A stretch of DNA of 64,000 nt from Mesostigma viride. Taxonomy: Eukaryota > Streptophyta > Mesostigmatophyceae > Mesostigmatales > Mesostigmataceae. The stretch's first letter is position 1. Each line of letters opens with the position of its first letter. The stretch covers positions 1-64,000 of the forward strand of contig RPFO01001560.1 of assembly GCA_009746045.1 (NCBI GenBank), in the 5' to 3' direction. Below the pieces are notes generated by a model. It ran no database searches. It was not told the origin of the DNA and worked only from the letters and a program-made list of their open reading frames with translations. The position numbers and the translations under genes were made by a program. Positions 1-64,000 of this stretch are shown here, one piece after another.

Positions 1-9
1 GCTCAGGGT

Positions 10-395
10 CCAACGGCCGTTGGGTGTCGAAAATGCATGTAAAGGGCGTGTTTCAGGCCCACTTTCAGGGGTCCAACGGCCGTTGGGTGTAGAAAATGCA
101 TGTGTTGGCGTGTTTCGGCCCGCTTTCAGGGGTCCAACGGCCGTTGGGTGTCGAAAATGCATGTGTTGGCGTGTTTCAGGCCCACTTTCAGGGGTCCAAC
201 GGCCGTTGGGTGTCGAAAATGCATGTGTTGGCGTGTTTTCGGCCCGCTTTCAGGGGTCCAACGGCCGTTGGGTGTCGAAAATGCATGTGTTGGCGTGTTT
301 CAGGCCCACTTTCGGGGGTCCAACGGCCGTTGGGTGTCGAAAATGCATGTGTTGGCGTGTTTCAGGCGTACTTTCAGGGGTCCAACGGCCGTTGG
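10..395. repeat. About 62-bp tandem array built on CCAACGGCCGTTGG
   Basis: Seven copies of the perfect 14-bp palindrome CCAACGGCCGTTGG start at 10, 73, 134, 196, 258, 320 and 382, giving spacings of 61-63 bp. Each is followed by a short stretch ending in GAAAAT and GCATGTGTTGGCG (the last unit diverges). The array lies directly upstream of the transposase-like gene whose introns carry the same palindrome, so it may be a binding-site cluster, a promoter-proximal minisatellite or the end of a transposon. The left edge of the window cuts the array. Confidence 0.9.
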
Positions 396-465
396 GACCT
401 ACAAATTGGGTAATTGTTGGAAAGCAATAATTTGATAAAAAGTCAAAACTTCGTCTGGATTCTGT
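396..465. other. Short spacer upstream of the first exon
   Basis: AT-rich unique sequence between the 62-bp array and the first ATG. An in-frame stop lies at 436-438, so the reading frame at 466 cannot extend further without an intron. No TATA box was recognised with confidence. Confidence 0.5.
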
Positions 466-3400
466 ATGCGCGCGGATGCAGGTGAAGCGCACAACAAAGA
501 CCTAAGTCTCAAGTACGTCGAGATCAAGGGCAACCAACTTGCCCTCGACATGGCCAGCGCAATGGAATACTTGCTGAAGGACAACAATCACAAGACTGAA
601 AACACGAAAACTGCAGTAGGCTTGAGGGCGCTTGAGCGGCTGCCAGGTGCGGTTGTGAAGGTTATGGGGAAACAGTACCGCCCTGCGCTGAAAAGAAAGG
701 CGTCGGAGTCCTTCGCTCAGGAGGTTGTCGCTAATATCGTGCAAGGTTTCCAGGAATTGGGCAAGTCGGATGAGCACAGGAACGCGAAGTGCGCTGTGCT
801 GTCAATGTGCTTGGGAAAGGACGGCATGAACAATCAAGGGCATTGCACTCTCGCGCGGCTGCTTCACGTCACGCCCAAGGATATCCAGACCGCAAGGGGA
901 ATGAGGATGGGGGGCGACCTTCCCGCCCTGAAGGCGCCCCCTCGTGCTTTACGGTCGGACAAGTTTCCGGAGGAGGTCAAAGACATCGTCGGGAGTTACT
1001 GGTTGTCAGACCTAAACACGAGGGCGTCTCCCAACCATAAGGACGTGGTCAATGAGTTCGAAAGGAAGGGAAACGCCAGGATCCTCATTTCCTCCCAGGG
1101 CGGAAGGTACTATTTGGACTCGCTTGAAACGATTTACAAGCGGTTCTGTTCTGACGCGTCGCCGTACAAGGGAGGTATCGTGACGACTGCGGACGGGACA
1201 AGGTACAAGGTGGGGTACACGAAGTTCGTGGAGTTCATGCCCAAGTGCGTAAAGGGCGTGTGGAAGGACCGGGACTTGTGCGCATGCGAAAAGCACGTCG
1301 TCTTCGAGTCTCTGCTCTCTGCCTTCGCCAAAGGCGTCAAGGAGTTGAAGAGCACGCTGGAGATCGAGGAGAGGGAGGGTATCCCTTCCGTGCCTGACAA
1401 TGCCCATGATTTCGTTCGACGTTTCACCTGCCACAGGGCTGAGAGGGGGGAGGGGGGGCAAGGAGGGGGGAGGACGGGCGGCCCGTTCGTTAACGTCCCA
1501 ATGAACTGCTTGGAAGGGACGTGCAACGAGTGTGGGATTTCCGAGTTCATCGTGACGGACCAGATGAAGGGGTGGACAAAGAAGTACACGTGGTTCGACT
1601 TCATAAAGGAGGGCACAGCGCCCCGTGGGACGGTAAGCATGTATATTTGCATCGTTGAATATATATATGTAGACTTTCATACTTCCAACGGCCGTTGGCG
1701 TTGGGAAATTCCCAGCTGCTGACTTCCATTCTTCGGTCAATCCATGGTGCGCGGGCATGTATATTTGCATCGTTGAATATATATATGTAGACTTTCATAC
1801 TTCCAACGGCCGTTGGCGTTGGGAAATTCCCAGCTGCTGACTTCCATTCTTCGGTCAATCCATGGTGCGCGGGTGTGTTGTGTTGCAGGAGGAGGATGTG
1901 GCGCCGCAAATGAACCTGCAGCAAAAACTCATCAAGTCAACCCTCTCGGAGCTCCATGAACTCATTACGGCGCGCTTCCCGGAATTCGCCATTCACGTCC
2001 ATACATGGGCCTGGCAGCACCACGCTTACAAGGAGTGCATTGACGTGATGCCGCTGGGAACGGTGGTGGTCCTGATGGACTACTCGGAGAACTATTCGGA
2101 CCACCTGCAGAAACAGTTGCAGGCGCAGTACTGGTACCCAAGTAGTTACGTCCTGATGCCGGTGATCGTGATGTACCGTGATCCCGTATCGCTGGAAATC
2201 AAAAGGGTGAAGCACGATTACATGGGGAAGGACGTACCGAGGAATGCCCAGACCCTGGAGTTCGTGATGAAGAATACCCTTAACGTGCTGAGGGAGGAGG
2301 GGGTGGAGGTGAGGAACTGGATCAGTTGGTCCGACAACTGTAAGGAGCAGTTCCAATCCCGGTATGTGTTGGCGATGGCTGCGGACCTGCTCGAGGCCGA
2401 CCCCGACTTGGAATCATTGGAGTGGAACTACTCGTGTGCAGGACATGGGAAGGGGGAGTCGGACGGGGAGGGGGGGACGGTCAAAAGCATCCTCAAAAGA
2501 GCGCAGATGCAGGAGGACAATCGGAACCTGAATACGGTGGAGGCACTGGTGGCCTACCTGAACCGGGATTGGAGAACCGGCAAAGACTCGAGTCGACCAT
2601 CGGCACAATCGGACGTGGTTCGACGGGCATTTCTTCTCGATAACGTAAGTAAAGACAGTTGCTTTCTGGTGGTCAAGTGCAGTTCTATAATTTGTCTCTG
2701 GTTACACTTTACAGAGGACAGCTTCCTTGATGCAGTTTGAAGTTTCATAAGGCCAACGGCCGTTGGAGCTGGAAAATCGTATAATTGTTGAGTGCCAACG
2801 GCCGTTGGAGTTGAGAAATGTACTTATATAAAGTTTCCAAGGGCCAACGGCCGTTGGAGTTGGGAAATCTTATAATTGTTGAGTGCCAACGGCCGTTGGA
2901 GTTGGGAAATGTGCTGTGATGTTGTTTCATGGAATTACAATTGCAGATTCTCACGTCCGGTAAGGAGCGAGGCCCGATCCGAGATATCTCCACGGCACAC
3001 CAGTGGCGACTGGACAAAAAGGGCGAGCGGGTCGAGGTGGTAAAGCTCAGGCGTTTTTCATGCTTCAGTTGTGCGGAGTGCCGAGAGGGCAAGTGGACGA
3101 CATGCCCAAACGATTGGAGCAGCTCGTCGTGGACTGTAAAACTCCAGGCGAGTAAGTCGCGGAACCCCACGCGATATCCGGGAACCCGCCTGAACCACGT
3201 TCAAACGGCAAGAAACGAGTTGGGGCGTGGTTTGCAGGAGGGGGAGGCCGTCGCAGTCGCATCTGAGAGGGGGCACAAGGACCATGTGCCCGACCACCCG
3301 TACTGGTTGGCGAAAGTTGTTCGAGTCGCCCACCAACTCGACAAGGATGAGTGTTTAAACAAACATACAGGGGGGGGGGCGAGGTTTTTAAGAAAGGCAA

Positions 3401-3731
3401 CTGGGTAATGTACGTAAAATACTTCGAGAGGTGCTCCTCCTCCGGATCGGACGCCCGACGCTTCTTCTGGAACCCAGACGACCGAGAACCCTTAACTGCA
3501 ATCGTGTGCTACCTGAGCGTCGCAAAGGTCACGAAGGGCAAGTGGGAAGGACATCCGGACAACACGCGACAGGGCTGGTTCACAATTGCGAAGAAGGTGG
3601 ACGCCGAAATTACGGTACGTCATTCCAAACATTACTGTGTAAAATTGGTGTTTGTATGTCGCATGTGTTTTTTTGTCGACGGTCGTTCACCTTACTAATG
3701 TTACATACAGGGCAATCAGCCTATACTTTAG
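466..3731 (+). CDS. DDE-transposase-like protein, four exons, with a frameshift
   Basis: Predicted exons are 466-1632, 1889-2644, 2947-3614 and 3711-3731. All introns are GT-AG and phase 0 (GTAAGC, GTAAGT and GTACGT donors; TTGCAG, TTGCAG and ATACAG acceptors; CTAAT branch-like motif at 3694). The product is about 870 residues. Exon 1 has a CACEKH motif near residue 273 and a C-x5-C-x2-C cluster near 350, probable zinc ligands. Exon 2 has three acidic blocks spaced as in an RNase H-fold DDE transposase: MDYSENY (about 452), SWSDNC (about 536) and HGKGESDGEGG (about 574). Exon 3 has a Cys-rich patch (CFSCAEC) and a hydrophobic WLAKVV...KGNWVMYVKYF region. The layout resembles an uncharacterised family common in invertebrate and algal genomes. 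Transposase function is inferred. A run of ten G at 3370-3379 breaks the frame in exon 3, so the copy is decayed or the base count is wrong. The start at 466 is the first ATG after an in-frame stop. Confidence 0.72.
1638..1873 (+). repeat. Perfect tandem duplication of 118 bp inside intron 1
   Basis: 1638-1755 and 1756-1873 read as two copies of the same 118-bp unit, each with one CCAACGGCCGTTGG (1685-1698 and 1803-1816). They fill nearly all of intron 1 (1633-1888), leaving the donor GTAAG and a TGTGTTGTGTTGCAG acceptor tract outside. The identity suggests a recent duplication that did not touch the splice sites. Confidence 0.92.
2753..2899. repeat. Four palindrome copies clustered in intron 2
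   Basis: CCAACGGCCGTTGG occurs at 2753, 2795, 2844 and 2886 inside intron 2 (2645-2946). Each is followed by AG(C/T)TG and then a GAAAA/GAAAT motif, and two are followed by the same TATAATTGTTGAGTG stretch. The exons contain no copy. Confidence 0.9.
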
Positions 3732-3773
3732 CTTGGCTGCATGGCGCATGTCGCATATCTTAATTTCTCAAAG

Positions 3774-3787
3774 CCAACGGCCGTTGG
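3774..3787. promoter_or_regulatory. Last copy of the 14-bp palindrome, downstream of the gene
   Basis: A single CCAACGGCCGTTGG lies 43 bp beyond the predicted stop codon. No further copy was found to the right, so the motif marks the extent of the transposase-like unit. A role as transposase-binding or transcription-factor site is inference. Confidence 0.55.
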
Positions 3788-3936
3788 ACTTACGAAACTG
3801 GACAAGTGCCAAGTGCGGATTAGGTACTAAAATGGGCATTCTTGTTGAGGATGACCAGTTGTGTTTATATATTTTTGCATGGTGGCGGATGACTTGGCGT
3901 GTTGTTGCATTTTTACATACGGGTGTATGGTAGGCC

Positions 3937-3954
3937 TTAAACCCTAAACCCCTA
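3937..3954. repeat. Short interstitial telomere-like motif
   Basis: TTAAACCCTAAACCCCTAC carries about two copies of CCCTAAA, the plant/algal telomere heptamer. It sits exactly at the entry to the GT-rich tract. Two units are too few to call a telomere; chance or a healed-break scar are both possible. The rest of 3732-3964 shows no gene. Confidence 0.4.
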
Positions 3955-3964
3955 CACTCCTAAA

Positions 3965-5757
3965 CCATATTTACCCTTATATGTTGGGTGTGTTGTGTGA
4001 ATGTTGGGTATGTGTGTTGGGGCGTGTGTGTTGTGTGTGTGTTGGGTGCATTCATGAAGGTGCGGGGGCGTGTAGGGTGTGTGCAAAGTGTCTTGTGTGT
4101 TGATGTTGGGTGTGGGGGGGGGGAGGTACATGTGTGTTGTGTGTGTGACTTAGTAGGTGTGTTGTGTGTGTGACTTAGGTGTGTGTGTTGTTTGTGTTGG
4201 ATATGTGTTGTGTGTGTGTGTGTTGTGTGTGTGTAGGGTGTCTTGTGTGTTGGTTTCTTGTTTTTAGTAGGTGTTGGGTGTGTGTATGTCGGGTGCAAAC
4301 ATAGTGTGTGTGTGTGTGTGTGTTCGGTATGTGTGTTGGGTGTCTTGTGTGTGTGTGTTCGGTATGTGTGTTGAGGCGTGTGTGTGTGCTCTGTGTATGT
4401 ATGTTGTGTGTGTGTGTGTTGGGGCGTGTGCGTGTGTGTGTTGTGTGCATGTTAATTGTCATGTATTGGTGTTGAGTGTGAGGGGGGGGATGGACGTGTG
4501 TGTTGTGTGTGACTTAGGTGTGTTATGTGTGTGTTGTGTGTGACTTAAGTGTGTAGTGTGTGTGTTGTGTGTGTTGGATGTGTGGTGTGGGTGTGGGTGT
4601 GGGTGTGTGGGTGGGTGGGGGGGGGCCAAGTGTCTTGTGTGTTGGTATTGGGTTTGTGTGGGGGGGGTGTACGTGTGTGTTGTGTGTGACTTAGGTGTGT
4701 TTTGTGTGTGTTGTGTGTGATCGACCTAGGTGTGTGTTGCGTGTGTGTGTTGGGTGTACATGTGTTCATAAAGGGTGTGGGTGTGTGTAGGGTGTGTGCA
4801 AAGTGTCTTGTGTGTTGGTGTTGGGTGTGGGGGGGGGAAAGTACGTGTGTGTTGTGTGTGTGACTTAGGTGTGTTGTGTGTGTGTTGTTTGCATGTTATT
4901 GTTGGTGTTGTGGGGGGGGGGGATGTACGTGTACGTGTGTTGTGTGTTGGTGTCTTATTTTTAGGTGTTGGTGTGTGTGTCGTGGGTGCAAACATTGTGT
5001 GTGTGTGTGTTGGGTGTGTGTTGGGTGTCTTGTGTGTTTGGTGTTTTTGGTAGGTGTTGTGTGTGCGTGTTTTCGGTATGTGTGTTGGGTGTCTTGTGTG
5101 TGTGTGGTATGTGTTTGGGTGTTGTTGTGTGTGCAGTGTTGGGGCATGTGTGTGTGTGTGTTGGGGCATGTGTGTGTGTTGTGGCATGTTAATTGTCATG
5201 TGTTGGTGTTGTGTGTGTGGGGGGGGGGATGTACGTGTGTGTTGTGTGTTACTTAGGTGTGTTATGTGTGTGTTGGGTGTGGGTGTCGTGGGCCGACCGG
5301 TGCAAACATTGTGTGTGTGTGTGTGTGTTGGGTGTGTGTTGGGTGTCTTGTGTGTTGGTGTCTTGTTTTTAGTAGGTGTTGTGTGTGCGTGTTTTCGGTA
5401 TGTGTGTTGGGTGTCTTTTGTGTGTGTGGTGTGTGTTTGGGTGTTGTTGTGTGTGCAGTGTTGGGGCATGTGTGTGTGTGTTGGGGCATGTGTGTGTGTG
5501 TGTTGGGGCATGTGTGTCAGTGTGTGTGTTGTGGCCTGTTAATTGTCATGTGTTGGTGTTGTGTGTGGGGGGGCGGGATGTACCTATGTGTTGTGTGTTA
5601 TAACAACTATACTTAGGTGTGTTATGTGTGTGTTGCGTGTGTGTGTTGGGTGTGTGTTGCATGGCTGTCTTGTGTGTTGGTGTCTTGTTTTTAGGTGTTG
5701 GTGTGTGTCTTGGGTGCAAACATAGTGTGTGTGTGTGTGTTGGGTGTGTTGTTCGTG
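3965..5757. repeat. GT-rich simple-sequence tract with about 340-390-bp higher-order repeat
   Basis: The + strand is almost only T and G (TGTGTG, TTGGGTGT), with G runs of 7-10. Blocks recur in the same order: a G run with GTACGTGTGTTGTG, then ACTTAGGTGTGTT, then GCAAACAT(A/T)GTGTG, then GTCTTGTGTGTTGGTGTCTTG. The last two ACTTAGGTGTGTTATG blocks are about 360 bp apart. No coding signal was seen; the long frames are Cys/Val or Thr/His periodic products of the dinucleotide repeat. Confidence 0.88.
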
Positions 5758-5880
5758 TGTGTATGAAAATATAGAAAATTGTTATATTTGACGATAGTCA
5801 TAGTGTACTACTAAAAACTTGTACATACATATGCTGGAATGATTTTCTTTTTACTATTTCATTCACTATTGCTTATTTCT
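5758..5880. other. Unique AT-rich spacer
   Basis: About 120 bp of AT-rich sequence separates the GT tract from the first 40-bp minisatellite unit. No gene, RNA or repeat recognised. Confidence 0.5.
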
Positions 5881-7613
5881 TCACACATGTACATGCACGC
5901 AAGGGGCGGCTGCACATACACGTACACACACCGCGCACGCAAGGGGCGGCTGCACACACACGTACATCCACCGCGCACGCAAGGGGCAACTGCACACACA
6001 CGTACATACACCGCGCACGCAAGGGGCGAGTGCGCACACACGTACATACACCGCGCACGCAAGGGGCGGCTGCACACACACGTACACACACCATGCACGC
6101 AAGGGCCGGCTGCACTCACATGTACATACACCATGCACGCAAGGGGCGGCTGCACACACACGTACACACACCATGCACGCAAGGGCCGGCTGCACTCACA
6201 TGTACATCCACCGCGCACGCAAGGGCCGGCTGCACACACACGTACATACACCGCGCACGCAAGGGGCAACTGCACACACATGTACATACACCGCGCAACC
6301 ACGGGGCGGCTGCACACACACGTACATACACCGCGCACGCAAGGGGCGGCTGCACACATACGTACCTACACCGCGCACGCAAGGGGCGACTGCACACACA
6401 TGTACATCCACCGCGCACGCAAGGGCCGGCTGCACACACACGTACACACACCATGCACGCAAGGGCCGGCTGCACACACACGTACATACACCGCGCACGC
6501 AAGGGGCGGCTGCACACACACGTACCTACACCGCGCACGCAAGGGGCGGCTGCACACACACGTACACACACCATGCACGCAAGGAGCGACTTCACGCACA
6601 GGTACACACACCATGCACGCAAGGTTCGGCTGCACACACATGTACATCCACCGCGCACGCAAGGGGCGAGTGCAAACACATGTACATACACCGCGCACGC
6701 AAGGGGCAACTGCCCACACATGTACATCCACCGCGCACGCAAGGGCCGGCTGCACTCACATGTACACACACCGCGCACGCAAGGGCCGGCTGCACACACA
6801 CGTACATACACCGCGCACGCAAGGGGCAACTGCACACACACGTACACACCATGCACGCAAGGGGCGGCTGCACACACACTTACACCACCATGCACGCGAG
6901 GGGCGGCTGCACACACACGTACACACACCGCGCACGCAAGGGACGGCTGCACACACACGTACATACACCGCGCACGCAAGGGGCGGCTGCACACATGTAC
7001 ACCACCGCGCACGCAAGGGGCGGCTGCACACACACGTACATACACCGCGCACGCAAGGGGCTCACACATGTACATCCACCGCGCAACCACGGGGCGGCTG
7101 CACACACACGTACATACACCGCACGCAAGGGCGGCTGCACACACACGTACACACGCGCACGCAAGGGGCGGCTGCACACACACGTACATACACTGCGCAC
7201 GCAAGGGGCTGCTGCACACACACTTACACTCACCGCACGCAAGGGGCGGCTGCACACACACGTACACACACCGCGCACGCAAGGGGCGGCTGCACACACA
7301 CGTACATACACCGCGCACGCAAGGGGCGGCTGCACACATGTACACACACCGCGCACGCAAGGGGCGGCTGCACACACACGTACATACACCGCGCACGCAA
7401 GGACCGGCTCCACTCACATGTACATCCACCGCGCAACCAAGGGGCGGCTGCACACACACGTACATACACCGCGCACGCAAGGGGCTGCTGCACACACACT
7501 TACACACAAAATGCACGCTTGGGGCGACGGCACTCACATGTACATACACCGCGCACGAAAGGGGTGGCTGCACACACACGTACATCCACCGCGCACGCAA
7601 GGGGCGGCTGCAC
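5881..7613. repeat. 40-bp minisatellite, segment 1
   Basis: About 43 units of AAGGGGCGGCTGCACACACA + CGTACATACACCGCGCACGC. Variation is concentrated in a few positions: GGCGGC/GGCAAC/GGCCGGC, CGTAC/TGTAC, ATACACC/ATCCACC/ACACACC and CGCGCAC/CATGCAC. Units at about 6836-7230 are shortened by one to several bases, unlike the strict 40-bp periodicity elsewhere, which suggests this edge is older. It ends exactly at element A copy 1. Confidence 0.97.
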
Positions 7614-9627
7614 TTTGTGAGCTCACGCTCGTTCTATCTATGACCTGCGGAAGTCTCAAAGGGGGAGGGGAGGCCGCAGTAGACAGGTCTGACTAGGTAG
7701 CCAGTACTAGGGGGGGGGGGTACGGTGTTGTGTGGGGGGGGGGTACCGGGGACGGTACTGTGGACCGGGTCCAATTTGTGTTGTGGACCGGGGGCAGTCC
7801 TGTGGACCGGGGACGGCGCGGCGCCACTGGCCTGTTGGTCAGTGGGCTGGCATCCGTCACCCCACCTACGACTAGGTAGACGGTGGATACTTAGGGTTGT
7901 GGCGGGGCAACAACCACTCCTCTTTGCAGCTGTGTCGACGGCCCACTGACGGCGTGTGTGCACTGCTATGGCGGTGCCGAATGTAAATCACAGCTACCGG
8001 CCTCCGAATTACTATTCGGGGGCCTGTTTTATTTAAGGTTATGACGGCTGCGCGACGGGGGTCGGCAGCACCCCAAGAACTTGCCGTTCGAAGTGCAGGC
8101 GGTAGCTGCCAGTGCCAGATTGTATTTAGTTTTGCTGCGTTGTACTCGCCACCCCGGGCTCGCGGGAGGGGTCTGGATAGACGCGGGAGTGACTCTTGAT
8201 CGGACAACTAAAGCGGGGCAGTCGTGGTGCTAGGGTGGCAACAGCTACAGGCGGAGGGGGAATACGCCGCAGGCAAGTTCGTTGTGTATCGTATGTGCTG
8301 GGCCTGGCTAATGAATATCGTCAAGAATAGTGCATGAGCGCGCTATACGAGCATGGGAAGAAGGGGGAATCGAGCCCCCAGGCCAGCATAGGAGCGGGGT
8401 GGCTGCAGCCCCAGCGCCAGGGGGGGCAGCACCCTAAACAGCCTAACATTTCCTCGTGCCAAGTGAGGCGACAGCGGCCGGCGGCCAGCGCGGAATGGCG
8501 GGGTCGTTGCCGCGTAATTTAAGCGGGGACGAGTTGTTGGGACTGACGGTGCACAGCGGGGAAGGGGAAGGATGTTAGGGCGGGGCGATAGCGGATCCCA
8601 GGCGCAGCTGCGTCATTGGGGTGCCGGGGGTGCTATGCCTGTGAAGAAAGGTGTACCAAGAATTGCCGAGCCTGCAGGGGTGGCTGCCGAGGGCAGTGCC
8701 CACATGGGTGAGAACCCCCCCGCAGTGGGGGGTCCCTACGGGGATACTTTTGGCTTCCCCTTTGTATTGCCGCCTGGTTAATGAAGCACTGGTAGCGGCA
8801 GGGGACAAGGGGGGCGACGAGAAGTCTGGGCCATACGACAGCTTGCGGCCAAGTGGCCAGGTAGTGGGTGCGGGATGTTACAAAGCCCAGGTCCTCTTGA
8901 CTGGCCCAGGTCCTTATGACTGGTATGATGTTTCGGCCCTTGTTGTGTGGCCTAGTTAGCTTAGAAACTGCAGATTCTTAGGTTAGCTAATGGCTTGCAC
9001 GTGTGCCTAACACGTATTTGTAATAAACATGTTTCTCTGGCAGCCCCTCACTCCAATGGAACTAAAGCAGCAATTGGATTTTGTGAGCTCACGCTCGTTC
9101 TATCTATGACCTGCGGAAGTCTCAAAGGGGGAGGGGAGGCCGCAGTAGACAGGTCTGACTAGGTAGCCAGTACTAGGGGGGGGGTACGGTGTTGTGGGGG
9201 GGGGGTACCGGGGACGGTACTGTGGACCGGGTCCAATTTGTGTTGTGGACCGGGGGCAGTCCTGTGGACCGGGGACGGCGCGGCGCCACTGGCCTGTTGG
9301 TCAGTGGGCTGGCGTCCGTCACCCCACCTACGACTAGGTAGACGGTGGATACTTAGGGTTGTGGCGGGGCAACAACCACTCCTCTTTGCAGCTCCCACCC
9401 ACCCACCCTTGCTGCCAGACGGATGTTACAAAGCCCAGGTCCTCTTGACTGGCCCAGGTCCTTATGACTGGTATGATGTTTCGGCCCTTGTTGTGTGGCC
9501 TAGTTAGCTTAGAAACTGCAGATTCTTAGGTTAGCTAATGGCTTGGACGTGTGCCTAACACGTATTTGTAATAAACATGTTTCTCTGGCAGCCCCTCACT
9601 CCAATGGAACTAAAGCAGCAATTGGAT
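7614..9627 (+). mobile_element. Family A split-direct-repeat element, copy 1
   Basis: Layout: A1 7614-7931, internal 7932-8872, B1 8873-9079, A2 9080-9393, C-rich linker 9394-9420, B2 9421-9627. A2 repeats A1 and B2 repeats B1. Flanking minisatellite rejoins as CTGCAC|ACACACG with no base lost or duplicated. The 5' end is TTTGT + GAGC-TCAC-GCTC stem-loop. The 3' end has TATTTGTAATAAAC and TCTGG 44 bp from the terminus. A hairpin lies at about 7999-8024. The internal part has no reading frame whose amino-acid sequence is conserved between copies, so it is non-autonomous. The layout matches PAT/TOC1-type tyrosine-recombinase retrotransposons (known architecture); assignment to that class is inference. 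Confidence 0.85.
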
Positions 9628-10800
9628 ACACACGTACATACACCGCGCACGCAAGGGGCAACTGCACACACATGTACATACACCGCGCACGCAAGGGGCA
9701 ACTGCACACACATGTACACACACCGCGCACGCAAGGGGCAACTGCACACACACGTACACACACCGCGCACGCTTGGGGCGGCTGCACACACACGTACCTA
9801 CACCGCGCACGCAAGGGGCGGCTGCACACACACGTACATCCACCGCGCACGCAAGGGGCAACTGCACACACATGTACACACACCGCGCACGCTTGGGGCA
9901 GCTGCACTCACATGTACACACACCGCGCACGCAAGGGCCGGCTGCACACACACGTACATCCACCGCGCACGCAAGGGGCAACTGCACACACACGTACATC
10001 CACCGCGCACGCAAGGGGCGGCTGCACACACACGTACACACACCGCGCACGCAAGGGGCAACTGCACACACATGTACACACACCGCGCACGCTTGGGGCG
10101 GCTGCACACACACGTACCTACACCGCGCACGCAAGGGCCGGCTGCACACACACGTACATACACCGCGCACGCAAGGGGCAACTGCACACACATGTACATA
10201 CACCGCGCAACCACGGGGCGGCTGCACACACACGTACATACACCGCGCACGCTTGGGGCAGCTGCACTCACATGTACACACACCGCGCACGCAAGGGGCG
10301 ACTGCACACACATGTACATCCACCGCGCACGCAAGGGCCGGCTGCACACACACGTACACACACCATGCACGCAAGGGCCGGCTGCACACACACGTACATC
10401 CACCGCGCACGCAAGGGGCAACTGCACACACACGTACACACACCGCGCACGCAAGGGGCGGCTGCACACACACGTACACACACCATGCACGCAATTGCCG
10501 GCATGCACACACACGTACATCCACCGCGCACGCAAGGGGCAACTGCACACACATGTACACACACCGCGCACGCTTGGGGCAGCTGCACTCACATGTACAC
10601 ACACCGCGCACGCAAGGGCCGGCTGCACACACACGTACATACACCGCGCACGCAAGGGGCAACTGCACACACATGTACACACACCGCGCACGCAAGGTGC
10701 AACTGCACACACACGTACACACACCGCGCACGCTTGGGGCGGCTGCACACACACGTACCTACACCGCGCACGCAAGGGGCGGCTGCACACACACGTACAT
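9628..10800. repeat. 40-bp minisatellite, segment 2
   Basis: About 29 units. The order of unit variants matches 16270-17442 in segment 3, so this segment is a duplicate of that stretch. Bounded by A copies on both sides. Confidence 0.95.
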
Positions 10801-12809
10801 TTTGTGAGCTCACGCTCGTTCTATCTATGACCTGCGGAAGTCTCAAAGGGGGAGGGGAGGCCGCAGTAGACAGGTCTGACTAGGTAGCCAGTACTAGGGG
10901 GGGGGGTACGGTGTTGTGGGGGGGGGTACCGGGGACGGTACTGTGGACCGGGTCCAATTTGTGTTGTGGACCGGGGGCAGTCCTGTGGACCGGGGACGGC
11001 GCGGCGCCACTGGCCTGTTGGTCAGTGGGCTGGCGTCCGTCACCCCACCTACGACTAGGTAGACGGTGGATACTTAGGGTTGTGGCGGGGCAACAACCAC
11101 TCCTCTTTGCAGCTGTGTCGACGGCCCACTGACGGCGTGTGTGCACTGCTATGGCGGTGCCGAATGTAAATCACAGCTACCGGCCTCCGAATTATCATTC
11201 GGGGGCCTGGATAATTTAAGGTTATGACGGCTGCGCGACGGGGGTCGGCAGCACCCCAAGAACTTGCCGTTCGAAGTGCAGGCGGTAGCTGCCAGTGCCA
11301 GATTGTTTAAATTTTTGCTGCGTTGTACTCGCCACCCCGGGCTCGCGGGAGGGGTCTGGATAGACGCGGGAGTGACTCTTGATCGGACAACTAAAGCGGG
11401 GCAGTCGTGGTGCTAGGGTGGCAACAGCTACAGGCGGAGGGGGAATACGCCGCAGGCAAGTTCGTTGTGTATCGTATGTGCTGGGCCTGGCTAATGAATA
11501 TCGTCAAGAATAGTGCATGAGCGCGCTATACGAGCATGGGAAGAAGGGGGAATCGAGCCCCCAGGCCAGCATAGGAGCGGGGTGGCTGCAGCCCCAGCGC
11601 CAGGGGGGCAGCACCCTAAACAGCCTAACATTTCCTCGTGCCAAGTGAGGCGACAGCGGCCGGCGGCCAGCGCGGAATGGCGGGGTCGTTGCCGCGTAAT
11701 TTAAGCGGGGACGAGTTGTTGGGACTGACGGTGCACAGCGGGGAAGGGGAAGGATGTTAGGGCGGGGCGATAGCGGATCCCAGACGCAGCTGCGTCATTG
11801 GGGTGCCGGGGGTGCTATGCCTGTGAAGAAAGGTGTACAAAGAATTGCCGAGCCTGCAGGGGTGGCTGCCGAGGGCAGTGCCCACATGGGTGAGAACCCC
11901 CCGCAGTGGGGGGTCCCTACGGGGATACTTTTGGCTTCCCCTTTGTATTGCCGCCTGGTTAATGAAGCACTGGTAGCGGCAGGGGACAAGGGGGCGACGA
12001 GAAGTCTGGGCCATACGACAGCTTGCGGCCAAGTGGCCAGGTAGTGGGTGCGGGATGTTACAAAGCCCAGGTCCTCTTGACTGGCCCAGGTCCTTATGAC
12101 TGGTATGATGTTTCGGCCCTTGTTGTGTGGCCTAGTTAGCTTAGAAACTGCAGATTCTTAGGTTAGCTAATGGCTTGGACGTGTGCCTAACACGTATTTG
12201 TAATAAACATGTTTCTCTGGCAGCCCCTCACTCCAATGGAACTAAAGCAGCAATTGGATTTTGTGAGCTCACGCTCGTTCTATCTATGACCTGCGGAAGT
12301 CTCAAAGGGGGAGGGGAGGCCGCAGTAGACAGGTCTGACTAGGTAGCCAGTACTAGGGGGGGGGGTACGGTGTTGTGTGGGGGGGGGTACCGGGGACGGT
12401 ACTGTGGACCGGGTCCAATTTGTGTTGTGGACCGGGGGCAGTCCTGTGGACCGGGGACGGCGCGGCGCCACTGGCCTGTTGGTCAGTGGGCTGGCGTCCG
12501 TCACCCCACCTACGACTAGGTAGACGGTGGATACTTAGGGTTGTGGCGGGGCAACAACCACTCCTCTTTGCAGCTCCCACCCACCCACCCTTGCTGCCAG
12601 ACGGATGTTACAAAGCCCAGGTCCTCTTGACTGGCCCAGGTCCTTATGACTGGTATGATGTTTCGGCCCTTGTTGTGTGGCCTAGTTAGCTTAGAAACTG
12701 CAGATTCTTAGGTTAGCTAATGGCTTGGACGTGTGCCTAACACGTATTTGTAATAAACATGTTTCTCTGGCAGCCCCTCACTCCAATGGAACTAAAGCAG
12801 CAATTGGAT
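10801..12809 (+). mobile_element. Family A split-direct-repeat element, copy 2
   Basis: Long part 10801-12259, then A2-B2 12260-12809. Flanks rejoin as CGTACAT|CCACCG; the uninterrupted sequence is present at 17442/17443. It shares with copy 4 the subfamily variants ATTATCATTCGGGGG and GGATAATTTAAGG, which distinguishes both from copies 1, 3, 5 and 6. Confidence 0.85.
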
Positions 12810-15800
12810 CCACCGCGCACGCAAGGGGCAACTGCACACACATGTACACACACCGCGCACGCTTGGGGCAGCTGCACTCACATGTACACACACCGCGCAC
12901 GCAAGGGGCAACTGCACACACACGTACATCCACCGCGCACGCAAGGGGCGGCTGCACACACACGTACACACACCGCGCACGCAAGGGGCAACTGCACACA
13001 CATGTACACACACCGCGCACGCTTGGGGCGGCTGCACACACACGTACCTACACCGCGCACGCAAGGGGCGGCTGCACACACACGTACATACACCGCGCAC
13101 GCAAGGGGCAACTGCACACACATGTACATACACCGCGCACGCAAGGGGCAACTGCACACACATGTACACACACCGCGCACGCAAGGGGCAACTGCACACA
13201 CACGTACACACACCGCGCACGCTTGGGGCGGCTGCACACACACGTACCTACACCGCGCACGCAAGGGGCGGCTGCACACACACGTACATCCACCGCGCAC
13301 GCAAGGGGCAACTGCACACACATGTACACACACCGCGCACGCTTGGGGCAGCTGCACTCACATGTACACACACCGCGCACGCAAGGGCCGGCTGCACACA
13401 CACGAAAAACCACCGCGCACGCAAGGGGCAACTGCACACACACGTACATCCACCGCGCACGCAAGGGGCGGCTGCACACACACGTACACACACCGCGCAC
13501 GCAAGGGGCAACTGCACACACATGTACACACACCGCGCACGCTTGGGGCGGCTGCACACACACGTACCTACACCGCGCACGCAAGGGGCGGCTGCACACA
13601 CACGTACATACACCGCGCACGCAAGGGGCAACTGCACACACATGTACATACACCGCGCAACCACGGGGCGGCTGCACACACACGTACATACACCGCGCAC
13701 GCAAGGGGCAACTGCACAAACATGTACACACACCGCGCACGCTTGGGGCGGCTGCACACACACGTACCTACACCGCGCACGCAAGGGGCGGCTGCACACA
13801 CACGTACATACACCGCGCACGCAAGGGGCGACTGCACACACATGTACATACACCGCGCAACCACGGGGCGGCTGCACACACACGTACACACACCGCGCAC
13901 GCAAGGGGCAGCTGCACACACACGTACATACACCATGCACGCAAGGGGCTGCACACACACTTACACACACCTTGCACGCAAGGGCCGGCATGCACACACA
14001 CTGGCATACACCGCGCACGCAAGGGGCGGCTGCACACACGTACATACACCGCGCACGCAAGGGGCGGCTGCACACACACGTACATACACCGCGCACGCAA
14101 GGGGCGGCTGCACACATACGTACACACACCGCGCACGCTTGGGGCAGCTGCACTCACATGTACACACACCGCGCACGCAAGGGCGGGCTGCACACACACG
14201 TACATACACCGCGCACGCAAGGGGCAACTGCACACACATGTACACACACCGCGCACGCAAGGGGCAACTGCACACACACGTACACACACCGCGCACGCTT
14301 GGGGCGGCTGCACACACACGTACCTACACCGCGCACGCAAGGGGCGGCTGCACACACACGTACATCCACCGCGCACGCAAGGGGCAACTGCACACACATG
14401 TACACACACCGCGCACGCTTGGGGCAGCTGCACTCACATGTACACACACCGCGCACGCAAGGGGCGGCTGCACACACACGTACATCCACCGCGCACGCAA
14501 GGGGCAACTGCACACACACGTACATCCACCGCGCACGCAAGGGGCGGCTGCACACACACGTACACACACCGCGCACGCAAGGGGCAACTGCACACACATG
14601 TACACACACCGCGCACGCTTGGGGCGGCTGCACACACACGTACCTACACCGCGCACGCAAGGGGCGGCTGCACACACACGTACATACACCGCGCACGCAA
14701 GGGGCAACTGCACACACATGTACATACACCGCGCACGCAAGGGGCAACTGCACACACATGTACACACACCGCGCACGCAAGGGGCAACTGCACACACACG
14801 TACACACACCGCGCACGCTTGGGGCGGCTGCACACACACGTACCTACACCGCGCACGCAAGGGGCGGCTGCACACACACGTACATCCACCGCGCACGCAA
14901 GGGGCAACTGCACACACATGTACACACACCGCGCACGCTTGGGGCAGCTGCACTCACATGTACACACACCGCGCACGCAAGGGCCGGCTGCACACACACG
15001 TACATCCACCGCGCACGCAAGGGGCAACTGCACACACACGTACATCCACCGCGCACGCAAGGGGCGGCTGCACACACACGTACACACACCGCGCACGCAA
15101 GGGGCAACTGCACACACATGTACACACACCGCGCACGCTTGGGGCGGCTGCACACACACGTACCTACACCGCGCACGCAAGGGCCGGCTGCACACACACG
15201 TACATCCACCGCGCACGCAAGGGGCAACTGCACACACATGTACATACACCGCGCAACCACGGGGCGGCTGCACACACACGTACATACACCGCGCACGCAA
15301 GGGGCAACTGCACAAACATGTACACACACCGCGCACGCTTGGGGCGGCTGCACACACACGTACCTACACCGCGCACGCAAGGGGCGGCTGCACACACACG
15401 TACATACACCGCGCACGCAAGGGGCAACTGCACACACATGTACATACACCGCGCAACCACGGGGCGGCTGCACACACACGTACACACACCGCGCACGCAA
15501 GGGGCAGCTGCACACACACGTACATACACCATGCACGCAAGGGGCTGCACACACACTTACACACACCTTGCACGCAAGGGCCGGCATGCACACACACTGG
15601 CATACACCGCGCACGCAAGGGGCGGCTGCACACACGTACATACACCGCGCACGCAAGGGGCGGCTGCACACAGACGTACATACACCGCGCACGCAAGGGG
15701 CGGCTGCACACATACGTACACACACCGCGCACGCTTGGGGCAGCTGCACTCACATGTACACACACCGCGCACGCAAGGGCGGGCTGCACACACACGTACA

Positions 15801-18800
15801 TACACCGCGCACGCAAGGGGCAACTGCACACACATGTACACACACCGCGCACGCAAGGGGCAACTGCACACACACGTACACACACCGCGCACGCTTGGGG
15901 CGGCTGCACACACACGTACCTACACCGCGCACGCAAGGGGCGGCTGCACACACACGTACATCCACCGCGCACGCAAGGGGCAACTGCACACACATGTACA
16001 CACACCGCGCACGCTTGGGGCAGCTGCACTCACATGTACACACACCGCGCACGCAAGGGGCGGCTGCACACACACGTACATCCACCGCGCACGCAAGGGG
16101 CAACTGCACACACACGTACATCCACCGCGCACGCAAGGGGCGGCTGCACACACACGTACACACACCGCGCACGCAAGGGGCAACTGCACACACATGTACA
16201 CACACCGCGCACGCTTGGGGCGGCTGCACACACACGTACCTACACCGCGCACGCAAGGGGCGGCTGCACACACACGTACATACACCGCGCACGCAAGGGG
16301 CAACTGCACACACATGTACATACACCGCGCACGCAAGGGGCAACTGCACACACATGTACACACACCGCGCACGCAAGGGGCAACTGCACACACACGTACA
16401 CACACCGCGCACGCTTGGGGCGGCTGCACACACACGTACCTACACCGCGCACGCAAGGGGCGGCTGCACACACACGTACATCCACCGCGCACGCAAGGGG
16501 CAACTGCACACACATGTACACACACCGCGCACGCTTGGGGCAGCTGCACTCACATGTACACACACCGCGCACGCAAGGGCCGGCTGCACACACACGTACA
16601 TCCACCGCGCACGCAAGGGGCAACTGCACACACACGTACATCCACCGCGCACGCAAGGGGCGGCTGCACACACACGTACACACACCGCGCACGCAAGGGG
16701 CAACTGCACACACATGTACACACACCGCGCACGCTTGGGGCGGCTGCACACACACGTACCTACACCGCGCACGCAAGGGCCGGCTGCACACACACGTACA
16801 TACACCGCGCACGCAAGGGGCAACTGCACACACATGTACATACACCGCGCAACCACGGGGCGGCTGCACACACACGTACATACACCGCGCACGCTTGGGG
16901 CAGCTGCACTCACATGTACACACACCGCGCACGCAAGGGGCGACTGCACACACATGTACATCCACCGCGCACGCAAGGGCCGGCTGCACACACACGTACA
17001 CACACCATGCACGCAAGGGCCGGCTGCACACACACGTACATCCACCGCGCACGCAAGGGGCAACTGCACACACACGTACACACACCGCGCACGCAAGGGG
17101 CGGCTGCACACACACGTACACACACCATGCACGCAATTGCCGGCATGCACACACACGTACATCCACCGCGCACGCAAGGGGCAACTGCACACACATGTAC
17201 ACACACCGCGCACGCTTGGGGCAGCTGCACTCACATGTACACACACCGCGCACGCAAGGGCCGGCTGCACACACACGTACATACACCGCGCACGCAAGGG
17301 GCAACTGCAAACACATGTACACACACCGCGCACGCAAGGGGCAACTGCACACACACGTACACACACCGCGCACGCTTGGGGCGGCTGCACACACACGTAC
17401 CTACACCGCGCACGCAAGGGGCGGCTGCACACACACGTACATCCACCGCGCACGCAAGGGGCAACTGCACACACATGTACACACACCGCGCACGCTTGGG
17501 GCAGCTGCACTCACATGTACACACACCGCGCACGCAAGGGGCGGCTGCACACACACGTACATCCACCGCGCACGCAAGGGGCAACTGCACACACACGTAC
17601 ATCCACCGCGCACGCAAGGGGCGGCTGCACACACACGTACACACACCGCGCACGCAAGGGGCAACTGCACACACATGTACACACACCGCGCACGCTTGGG
17701 GCGGCTGCACACACACGTACCTACACCGCGCACGCAAGGGGCGGCTGCACACACACGTACATACACCGCGCACGCAAGGGGCAACTGCACACACATGTAC
17801 ATACACCGCGCACGCAAGGGGCAACTGCACACACATGTACACACACCGCGCACGCAAGGGGCAACTGCACACACACGTACACACACCGCGCACGCTTGGG
17901 GCGGCTGCACACACACGTACCTACACCGCGCACGCAAGGGGCGGCTGCACACACACGTACATCCACCGCGCACGCAAGGGGCAACTGCACACACATGTAC
18001 ACACACCGCGCACGCTTGGGGCAGCTGCACTCACATGTACACACACCGCGCACGCAAGGGCCGGCTGCACACACACGAAAAACCACCGCGCACGCAAGGG
18101 GCAACTGCACACACACGTACATCCACCGCGCACGCAAGGGGCGGCTGCACACACACGTACACACACCGCGCACGCAAGGGGCAACTGCACACACATGTAC
18201 ACACACCGCGCACGCTTGGGGCGGCTGCACACACACGTACCTACACCGCGCACGCAAGGGGCGGCTGCACACACACGTACATCCACCGCGCACGCAAGGG
18301 GCAACTGCACACACATGTACATACACCGCGCAACCACGGGGCGGCTGCACACACACGTACATACACCGCGCACGCAAGGGGCAACTGCACACACATGTAC
18401 ACACACCGCGCACGCTTGGGGCGGCTGCACACACACGTACCTACACCGCGCACGCAAGGGGCGGCTGCACACACACGTACATACACCGCGCACGCAAGGG
18501 GCAACTGCACACACATGTACATACACCGCGCAACCACGGGGCGGCTGCACACACACGTACACACACCGCGCACGCAAGGGGCAGCTGCACACACACGTAC
18601 ATACACCATGCACGCAAGGGGCTGCACACACACTTACACACACCTTGCACGCAAGGGCCGGCATGCACACACACTGGCATACACCGCGCACGCAAGGGGC
18701 GGCTGCACACACGTACATACACCGCGCACGCAAGGGGCGAGTGCACACACACGTACACACACCGCGCACGCAATTAAGGGACGGCTGCACACACACGTAC

Positions 18801-19761
18801 ATACACCGCGCACGCAAGGGGCAACGGCACTCACATGTACATACACCATGCACGCAAGGGGCGGCTGCACACACACGTACACACACCATGCACGCAAGGA
18901 GCGACTTCACGCACAGGTACACACACCATGCACGCAAGGTTCGGCTGCACACACATGTACATCCACCGCGCACGCAAGGGGCGGCTGCACACACATGTAC
19001 ATACACCATGCACGCAAGGGGCGGCTGCACACACCTGTACATCCACCGCGCATGCAAGGGGCGAGTGCACACACACGTACCTACACCGCGCACGCAAGGG
19101 GCGGCTGCACTCACATGTACACACACCGCGCACGCAAGGGGCGGCTGCACACACACGTACACACACCATGCACGCAATTGCCGGCATGCACACACACGTA
19201 CATCCACCGCGCACGCAAGGGGCAACTGCACACACATGTACACACACCGCGCACGCTTGGGGCAGCTGCACTCACATGTACACACACCGCGCACGCTTGG
19301 GGCGGCTGCACACACACGTACATACACCGGGCACGCAAGGGGCGGCTGCACTTACATGTACACACACCACGCACGCAAGGGGCGGCTGCACACACACGTA
19401 CATACACCGCGCACGCAAGGACCGGCTCCACTCACATGTACATCCACCGCGCAACCACGGGGCGGCTGCACACACACGTACATACACCGCGCACGCAAGG
19501 GGCTGCTGCACACACACTTACACACAAAATGCACGCTTGGGGCGACGGCACTCACATGTACATACACCGCCCACGAAAGGGGTGGCTGCACACACACGTA
19601 CATCCACCGCGCACGCAAGGGGCGGCTGCACACACACATACATACACCATGCACGCAAGGGGCGAGTGCAAAAACATGTACATACACCGCGCACGCAAGG
19701 GGCAACTGCCCACACATGGACATACACCATGCACGCAAGGGGCGGCTGCACACACATGTAC
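12810..19761. repeat. 40-bp minisatellite, segment 3, with higher-order repeats
   Basis: About 174 units. Unit variants recur in blocks of 520 bp (13 units; for example CTTGGGGCAGCTGCACTCAC at about 14418 and 14938) and in a larger block of about 1,596 bp, shown by the paired stretches 13248-14153 and 14844-15749. An irregular stretch (AAGGGGCTGCAC, CTTGCACGC, ACTGGCATACACC) recurs at about 13945, 15540 and 18618. It contains the empty sites for A copy 2 (17442) and for the A copy 5/6 tandem (18527). It ends at reverse A copy 3. Confidence 0.96.
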
Positions 19762-21270
19762 ATCCAATTGCTGCTTTAGTTCCATTGGAGTGAGGGGCTG
19801 CCAGAGAAACATGTTTATTACAAATACGTGTTAGGCACACGTCCAAGCCATTAGCTAACCTAAGAATCTGCAGTTTCTAAGCTAACTAGGCCACACAACA
19901 AGGGCCGAAACATCATACCAGTCATAAGGACCTGGGCCAGTCAAGAGGACCTGGGCTTTGTAACATCCTCATGGCAGCAAGGGTGGGTGGGTGGGAGCTG
20001 CAAAGAGGAGTGGTTGTTGCCCCGCCACAACCCTAAGTATCCACCGTCTACCTAGTCGTAGGTGGGGTGACGGACGCCAGCCCACTGACCAACAGGCCAG
20101 TGGCGCCGCGCCGTCCCCGGTCCACAGGACTGCCCCCGGTCCACAACACAAATTGGACCCGGTCCACAGTACCGTCCCCGGTACCCCCCCCCCCCACAAC
20201 ACCGTACCCCCCCCCCCTAGTACTGGCTACCTAGTCAGACCTGTCTACTGCGGCCTCCCCTCCCCCTTTGAGACTTCCGCAGGTCATAGATAGAACGAGC
20301 GTGAGCTCACAAAATCCAATTGCTGCTTTAGTTCCATTGGAGTGAGGGGCTGCCAGAGAAACATGTTTATTACAAATACGTGTTAGGCACACGTCCAAGC
20401 CATTAGCTAACCTAAGAATCTGCAGTTTCTAAGCTAACTAGGCCACACAACAAGGGCCGAAACATCATACCAGTCATAAGGACCTGGGCCAGTCAAGAGG
20501 ACCTGGGCTTTGTAACATCCCGCACCCACTACCTGGCCACTTGGCCGCAAGCTGTCGTATGGCCCAGACTTCTCGTCGCCCCCCTTGTCCCCTGCCGCTA
20601 CCAGTGCTTCATTAACCAGGCGGCAATACAAGGGGGAAGCCAAAAGTATCCCCGTAGGGACCCCCCACTGCGGGGGGGTTCTCACCCATGTGGGCACTGC
20701 CCTCGGCAGCCACCCCTGCAGGCTCGGCAATTCTTTGTACACCTTTCTTCACAGGCATAGCACCCCGGCACCCCAATGACGCAGCTGCGTCTGGGATCCG
20801 CTATCGCCCCGCCCTAACATCCTTCCCCTTCCCCGCTGTGCACCGTCAGTCCCAACAACTCGTCCCCGCTTAAATTACGCGGCAACGACCCCGCCATTCC
20901 GCGCTGGCCGCCGGCCGCTGTCGCCTCACTTGGCACGAGGAAATGTTAGGCTGTTTAGGGTGCTGCCCCCCCTGGCGCTGGGGCTGCAGCCACCCCGCGC
21001 CTATGCTGGCCTGGGGGCTCGATTCCCCCTTCTTCCCATGCTCGTATAGCGCGCTCATGCACTATTCTTGACGATATTCATTAGCCAGGCCCGGCACATA
21101 CGATACGCAACGAACTTGCCTGCGGCGTATTCCCCCTCCGCCTGTAGCTGTTGCCACCCTAGCACCACGACTGCCCCGCTTTAGTTGTCCGATCAAGAGT
21201 CACTCCCGCGTCTATCCAGACCCCTCCCGCGAGCCCGGGGTGGCGAGTACAACGCAGCAAAAATAAGACA

Positions 21271-21404
21271 TTCTATTAACCGTGGAACTCCAGGGTAACC
21301 AGACTCTTTATTAAAACAATAAGTAGAGCACATCGGGAAGTGGCCCTCAACTGGCCATCCTTACCCATGGGAACACTTTATGTCCAAAAAGGCTAGCCTT
21401 ACCC
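21271..21404 (-). repeat. Element C split direct repeat B2
   Basis: 134 bp, same as 21817-21950 (B1). On the minus strand it carries AATAAAG and TCTGGTTACCC close to the 3' terminus, ending TTAATAGAA. Confidence 0.88.
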
Positions 21405-21543
21405 CCAAACAGGCAACACACAGGGAGGGCGGGTGGGAAAACAAAAGAGACCGCCATGAGCTAGTTGAGCAAGCTTTTATCGTGTTTCAAGGCCAACGGC
21501 TCTCTACCAACGGCCAGATCCGGCAACGGCCTCTAAACAGTTT
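21405..21543 (-). other. Element C linker between A2 and B2
   Basis: Unique to the short part of C. On the minus strand it contains the C-rich tract CCCACCCGCCCTCCCT. Comparable tracts (CCCACCCACCCACCCT) occupy the same position in families A and B. The complement is polypurine-like. Function unknown. Confidence 0.6.
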
Positions 21544-21816
21544 TAGCCGTCAAGTTTTACTTCAGATATTGCCTGTTGCAAACCCGTCCGCAATCACAGA
21601 TCTGCTAGGAGAACCTAGACGCAAAAATCCGTCGTCAAGGTACTCAGCACACCGTCAAGGTATGGGCCGCAACAATTAGGCCATATCTTCCGTAATACTC
21701 GTACACTAGAAGCCTAATCAACCTTATTACGATCACATCACCCAGCTCTATTTCACCTAGCATCAGCGGCTCCCCTTCCGTATCACTATAAAGAAACTAT
21801 GTTCAGAGAACCCCGA
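21544..21816 (-). repeat. Element C split direct repeat A2
   Basis: 273 bp, same as 27184-27456 (A1). The A2/B1 junction at 21816/21817 is what a circle junction of the two element ends would look like. Confidence 0.88.
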
Positions 21817-21950
21817 TTCTATTAACCGTGGAACTCCAGGGTAACCAGACTCTTTATTAAAACAATAAGTAGAGCACATCGGGAAGTGGCCCTCAACTGG
21901 CCATCCTTACCCATGGGAACACTTTATGTCCAAAAAGGCTAGCCTTACCC
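21817..21950 (-). repeat. Element C split direct repeat B1
   Basis: 134 bp repeat of B2, lying directly after the recombinase reading frame on the minus strand. Confidence 0.88.
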
Positions 21951-22026
21951 TTACATCCCTCCCTGGCGACCCAAGCCAGGGGCAAAACCAAAACCGGTGG
22001 ACGCATAAGACAAGAATGAAGGGAAC

Positions 22027-22712
22027 TTAAGAGGAAGGCAGAGAAAAGACGCTCCGCCAAATGCGCGGGGGGCAGGCGGCGATAGCCCGAACCAGGGCGT
22101 CAGGAAGGGTGAGGGCCAAGCTCCGGTGCAATCCCACATAGTGGGCGACAGTTTTGCTGCTGCGCCAGCGACCCCGATGCTGAATATCAGCCATGCTGCG
22201 CTGCCGCAAAAAATCATAGGTAGCCCCCCATGCCGCAGCCCGTGAATGGTAAACACCGTGTCGACCCCCAAAGCTTGCGTGGCCTGATGCCAAACCCGGC
22301 TGAACTGGGCATAATCGTAAGGGAACACCCGCTCCCAGGCCGCCTTGCCACGCATACAAGCCCGCAAGAGGGTCTCAGTCATGACATCCTCGATCACCAC
22401 AGACTGCACCTCCCCCTTAGCCGTCTTAGCTGACATCAACAACAAGGCGCCCCGCTGCGAACCCCGCAACCGAACATCAGGCTGCAAGCGCACATGGCCG
22501 ACCAACAGGTTGAGCGCCTCCGATACCCGCAGGTATTGTTGGAAAATAACGATGACCATCATAGCCGCACGAGGCTGCCGCTGGAGCACCATAGTACAAG
22601 CAAGCGCAAACGCAGCCTCCCATGGAATGGGGGGGGGGGCACGAGGGGGTGCCAACGTGCGCCAGCCAGCCAAAACACTTCGTGCCAAGGCCCAATCCCG
22701 CACCTCCCGGGG
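22027..22712 (-). pseudogene. Tyrosine recombinase catalytic domain (element C), frameshifted
   Basis: The catalytic set of a tyrosine recombinase is visible in two frames. The first frame (from 22712) has FQQYLRVSEALNLL with the first Arg and TIHGLRHGG (H-x2-R). The second frame has ADIQHRGRWRSSKTVAHY with the His/Trp position and the nucleophile Tyr. The frame change falls at the six-C run at 22224-22229, typical of a one-base indel. The enzyme would integrate the circular DNA of the element. The N-terminal core-binding part lies beyond the palindromic insertion, at the end of the RT-RNase H frame, so recombinase and polymerase were one polyprotein before insertion. Inactive as read; a base-count error cannot be excluded. 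Confidence 0.8.
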
Positions 22713-22918
22713 AGTTACGTTAAATAGTGCCGGAACCTTTTGCCGCCTGAGGCAAATCGGTCCGTAACACTATTTTGCCCGGAATAACCACTTCCGAGCA
22801 CCCAAGTTAATTCGGCCGAATTAACTTGGGTGCTCGGAAGTGGTTATTCCGGGCAAAATAGTGTTACGGACCGATTTGCCTCAGGCGGCAAAAGGTTCCG
22901 GCACTATTTAACGTAACT

Positions 22919-23050
22919 AAAACCTGGCCTCATGGAGGGGGGACGAAGAGCCCGAGACATCCGCCTAGGCCGCTGAGCACGCACCACTAAATGCGCCGGA
23001 ACTGCCTCAGTGAGGATTCGAACCCCTGACCTCCAAGGTGCACAGGTTTT
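22919..23050 (-). repeat. X segment, reverse copy, with tRNA-like B box
   Basis: Inverted copy of 23258-23389 with a few substitutions. Ends are AAAACCTG/CAGGTTTT. The B-box-like string lies at 23014-23024 on the minus strand. Confidence 0.7.
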
Positions 23051-23257
23051 AGTTACGTTAAATAGTGCCGGAACCTTTTGCCGCCTGAGGCAAATCGGTC
23101 CGTAACACTATTTTGCCCGGAATAACCACTTCCGAGCACCCAAGTTAATTCGGCCGAATTAACTTGGGTGCTCGGAAGTGGTTATTCCGGGCAAAATAGT
23201 GTTACGGACCGATTTGCCTCAGGCGGCAAAAAGGTTCCGGCACTATTTAACGTAACT

Positions 23258-23389
23258 AAAACCTGTGCACCTTGGAGGTCAGGGGTTCGAATCCTCACTG
23301 AGGCAGCTCCGGCGCATTTAGTGGTGCGTGCTCAGCGGCCTAGGCGGATGTCTCGGGCTCTTCGTCCCCCCTCCACGAGGCCAGGTTTT
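23258..23389 (+). ncRNA. X segment carrying a tRNA-like 3' half
   Basis: GGTTCGAATCC at 23284-23294 is a perfect RNA polymerase III B box. It is preceded by AGGTC, as in a 5-nt variable loop, and followed by CTGAGGCA, as in an acceptor 3' strand with discriminator base. No D arm or A box was recognised upstream, so it is a tRNA fragment or tRNA-derived SINE piece, not a working tRNA gene. The segment has its own 8-bp terminal inverted repeat AAAACCTG/CAGGTTTT. Confidence 0.5.
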
Positions 23390-23521
23390 AGTTACGTTAA
23401 ATAGTGCCGGAACCTTTTTGCCGCCTGAGGCAAATCGGTCCGTAACACTATTTTGCCCGGAATAACCACTTCCGAGCACCCAAGTTAATTCGGCCGAATT
23501 AACTTGGGTGCTCGGAAGTGG

Positions 23522-25993
23522 TTATTCCGGGCAAAATAGTGTTCCGGCCCGATTTGCCTCAGGCGGCAAAAAGGTTCCGGCACTATTTAACGTAACTCGG
23601 GGGAAGTACAAATTCAGGCCCATAAGCGCATTGACACACAACTGGCGGCTGTAACACCGTGAGTGCGCCCAAGCGACATACTCGCAATAGTATTCCTCTA
23701 TCGTCAAGCCGCGCAACAAGCTGCCAACCCGACCCCGCCGGCTCGCCCACCATGCGAAAAAGGACCTAAGACCCCGATGGTAAACCATCAAAGTAGCCGG
23801 CTTCACCTTGCCCTCAAGAAGGGTCAAGTAGCTAGCGCCAAGCCGAGGCCCGGGATTGGGATGAACACCCTCGCGAGTCAAATCGCGGACCCACCCGGCC
23901 ACCGAGGCAGCCATGGAAAGCCCCCGCGAAGGCCCATCCGCAGGCTGAAGCTCACTTGGCGTCCAGACCCATTGTGAGCGGCTGCCGGTGACCAACGTAA
24001 GAGCGCACAACCGGCGGCATTGCTTGTTTAACCGGTAAGAAGAGGAACGCCCTTTAGCCAAGCAGCCCAAAGCGGCAGTGGAGTCCACTAACCTCACCAC
24101 CCGCTTACCCCATGTTCCGAGGTTCCGGGCCGAGCGCTCCACCCCCTTCACAGCGGCCCGCACTTCCTTCTCGTTGATGTGCATGGTCGAATCGCGCCAG
24201 CGACTCTTGATCCCGACGCGCCATCGCCCGTGGATGATGGCTTTTTCCGCGGCCTTGGTCAAGGGTCTAGGCCCGGCATACATGGCCTCACCTGGGGTGA
24301 GGAGGGTTGGGTAACCCCGCACCTCCCGGGCCCGAGCTAATTCCGTCACCTCAGCTGGGGCCATCTCAGCGTAGACAACCCCCTGCCCAAAACTAGACGC
24401 ATCCGAGGCCACCACCACCGGAGCCAGGGCAGCCCCCCGGTCCACACGGAGCATGGGGGCCAACGCCATGGCACACTCGAGCTCATCGCGCACACCTTGC
24501 CACAAAGGTCGCGTTCGCTGGCCCCACCCCTTGAGGTTGATGAACTTAAAACTCTGCTGCCATATGGACAAGCAAGTGCGGCTGAGCATCTGCAGCCACA
24601 CCCACCGGCCCACGACGGCCGCCAGCGCCTCAGCGGTAGCGCGTCCCCTCTCGAGGAGTACACGAGTGTGCGCAACCACAAGGGTGAGCTGCTTAGCTGT
24701 CGGCTCCAACACCCCATCCCGCCGGTGAACAACACCCAGAGCTTCTAGCTCGTCCTCCCCCTCCGGGCTAGCCATGATCGTCTTGTCCTTGGAGGGCACA
24801 AGGTTGTTAGGCGCGTACCCGTCTTCAATAGCACTCGCGATTAAGCGATTCACCGCCTCGCACGTGCGCCCATTGCTGACCACCAGGTCATCAATAGTGA
24901 TGGATACCATAGGGGCAGGGGGGTCCTCAAGGTCGATTTGCATCTCCCTCGTGCTCTCCTCCTTGTACTCGATGGCTAGGGCGGTTGGGTTACCCCATGC
25001 ATTCCGAAGCACGGTCAGCTCCCCTACACTTGTGAGGCGGTTCACCTGCCGTCTAGGATCCAAAGCGCCCGTGGCATAGAGGACCATCTCATGGATGGCT
25101 TCCCCTAGCGCTACAGCGTGGGAGTGCCCCATGGCCAGCACTTTCAGCACTGGCCACACCCTCCTCCGCCGCCCCGGCAGCCCGACATCGGTGGACCACA
25201 CATCAGGTAGCCCTTGATAATCCCACCACCACTCCGGCACTTGGATGGTATAGTAATACGAGACCAGATCGCTCTTGGCCGTGTAGCACCGACCCTTGAT
25301 ATAGACCTCCGAGTATATGCCCAGGTGGGGTAACACCGTCTTAGGGGGGTCCACCCACAGTGCGTTCCCCAACTTCTTATTCACAATGAGCCTTAACTCC
25401 CCCACTCCTTTGGCCACCCCAAAACATCCGTCTACCCACTTTGGCCGCGTCTCTCGGAACTCCACCATCCCCACGTCCGCTGCCCTCCCCATCAACTTGC
25501 CCCACTCCGCCATGGTGCACCCTCGGCTGGGGGCAGGTACATTCCAATACCTCGCACTGGCAGCCACCTCCGGCTTGATGCAGTTGGCTTCGCTCGCGTA
25601 CACCTCTCGCCAACTAGGTCGTAGCGCCAGCAAATCCAGCAGCTTCGCCTTTCCTGCCACCTCGCGCTTCGGCAGACTCACCCGCTCCGCCACAAGTTGT
25701 TCATACTTATTACATTTCCCATAGATTAGATCACTTCCTTCTGCGGGGCCTGTCGCAACGCCGGTTACGCGGCGACTGTACCACTCGCAGTGCTTCTTGA
25801 CCCTTTTCAGGGCCTCCGCCGTTCCTCTGGAGCACGCGCCTCCAGATTTAGGCGGAGGGTCTGCCCCCCCGTGCCATAGCCAATTCAACCACGTAATCAC
25901 CTTGTGTTGTAGAGTGAAGGTCCGGCGGCGGCGAGTTGCACGCTGGCGTCTGCGTGCTGACCTCACTCTCCCCCACGTAGTGCTTAGAGGCAT
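23522..25993 (-). CDS. RT-RNase H plus recombinase N-terminus (element C)
   Basis: The start at 25993 (MPLSTTW) is chosen because it follows the Gag stop by 47 bp; an open frame extends further upstream, overlapping Gag. RT: SDLVSYYY (first catalytic Asp, near 25268) and ITIDDLVVSN (DD motif, near 24892). RNase H: VVASDASSF (near 24400), INEKEV (near 24170), LVDSTAAL (near 24085) and PADGPSR (near 23938). A 2A-like EGVHPNPGP follows near 23860, then an all-helical LMVYHRGLRSFFAWW...YYCEYVAWAHSR region that fits a recombinase SAM-like core-binding domain. The frame leaves element sequence at 23602 and stops inside the palindromic insertion at 23522, so the last 25 or so residues are not native. 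The RT and RH motifs match DIRS/PAT elements rather than Ty1/copia or Ty3. Confidence 0.85.
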   Translation of the reverse strand: MPLSTTWGRVRSARRRQRATRRRRTFTLQHKVITWLNWLWHGGADPPPKSGGACSRGTAEALKRVKKHCEWYSRRVTGVATGPAEGSDLIYGKCNKYEQLVAERVSLPKREVAGKAKLLDLLALRPSWREVYASEANCIKPEVAASARYWNVPAPSRGCTMAEWGKLMGRAADVGMVEFRETRPKWVDGCFGVAKGVGELRLIVNKKLGNALWVDPPKTVLPHLGIYSEVYIKGRCYTAKSDLVSYYYTIQVPEWWWDYQGLPDVWSTDVGLPGRRRRVWPVLKVLAMGHSHAVALGEAIHEMVLYATGALDPRRQVNRLTSVGELTVLRNAWGNPTALAIEYKEESTREMQIDLEDPPAPMVSITIDDLVVSNGRTCEAVNRLIASAIEDGYAPNNLVPSKDKTIMASPEGEDELEALGVVHRRDGVLEPTAKQLTLVVAHTRVLLERGRATAEALAAVVGRWVWLQMLSRTCLSIWQQSFKFINLKGWGQRTRPLWQGVRDELECAMALAPMLRVDRGAALAPVVVASDASSFGQGVVYAEMAPAEVTELARAREVRGYPTLLTPGEAMYAGPRPLTKAAEKAIIHGRWRVGIKSRWRDSTMHINEKEVRAAVKGVERSARNLGTWGKRVVRLVDSTAALGCLAKGRSSSYRLNKQCRRLCALTLVTGSRSQWVWTPSELQPADGPSRGLSMAASVAGWVRDLTREGVHPNPGPRLGASYLTLLEGKVKPATLMVYHRGLRSFFAWWASRRGRVGSLLRGLTIEEYYCEYVAWAHSRCYSRQLCVNALMGLNLYFPRVTLNSAGTFLPPEANRAGTLFCPE

Positions 25994-26040
25994 TGTAGGA
26001 AGAGGCAGTGGGAAGGGGGAGCGGTTTACCCTTTCGGTGT

Positions 26041-27099
26041 TTACTTGGTTTGCTGGGCCTTGCCCAGCTTCTCCATCATCGTGGCGCTTTGCAGGGCCAT
26101 CTTCATGGCCGGGTTGCTCACCAAGGAGGCATCTTCCTTGAGAGCAAGGAGGTGGCCAGCCACCTTCCACCCTCCTGACCCCTGGCTCTCCACTAGGAGC
26201 ATGGCTGCCACCACCCTCATGAGATACTCTACCCCAGCCAACTCCCCGGCTGCCGGCCCCAACTCCTTGAAGAGTGTGTCCATGGCCAGGGCGATGTTCA
26301 TGACCACCTTCCTGCTTTCCTGGTTCCTCCACCCCCCTTGGCGAGTAGCCATGATCCAACTCTTTATCCCCCCTCCATTGTCGTTGGCATCCTCGAGCAC
26401 CTCGGGGAGCACTCTCTCTTGCACCCTCCAATTCACCACTTGTGCTCGAGTGGGCAGCGTCACCCCTTTGGTCTTTTTCGGCTTCCTGGAAGCCCCATCT
26501 GCCCCGGCCAGCGCATCCTTCAATTTCGTCAGGAAATCCTCTTCCTCGGACTCCTCCTCCTCCTCCTCTTCTTTGCCCGCCTGCCCCTGCTTGCCAATAA
26601 TAGCCGCCAGCTCCAAGAGCTGCTCCCTCACATCCCCCGCGGCCTTTCCCTTGCTCGGGGCTGGGCTTCCGACTTTTTTCGTCCCCTTTTTCGCCCCTTT
26701 CGTGGGCCGGCGTGGTGGCTGCATCTCCTCTTCGTCCGAGTCCGCCAAGTCCCGGGCGCTTTGGAGGGCTGCCACTAGCGCTTCGTTTGGGTCCGCTGCT
26801 GCCAGAATTTCAGGCCCGTCCACGTGGTCGACCAGCAGTCCAACGACGGACTCCAGCTGGGCCGCAGACCACCGGCTGACAGTAGTTACCCAGTCGGTCC
26901 CGAGGACCGCCTCAAAGGCAGCGCACACTTCAGGCAGGCCCGAGCAAGTGGAGAGCTCCTGATGGAGCCTTTTCTTCTGCGTCGGCCAGCCTAGTCGGCC
27001 CTTTCCCGTCTGTTTAGTAGCTGTCGGCACCTCGGGATTAGCTTTCGGTAATTGCTTCCCAGCACCTGTCGAACCTGGCTTCCGCCCGGGCTTCGGCAT
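26041..27099 (-). CDS. Gag-like protein of element C
   Basis: 352 residues, the first frame after A1 and before the polymerase. Features: basic Pro/Lys-rich N-terminus (MPKPGRKPGS), a Lys-rich patch followed by GEAGKEEEEEEESEEEDF-like acidic run near residue 190, and a helical C-terminal part. No CCHC zinc knuckle is visible. Position and composition support a nucleocapsid-like role; sequence homology was not recognised. It is intact, in contrast to the recombinase. Confidence 0.7.
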   Translation of the reverse strand: MPKPGRKPGSTGAGKQLPKANPEVPTATKQTGKGRLGWPTQKKRLHQELSTCSGLPEVCAAFEAVLGTDWVTTVSRWSAAQLESVVGLLVDHVDGPEILAAADPNEALVAALQSARDLADSDEEEMQPPRRPTKGAKKGTKKVGSPAPSKGKAAGDVREQLLELAAIIGKQGQAGKEEEEEEESEEEDFLTKLKDALAGADGASRKPKKTKGVTLPTRAQVVNWRVQERVLPEVLEDANDNGGGIKSWIMATRQGGWRNQESRKVVMNIALAMDTLFKELGPAAGELAGVEYLMRVVAAMLLVESQGSGGWKVAGHLLALKEDASLVSNPAMKMALQSATMMEKLGKAQQTK

Positions 27100-27183
27100 C
27101 CCAGCCGCTTTGCAGAAAGGAATTCTGGGCGTCAGCTACGCTGCCCCTGACCCCTGTCGCCGCCTTCGTTAAAACAAAAGAGC

Positions 27184-27456
27184 TAGCCGTCAAGTTTTAC
27201 TTCAGATATTGCCTGTTGCAAACCCGTCCGCAATCACAGATCTGCTAGGAGAACCTAGACGCAAAAATCCGTCGTCAAGGTACTCAGCACACCGTCAAGG
27301 TATGGGCCGCAACAATTAGGCCATATCTTCCGTAATACTCGTACACTAGAAGCCTAATCAACCTTATTACGATCACATCACCCAGCTCTATTTCACCTAG
27401 CATCAGCGGCTCCCCTTCCGTATCACTATAAAGAAACTATGTTCAGAGAACCCCGA
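27184..27456 (-). repeat. Element C split direct repeat A1
   Basis: 273 bp, the 5' terminus of the element on the minus strand. It starts TCGGGGTTCTCTGAAC and has CGGAAGGGG at bases 37-45. It should hold the promoter, but no TATA box was recognised. The leader 27100-27183 separates it from Gag. Confidence 0.85.
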
Positions 27457-27959
27457 ATCTGGCACTGGCAGCTACCGCCTGCACTTCGAACGGCAAGTTC
27501 TTGGGGTGCTGCCGACCCCCGTCGCGCAGCCGTAATAACCTTAAATAAAACAGGCCCCCGAATAATAATTCGGAGGCCGGTAGCTGTGATTTACATTCGG
27601 CACCGCCATAGCAGTGCACACACGCCGTCAGTGGGCCGTCGACACAGCTGCAAAGAGGAGTGGTTGTTGCCCCGCCACAACCCTAAGTATCCACCGTCTA
27701 CCTAGTCGTAGGTGGGGTGACGGACGCCAGCCCACTGACCAACAGGCCAGTGGCGCCGCGCCGTCCCCGGTCCACAGGACTGCCCCCGGTCCACAACACA
27801 AATTGGACCCGGTCCACAGTACCGTCCCCGGTACCCCCCCCCCACAACACCGTACCCCCCCCCTAGTACTGGCTACCTAGTCAGACCTGTCTACTGCGGC
27901 CTCCCCTCCCCCTTTGAGACTTCCGCAGGTCATAGATAGAACGAGCGTGAGCTCACAAA

Positions 27960-29549
27960 ATCCACCGCGCACGCAAGGGGCGAGTGCACACACATGTACA
28001 CACACCGCGCACGCTTGGGGCGGCTGCACACACACGTACCTACACCGCGCACGCAAGGGGCGGCTGCACACACACGTACATCCACCGCGCACGCAAGGGG
28101 CAACTGCACACACATGTACACACACCGCGCACGCTTGGGGCAGCTGCACTCACATGTACACACACCGCGCACGCAAGGGCCGGCTGCACACACACGTACA
28201 TCCACCGCGCACGCAAGGGGCAACTGCACACACACGTACATACACCGCGCACGCAAGGGGCGGCTGCACACACACGTACACACACCGCGCACGCAAGGGG
28301 CAACTGCACACACATGTACACACACCGCGCACGCTTGGGGCGGCTGCACACACACGTACCTACACCGCGCACGCAAGGGGCAACTGCACACACATGTACA
28401 CACACCGCGCACGCAAGGGGCAACTGCACACACACGTACACACACCGCGCACGCTTGGGGCGGCTGCACACACACGTACCTACACCGCGCACGCAAGGGG
28501 CGGCTGCACACACACGTACATCCACCGCGCACGCAAGGGGCAACTGCACACACATGTACACACACCGCGCACGCTTGGGGCAGCTGCACTCACATGTACA
28601 CACACCGCGCACGCAAGGGGCGGCTGCACACACACGTACATCCACCGCGCACGCAAGGGGCAACTGCACACACACGTACATCCACCGCGCACGCAAGGGG
28701 CGGCTGCACACACACGTACACACACCGCGCACGCAAGGGGCAACTGCACACACATGTACACACACCGCGCACGCTTGGGGCGGCTGCACACACACGTACC
28801 TACACCGCGCACGCAAGGGGCGGCTGCACACACACGTACATACACCGCGCACGCAAGGGGCAACTGCACACACATGTACATCCACCGCGCACGCAAGGGG
28901 CAACTGCACACACATGTACACACACCGCGCACGCAAGGGGCAACTGCACACACACGTACACACACCGCGCACGCTTGGGGCGGCTGCACACACACGTACC
29001 TACACCGCGCACGCAAGGGGCGGCTGCACACACACGTACATCCACCGCGCACGCAAGGGGCAACTGCACACACATGTACACACACCGCGCACGCTTGGGG
29101 CAGCTGCACTCACATGTACACACACCGCGCACGCAAGGGCCGGCTGCACACACACGTACATCCACCGCGCACGCAAGGGGCAACTGCACACACACGTACA
29201 TCCACCGCGCACGCAAGGGGCGGCTGCACACACACGTACACACACCGCGCACGCAAGGGGCAACTGCACACACATGTACACACACCGCGCACGCTTGGGG
29301 CGGCTGCACACACACGTACCTACACCGCGCACGCAAGGGCCGGCTGCACACACACGTACATACACCGCGCACGCAAGGGGCAACTGCACACACATGTACA
29401 TACACCGCGCAACCACGGGGCGGCTGCACACACACGTACATCCACCGCGCACGCTTGGGGCAGCTGCACTCACATGTACACACACCGCGCACGCAAGGGG
29501 CGACTGCACACACATGTACATCCACCGCGCACGCAAGGGCCGGCTGCAC
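27960..29549. repeat. 40-bp minisatellite, segment 4
   Basis: About 40 units. Its first bases continue the end of segment 3 once A copy 3 is removed; the joined order is found intact at 41100-41350. Higher-order blocks of 440 and 520 bp are visible. Confidence 0.95.
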
Positions 29550-31558
29550 TTTGTGAGCTCACGCTCGTTCTATCTATGACCTGCGGAAGTCTCAAAGGGG
29601 GAGGGGAGGCCGCAGTAGACAGGTCTGACTAGGTAGCCAGTACTAGGGGGGGGGGTACGGTGTTGTGGGGGGGGGTACCGGGGACGGTACTGTGGACCGG
29701 GTCCAATTTGTGTTGTGGACCGGGGGCAGTCCTGTGGACCGGGGACGGCGCGGCGCCACTGGCCTGTTGGTCAGTGGGCTGGCGTCCGTCACCCCACCTA
29801 CGACTAGGTAGACGGTGGATACTTAGGGTTGTGGCGGGGCAACAACCACTCCTCTTTGCAGCTGTGTCGACGGCCCACTGACGGCGTGTGTGCACTGCTA
29901 TGGCGGTGCCGAATGTAAATCACAGCTACCGGCCTCCGAATTATCATTCGGGGGCCTGGATAATTTAAGGTTATGACGGCTGCGCGACGGGGGTCGGCAG
30001 CACCCCAAGAACTTGCCGTTCGAAGTGCAGGCGGTAGCTGCCAGTGCCAGATTGTTTAAATTTTTGCTGCGTTGTACTCGCCACCCCGGGCTCGCGGGAG
30101 GGGTCTGGATAGACGCGGGAGTGACTCTTGATCGGACAACTAAAGCGGGGCAGTCGTGGTGCTAGGGTGGCAACAGCTACAGGCGGAGGGGGAATACGCC
30201 GCAGGCAAGTTCGTTGTGTATCGTATGTGCTGGGCCTGGCTAATGAATATCGTCAAGAATAGTGCATGAGCGCGCTATACGAGCATGGGAAGAAGGGGGA
30301 ATCGAGCCCCCAGGCCAGCATAGGAGCGGGGTGGCTGCAGCCCCAGCGCCAGGGGGGCAGCACCCTAAACAGCCTAACATTTCCTCGTGCCAAGTGAGGC
30401 GACAGCGGCCGGCGGCCAGCGCGGAATGGCGGGGTCGTTGCCGCGTAATTTAAGCGGGGACGAGTTGTTGGGACTGACGGTGCACAGCGGGGAAGGGGAA
30501 GGATGTTAGGGCGGGGCGATAGCGGATCCCAGACGCAGCTGCGTCATTGGGGTGCCGGGGGTGCTATGCCTGTGAAGAAAGGTGTACAAAGAATTGCCGA
30601 GCCTGCAGGGGTGGCTGCCGAGGGCAGTGCCCACATGGGTGAGAACCCCCCGCAGTGGGGGGTCCCTACGGGGATACTTTTGGCTTCCCCTTTGTATTGC
30701 CGCCTGGTTAATGAAGCACTGGTAGCGGCAGGGGACAAGGGGGGCGACGAGAAGTCTGGGCCATACGACAGCTTGCGGCCAAGTGGCCAGGTAGTGGGTG
30801 CGGGATGTTACAAAGCCCAGGTCCTCTTGACTGGCCCAGGTCCTTATGACTGGTATGATGTTTCGGCCCTTGTTGTGTGGCCTAGTTAGCTTAGAAACTG
30901 CAGATTCTTAGGTTAGCTAATGGCTTGGACGTGTGCCTAACACGTATTTGTAATAAACATGTTTCTCTGGCAGCCCCTCACTCCAATGGAACTAAAGCAG
31001 CAATTGGATTTTGTGAGCTCACGCTCGTTCTATCTATGACCTGCGGAAGTCTCAAAGGGGGAGGGGAGGCCGCAGTAGACAGGTCTGACTAGGTAGCCAG
31101 TACTAGGGGGGGGGGTACGGTGTTGTGGGGGGGGGGTACCGGGGACGGTACTGTGGACCGGGTCCAATTTGTGTTGTGGACCGGGGGCAGTCCTGTGGAC
31201 CGGGGACGGCGCGGCGCCACTGGCCTGTTGGTCAGTGGGCTGGCGTCCGTCACCCCACCTACGACTAGGTAGACGGTGGATACTTAGGGTTGTGGCGGGG
31301 CAACAACCACTCCTCTTTGCAGCTCCCACCCACCCACCCTTGCTGCCAGACGGATGTTACAAAGCCCAGGTCCTCTTGACTGGCCCAGGTCCTTATGACT
31401 GGTATGATGTTTCGGCCCTTGTTGTGTGGCCTAGTTAGCTTAGAAACTGCAGATTCTTAGGTTAGCTAATGGCTTGGACGTGTGCCTAACACGTATTTGT
31501 AATAAACATGTTTCTCTGGCAGCCCCTCACTCCAATGGAACTAAAGCAGCAATTGGAT
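29550..31558 (+). mobile_element. Family A split-direct-repeat element, copy 4
   Basis: Long part 29550-31009, A2-B2 31010-31558. Flanks rejoin as CTGCAC|ACACACG; the uninterrupted locus, matching for at least 90 bp on each side, lies at 43298/43299. Same subfamily as copy 2 but a different insertion point. Confidence 0.85.
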
Positions 31559-34500
31559 ACACACGTACACACACCATGCACGCAAGGGCCGGCTGCACAC
31601 ACACGTACATCCACCGCGCACGCAAGGGGCGAGTGCACACACACGTACACACACCGCGCACGCAAGGGGCGGCTGCACACACACGTACACACACCATGCA
31701 CGCAATTGCCGGCATGCACACACACGTACATCCACCGCGCACGCAAGGGGCAACTGCACACACATGTACACACACCGCGCACGCTTGGGGCAGCTGCACT
31801 CACATGTACACACACCGCGCACGCAAGGGCCGGCTGCACACACACGTACATACACCGCGCACGCAAGGGGCAACTGCACACACATGTACACACACCGCGC
31901 ACGCAAGGGGCAACTGCACACACACGTACACACACCGCGCACGCTTGGGGCGGCTGCACACACACGTACCTACACCGCGCACGCAAGGGGCGGCTGCACA
32001 CACACGTACATCCACCGCGCACGCAAGGGGCAACTGCACACACATGTACATCCACCGCGCACGCTTGGGGCAGCTGCACTCACATGTACACACACCGCGC
32101 ACGCAAGGGGCGGCTGCACACACACGTACATCCACCGCGCACGCAAGGGGCAACTGCACACACACGTACATCCACCGCGCACGCAAGGGGCGGCTGCACA
32201 CACACGTACACACACCGCGCACGCAAGGGGCAACTGCACACACATGTACACACACCGCGCACGCTTGGGGCGGCTGCACACACACGTACCTACACCGCGC
32301 ACGCAAGGGGCGGCTGCACACACACGTACATACACCGCGCACGCAAGGGGCAACTGCACACACATGTACATACACCGCGCACGCAAGGGGCAACTGCACA
32401 CACATGTACACACACCGCGCACGCAAGGGGCAACTGCACACACACGTACACACACCGCGCACGCTTGGGGCGGCTGCACACACACGTACCTACACCGCGC
32501 ACGCAAGGGGCGGCTGCACACACACGTACATCCACCGCGCACGCAAGGGGCAACTGCACACACATGTACACACACCGCGCACGCTTGGGGCAGCTGCACT
32601 CACATGTACACACACCGCGCACGCAAGGGCCGGCTGCACACACACGAAAAACCACCGCGCACGCAAGGGGCAACTGCACACACACGTACATCCACCGCGC
32701 ACGCAAGGGGCGGCTGCACACACACGTACACACACCGCGCACGCAAGGGGCAACTGCACACACATGTACACACACCGCGCACGCTTGGGGCGGCTGCACA
32801 CACACGTACCTACACCGCGCACGCAAGGGGCGGCTGCACACACACGTACATACACCGCGCACGCAAGGGGCAACTGCACACACATGTACATACACCGCGC
32901 AACCACGGGGCGGCTGCACACACACGTACATACACCGCGCACGCAAGGGGCAACTGCACACACATGTACACACACCGCGCACGCTTGGGGCGGCTGCACA
33001 CACACGTACCTACACCGCGCACGCAAGGGGCGGCTGCACACACACGTACATACACCGCGCACGCAAGGGGCAACTGCACACACATGTACATACACCGCGC
33101 AACCACGGGGCGGCTGCACACACACGTACACACACCGCGCACGCAAGGGCCGGCTGCACACACACGTACATACACCGCGCACGCAAGGGGCAACTGCACA
33201 CACATGTACACACACCGCGCACGCAAGGGGCAACTGCACACACACGTACACACACCGCGCACGCTTGGGGCGGCTGCACACACACGTACCTACACCGCGC
33301 ACGCAAGGGGCGGCTGCACACACACGTACATCCACCGCGCACGCAAGGGGCAACTGCACACACATGTACACACACCGCGCACGCTTGGGGCAGCTGCACT
33401 CACATGTACACACACCGCGCACGCAAGGGGCGGCTGCACACACACGTACATCCACCGCGCACGCAAGGGGCAACTGCACACACACGTACATCCACCGCGC
33501 ACGCAAGGGGCGGCTGCACACACACGTACACACACCGCGCACGCAAGGGGCAACTGCACACACATGTACACACACCGCGCACGCTTGGGGCGGCTGCACA
33601 CACACGTACCTACACCGCGCACGCAAGGGCGGCTGCACACACACGTACATCCACCGCGCACGCAAGGGGCAACTGCACACACATGTACATACACCGCGCA
33701 CGCAAGGGGCAACTGCACACACATGTACACACACCGCGCACGCAAGGGGCAACTGCACACACACGTACACACACCGCGCACGCTTGGGGCGGCTGCACAC
33801 ACACGTACCTACACCGCGCACGCAAGGGGCGGCTGCACACACACGTACATCCACCGCGCACGCAAGGGGCAACTGCACACACATGTACACACACCGCGCA
33901 CGCTTGGGGCAGCTGCACTCACATGTACACACACCGCGCACGCAAGGGCCGGCTGCACACACACGTACATCCACCGCGCACGCAAGGGGCAACTGCACAC
34001 ACACGTACATCCACCGCGCACGCAAGGGGCGGCTGCACACACACGTACACACACCGCGCACGCAAGGGGCAACTGCACACACATGTACACACACCGCGCA
34101 CGCTTGGGGCGGCTGCACACACACGTACCTACACCGCGCACGCAAGGGCCGGCTGCACACACACGTACATACACCGCGCACGCAAGGGGCAACTGCACAC
34201 ACATGTACATACACCGCGCAACCACGGGGCGGCTGCACACACACGTACATACACCGCGCACGCTTGGGGCAGCTGCACTCACATGTACACACACCGCGCA
34301 CGCAAGGGGCGACTGCACACACATGTACATCCACCGCGCACGCAAGGGCCGGCTGCACACACACGTACACACACCATGCACGCAAGGGCCGGCTGCACAC
34401 ACACGTACATCCACCGCGCACGCAAGGGGCAACTGCACACACACGTACACACACCGCGCACGCAAGGGGCGGCTGCACACACACGTACACACACCATGCA

Positions 34501-35896
34501 CGCAATTGCCGGCATGCACACACACGTACATCCACCGCGCACGCAAGGGGCAACTGCACACACATGTACACACACCGCGCACGCTTGGGGCAGCTGCACT
34601 CACATGTACACACACCGCGCACGCAAGGGCCGGCTGCACACACACGTACATACACCGCGCACGCAAGGGGACACTGCAAACACATGTACACACACCGCGC
34701 ACGCAAGGGGCAACTGCACACACACGTACACACACCGCGCACGCTTGGGGCGGCTGCACACACACGTACCTACACCGCGCACGCAAGGGGCGGCTGCACA
34801 CACACGTACATCCACCGCGCACGCAAGGGGCAACTGCACACACATGTACACACACCGCGCACGCTTGGGGCAGCTGCACTCACATGTACACACACCGCGC
34901 ACGCAAGGGGCGGCTGCACACACACGTACATCCACCGCGCACGCAAGGGGCAACTGCACACACACGTACATCCACCGCGCACGCAAGGGGCGGCTGCACA
35001 CACACGTACACACACCGCGCACGCAAGGGGCAACTGCACACACATGTACACACACCGCGCACGCTTGGGGCGGCTGCACACACACGTACCTACACCGCGC
35101 ACGCAAGGGGCGGCTGCACACACACGTACATACACCGCGCACGCAAGGGGCAACTGCACACACATGTACATACACCGCGCACGCAAGGGGCAACTGCACA
35201 CACATGTACACACACCGCGCACGCAAGGGGCAACTGCACACACACGCACACACACCGCGCACGCTTGGGGCGGCTGCACACACACGTACCTACACCGCGC
35301 ACGCAAGGGGCGGCTGCACACACACGTACATCCACCGCGCACGCAAGGGGCAACTGCACACACATGTACACACACCGCGCACGCTTGGGGCAGCTGCACT
35401 CACATGTACACACACCGCGCACGCAAGGGCCGGCTGCACACACACGAAAAACCACCGCGCACGCAAGGGGCAACTGCACACACACGTACATCCACCGCGC
35501 ACGCAAGGGGCGGCTGCACACACACGTACACACACCGCGCACGCAAGGGGCAACTGCACACACATGTACACACACCGCGCACGCTTGGGGCGGCTGCACA
35601 CACACGTACCTACACCGCGCACGCAAGGGGCGGCTGCACACACACGTACATACACCGCGCACGCAAGGGGCAACTGCACACACATGTACATACACCGCGC
35701 AACCACGGGGCGGCTGCACACACACGTACATACACCGCGCACGCAAGGGGCAACTGCACACACATGTACACACACCGCGCACGCTTGGGGCGGCTGCACA
35801 CACACGTACCTACACCGCGCACGCAAGGGGCGGCTGCACACACACGTACATACACCGCGCACGCAAGGGGCAACTGCACACACATGTACATACACC
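31559..35896. repeat. 40-bp minisatellite, segment 5
   Basis: About 108 units, with 520-bp blocks at 32080/32600, 33400/33919 and 34880/35400. The stretch 33809-34879 has the same variant order as 16440-17510 and 45824-46894. Bracketed by A copies in opposite orientation. Confidence 0.95.
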
Positions 35897-37902
35897 ATCC
35901 AATTGCTGCTTTAGTTCCATTGGAGTGAGGGGCTGCCAGAGAAACATGTTTATTACAAATACGTGTTAGGCACACGTCCAAGCCATTAGCTAACCTAAGA
36001 ATCTGCAGTTTCTAAGCTAACTAGGCCACACAACAAGGGCCGAAACATCATACCAGTCATAAGGACCTGGGCCAGTCAAGAGGACCTGGGCTTTGTAACA
36101 TCCGTCTGGCAGCAAGGGTGGGTGGGTGGGAGCTGCAAAGAGGAGTGGTTGTTGCCCCGCCACAACCCTAAGTATCCACCGTCTACCTAGTCGTAGGTGG
36201 GGTGACGGACGCCAGCCCACTGACCAACAGGCCAGTGGCGCCGCGCCGTCCCCGGTCCACAGGACTGCCCCCGGTCCACAACACAAATTGGACCCGGTCC
36301 ACAGTACCGTCCCCGGTACCCCCCCCCCACAACACCGTACCCCCCCCCTAGTACTGGCTACCTAGTCAGACCTGTCTACTGCGGCCTCCCCTCCCCCTTT
36401 GAGACTTCCGCAGGTCATAGATAGAACGAGCGTGAGCTCACAAAATCCAATTGCTGCTTTAGTTCCATTGGAGTGAGGGGCTGCCAGAGAAACATGTTTA
36501 TTACAAATACGTGTTAGGCACACGTCCAAGCCATTAGCTAACCTAAGAATCTGCAGTTTCTAAGCTAACTAGGCCACACAACAAGGGCCGAAACATCATA
36601 CCAGTCATAAGGACCTGGGCCAGTCAAGAGGACCTGGGCTTTGTAACATCCCGCACCCACTACCTGGCCACTTGGCCGCAAGCTGTCGTATGGCCCAGAC
36701 TTCTCGTCGCCCCCCTTGTCCCCTGCCGCTACCAGTGCTTCATTAACCAGGCGGCAATACAAGGGGGAAGCCAAAAGTATCCCCGTAGGGACCCCCACTG
36801 CGGGGGGTTCTCACCCATGTGGGCACTGCCCTCGGCAGCCACCCCTGCAGGCTCGGCAATTCTTTGTACACCTTTCTTCACAGGCATAGCACCCCCGGCA
36901 CCCCAATGACGCAGCTGCGTCTGGGATCCGCTATCGCCCCGCCCTAACATCCTTCCCCTTCCCCGCTGTGCACCGTCAGTCCCAACAACTCGTCCCCGCT
37001 TAAATTACGCGGCAACGACCCCGCCATTCCGCGCTGGCCGCCGGCCGCTGTCGCCTCACTTGGCACGAGGAAATGTTAGGCTGTTTAGGGTGCTGCCCCC
37101 CCTGGCGCTGGGGCTGCAGCCACCCCGCTCCTATGCTGGCCTGGGGGCTCGATTCCCCCTTCTTCCCATGCTCGTATAGCGCGCTCATGCACTATTCTTG
37201 ACGATATTCATTAGCCAGGCCCAGCACATACGATACGCAACGAACTTGCCTGCGGCGTATTCCCCCTCCGCCTGTAGCTGTTGCCACCCTAGCACCACGA
37301 CTGCCCCGCTTTAGTTGTCCGATCAAGAGTCACTCCCGCGTCTATCCAGACCCCTCCCGCGAGCCCGGGGTGGCGAGTACAACGCAGCAGAAAATAAGAC
37401 AATCTGGCACTGGCAGCTACCGCCTGCACTTCGAACGGCAAGTTCTTGGGGTGCTGCCGACCCCCGTCGCGCAGCAGTAATAACCTTAAATAAAACAGGC
37501 CCCCGAATAATAATTCGGAGGCCGGTAGCTGTGATTTACATTCGGCACCGCCATAGCAGTGCACACACGCCGTCAGTGGGCCGTCGACACAGCTGCAAAG
37601 AGGAGTGGTTGTTGCCCCGCCACAACCCTAAGTATCCACCGTCTACCTAGTCGTAGGTGGGGTGACGGACGCCAGCCCACTGACCAACAGGCCAGTGGCG
37701 CCGCGCCGTCCCCGGTCCACAGGACTGCCCCCGGTCCACAACACAAATTGGACCCGGTCCACAGTACCGTCCCCGGTACCCCCCCCCCCACAACACCGTA
37801 CCCCCCCCCCCTAGTACTGGCTACCAGACCTGTCTACTGCGGCCTCCCCTCCCCCTTTGAGACTTCCGCAGGTCATAGATAGAACGAGCGTGAGCTCACA
37901 AA
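35897..37902 (-). mobile_element. Family A element, copy 5 (first of a tandem pair)
   Basis: Reverse: B2-A2 35897-36444, long part 36445-37902. It joins copy 6 head to tail with no spacer. The A1 end lacks about 6 bp (CTAGTC class) near 37825 compared with the other copies. Confidence 0.85.
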
Positions 37903-39914
37903 ATCCAATTGCTGCTTTAGTTCCATTGGAGTGAGGGGCTGCCAGAGAAACATGTTTATTACAAATACGTGTTAGGCACACGTCCAAGCCATTAGCTAAC
38001 CTAAGAATCTGCAGTTTCTAAGCTAACTAGGCCACACAACAAGGGCCGAAACATCATACCAGTCATAAGGACCTGGGCCAGTCAAGAGGACCTGGGCTTT
38101 GTAACATCCGTCTGGCAGCAAGGGTGGGTGGGTGGGAGCTGCAAAGAGGAGTGGTTGTTGCCCCGCCACAACCCTAAGTATCCACCGTCTACCTAGTCGT
38201 AGGTGGGGTGACGGACGCCAGCCCACTGACCAACAGGCCAGTGGCGCCGCGCCGTCCCCGGTCCACAGGACTGCCCCCGGTCCACAACACAAATTGGACC
38301 CGGTCCACAGTACCGTCCCCGGTACCCCCCCCCCACAACACCGTACCCCCCCCCCTAGTACTGGCTACCTAGTCAGACCTGTCTACTGCGGCCTCCCCTC
38401 CCCCTTTGAGACTTCCGCAGGTCATAGATAGAACGAGCGTGAGCTCACAAAATCCAATTGCTGCTTTAGTTCCATTGGAGTGAGGGGCTGCCAGAGAAAC
38501 ATGTTTATTACAAATACGTGTTAGGCACACGTCCAAGCCATTAGCTAACCTAAGAATCTGCAGTTTCTAAGCTAACTAGGCCACACAACAAGGGCCGAAA
38601 CATCATACCAGTCATAAGGACCTGGGCCAGTCAAGAGGACCTGGGCTTTGTAACATCCCGCACCCACTACCTGGCCACTTGGCCGCAAGCTGTCGTATGG
38701 CCCAGACTTCTCGTCGCCCCCCTTGTCCCCTGCCGCTACCAGTGCTTCATTAACCAGGCGGCAATACAAGGGGGAAGCCAAAAGTATCCCCGTAGGGACC
38801 CCCCACTGCGGGGGGGTTCTCACCCATGTGGGCACTGCCCTCGGCAGCCACCCCTGCAGGCTCGGCAATTCTTTGTACACCTTTCTTCACAGGCATAGCA
38901 CCCCCGGCACCCCAATGACGCAGCTGCGTCTGGGATCCGCTATCGCCCCGCCCTAACATCCTTCCCCTTCCCCGCTGTGCACCGTCAGTCCCAACAACTC
39001 GTCCCCGCTTAAATTACGCGGCAACGACCCCGCCATTCCGCGCTGGCCGCCGGCCGCTGTCGCCTCACTTGGCACGAGGAAATGTTAGGCTGTTTAGGGT
39101 GCTGCCCCCCCTGGCGCTGGGGCTGCAGCCACCCCGCTCCTATGCTGGCCTGGGGGCTCGATTCCCCCTTCTTCCCATGCTCGTATAGCGCGCTCATGCA
39201 CTATTCTTGACGATATTCATTAGCCAGGCCCAGCACATACGGTACGCAACGAACTTGCCTGCGGCGTATTCCCCCTCCGCCTGTAGCTGTTGCCACCCTA
39301 GCATCACGACTGCCCCGCTTTAGTTGTCCGATCAAGAGTCACTCCCGCGTCTATCCAGACCCCTCCCGCGAGCCCGGGGTGGCGAGTACAACGCAGCAGA
39401 AAATAAGACAATCTGGCACTGGCAGCTACCGCCTGCACTTCGAACGGCAAGTTCTTGGGGTGCTGCCGACCCCCGTCGCGCAGCCGTAATAACCTTAAAT
39501 AAAACAGGCCCCCGAATAATAATTCGGAGGCCGGTAGCTGTGATTTACATTCGGCACCGCCATAGCAGTGCACACACGCCGTCAGTGGGCCGTCGACACA
39601 GCTGCAAAGAGGAGTGGTTGTTGCCCCGCCACAACCCTAAGTATCCACCGTCTACCTAGTCGTAGGTGGGGTGACGGACGCCAGCCCACTGACCAACAGG
39701 CCAGTGGCGCCGCGCCGTCCCCGGTCCACAGGACTGCCCCCGGTCCACAACACAAATTGGACCCGGTCCACAGTACCGTCCCCGGTACCCCCCCCCCACA
39801 ACACCGTACCCCCCCCCCTAGTACTGGCTACCTAGTCAGACCTGTCTACTGCGGCCTCCCCTCCCCCTTTGAGACTTCCGCAGGTCATAGATAGAACGAG
39901 CGTGAGCTCACAAA
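37903..39914 (-). mobile_element. Family A element, copy 6 (second of a tandem pair)
   Basis: Reverse: B2-A2 37903-38451, long part 38452-39914. The outer flanks of the pair rejoin as ATACACC|GCGCAACC; this empty site is found at 18527/18528. Nearly identical to copy 5, as expected when a circle integrates next to a resident element. Confidence 0.85.
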
Positions 39915-42900
39915 GCGCAACCACGGGGCGGCTGCACACACACGTACACACACCGCGCACGCAAGGGGCAGCTGCACACACACGTACATACACCATGCAC
40001 GCAAGGGGCTGCACACACACTTACACACACCTTGCACGCAAGGGCCGGCATGCACACACACTGGCATACACCGCGCACGCAAGGGGCGGCTGCACACACG
40101 TACATACACCGCGCACGCAAGGGGCGAGTGCACACACACGTACACACACCGCGCACGCAATTAAGGGACGGCTGCACACACACGTACATACACCGCGCAC
40201 GCAAGGGGCAACGGCACTCACATGTACATACACCATGCACGCAAGGGGCGGCTGCACACACACGTACACACACCATGCACGCAAGGAGCGACTTCACGCA
40301 CAGGTACACACACCATGCACGCAAGGTTCGGCTGCACACACATGTACATCCACCGCGCACGCAAGGGGCGGCTGCACACACATGTACATACACCATGCAC
40401 GCAAGGGGCGGCTGCACACACCTGTACATCCACCGCGCACGCAAGGGGCGAGTGCACACACACGTACCTACACCGCGCACGCAAGGGGCGGCTGCACACA
40501 CATGTACACACACCGCGCACGCAAGGGGCGGCTGCACACACACGTACACACACCATGCACGCAATTGCCGGCATGCACACACACGTACATCCACCGCGCA
40601 CGCAAGGGGCAACTGCACACACATGTACACACACCGCGCACGCTTGGGGCAGCTGCACTCACATGTACACACACCGCGCACGCTTGGGGCGGCTGCACAC
40701 ACACGTACATACACCGGGCACGCAAGGGGCGGCTGCACTTACATGTACACACACCACGCACGCAAGGGGCGGCTGCACACACACGTACATACACCGCGCA
40801 CGCAAGGACCGGCTCCACTCACATGTACATCCACCGCGCAACCACGGGGCGGCTGCACACACACGTACATACACCGCGCACGCAAGGGGCTGCTGCACAC
40901 ACACTTACACACAAAATGCACGCTTGGGGCGACGGCACTCACATGTACATACACCGCGCACGAAAGGGGTGGCTGCACACACACGTACATCCACCGCGCA
41001 CGCAAGGGGCGGCTGCACACACACATACATACACCATGCACGCAAGGGGCGAGTGCAAAAACATGTACATACACCGCGCACGCAAGGGGCAACTGCCCAC
41101 ACATGGACATACACCATGCACGCAAGGGGCGGCTGCACACACATGTACATCCACCGCGCACGCAAGGGGCGAGTGCACACACATGTACACACACCGCGCA
41201 CGCTTGGGGCGGCTGCACACACACGTACCTACACCGCGCACGCAAGGGGCGGCTGCACACACACGTACATCCACCGCGCACGCAAGGGGCAACTGCACAC
41301 ACATGTACACACACCGCGCACGCTTGGGGCAGCTGCACTCACATGTACACACACCGCGCACGCAAGGGCCGGCTGCACACACACGTACATCCACCGCGCA
41401 CGCAAGGGGCAACTGCACACACACGTACATACACCGCGCACGCAAGGGGCGGCTGCACACACACGTACACACACCGCGCACGCAAGGGGCAACTGCACAC
41501 ACATGTACACACACCGCGCACGCTTGGGGCGGCTGCACACACACGTACCTACACCGCGCACGCAAGGGGCAACTGCACACACATGTACACACACCGCGCA
41601 CGCAAGGGGCAACTGCACACACACGTACACACACCGCGCACGCTTGGGGCGGCTGCACACACACGTACCTACACCGCGCACGCAAGGGGCGGCTGCACAC
41701 ACACGTACATCCACCGCGCACGCAAGGGGCAACTGCACACACATGTACACACACCGCGCACGCTTGGGGCAGCTGCACACACACGTACCTACACCGCGCA
41801 CGCAAGGGGCGGCTGCACACACACGTACATCCACCGCGCACGCAAGGGGCAACTGCACACACACGTACATCCACCGCGCACGCAAGGGGCGGCTGCACAC
41901 ACACGTACACACACCGCGCACGCAAGGGGCAACTGCACACACATGTACACACACCGCGCACGCAAGGGGCAGCTGCACTCACATGTACACACACCGCGCA
42001 CGCAAGGGCCGGCTGCACACACACGTACATCCACCGCGCACGCAAGGGGCAACTGCACACACACGTACATACACCGCGCACGCAAGGGGCGGCTGCACAC
42101 ACACGTACACACACCGCGCACGCAAGGGGCAACTGCACACACATGTACACACACCGCGCACGCTTGGGGCGGCTGCACACACACGTACCTACACCGCGCA
42201 CGCAAGGGGCAACTGCACACACATGTACACACACCGCGCACGCAAGGGGCAACTGCACACACACGTACACACACCGCGCACGCTTGGGGCGGCTGCACAC
42301 ACACGTACCTACACCGCGCACGCAAGGGGCGGCTGCACACACACGTACATCCACCGCGCACGCAAGGGGCAACTGCACACACATGTACACACACCGCGCA
42401 CGCTTGGGGCAGCTGCACACACACGTACCTACACCGCGCACGCAAGGGGCGGCTGCACACACACGTACATCCACCGCGCACGCAAGGGGCAACTGCACAC
42501 ACACGTACATCCACCGCGCACGCAAGGGGCGGCTGCACACACACGTACATCCACCGCGCACGCAAGGGGCGGCTGCACACACACGTACACACACCGCGCA
42601 CGCAAGGGGCGGCTGCACACACACGTACCTACACCGCGCACGCAAGGGGCGGCTGCACACACACGTACATACACCGCGCACGCAAGGGGCAACTGCACAC
42701 ACATGTACATACACCGCGCACGCAAGGGGCAACTGCACACACATGTACACACACCGCGCACGCAAGGGGCAACTGCACACACACGTACACACACCGCGCA
42801 CGCTTGGGGCGGCTGCACACACACGTACCTACACCGCGCACGCAAGGGGCGGCTGCACACACACGTACATCCACCGCGCACGCAAGGGGCAACTGCACAC

Positions 42901-45900
42901 ACATGTACACACACCGCGCACGCTTGGGGCAGCTGCACTCACATGTACACACACCGCGCACGCAAGGGCCGGCTGCACACACACGTACATCCACCGCGCA
43001 CGCAAGGGGCAACTGCACACACACGTACATCCACCGCGCACGCAAGGGGCGGCTGCACACACACGTACACACACCGCGCACGCAAGGGGCAACTGCACAC
43101 ACATGTACACACACCGCGCACGCTTGGGGCGGCTGCACACACACGTACCTACACCGCGCACGCAAGGGCCGGCTGCACACACACGTACATACACCGCGCA
43201 CGCAAGGGGCAGCTGCACTCACATGTACACACACCGCGCACGCAAGGGGCGACTGCACACACATGTACATCCACCGCGCACGCAAGGGCCGGCTGCACAC
43301 ACACGTACACACACCATGCACGCAAGGGCCGGCTGCACACACACGTACATCCACCGCGCACGCAAGGGGCGAGTGCACACACACGTACACACACCGCGCA
43401 CGCTTGGGGCGGCTGCACACACACGTACCTACACCGCGCACGCAAGGGGCGGCTGCACACACACGTACATCCACCGCGCACGCAAGGGGCAACTGCACAC
43501 ACATGTACACACACCGCGCACGCTTGGGGCAGCTGCACTCACATGTACACACACCGCGCACGCAAGGGCCGGCTGCACACACACGTACCTACACCGCGCA
43601 CGCAAGGGGCAACTGCACACACATGTACACACACCGCGCACGCAAGGGGCAACTGCACACACACGTACACACACCGCGCACGCTTGGGGCGGCTGCACAC
43701 ACACGTACCTACACCGCGCACGCAAGGGGCGGCTGCACACACACGTACATCCACCGCGCACGCAAGGGGCAACTGCACACACATGTACACACACCGCGCA
43801 CGCTTGGGGCAGCTGCACTCACATGTACACACACCGCGCACGCAAGGGGCGGCTGCACACACACGTACATCCACCGCGCACGCAAGGGGCAACTGCACAC
43901 ACACGTACATCCACCGCGCACGCAAGGGGCGGCTGCACACACACGTACACACACCGCGCACGCAAGGGGCAACTGCACACACATGTACACACACCGCGCA
44001 CGCTTGGGGCGGCTGCACACACACGTACCTACACCGCGCACGCAAGGGGCGGCTGCACACACACGTACATACACCGCGCACGCAAGGGGCAACTGCACAC
44101 ACATGTACATACACCGCGCACGCAAGGGGCAACTGCACACACATGTACACACACCGCGCACGCAAGGGGCAACTGCACACACACGTACACACACCGCGCA
44201 CGCTTGGGGCGGCTGCACACACACGTACCTACACCGCGCACGCAAGGGGCGGCTGCACACACACGTACATCCACCGCGCACGCAAGGGGCAACTGCACAC
44301 ACATGTACACACACCGCGCACGCTTGGGGCAGCTGCACTCACATGTACACACACCGCGCACGCAAGGGCCGGCTGCACACACACGAAAAACCACCGCGCA
44401 CGCAAGGGGCAACTGCACACACACGTACATCCACCGCGCACGCAAGGGGCGGCTGCACACACACGTACACACACCGCGCACGCAAGGGGCAACTGCACAC
44501 ACATGTACACACACCGCGCACGCTTGGGGCGGCTGCACACACACGTACCTACACCGCGCACGCAAGGGGCGGCTGCACACACACGTACATACACCGCGCA
44601 CGCAAGGGGCAACTGCACACACATGTACATACACCGCGCAACCACGGGGCGGCTGCACACACACGTACATACACCGCGCACGCAAGGGGCAACTGCACAC
44701 ACATGTACACACACCGCGCACGCTTGGGGCGGCTGCACACACACGTACCTACACCGCGCACGCAAGGGGCGGCTGCACACACACGTACATACACCGCGCA
44801 CGCAAGGGGCAACTGCACACACATGTACATACATCGCGCAACCACGGGGCGGCTGCACACACACGTACACACACCGCGCACGCAAGGGGCAGCTGCACAC
44901 ACACGTACATACACCATGCACGCAAGGGGCTGCACACACACTTACACACACCTTGCACGCAAGGGCCGGCATGCACACACACTGGCATACACCGCGCACG
45001 CAAGGGGCGGCTGCACACACGTACATACACCGCGAACGCAAGGGGCGGCTGCACACACACGTACATACACCGCGCACGCAAGGGGCGGCTGCACACATAC
45101 GTACACACACCGCGCACGCTTGGGGCAGCTGCACTCACATGTACACACACCGCGCACGCAAGGGCCGGCTGCACACACACGTACATACACCGCGCACGCA
45201 AGGGGCAACTGCACACACATGTACACACACCGCGCACGCAAGGGGCAACTGCACACACACGTACACACACCGCGCACGCTTGGGGCGGCTGCACACACAC
45301 GTACCTACACCGCGCACGCAAGGGGCGGCTGCACACACACGTACATACACCGCGCACGCAAGGGGCAACTGCACACACATGTACACACACCGCGCACGCT
45401 TGGGGCAGCTGCACTCACATGTACACACACCGCGCACGCAAGGGTCGGCTGCACACACACGTACATCCACCGCGCACGCAAGGGGCAACTGCACACACAC
45501 GTACATCCACCGCGCACGCAAGGGGCGGCTGCACACACACGTACACACACCGCGCACGCAAGGGGCAACTGCACACACATGTACACACACCGCGCACGCT
45601 TGGGCGGCTGCACACACACGTACCTACACCGCGCACGCAAGGGGCGGCTGCACACACACGTACATACACCGCGCACGCAAGGGGCAACTGCACACACATG
45701 TACATACACCGCGCACGCAAGGGGCAACTGCACACACATGTACACACACCGCGCACGCAAGGGGCAACTGCACACACACGTACACACACCGCGCACGCTT
45801 GGGGCGGCTGCACACACACGTACCTACACCGCGCACGCAAGGGGCGGCTGCACACACACGTACATCCACCGCGCACGCAAGGGGCAACTGCACACACATG

Positions 45901-47061
45901 TACACACACCGCGCACGCTTGGGGCAGCTGCACTCACATGTACACACACCGCGCACGCAAGGGCCGGCTGCACACACACGTACATCCACCGCGCACGCAA
46001 GGGGCAACTGCACACACACGTACATCCACCGCGCACGCAAGGGGCGGCTGCACACACACGTACACACACAGCGCACGCAAGGGGCAACTGCACACACATG
46101 TACACACACCGCGCACGCTTGGGGCGGCTGCACACACACGTACCTACACCGCGCACGCAAGGGCCGGCTGCACACACACGTACATACACCGCGCACGCAA
46201 GGGGCAACTGCACACACATGTACATACACCGCGCAACCACGGGGCGGCTGCACACACACGTACATACACCGCGCACGCTTGGGGCAGCTGCACTCACATG
46301 TACACACACCGCGCACGCAAGGGGCGACTGCACACACATGTACATCCACCGCGCACGCAAGGGCCGGCTGCACACACACGTACACACACCATGCACGCAA
46401 GGGCCGGCTGCACACACACGTACATCCACCGCGCACGCAAGGGGCAACTGCACACACACGTACACACACCGCGCACGCAAGGGGCGGCTGCACACACACG
46501 TACACACACCATGCACGCAATTGCCGGCATGCACACACACGTACATCCACCGCGCACGCAAGGGGCAACTGCACACACATGTACACACACCGCGCACGCT
46601 TGGGGCAGCTGCACTCACATGTACACACACCGCGCACGCAAGGGGCGGCTGCACACACACGTACATACACCGCGCACGCAAGGGGCAACTGCACACACAT
46701 GTACACACACCGCGCACGCAAGGGGCAACTGCACACACACGTACACACACCGCGCACGCTTGGGGCGGCTGCACACACACGTACCTACACCGCGCACGCA
46801 AGGGGCGGCTGCACACACACGTACATCCACCGCGCACGCAAGGGGCAACTGCACACACATGTACACACACCGCGCACGCTTGGGGCAGCTGCACTCACAT
46901 GTACACACACCGCGCACGCAAGGGGCGGCTGCACACACACGTACATCCACCGCGCACGCAAGGGGCAACTGCACACACACGTACATCCACCGCGCACGCA
47001 AGGGGCGGCTGCACACACACGTACACACACCGCGCACGCAAGGGGCAACTGCACACACATG
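39915..47061. repeat. 40-bp minisatellite, segment 6
   Basis: About 179 units. 39915-41150 repeats 18528-19761, then continues with the sequence of 27960 onward, so it holds the empty site of A copy 3 (41148). The A copy 4 empty site is at 43298. It ends with the left target duplication (ACATG, 47057-47061) of the LTR retrotransposon. Confidence 0.96.
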
Positions 47062-47469
47062 AGTTAGCTGAGATACCTCGAGGCTGACTTGTGGCCGGAG
47101 CCACACAGGGGAACATACAGTGTGACCGGAGTTATTCTGGCGGAGACAGAATAACGGTGCCGAGCGCCGGTTGTGGCGCGACGCACACACGTGTACGCAA
47201 GTTACGTAGCTAGCAACTAGTCTAGTGGACGTTGTGCGTAGTAACGTTGCTCCAGGTCTAGAAGCCTCTAGAACCTGGACACGTGGCGGACAAGTGAGCG
47301 TAGTCCAGTTGTCCTAGGGATCTCGTGTGAGTGATGTGTCCACGACATATAATGTGTGCCCACATATGGAGTGAATAATGACAAGGAACGCCCGATCCCT
47401 GGCGTTGCTGCAGCCATCATTCTCACACTGAGTCCCCAACGTCTCCGACGTACATCTATATATCTAACT
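47062..47469 (+). repeat. 5' LTR
   Basis: 408 bp, AGTTAGCTGAG...ATCTAACT. A TATA-like CATATAAT lies at about 47346. The first bases after the LTR (47470, TGGATTAGACATGG) start with TGG, as expected for a primer-binding site pairing with a tRNA CCA end; the Gag ATG overlaps it at 47480. Confidence 0.9.
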
Positions 47470-47479
47470 TGGATTAGAC

Positions 47480-50390
47480 ATGGCGCCGAAGAACTCGGAA
47501 GCTAAGAACAACAATGTCCGTCCCACCCTTCAGCGGGGAGGGGCAGGAAACGGTCGGGGTCGGCCTCCCGCTAACCGGGAGCCCCCCATTACCACGAGAC
47601 TGCCTTTCACGGCGTCTCAGAGGAGAATTCTCCTCGCAGTTCCCCACCGCGGGAGCGTGACGAAAATGTCACCTACCGCATGGTGGTGGCGGACACCCTC
47701 GCCGGCAGCGTGAAGCTGTCGCTGCCGAGGAGTCTGCCCCCCAGGGGAACAGGGGCACCGGGACTCGCAACGAGTCCGAGGTTGCCCCGCACCTCATGCC
47801 ACCCGCCCCAGGGCGACAGGTGGAAGAGGATTCCTCCTCTATGGAGGAGGGGGAGGCTTCACCCTCTCCTAGGAGAGAGGTGACCTCCGGCCAGACGAGG
47901 TCATCGTCTGGCAATACCTCTGTCGGGAGGGCGCTGGCAGGCATGAGCCTCGGCGCGAACCCGACCCCTGCGTCCCAGGACGCAGGTGAGGTTTATGTTG
48001 ACGGTTGGGGCCAGCTCCCCTTCAAGATCCCGGTGCGTAATGCACCAAATTTTCTGCCTTTCGACGGCTGGCGACTCCGCCAGCAGAGTACCCTCCCTGG
48101 CGGCTTCGTCCTGACCAAGTTCGCGGTTCAGGCGGTGGCGGCCGAGCTCCCGGAGGACGTCCATTGTCGTTTTTCGCATGTTCAGGTTGCGATTTTGATC
48201 CGGCTGTACTTCTTGGCCGTGAGACAAGGAGTAACGGCTCTCGACATGTATTCGGAGGCTCGCCAGGTGGCAGCGGCCACGGTGGTGGCCAAGCCACCTC
48301 GGCCGGCCGAGGAGATGCCAAGGATGCCACCTGTCGTGCCAGTCGGCTGGGGACCTGCGACGGCATCCCCTGGTTCGGCAGCGACATCGACTGCGTCGCA
48401 GCAGCTGGCTGCAACTGTGTCGCCCCCGGCGTCGGCGGCGACCTTGCCGGCCGCGGCATCCAAGACTGCAGCACCGGTGGGCGCCCCGTCTTCTCCAGTG
48501 GTGCGACAGCGACAGCGACAGCAGCAGCAGCGACAGCGGCAGCGACCCCTAGGCGGGCGGAGGGCAAGCGCCAGCCGCCTCCCCACGACACACCCGCCGC
48601 TGAGTCGGCACCGTCGGCATCAGCCGACAACACCAACGCCATCACCACCCACCCCCCACGAAGGCGGGTGCTTCGGCACCCCCATCGCAGTCCCAAGCCC
48701 CCGGCAGGGCCGGCAAGGGACCTGCCACGGCCCAGGCCGTGGCAAGGGATCATCCATCTCCCCCAGGGGAGGAGGATGTGGCCATGGAGACAGCCGAGGC
48801 ACGCATCCCTGGGGATGACGTCGTCTCACTCCGTGAGCCAACCCTTTGGCGCGCAGTCCAGCGCTGCGCCCAGGGTATCCAAGGGGTGGCCAGCGAGAGG
48901 CTGGACGACAGGTTGGCTGAACACACCAGCCTGTTGTGTGCGATCATCTATCATTTGCTCGATCAACCCTCGATTGAGCCGATGACCAGGAGGATGTGCG
49001 AGGCACTCCTCCCCGCCCTGCAGACCTTGCTGCGAGGCAAGAAGATCAGGGTGAATCTGGCCACGATGGTGGAGATGGTGCAGACGTTGCACCGGGTGTG
49101 CATGCAGCAAGCAAGTATGTATCTCCCCACTTGGTTGCGTGTACAGACAGGTAGCCAGCAGGGGGGGACGTGCAGCAGACAAGCTCATCTAGCAGTGAGG
49201 ATAGTGATGTTTCTCTCACCCCTACCTTTGAGCAATGGGAGGCAGCTAGGGCACGCAAGAGGCAGGCACAGAGTCAGGGTGTGCAGGGGGGCATGGACAT
49301 GTCATCTTCACCAGCACATGTTGTGCAGGCACCTAACCCCCCAGTGCAACCAGCCACGCGTAGCAGGCCCTCACAGGTCTCACCTAGCATCCCACACACT
49401 GCCAATGCTGCTACATCCCCAGGCAGGTCTTCTTCTCCCTCTCCCTCTTCACCCTCTCAGGACTGGCCAGTCTATAACGAGCATAGGCCAATTGACAGGA
49501 TTATGGTGAGGGGGCTGCCAGAGGGGTATACTAGGCAGCAGGGTGCTCAGCTTCTTCTCTCTCTCAAGCTGCTAGGGAGGAGCTGAATATCAAGAACTGG
49601 TTTGGGGCACTCATGCAGGGTGATTTCTTCCACCAATCCAATCCCTCCATCCAGCACTTGGTATCCATATATCAGCAAAGTATCCCAGGTGGCAGGATAC
49701 ACAGGGTAGGGAGCCATGGGAGAATTTTCTGCGTGATCTGCATGACCTGCTGTCTGCTCCCACCACTGTTGACATGTACTCTGCGTTTAACTGGGTGAAA
49801 ACCTATAAGGTAGAAACTCAGAACTATGTAGCAGAGATCAAGAAGTGGGAACTTGCAGTGAAGGCCCACCCCGAGGTTAGCAAGCTAGATCACAAGTGGC
49901 TTGTTCATTCCCTGCTCGAGAAGCTTAACCTTGATCGTAACACCTTTGCCATGATCACCACAGGCTTGGCCACCCATTGGGAGTCGATGAAAGAGGCTCT
50001 CGATTATGTTAAGCTAGCCCTGGGTCCACTGTGTCAGGACTCAGCCCCTCCCCCCTCTACCTCTTCCCCCCCTGCTGTCAAGCGGGCCGGGGGGAGGAAT
50101 CAGATGAGGAGGGTAAGGCCAGGAAGGCCAAGGACAAGCGTCCTGTGACGCTAGGGGAGGTGAAGACTCTTATGAGTCAGTTTGTTAAGAGCCTCAAGGG
50201 CAAGGGCAAGGGCAAGGGCAAGGGCAAGGGCAAGGGGCAGGGGAAGGGGAAGGGTAGGTCATCCCCCCCAGGGGGGAACGCTAACAAGTCTTCTGGGGCT
50301 GGGTCCTCCACCCCCAAGAAGGATGTGAAATGTGTGCGTTGTGGGCGTCGTGGACACAGCAAGGACAAGTGCCACAAACACAAGGAGCAC
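47480..50390 (+). pseudogene. Gag region of the copia-like element, broken by several frameshifts
   Basis: Gag-like sequence is spread over at least four frames. Pieces: 47480-47713 (MAPKNSEA start), 47796-48818 (conserved VYVDGWGQLPFKIPVRNAP block, then Pro/Ala/Gln-rich with a CAGCGA microsatellite), about 48739-49100 (EPTLWRAVQRCAQGIQ...), 49170-49580 (Ser-rich, then DWPVYNEHRPIDRIMV) and about 49600-50150 (NWFGALMQGDFFHQSNPS ... KTYKVETQNYVAEIKKWEL). A Lys/Gly-rich tract (50190-50260) precedes a CCHC zinc knuckle, CVRCGRRGHSKDKC (about 50329-50370). Comparison with the partial reverse copy at 61.9-64.0 kb shows one-base differences at 49571-49590 (extra G, extra T) that explain one break. 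A GC-AG intron after 49108 (CAAG|GCAAGT type) is an alternative for another. Confidence 0.7.
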
Positions 50391-50404
50391 CTGCGCACCT
50401 GGAG

Positions 50405-51544
50405 GTGCTCTGCCACAAGTGCCTGGGACCGCCTCACGGGGACCCCGCCAAGTGCACCAAGGAGCCGTGGCAGCCCCCTAAATGTAAGTCCTCACACCCT
50501 CACACGTGTCATGATGAGTCGTGTCCCCTACACCACCCAATATCCAGCTCCACTGCCCAGGCAGGGACACAGGATGGGAGGATGTTGACAGGATGTCAAG
50601 TTAACTCTGTTACCTCTCACTCTCCACCTTCATGCTCAGCTGTCAAGGCTGTAAGCAAGGTTGGCAAAGTGTTGAAGTATTACACAGAAACCTCTGACAG
50701 TGAACCCAGGTTCACCTCCTTGATACCCAAGGTGTCCAGGGTCATGACCCAAGCTCTTAGTAACATCAGTTATGAGGAGCTGGCATTGCAACTGCACTTA
50801 CTGTATGGTCATGAGACATGTGCAGAGGTGGTAGCAGCTGCATTGGGAGGTACGGCACTCAGGAAGGCATGTCAGCTGATCAGAAAACACTGTCAGCACT
50901 GCCAAATGTATGCACCTAAACCACCCAAGTGGCATGTAGCTACACCACCTAAGTGCAAGGGCAGAGTGGTCGGGGATGTGTTCCATATTAAGGGACAGCC
51001 CTATCTGGCTTTAAAGGACGCATGGTCCAGGTACACAGCAATAGAACCTCTCCCTGGTATGGACAAGTCTCAGTTGCATAGAGCTATATTAATAGCACAA
51101 GCCAGGTACTACCCAGTAGAAGCACTGCTGTTAGATCAGCAATTTAGTTGCCTTGCTGGGGCAGAGGGCTGTGAAGCTATAGACCTGGCTGGGCTAGAAG
51201 ATCATGAGAGACAAGGTATCATTGAGAGGGCAATTAGGTCTATCAAAACCTTGGTAGCCAAAGAAGGTGAGAACCTGTTAGCTGACAGTGGGTCATACGC
51301 TGATAGGGCACTGTGGGCTACTAAGATATGCCAGATACTCAATAGACGACCACTCCTGCAGACACCCTATGGTATTATCACACCAGATGGGTTACAGGCT
51401 GGGATATACCCACCTGAGGTACTAGCTGTGTACAATGCACAGCGTGCCCACGCTGCCAGCAGATTGGCAGCCAAGGATGCCAAGCATCCACGCCCTCCTT
51501 CAAGGAAGGGGACACAGTTCTCTTCTATAAGGAGTCAGGGCTAG
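50405..51544 (+). CDS. Integrase of the copia-like element
   Basis: Begins with a second Cys/His cluster (CHKCLGPPHGDPAKC), then integrase. The zinc-binding HHCC is LHLLYGHETC ... CQLIRKHCQHC (about 50790-50910). The catalytic triad is VVGDVF (about 50975), LLLDQQF (about 51135) and GIIERAIRS (about 51225). The second Asp and the Glu are 30 residues apart, shorter than the usual 35. The frame stops at 51544, but the GDTVLFYKESG...WLGPATIL domain typical of integrase C-termini continues in the next frame from about 51505, so one frameshift separates integrase from the rest of Pol. The start is set by open frame, not by an ATG; it is probably part of a polyprotein. Confidence 0.8.
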   Translation: MLCHKCLGPPHGDPAKCTKEPWQPPKCKSSHPHTCHDESCPLHHPISSSTAQAGTQDGRMLTGCQVNSVTSHSPPSCSAVKAVSKVGKVLKYYTETSDSEPRFTSLIPKVSRVMTQALSNISYEELALQLHLLYGHETCAEVVAAALGGTALRKACQLIRKHCQHCQMYAPKPPKWHVATPPKCKGRVVGDVFHIKGQPYLALKDAWSRYTAIEPLPGMDKSQLHRAILIAQARYYPVEALLLDQQFSCLAGAEGCEAIDLAGLEDHERQGIIERAIRSIKTLVAKEGENLLADSGSYADRALWATKICQILNRRPLLQTPYGIITPDGLQAGIYPPEVLAVYNAQRAHAASRLAAKDAKHPRPPSRKGTQFSSIRSQG

Positions 51545-51606
51545 GGAAGGTTGGGACATGGTTAGGCCCAGCCACTATCCTTAAGTTTTCCAGCACAGGC
51601 AAGACT

Positions 51607-54126
51607 GTGCATGTGAAACACAATGACACTGGGCATGTGCACAAGTGCTCACCTCACAGGATTAAATTGTATTACACTCCACTGTCAGACGTGGCAGAGG
51701 AGGAAGAGCTGATGGTCGACAGCTCAGTACAGTTGCCTGGTATATCTGGAGTACCCAGTGAGTGGTTGTTTGGAACACACACTGGTGAGTGTGATAGCCA
51801 CAACACATGTGCACCCCAGGTCACCCTCAGTGAGCCTAGCCAGCCACAGCAGGTTAGACCACCTGTCAACGAGGGCACTAACCAAGAAGGTGGTCAGCAA
51901 GACAGCACACCTTCAGCGGTACCAGCTCAACCCATACCTACCGTGTCCAAACATGGGCTAGCAGAAGCGGTCCGCATACTGCAAGCAGCGCATAGAGCCA
52001 AAGCTCACACTGCTGCAGGGTCAGCCAAAGTGAGTAGGGCAGGTCACAGCGACAACAATCCAGCTCTAGTCGCGGTTGACACCCAAGCTCAGGTTAGCAT
52101 CATCAGTGCATTGGCTGTACCACACCTAGAGTTAGAGCCTTCCCCTTGGCAACGGGTGGCTGATTTCTCTGGGCAGGCTAGCTTGACTGTTAAAGGTCAG
52201 GTTACCTTAAACATTCTTGGTATCCCCACACCTTTTCAGGTACTGGAAGGATACACAGGAAATGCTTTGTTGGGTGATCCATTTATTTCTTACCCAGGTG
52301 TCACCATCTCTTGTGATAGGCTTGAGGTACAGGGCCTGGGTGGGGTGTCACTTGATCATTTTCAGGTACCACTCCAGACTTTGGTTGACACACAGCCAGC
52401 CACTGTCAAATTTGTTGCACCAAAGTATGCACCTGGGCACGAGCCACGTGTGGCAGATTTGGTGCACAGTCAGAAACTGCACCCCAAAGCATTTGGATTG
52501 GGAAAGTATGATGTTGCAAAAATGTCTCCCCTCTCCTATGAGCAGATTGTCCAGGACTGTCAAACTCAGGAAGGTTTCACTAAGTGGGTTGAAGCTTTTA
52601 GAAAGGCTATGGATGAATGGGTGGTTCCAGATCCACGTAGTCCCACCCACACACCTCCAGTCACTCCCTTAGAGCGTAAGCCCAACGGGAGCAAGCACCT
52701 AAGACTTAAGTTCGTGTGCAAGCACAAGCAAGCAGCAGATGGCTCTGTCATTTTCCATGCTAGGCCTTGTGTGACTGAGTTTAAGGGATCCACTGATTTG
52801 ACAGAGGCAGATCTGTATACACCTGGCATTCAGCAAACTTCTCTTAAAATTTTGCTGTCTGTTTTTCTAGGGCACATCAATCAAGGTGATGATTATGTGT
52901 GCAAAGCCACTGACATTAAACGTGCATTTCTGAAAGGCTCACCTGAAATAGCTGAGCAAGTTTGGCATGGGAAGGTGTATGTGGTCAACACACCTCAGGT
53001 GTGGTCTAAGGATATCCCACAACCATTTCTGAAAGCCAACATAGGAGTGGAAGGTCTGCAATCTGCTCCTAGAATTTTCAGAATGTCAGCTCAAGCTGTG
53101 TTTGAGAAGCTAGGTGCTCGGTATGATGACATAGACCCTTGCTTCTTTGTTGTCCCTCACCCTCATGGCATGATCATGTTTGTGTGGCATGGGGATGATC
53201 AGCTTATTGCTGGGCCTAGGCAGGCTGTGGATGATTTTATTGCCAACGTGTCTAAGTCTTTTGAGATTGGCAAGCAGCTAGAGCTGGGCACCATTGCTAT
53301 TAAGTTCTGTGGCACAATGTTGCAGCTTCAGAAGCAAGCAGATCAGTGGGTCTGTGCAATGTACTCTCCATCAGATTACATGCACAGTTGTAAGGAAGTG
53401 CTGCAGACTAAAATCAAACCTTGTGACTGTCCCACCATTAGGGGCAAGCTGGGGTGGTTGTGTTCTACTTGTGCACCACACTTGGCAGTAGTCAGCAGGG
53501 TTGATGATGCAGTTCTTATGCAGGTAGGCCACAAGGCTATCAACAAGCTCCTGCAGGCTGGTCCACCCCTTATCTTGCATTCCCTGGAACTCTTTAAGCC
53601 CATTCACATTCAGGCTATAATGGACAGTTCCATGGAATCACGGCAGATTACTCAACTGCAGGCTAGGGAGGCTGGCTTATTTTTTGTACAAAATGCTGAC
53701 CAACCCATGTCACTCATCTCATGGTATAGCAGGCTACATAGGCGTAAAGCTGTTAGTAGCAATGCTGCTGAGTGCAGGGCAGTTGTGTCAGCTGTGCTAC
53801 ATGCCAGGTATCTCAATCATGTCCTGGTTTGGTTACAGAAGCAAGCAGGCAGTCAGGCTGGGGTGGTGGCTCACTTGCACACCGACAGTCAATCTCTCCT
53901 CAGTTTCCTTGACAACCCTTATGCTGTGCATACTGATTTGGACTGGGTGATCCTGAAACAGGAGTGCACCTACTGGGAGTCTACCAATCATGTGCCGGAC
54001 AAGGCCAACGCCGCGGATGCGTTGACCAAGGTGCCCCAGCTAGCACCTGAGCAGTACCAACTGCTCTATCACATGATGAACCCCTACGGCAAGCAGGCCA
54101 GCCTGCCCCCGCCGGTAGACACCTAG
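51607..54126 (+). CDS. Retropepsin-like, RT and RNase H polyprotein of the copia-like element
   Basis: 839 residues from the first ATG; the open frame reaches further 5' and includes the integrase C-terminus. Domain order: ALVAVDTQAQVSII (retropepsin active-site loop, Asp near residue 158) with NALLGDPFI (near 221); RT with ATDIKRAFLKGS (Asp near 436) and FVWHGDDQLIAG (DD near 530, where copia usually has YVDD); RNase H with MDSSMES (about 672), NAAECRA (722), LHTDSQS (760) and the copia signature NAADALTK. DTQA replaces the usual DTGA or DSGA, so protease activity is uncertain. In Ty1/copia elements the protease normally precedes integrase; here it follows. Confidence 0.85.
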   Translation: MHVKHNDTGHVHKCSPHRIKLYYTPLSDVAEEEELMVDSSVQLPGISGVPSEWLFGTHTGECDSHNTCAPQVTLSEPSQPQQVRPPVNEGTNQEGGQQDSTPSAVPAQPIPTVSKHGLAEAVRILQAAHRAKAHTAAGSAKVSRAGHSDNNPALVAVDTQAQVSIISALAVPHLELEPSPWQRVADFSGQASLTVKGQVTLNILGIPTPFQVLEGYTGNALLGDPFISYPGVTISCDRLEVQGLGGVSLDHFQVPLQTLVDTQPATVKFVAPKYAPGHEPRVADLVHSQKLHPKAFGLGKYDVAKMSPLSYEQIVQDCQTQEGFTKWVEAFRKAMDEWVVPDPRSPTHTPPVTPLERKPNGSKHLRLKFVCKHKQAADGSVIFHARPCVTEFKGSTDLTEADLYTPGIQQTSLKILLSVFLGHINQGDDYVCKATDIKRAFLKGSPEIAEQVWHGKVYVVNTPQVWSKDIPQPFLKANIGVEGLQSAPRIFRMSAQAVFEKLGARYDDIDPCFFVVPHPHGMIMFVWHGDDQLIAGPRQAVDDFIANVSKSFEIGKQLELGTIAIKFCGTMLQLQKQADQWVCAMYSPSDYMHSCKEVLQTKIKPCDCPTIRGKLGWLCSTCAPHLAVVSRVDDAVLMQVGHKAINKLLQAGPPLILHSLELFKPIHIQAIMDSSMESRQITQLQAREAGLFFVQNADQPMSLISWYSRLHRRKAVSSNAAECRAVVSAVLHARYLNHVLVWLQKQAGSQAGVVAHLHTDSQSLLSFLDNPYAVHTDLDWVILKQECTYWESTNHVPDKANAADALTKVPQLAPEQYQLLYHMMNPYGKQASLPPPVDT

Positions 54127-55148
54127 TCCACCCCTCCCCAGGGAGGGTGGCTAGTCTCCCCACCCCTACTATGGGGCAACCCCTGTCAGGGGGTAGGGGT
54201 ACCCAGACCCGGGCCCAGGCCACGGGGTGTCTTATCATCAGCACTAGCTCCTGGGGAGGAGCTGAACCTGTATGCCTTGTAAGCCCTGTTTTATGGTGAA
54301 TAAATTGAGTCTCTTTGACTTTGTCTCTCTCATGGAATTTCGTTAGCTCATCTCTTGGGAGGTGAGCTGTCAATCCTTCACAAGTGTGTCATTGTGTCAG
54401 TCATGGTGACAGTACTTGTACATGGCATTGTTATGTGGCTGGGTCATGTTCATGGTTACCTTGTACATGTGCATGTGCATGTGCATGTAACGTGTGACAG
54501 TCTTAGTCCTGTGACTGTGCCTGTTGTGTCTTATGCTGCCATCTGGTCCCAGGACCTGTGGTAGGGTGATGGGCAGTCCACCCATTCGCCATGTGCAAAT
54601 CAAGTGGAGAACCAGTTCCCACTTGTCAGTTGCCTGTGCTTACCACCATGTGGCACTCACAGGTATCTGGCTGCTCTGGCCCAGGTCAGCAGTGGCAAAA
54701 CATCAGGTCCTAAGCACCTGGGGAAGACCTCTGGTTTCACTAGAGTCATCCCATTGGTTTTTGGGAAGTGGATGTTGCATGGGGTTCCATCCACAAGTGG
54801 CAATCAAGCCCCCCTTTTTCTACCATCTGCAGTGACAGATGCCAGGGAAATGACGACAATTCGCTCCTTCAAAGATGGAAACTGGGCACTCCTTATATGC
54901 TGTGACATGTGACTTGCATGACGTCCTGTGTGACGAATGGCCGCAGTACCTCATTTATGTTTTCCCCACTATTGAGGGGGAGGAACCCCCGTAGTGCTTG
55001 GCAGGGTTAAATCAGCAGTCAGCATCAGTATAGTCCGTTTCTGGGGCCCTTCTCTAATCCAGTTGTGACTGTATGGGCTCTGGTTGCCTTGCAACGGTTG
55101 GTAGGTCAGACTTGGAGCATGTTCCAATCTGAAAGAAAACATAATGGG
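54127..55148 (+). other. Non-coding 3' internal region of the copia-like element
   Basis: About 1 kb between the Pol stop and the 3' LTR without a credible gene. It holds an AATAAA at about 54299, a CATGTGCATGTGCATGTGCATG microrepeat near 54467-54488 (given here only as a GTGCAT repeat), and a purine-rich GAAAGAAAACATAATGGG directly before the LTR that may be the polypurine tract. The length is unusual for a compact copia element. Confidence 0.6.
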
Positions 55149-55557
55149 AGTTAGCTGAGATACCTCGAGGCTGACTTGTGGCCGGAGCCACACAGGGGAA
55201 CATACAGTGTGACCGGAGTTATTCTGGCGGAGACAGAATAACGGTGCCGAGCGCCGGTTGTGGCGCGACGCACACACGTGTACGCAAGTTACGTAGCTAG
55301 CAACTAGTCTAGTGGACGTTGTGCGTAGTAACGTTGCTCCAGGTCTAGAAGCCTCTAGAACCTGGACACGTGGCGGACAAGTGAGCGTAGTCCAGTTGTC
55401 CTAGGGATCTCGTGTGAGTGATGTGTCCACGACATATAATGTGTGCCCACATATGGAGTGAATAATGACAAGGAACGCCCCGATCCCTGGCGTTGCTGCA
55501 GCCATCATTCTCACACTGAGTCCCCAACGTCTCCGACGTACATCTATATATCTAACT
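55149..55557 (+). repeat. 3' LTR
   Basis: 409 bp; one extra C relative to the 5' LTR is the only difference seen. Followed by the ACATG target duplication and the continuing minisatellite. Confidence 0.9.
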
Positions 55558-58500
55558 ACATGTACACACACCGCGCACGCAAGGGGCGGCTGCACACACA
55601 CGTACCTACACCGCGCACGCAAGGGGCGGCTGCACACTGTCACACGTACATACACCGCGCACGCAAGGGGCAACTGCACACACATGTACATACACCGCGC
55701 ACGCAAGGGGCAACTGCACACACATGTACACACACCGCGCACGCAAGGGGCAACTGCACACACACGTACACACACCGCGCACGCTTGGGGCGGCTGCACA
55801 CACACGTACCTACACCGCGCACGCAAGGGGCGGCTGCACACACACGTACATCCACCGCGCACGCAAGGGGCAACTGCACACACATGTACACACACCGCGC
55901 ACGCTTGGGGCAGCTGCACTCACATGTACACACACCGCGCACGCAAGGGCCGGCTGCACACACACGAAAAACCACCGCGCACGCAAGGGGCAACTGCACA
56001 CACACGTACATCCACCGCGCACGCAAGGGGCGGCTGCACACACACGTACACACACCGCGCACGCAAGGGGCAACTGCACACACATGTACACACACCGCGC
56101 ACGCTTGGGGCGGCTGCACACACACGTACCTACACCGCGCACGCAAGGGCGGCTGCACACACACGTACATACACCGCGCACGCAAGGGGCAACTGCACAC
56201 ACATGTACATACACCGTGCAACCACGGGGCGGCTGCACACACACGTACATACACCGCGCACGCAAGGGGCAACTGCACACACATGTACACACACCGCGCA
56301 CGCTTGGGGCGGCTGCACACACACGTACCTACACCGCGCACGCAAGGGGCGGCTGCACACACACGTACATACACCGCGCACGCAAGGGGCAACTGCACAC
56401 ACATGTACATACACCGCGCAACCACGGGGCGGCTGCACACACACGTACACACACCGCGCACGCAAGGGGCAGCTGCACACACACGTACATACACCATGCA
56501 CGCAAGGGGCTGCACACACACTTACACACACCTTGCACGCAAGGGCCGGCATGCACACACACTGGCATACACCGCGCACGCAAGGGGCGGCTGCACACAC
56601 GTACATACACCGCGCACGCAAGGGGCGAGTGCACACACACGTACACACACCGCGCACGCAATTAAGGGACGGCTGCACACACACGTACATACACCGCGCA
56701 CGCAAGGGCAACGGCACTCACATGTACATACACCATGCACGCAAGGGGCGGCTGCACACACACGTACACACACCATGCACGCAAGGAGCGACTTCACGCA
56801 CAGGTACACACACCATGCACGCAAGGTTCGGCTGCACACACATGTACATCCACCGCGCACGCAAGGGGCGGCTGCACACACATGTACATACACCATGCAC
56901 GCAAGGGGCGGCTGCACACCCATGTACATCCACCGCGCACGCAAGGGGCGAGTGCACACACACGTACACACACCGCGCACGCAAGGGGCGGCTGCACACA
57001 CACGTACACACACCATGCACGCAATTGCCGGCATGCACACACACGTACATCCACCGCGCACGCAAGGGGCAACTGCACACACATGTACACACACCGCGCA
57101 CGCTTGGGGCAGCTGCACTCACATGTACACACACCGCGCACGCAAGGGCCGGCTGCACACACACGTACATACACCGCGCACGCAAGGGGCAACTGCACAC
57201 ACATGTACACACACCGCGCACGCAAGGGGCAACTGCACACACACGTACATACACCGCGCACGCAAGGGGCAACTGCACACACATGTACATACACCGCGCA
57301 ACCACGGGGCGGCTGCACACACACGTACATACACCGCGCACGCAAGGGGCAACTGCACACACATGTACACACACCGCGCACGCTTGGGGCGGCTGCACAC
57401 ACACGTACCTACACCGCGCACGCAAGGGGCGGCTGCACACACACGTACATACACCGCGCACGCAAGGGGCAACTGCACACACATGTACATACACCGCGCA
57501 ACCACGGGGCGGCTGCACACACACGTACACACACCGCGCACGCAAGGGGCAGCTGCACACACACGTACATACACCATGCACGCAAGGGGCTGCACACACA
57601 CTTACACACACCTTGCACGCAAGGGCCGGCATGCACACACACTGGCATACACCGCGCACGCAAGGGGCGGCTGCACACACGTACATACACCGCGCACGCA
57701 AGGGGCGGCTGCACACACACGTACATACACCGCGCACGCTTGGGGCAGCTGCACTCACATGTACACACACCGCGCACGCTTGGGGCGGCTGCACACACAC
57801 GTACCTACACCGCGCACGCAAGCGGCGGCTGCACACACACGTACATACACCGCGCACGCAAGGGGCAACTGCACACACATGTACATACACCGCGCAACCA
57901 CGGGGCGGCTGCACACACACGTACATACACCGCGCACGCAAGGGGCGGCTGCACACATACGTACATACACCGCGCACGCAAGGGGCGACTGCACACCCAT
58001 GTACATCCACCGCGCACGCAAGGGCCGGCTGCACACACACGTACACACACCATGCACGCAAGGGCCGGCTGCACACACACGTACATACACCGCGCACGCA
58101 AGGGGCGGCTGCACACACACGTACACACACCGCGCACGCAAGGGGCAGCTGCACACACACGTACATACACCATGCACGCAAGGGGCTGCACACACACGTA
58201 CAGACACCATGCACGCAAGGGCCGGCATGCACACACAGTACACACACCGCGCACGCAAGGGGCGGCTGCACACACACGTACATACACTGCGCACGCAAGG
58301 GGCTGCTGCACACACACTTACACTCACCATGCACGCGAGGGTCGGCTGCACACACACGTACACACACCGCGCACGCAAGGGACGGCTGCACACACACGTA
58401 CATACACCGCGCACGCAAGGGGCGGCTGCACTTATATGTACACACACCACGCACGCAAGGGGCGGCTGCACACACACGTACATACACCGCGCACGCAAGG

Positions 58501-58845
58501 ACCGGCTCCACTCACATGTACATCCACCGCGCAACCACGGGGCGGCTGCACACACACGTACATACACCGCGCACGCAAGGGGCTGCTGCACACACACTTA
58601 CACACAAAATGCACGCTTGGGGCGACGGCACTCACATGTACATACACCGCGCACGAAAGGGGTGGCTGCACACACACGTACATCCACCGCGCACGCAAGG
58701 GGCGGCTGCACACACACATACATACATGCACCATGCACGCAAGGGGCGAGTGCACACACATGTACATACACCGCGCACGCAAGGGGCAACTGCCCACACA
58801 TGGACATACACCATGCACGCAAGGGGCGGCTGCACACACATGTAC
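55558..58845. repeat. 40-bp minisatellite, segment 7
   Basis: About 82 units. A CACTGTCACACG interruption near 55635 is unique to this segment. From about 56430 the unit order follows that at 18530-19760 and 39930-41150, including the GCAATTAAGGGACGG unit. Confidence 0.95.
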
Positions 58846-60654
58846 TATCCGAGCTTTTGCTCACCTTATCTGCGGTATAGCGGGACTACGGAAGTCTGGG
58901 GTGCGGCCGAATAGAATTGCCGCGTAAGACTAGGAGGAGGAGGTGCGCCGGCTGTGACCGGTAGGGTTCGTTCCGCCTGTGTGCGGTCTACCGCCTGCGC
59001 GCGGTAGAAAGAATTAGAAAATCTGTACGAATTTGTGAAAACGAACCTTTAATAGCAGTGGCACAAGTGACGGGGGAAGGGTAGGGGCAGACCTGGCGCA
59101 GCGCCAGCGCCAGCGCCGGTACCGTTGCAATTTCGGTACCAACGCCAGTGCCAGCGCCGCGCCAGCCTGACGGCCCTTGTGGTCTAGCATTTAGGCAGAC
59201 GAGGCAATGGCAGCAAAGCCTCTTTTGGTCCGCAATTTGCTGGCATATGCTGCCAACGTGACTAATTCGCTATGGCGATTATTAGACGGGCTAACGGCCT
59301 TGCCGCTGCGGCGGGAGGGCTGGAAATTTAATCAGTTATGTTAGCCGCGCGCAAGGAGAGCGGCGGCTCGAAATTTGGCCCTCTATCGGCCCAGATTGGA
59401 GAAGTGGGGTGCATCTAGGTCCGCGGGGCCGCGGGATGGAAAAATAACATAAAATAATGCACTACGATTTCGTAGACTGAGTGACGTATGAGATAGCGGC
59501 CTTCCTGAAGGGATGGAAGCGCAGGAAATTGAGGCGTCAATTGGCCTGCGGGGCAGCCTGCCCAGTCGCCATGGTTAGAAATCCTCAAGTCCGGACCGGA
59601 GTCGGGGGGGACGATACCCCCCAACTTCGCCTTTCCAATGCACGCTCTGCATACCACGTGGGAGGGAACGAGATGCTCGACCCCGCTGGGGACCTTGCCG
59701 CCTTGCCATGAGATGTGACGGGGGTAGCGGCAGCATAGGCGGGGGACGAGCTGGCATGAGAGGGGGGCGCCCTACTAACCGACGGCGACATTGCAGCGGT
59801 ATCACCGGAATTGACAACAACCCGACGTGGCGGATGTGAAACGACGTTCCGGATTTGCTGACGAAGTCGGCCAGGAAGGGAAGGTGGGGAATAGGCATAA
59901 GTCCACTTTAGTGGCAGCCACCCAAAGACCCCCTTTAGCACTTGTTAGGAGCCCTACAGTGCATGTTGGCTCTATTAAGCTGTACTTATTTGTAAAAAAC
60001 TATTGTTGTCTGGTGCAGCCCAAGCGTCAGTAGGTTAGCGTTAGAAGTGGATTATCCGAGCTTTTGCTCACCTTATCTGCGGTATAGCGGGACTACGGAA
60101 GTCTGGGGTGCGGCCGAATAGAATTGCCGCGTAAGACTAGGAGGAGGAGGTGCGCCGGCTGTGACCGGTAGGGTTCGTTCCGCCTGTGTGCGGTCTACCG
60201 CCTGCGCGCGGTAGAAAGAATTAGAAAATCTGTACGAATTTGTGAAAACGAACCTTTAATAGCAGTGGCACAAGTGACGGGGGAAGGGTAGGGGCAGACC
60301 TGGCGCAGCGCCAGCGCCAGCGCCGGTACCGTTGCAATTTCGGTACCAACGCCAGTGCCAGCGCCGCGCCAGCCTGACGGCCCTTGTGGTCTAGCATTTA
60401 GGCAGACGAGGCAATGGCAGCAAAGCCTCTTTTGGTCCCCCACCCACCCACCCTGAACTTGTTATACCAGTTGTCCAAAAGAGGCCAGGGGAATAGGCAT
60501 AAGTCCACTTTAGTGGCAGCCACCCAAAGACCCCCTTTAGCACTTGTTAGGAGCCCTACAGTGCATGTTGGCTCTATTAAGCTGTACTTATTTGTAAAAA
60601 ACTATTGTTGTCTGGTGCAGCCCAAGCGTCAGTAGGTTAGCGTTAGAAGTGGAT
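58846..60654 (+). mobile_element. Family B split-direct-repeat element
   Basis: Long part 58846-60052, short part 60053-60654. The A block is repeated from 58846 and 60053 (to about 59237/60438) and the B block from about 59889 and 60490 to the two ends. Flanks rejoin as TGTAC|ATCCACC without duplication. The 5' end is TATCC + GAGC-TTTT-GCTC; CGGAAGTCT follows at bases 44-52. The linker has CCCACCCACCCACCCT; the 3' end has TATTTGTAAAAAAC and TCTGG 44 bp from the terminus. The sequence is otherwise unlike family A. Internal part 59238-59888 has no recognisable protein. CAGCGC-rich repeats lie near 59098-59165 and 60305-60370. Confidence 0.82.
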
Positions 60655-61911
60655 ATCCACCGCGCACGCAAGGGGCGAGTGCACACACACGTACACACAC
60701 CGCGCACGCAAGGGGCTGCTGCACACACACGTACACACACCATGCACGCAATTGCCGGCATGCACACACACGTACATCCACCGCGCACGCAAGGGGCAAC
60801 TGCACACACATGTACACACACCGCGCACGCTTGGGGCGGCTGCACACACACGTACCTACACCGCGCACGCAAGGGGCGGCTGCACACACATGTACACACA
60901 CCGCGCACGCAAGGGGCGGCTGCACACACACGTACACACACCATGCACGCAATTGCCGGCATGCACACACACGTACATCCACCGCGCACGCAAGGGGCAA
61001 CTGCACACACATGTACACACACCGCGCACGCTTGGGGCAGCTGCACTCACATGTACACACACCGCGCACGCTTGGGGCGGCTGCACACACACGTACATAC
61101 ACCGCGCACGCAAGGGGCGGCTGCACTTACATGTACACACACCACGCACGCAAGGGGCGGCTGCACACACACGTACATACACCGCGCACGCAAGGACCGG
61201 CTCCACTCACATGTACATCCACCGCGCAACCACGGGCGGCTGCACACACACGTACATACACCGCGCACGCAAGGGGCTGCTGCACACACACTTACACACA
61301 CCGCGCACGCTTGGGGCGACGGCACTCACATGTACATACACCGCGCACGAAAGGGGTGGCTGCACACACACGTACATCCACCGCGCACGCAAGGGCGGCT
61401 GCACACACACATACATACACCATGCACGCAAGGGGCGAGTGCAAAAACATGTACATACACCGCGCACGCAAGGGGCAACTGCCCACACATGGACATACAC
61501 CATGCACGCAAGGGGCGGCTGCACACACATGTACATCCACCGCGCACGCAAGGGGCGAGTGCACACACACGTACACACACCGCGCACGCTTGGGGCGGCT
61601 GCACACACACGTACCTACACCGGCACGCAAGGGGCGGCTGCACACACACGTACATCCACCGCGCACGCAAGGGGCACTGCACACACATGTACACACCGCG
61701 CACGCTTGGGCAGCTGCACCAAGTACACACACCGCGCACGCAAGGGGCCGTGCACAACACGTACATCCACCGCGCACGCAAGGGGCAACTGCACACACAC
61801 GTACATTACACCGCGCACGCAAGGGGCGGCGCACACACACGTACACACACCGCGCACGCAAAGGGGCAACTGCACACACATGTACACCACACGCGCACGC
61901 TTGGGCGTGTC
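60655..61911. repeat. 40-bp minisatellite, segment 8, decaying at its right end
   Basis: About 31 units. Up to about 61600 the units are regular; from there to 61911 almost every unit has lost or gained a base (for example ACCGGCACGC, GGGGCACTGC, CCAAGTACAC, ACGTACATTACACC). This is either an old array edge or poor consensus quality. Confidence 0.93.
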
Positions 61912-64000
61912 CTCGAGCCTCTTTCATCGACTCCCAATGGGTGGCCAAGCCTGTGGTGATCATGGCAAAGGTGTTACGATCAAGGTTAAGCTTCTCGAGC
62001 AGGGAATGAACAAGCCACTTGTGATCTAGCTTGCTAACCTCGGGGTGGGCCTTCACTGCAAGTTCCCACTTCTTAATCTCTGCTACATAGTTCTGAGTTT
62101 CTACCATATAGGTTTTCACCCAGTAAACGCAGAGTACATGTCAACAGTGGTGGGAGCAGACAACAGTTCATGCAGATCACGCAGAAAATTCTCCATGGCT
62201 CCCTACCCTGTGTATCCTGCCACCTGGGATATCTTTGCTGATATATGGATACCAAGTGCTGGATGGAGGGATTGGATTGGTGGAAGAAATCACCCTGCAT
62301 GAGTGCCCCAAACCAGTTCTTGTATTCAGCTCCTCCTAGCAACTTGAGAGAGAGAAGAAGCTGAGCACCCTGCTGCCTAGTATACCCTCTGGCCAGCCCC
62401 CTCACCATAATCCTGTCAATTGGCCTATGCTCGTTATATACTGGCCAGTCCTGAGAGGTGAAGAGGGAGAGGAGAAGAAGACCTGCCTGGGATGTAGCAG
62501 CATTGGCAGTGTGTGGGATGCTAGGTGAGACCTGTGAGGGCCTGCTACGCGTGGCTGGTTGCACTGGGGGGTTAGGTGCCTGCACAACATGTGTGGTGAA
62601 GATGACATGTCCATGCCCCCTGCACACCCTGACTCTGTGCCTGCCTCTTGCGTGCCCTAGCTGCCTCCCATTGCTCAAAGGTAGGGGTGAGAGAAACATC
62701 ACTATCCTCACTGCTAGATGAGCTTGTCTGCTGCACGTCCCCCCCTGCTGGCTACCTGTCTGTACACGCAACCAAGTGGGGAGATACATACTTGCTTGCT
62801 GCATGCACACCCGGTGCAACGTCTGCACCATCTCCACCATCGTGGCCAGATTCACCCAGATCTTCTTGCCGCGCAGCAAGGTCTGCAGGGCGGGGAGGAG
62901 TGCCTCGCACATCCTCCTGGTCATCGGCTCAATCGAGGGTTGATCGAGCAAATGATAGATGATCGCACACAACAGGCTGGTGGTTTCAGCCAACCTGTCG
63001 TCCAGCCTCTCGCTGGCCACCCCTTGGATACCCTGGGCGCATCGCTGGACTGCGCGCCAAAGGGTTGGCTCACGGAGTGAGACGACGTCATCCCCAGGGA
63101 TGCGTGCCTCGGCTGTCTCCATGGCCACATCCTCCTCCCCTGGGGGAGATGGATGATCCCTTGCCACGGCCTGGCCGTGGCAGGTCCCTTGCCGGCCCTG
63201 CCGGGGGCTTGGGACTGCGATGGGGGTGCCGAAGCACCCGCCTTCGTGGGGGGGGTGGTGATTGCGTTGGTGTTGTCGGCTGATGCCGACGGTGCCGACT
63301 CAGCGGCGGTGTGTCGTGGGGAGGCGGCTGGCGCTTGCCCTCCGCCCGCCTAGGGGTCGCTGCCGCTGTCGCTGTCGCTGCTGCTGTCGCTGTCGCTGTC
63401 GCTGTCGCTGCCACCGCTGGAGAAGACGGGGCGCCCACCGGTGCTGCAGTCTTGGATGCCGCGGCCGGCAAGGTCGCCGCCGACGCCGGGGCGACACAGT
63501 TGCAGCCAGCTGCTGCGACGCAGTCGATTTCGCTGCCGAACCAAGGGATGCCGTCGCAGGTTCCCAGCCGACTGGCACGACAGGTGGCATCCTTGGCATC
63601 TCCTCGGCCGGCCGAGGTGGCTTGGCCACCACCGTGGCCGCTGCCACCTGGCGAGCCTCCGAATACATTTCGAGAGCCGTTACTCCTTTTCTCACGGCCA
63701 GAAAGTACAGCCGGATCAAAATCGCAACCTGAACATGCGAAAAACGACAATGGACGTCCTCCGGGAGCTCGGCCGCCACCGCCTGAACGCGAACTTGGTC
63801 AGACGAAGCCGCCAGGGAGGGTACTCTGCTGGCGGAGTCGCCAGCCGTCGAAAGGCAGAAAATTTGGTGCATTACGCACCGGGATCTTGAAGGGGAGCTG
63901 GCCCCAACCGTCAACATAAACCTCACCTGCGTCCTGGGACGCAGGGGTCGGGTTCGCGCCGAGGCTCATGCCTGCCAGCGCCCTCCCGACAGAGGTATTG
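61912..64000 (-). pseudogene. Truncated reverse copy of the copia-like Gag region
   Basis: On the minus strand this corresponds to about 47.9-50.0 kb of the complete element: EMETAEARIPGDD-type block, EPTLWRAVQRCAQGIQ, DWPVYNEHRPIDRIMV and NWFGALMQGDFFHQ. It is cut at 61912-61917 within the ESMKEA codons, directly against the minisatellite, with no LTR or target duplication at the junction; the other end is outside the window. Reading frames differ from the complete copy by single-base indels, and the CAGCGA microsatellite near 63360-63415 has a different length. Confidence 0.82.

What the first reader, a model, noticed from the sequence alone, without database searches (positions are those of the whole stretch)
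7614..60654. Three sequence-unrelated families share one terminal code
A, B and C each begin with five bases and a small stem-loop (TTTGT-GAGC/GCTC, TATCC-GAGC/GCTC, TCGGG-GTTC/GAAC). Each then has CGGAAG followed by G-rich sequence at base 35-49, a C-rich CCCACCC tract in the A2-B2 linker, and a TCTGG box near the 3' end (44 bp from the end in both A and B, 33 in C). Elsewhere the families are not alignable by eye. This looks like a recognition code for a common replication or integration machinery and suggests a C-type element mobilises A and B.
Basis: partly seen in the sequence, partly recalled or inferred. Interest (0 to 1): 0.85.

Follow-up and report, generated by a model that had tools for sequence, protein, structure and literature searches.

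The report
Jumping-element families share replication signals
Three unrelated-looking repeat families in an algal genome (probably Mesostigma viride) belong to one known kind of jumping element that copies through RNA and inserts with a recombinase; they share a small end hairpin and a four-run C tract that look like common replication signals, but two of the three use a different landing code from the third.

Summary
A (7614-9627 and five more copies), B (58846-60654) and C (21271-27456, minus, inside an A copy) all have the split-direct-repeat layout A1-internal-B1-A2-linker-B2 of tyrosine-recombinase (YR) retrotransposons. C carries reverse-transcriptase and recombinase genes; A and B hold no frame of 250 aa. 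The best protein match points to Mesostigma viride.

Two code parts hold beyond A, B and C. The 5' hairpin sits at base 6 in 7 of 7 families or subfamilies with a readable 5' end (one start placed by eye), with both-sided changes at 3 of 4 pairs. The linker tract is (CCCN)3CCC behind a T-rich pyrimidine box; it is genome-wide (1022 hits, 42 in the reversed control) and led to further families. CGGAAG (4 of 7) and TCTGG (5 of 9) do not generalise as stated.

'C mobilises A and B' is weakened. A and B end GGAT|T and insert after G-Y-A-Y; C ends GAA|T and inserts after N-N-A-W. A and B lie often in a 40-bp minisatellite, sampled C copies never. A/B-type joints lie 594-626 bp downstream of recombinase motifs at three other places, so a closer helper probably exists; its sequence was not readable.

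The parts
7614..9627 (+). Family A element, copy 1: A1 7614-7931, internal, B1 8873-9079, A2 9080-9393, linker 9394-9420, B2 9421-9627
7619..7630 (+). A: 5' hairpin GAGC-TCAC-GCTC at base 6
7648..7653 (+). A: CGGAAG, followed by a G-rich stretch
9394..9408 (+). A: linker tract CCCACCCACCCACCC behind CTCTTTGCAGCT
9584..9588 (+). A: TCTGG, 44 bases from the 3' end, after TGTAATAAA
10801..12809 (+). Family A, copy 2, in the 40-bp minisatellite
29550..31558 (+). Family A, copy 3, in the minisatellite
35897..37902 (-). Family A, copy 4, head to tail with copy 5
37903..39914 (-). Family A, copy 5
19762..27959 (-). Family A, copy 6, split by the insertion of C (A parts 27456-27959 and 19762-21266)
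21271..27456 (-). Family C element (YR retrotransposon) inserted in A copy 6 without target-site duplication; B1/A2 joint at 21817/21816
27441..27451 (-). C: 5' hairpin GTTC-TCT-GAAC at base 6
27415..27420 (-). C: CGGAAG (base 37)
21423..21437 (-). C: linker tract CCCACCCGCCCTCCC (GGGAGGGCGGGTGGG on +)
21299..21303 (-). C: TCTGG, 33 bases from the 3' end, after TTTTAATAAAGA
26041..27135 (-). C: first reading frame (Gag position by order; no Pfam match at E 0.01)
23522..26809 (-). C: reverse transcriptase - RNase H frame (by homology; the matching frame of genomic copy L089 is 100% identical to a predicted Mesostigma protein over the aligned part)
21951..22769 (-). C: tyrosine recombinase, frame not intact in this copy (PF00589 E 0.0027, below its cut-off; E 9.6e-7, above it, in L089)
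22713..23597 (-). Extra block in the recombinase region of this C copy: three palindromes of about 206 bp; in most listed C pairs elsewhere A1 and A2 are about 0.8 kb closer
58846..60654 (+). Family B element: A1 58846-59231, B1 59886-60052, A2 60053-60438, linker, B2 60488-60654
58851..58862 (+). B: 5' hairpin GAGC-TTTT-GCTC at base 6
58889..58894 (+). B: CGGAAG
60437..60453 (+). B: linker tract CCCCCACCCACCCACCC behind CTCTTTTGGT
60611..60615 (+). B: TCTGG, 44 bases from the 3' end
5895..61900 (.). 40-bp minisatellite: eight blocks between 5895 and 61900 that hold the A and B copies

Best explanation
A, B and C are families of split-direct-repeat YR retrotransposons (the PAT/TOC/Ngaro kind of layout, DIRS order). 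C is a coding family; A and B are non-autonomous. Shown: the layout A1-int-B1-A2-linker-B2; precise insertion without target duplication; a hairpin at base 6; a (CCCN)3CCC tract in the linker; two classes of joint. Inferred: the RNA starts inside A1 and ends inside B2 after a poly(A)-type signal, the internal B1-A2 joint restores the missing ends, a circle forms, and the recombinase crosses the circle joint with a short target that resembles the element's own last four bases. The hairpin beside the joint is probably part of the recombinase site. The C tract, which would be a G-quadruplex motif on the first cDNA strand, is probably a signal of reverse transcription or strand transfer common to all families. 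A and B are probably mobilised by a coding family of their own GGAT|T joint class rather than by C.
For: Layout. Recombinase in C: PF00589 E 9.6e-7, above its cut-off, in copy L089; R, HxxR, RGRW and HYVGL stretches align with P0002 and P0003 (that these hold the catalytic residues is recalled). RT region: 69 proteins at E <= 0.001, many with PF00078. No target duplication: the two flanks add up to the intact minisatellite unit or to intact A. Stem at base 6 in 7 of 7 readable 5' ends, as GAGC/GCTC, GTTC/GAAC and TTTC/GAAA. Linker code 1022 hits against 42 in the control; a version designed to leave out A-D 435 against 2; it lies 631-658 bp behind the recombinase end of 11 of 13 D copies on the contigs that the list covers. 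Two target classes. A/B-type joints by a pattern that leaves out A and B: 367 against 0. Of the 100 listed, 3 lie 594-626 bp behind one of 42 non-D recombinase motifs on the same strand (a fourth at 2237 bp), none within 6 kb behind a motif on the other strand; expected within 700 bp 0.01-0.04 for assumed spans of 40-100 Mb.
Against: No RNA, circle or protein data. The other 97 listed A/B-type joints have no listed motif of the two codon forms searched within 700 bp upstream, and the sequence of these elements could not be read, so the helper is an inference from positions. In the reverse order (joint upstream of motif, within 6 kb) there is one case, at 4071 bp, which an A1 start could give but which I did not predict. 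The joint pattern could match an unrelated repeat by chance, as two other repeats did for an earlier pattern. Only 5 of the 100 listed A/B-type joints have a listed linker place within 6 kb, all on the same strand (linker lists partial). CGGAAG and TCTGG fail in several families. The 5' ends of A, B and C are at best borderline alike by sequence. Loci were taken from best matches, not at random, and some flanks may be duplicated arrays rather than separate insertions, so target counts may be biased.
Confidence: 0.7

Rival explanations
1. One reading: C (or its close relative D) supplies all proteins, and A and B are its parasites.
For: C carries the genes and is young (40 of 40 scored A-repeat places identical, of 459 first-look candidates); D has 78 scored places with an identical, stop-free 557-aa match; the linker tract and the base-6 hairpin are shared with A and B; both classes need an A at target position -2 (A+B 35 of 38, C 16 of 16).
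Against: Different joint (GAA|T against GGAT|T), different target preference at -4, -3 and -1, different distribution in the sample (left flanks in the minisatellite: A 19 of 21, B 7 of 17, C 0 of 16), and 3' ends of A and C not significantly alike.
Confidence: 0.2
2. No functional code: A, B and C descend from one ancestor, and the boxes are remnants of shared ancestry.
For: All have the same layout; the linker and, within a class, the 3' ends still align.
Against: Stem bases differ between families while pairing is kept, and the 5' sequences of A, B and C are at best borderline alike; the linker is kept while the middle parts are not significantly alike. Common descent plus selection is compatible with the best explanation.
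Confidence: 0.15
3. The shared boxes are chance picks by a reader who searched many motifs.
For: TCTGG and CGGAAG each arise in 1-6% of shuffles of one element, and many such words could have been picked; other repeats can mimic the 5' pattern.
Against: The tract arose in 0 of 7500 shuffles in place, is 24-fold over its control genome-wide, and led to new families; of these E keeps the hairpin with a start fixed independently by its repeats.
Confidence: 0.05

Closest known systems
PAT-like elements of the DIRS order (PAT, TOC, Kangaroo)
   Same: Split direct repeats A1-B1-A2-B2, YR in place of an integrase, known in green algae (passages of PMC4157794, PMC3266345 and PMC8226300).
   Different: No methyltransferase domain was detected in C. 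The shared linker tract and base-6 hairpin were not mentioned in the passages that I saw; I could not compare sequences with TOC1 or Kangaroo (the Kangaroo paper is not held).
Ngaro/VIPER-type YR retrotransposons
   Different: Kinship not tested by a tree; in the passages seen they are reported from fish, sea urchin, fungi and trypanosomes.
DIRS-1 of Dictyostelium
   Same: Incomplete RNA restored from an internal copy of the ends (proposed model), circle, no target duplication, insertion into own copies (PMC5633606 and PMC3266345 passages).
   Different: DIRS-1 has inverted terminal repeats and a 3-bp junction; here the repeats are split and direct.

Membership tests
Split-direct-repeat YR retrotransposon (PAT/Ngaro layout) | A1-internal-B1-A2-B2 repeats | tested here: met
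   A, B and C in the window; C also in L089
Split-direct-repeat YR retrotransposon (PAT/Ngaro layout) | Tyrosine recombinase gene | tested here: met
   C only: PF00589 E 9.6e-7 in L089; A and B are short and hold no frame of 250 aa
Split-direct-repeat YR retrotransposon (PAT/Ngaro layout) | Reverse transcriptase | tested here: met
   69 homologues at E <= 0.001, many with PF00078, a few with PF00589; no direct RT Pfam match for C itself
Split-direct-repeat YR retrotransposon (PAT/Ngaro layout) | No target-site duplication | tested here: met
PAT-like in the narrow sense | Methyltransferase domain | tested here: not met
   No such Pfam match in C, P0003 (partial) or P0002; a diverged domain is not excluded, and some distant homologues carry PF00145
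PAT-like or Ngaro | Position in an RT or YR tree with reference elements | not tested
   No reference sequences in hand
Helper-parasite pair C with A/B | Same circle joint and target specificity | tested here: not met
   GAA|T against GGAT|T; targets differ at -4, -3, -1 but share A at -2
Helper-parasite pair of A/B with a GGAT-class coding family | Coding element with the same joint | tested here: inconclusive
   Position evidence only, 3 of 100 listed joints; letters not available

The most novel reading that the evidence does not exclude
The (CCCN)3CCC tract behind a T-rich pyrimidine box is an obligatory replication signal of split-direct-repeat YR retroelements: as a G-quadruplex on the first cDNA strand it stops or switches second-strand synthesis between A2 and B2, which creates the split repeats and lets non-autonomous families with unrelated bodies use the same enzyme. 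The base-6 hairpin and the last four bases form a separate integration code that sorts families into mobilisation classes.
Probability: 0.25. Interest if true: 0.75.

Novelty: new variant of a known kind. Interest (0 to 1): 0.5.

Why it matters
How DIRS-order elements complete and circularise their DNA is not settled: a 2017 review says that the DIRS-1 model is experimentally not fully proven (PMC5633606 passage). A tract seen in ten families or subfamilies with otherwise different sequence is a concrete candidate for a missing signal and can be changed in an assay. The two joint classes suggest a simple rule for which non-autonomous family belongs to which helper. My searches found no description of DIRS-order elements in Mesostigma: none of the three papers listed for Mesostigma + DIRS + retrotransposon (listing only) is by title a study of its genome, and 'DIRS' does not occur in the main texts of two Mesostigma genome papers (term counts). 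Unheld papers and supplements were not searched.

Tried and rejected
Many-copy alignment within a family: no power, copies too alike. CGGAAG and TCTGG as universal boxes: rejected. A hairpin that brackets the C tract in every family: clear only in B (11 bp, 0 of 500 shuffles) and weak in A' (17 of 500); not in the other 8 of 10. D as helper of A and B: unlikely, its joint is of the C class. The first pattern for other GGAT-type 5' ends had 16 hits against 23 in the control, among them C copies; a second had 126 against 30, mostly two repeats, of which one has inverted ends. The stricter GAGC pattern with another loop start had 0 hits against 1. The recombinase family with the CAC codon (68 hits): 15 of the 68 lie on contigs that the joint list covers, and none is nearer than 20 kb to a listed A/B-type joint or 4.7 kb to a listed linker. 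A profile search with three pol proteins found no further Mesostigma protein. A DNA alignment of the short termini was misplaced because loop lengths differ and was not used for counts.
Full report
What is there. The window is contig C1906:1-64000 of a 440-Mb genome in 2243 contigs. The RT region of the C copy L089 is 100% identical, over the 88% of the query that aligns, to a predicted Mesostigma protein (record name Mesvir1), so the organism is most likely the streptophyte alga Mesostigma viride. Eight blocks of a 40-bp minisatellite fill much of the window. A lies in it in six copies, two of them head to tail; B lies in it once; C lies inside an A copy.

Layout. A copy 1 is 2014 bp (A1 318, B1 207, A2 314 aligned to the 318 of A1, linker 27, B2 207), B 1809 bp, and C 6186 bp here and 5361 bp in the genomic copy L089. 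In each, A2 repeats A1, B2 repeats B1, and B1 and A2 abut. This is the A1-B1-A2-B2 layout that PMC4157794 gives for PAT elements (passages). No reading frame of 250 aa lies within A copy 1 or B. L089 has a 352-aa first frame, a 993-aa RT/RNase H frame and a 278-aa recombinase frame, the last with PF00589 at E 9.6e-7. Frames differ between copies; I describe this only.

Insertion. I have 21 distinct left flanks of A, 17 of B and 16 of C. Where I read left and right flank side by side there is no target duplication: together they give an intact unit, for example CTGCAC|ACACACG for A, GTAC|ATCCACC for B, and AGAT|TGT of A for C. Position -2 is A in 35 of 38 A+B sites and 16 of 16 C sites. Position -4 is G in 34 of 38 against 3 of 16, -3 is a pyrimidine in 37 of 38 against 6 of 16, and -1 is A in 1 of 38 against 10 of 16 (Fisher P 9e-7 to 3e-6). 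Outside the minisatellite the same trend holds on fewer sites (7 of 10 against 3 of 16; 10 of 10 against 6 of 16; 1 of 10 against 10 of 16; P 0.003-0.015). The preferred left flank resembles the element's own last four bases, GGAT for A and B and AGAA for C (C: A at -4 in 9 of 16). In the minisatellite lie 19 of 21 left and 15 of 21 right flanks of A, 7 of 17 and 8 of 16 of B, 0 of 16 and 0 of 14 of C (the regex missed at least two units).

The linker tract. Scanning all 361 kb of held sequence (overlapping loci counted) for the tract alone gave 25 contexts: A, B, C and D forms, simple repeats, and new families E, F, G, H, I and a diverged A' in flanks of unrelated hits. Their tracts sit behind the same kind of T-rich pyrimidine box, with slightly other spacing in E, F and H. 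Genome-wide the exact form has 1022 hits against 42 for the reversed pattern, and a form designed to leave out A-D has 435 against 2.

5' hairpin. Seven families or subfamilies have a readable 5' end (A, A', B, C, D, E, I). All start with T and have a perfect 4-bp stem at base 6 with a loop of 3 or 4. Stems are GAGC/GCTC (A, A', B, I), GTTC/GAAC (C, D) and TTTC/GAAA (E): three of four pairs change on both sides. A/A'/I and C/D are related, and the start of I was placed by eye, so this is about four independent lineages. E, found without use of the hairpin and with its start fixed by its own repeats, is the cleanest single test (chance about 1%).

3' end. A/A' and B share TGTAA(T/A)AA...TCTGG..CAGCCC-like sequence; C/D, E and F share TTGTTTTAA(T/C)(A/G)AAGA.(T/G)CTGG. 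I read this as an RNA 3'-end signal (inference), which would leave the last 20-40 bases out of the RNA, as the DIRS model requires.

Joint classes and helper. A, A' and B have GGAT|T; C and D have AGAA|T, E has TGAA|T, and F ends in TGAA. A pattern for GGAT|T plus GAGC hairpin that leaves out A and B has 367 hits against 0 in the control. Among the first 100, nine same-strand pairs lie within 6 kb, seven of them 4891-4899 bp apart (C: 4843 bp from A1 to A2), and no opposite-strand pair. Of 42 typed recombinase motifs outside D, four have such a joint within 6 kb downstream on the same strand (594, 596, 626, 2237 bp), none on the opposite strand; in the reverse order there is one (4071 bp). So recombinase-coding elements with the A/B joint probably exist.

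What I do not claim. I have no evidence that the C tract folds, that circles exist, or that any family is moving now. Near-identity of the scored copies suggests recent activity. The branch (PAT or Ngaro) is open: no methyltransferase was found and no tree was made.

Literature. Passages seen: PMC3266345, PMC7027972, PMC6947507, PMC4157794, PMC8226300, PMC5633606. Listings only. A search with G-quadruplex, tyrosine recombinase, retrotransposon and DIRS (three of four terms asked) showed one paper with a single mention of G-quadruplex among the 10 listed of 99.

Noticed in passing
L090 (C1:5224150-5225450), 257-1183: A D copy in which B2 is cut short and followed by an inverted copy of the A repeat (arms 289, 89 and 63 nt at 98-100%), so its right end mirrors its A start. 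PMC4157794 says that intermediate forms between split direct and inverted repeats are not observed (passage); this single copy may be one, or a rearrangement.
   Followed up: partly
G000, e.g. C1579:2619658-2750227, C1480:2262179-2314451, C1391:761100-807543, C2:3851241-3914552: A further recombinase motif (68 hits, 0 in control) is often clustered in one region of a large contig (10, 5, 5 and 3 hits in these four); some non-D places fall in the same regions. A centromere-linked element would look so; DIRS-1 does this in Dictyostelium (passage).
   Followed up: no
window 22713-23597: Three palindromes of about 206 bp lie inside the recombinase region of the C copy; the whole block is 98% its own reverse complement.
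   Followed up: no
window 47061-55557: A copia-type LTR element (LTRs 410 bp, 99.8% identical; RVT_2 match) also sits in the minisatellite; 47912-49999 recurs inverted at 61915-64000.
   Followed up: no
P0002, P0003 and C pol: Between RNase H and recombinase, P0002 reads GDVESNPGP, which looks like a 2A peptide (motif recalled); C and D have the similar VHPNPGP and IHPNPGP.
   Followed up: no
L026, from 2516: In one family-I copy the linker tract has grown into a long CCCA array, so the tract can seed a microsatellite.
   Followed up: no
G000, e.g. C728:16078-16824 and C1552:88160-88907: A repeat of about 0.75 kb with inverted ends GGATTAAAAGCAC..GTGC..CGGAAG mimics the 5' pattern, a warning about chance look-alikes.
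   Followed up: no
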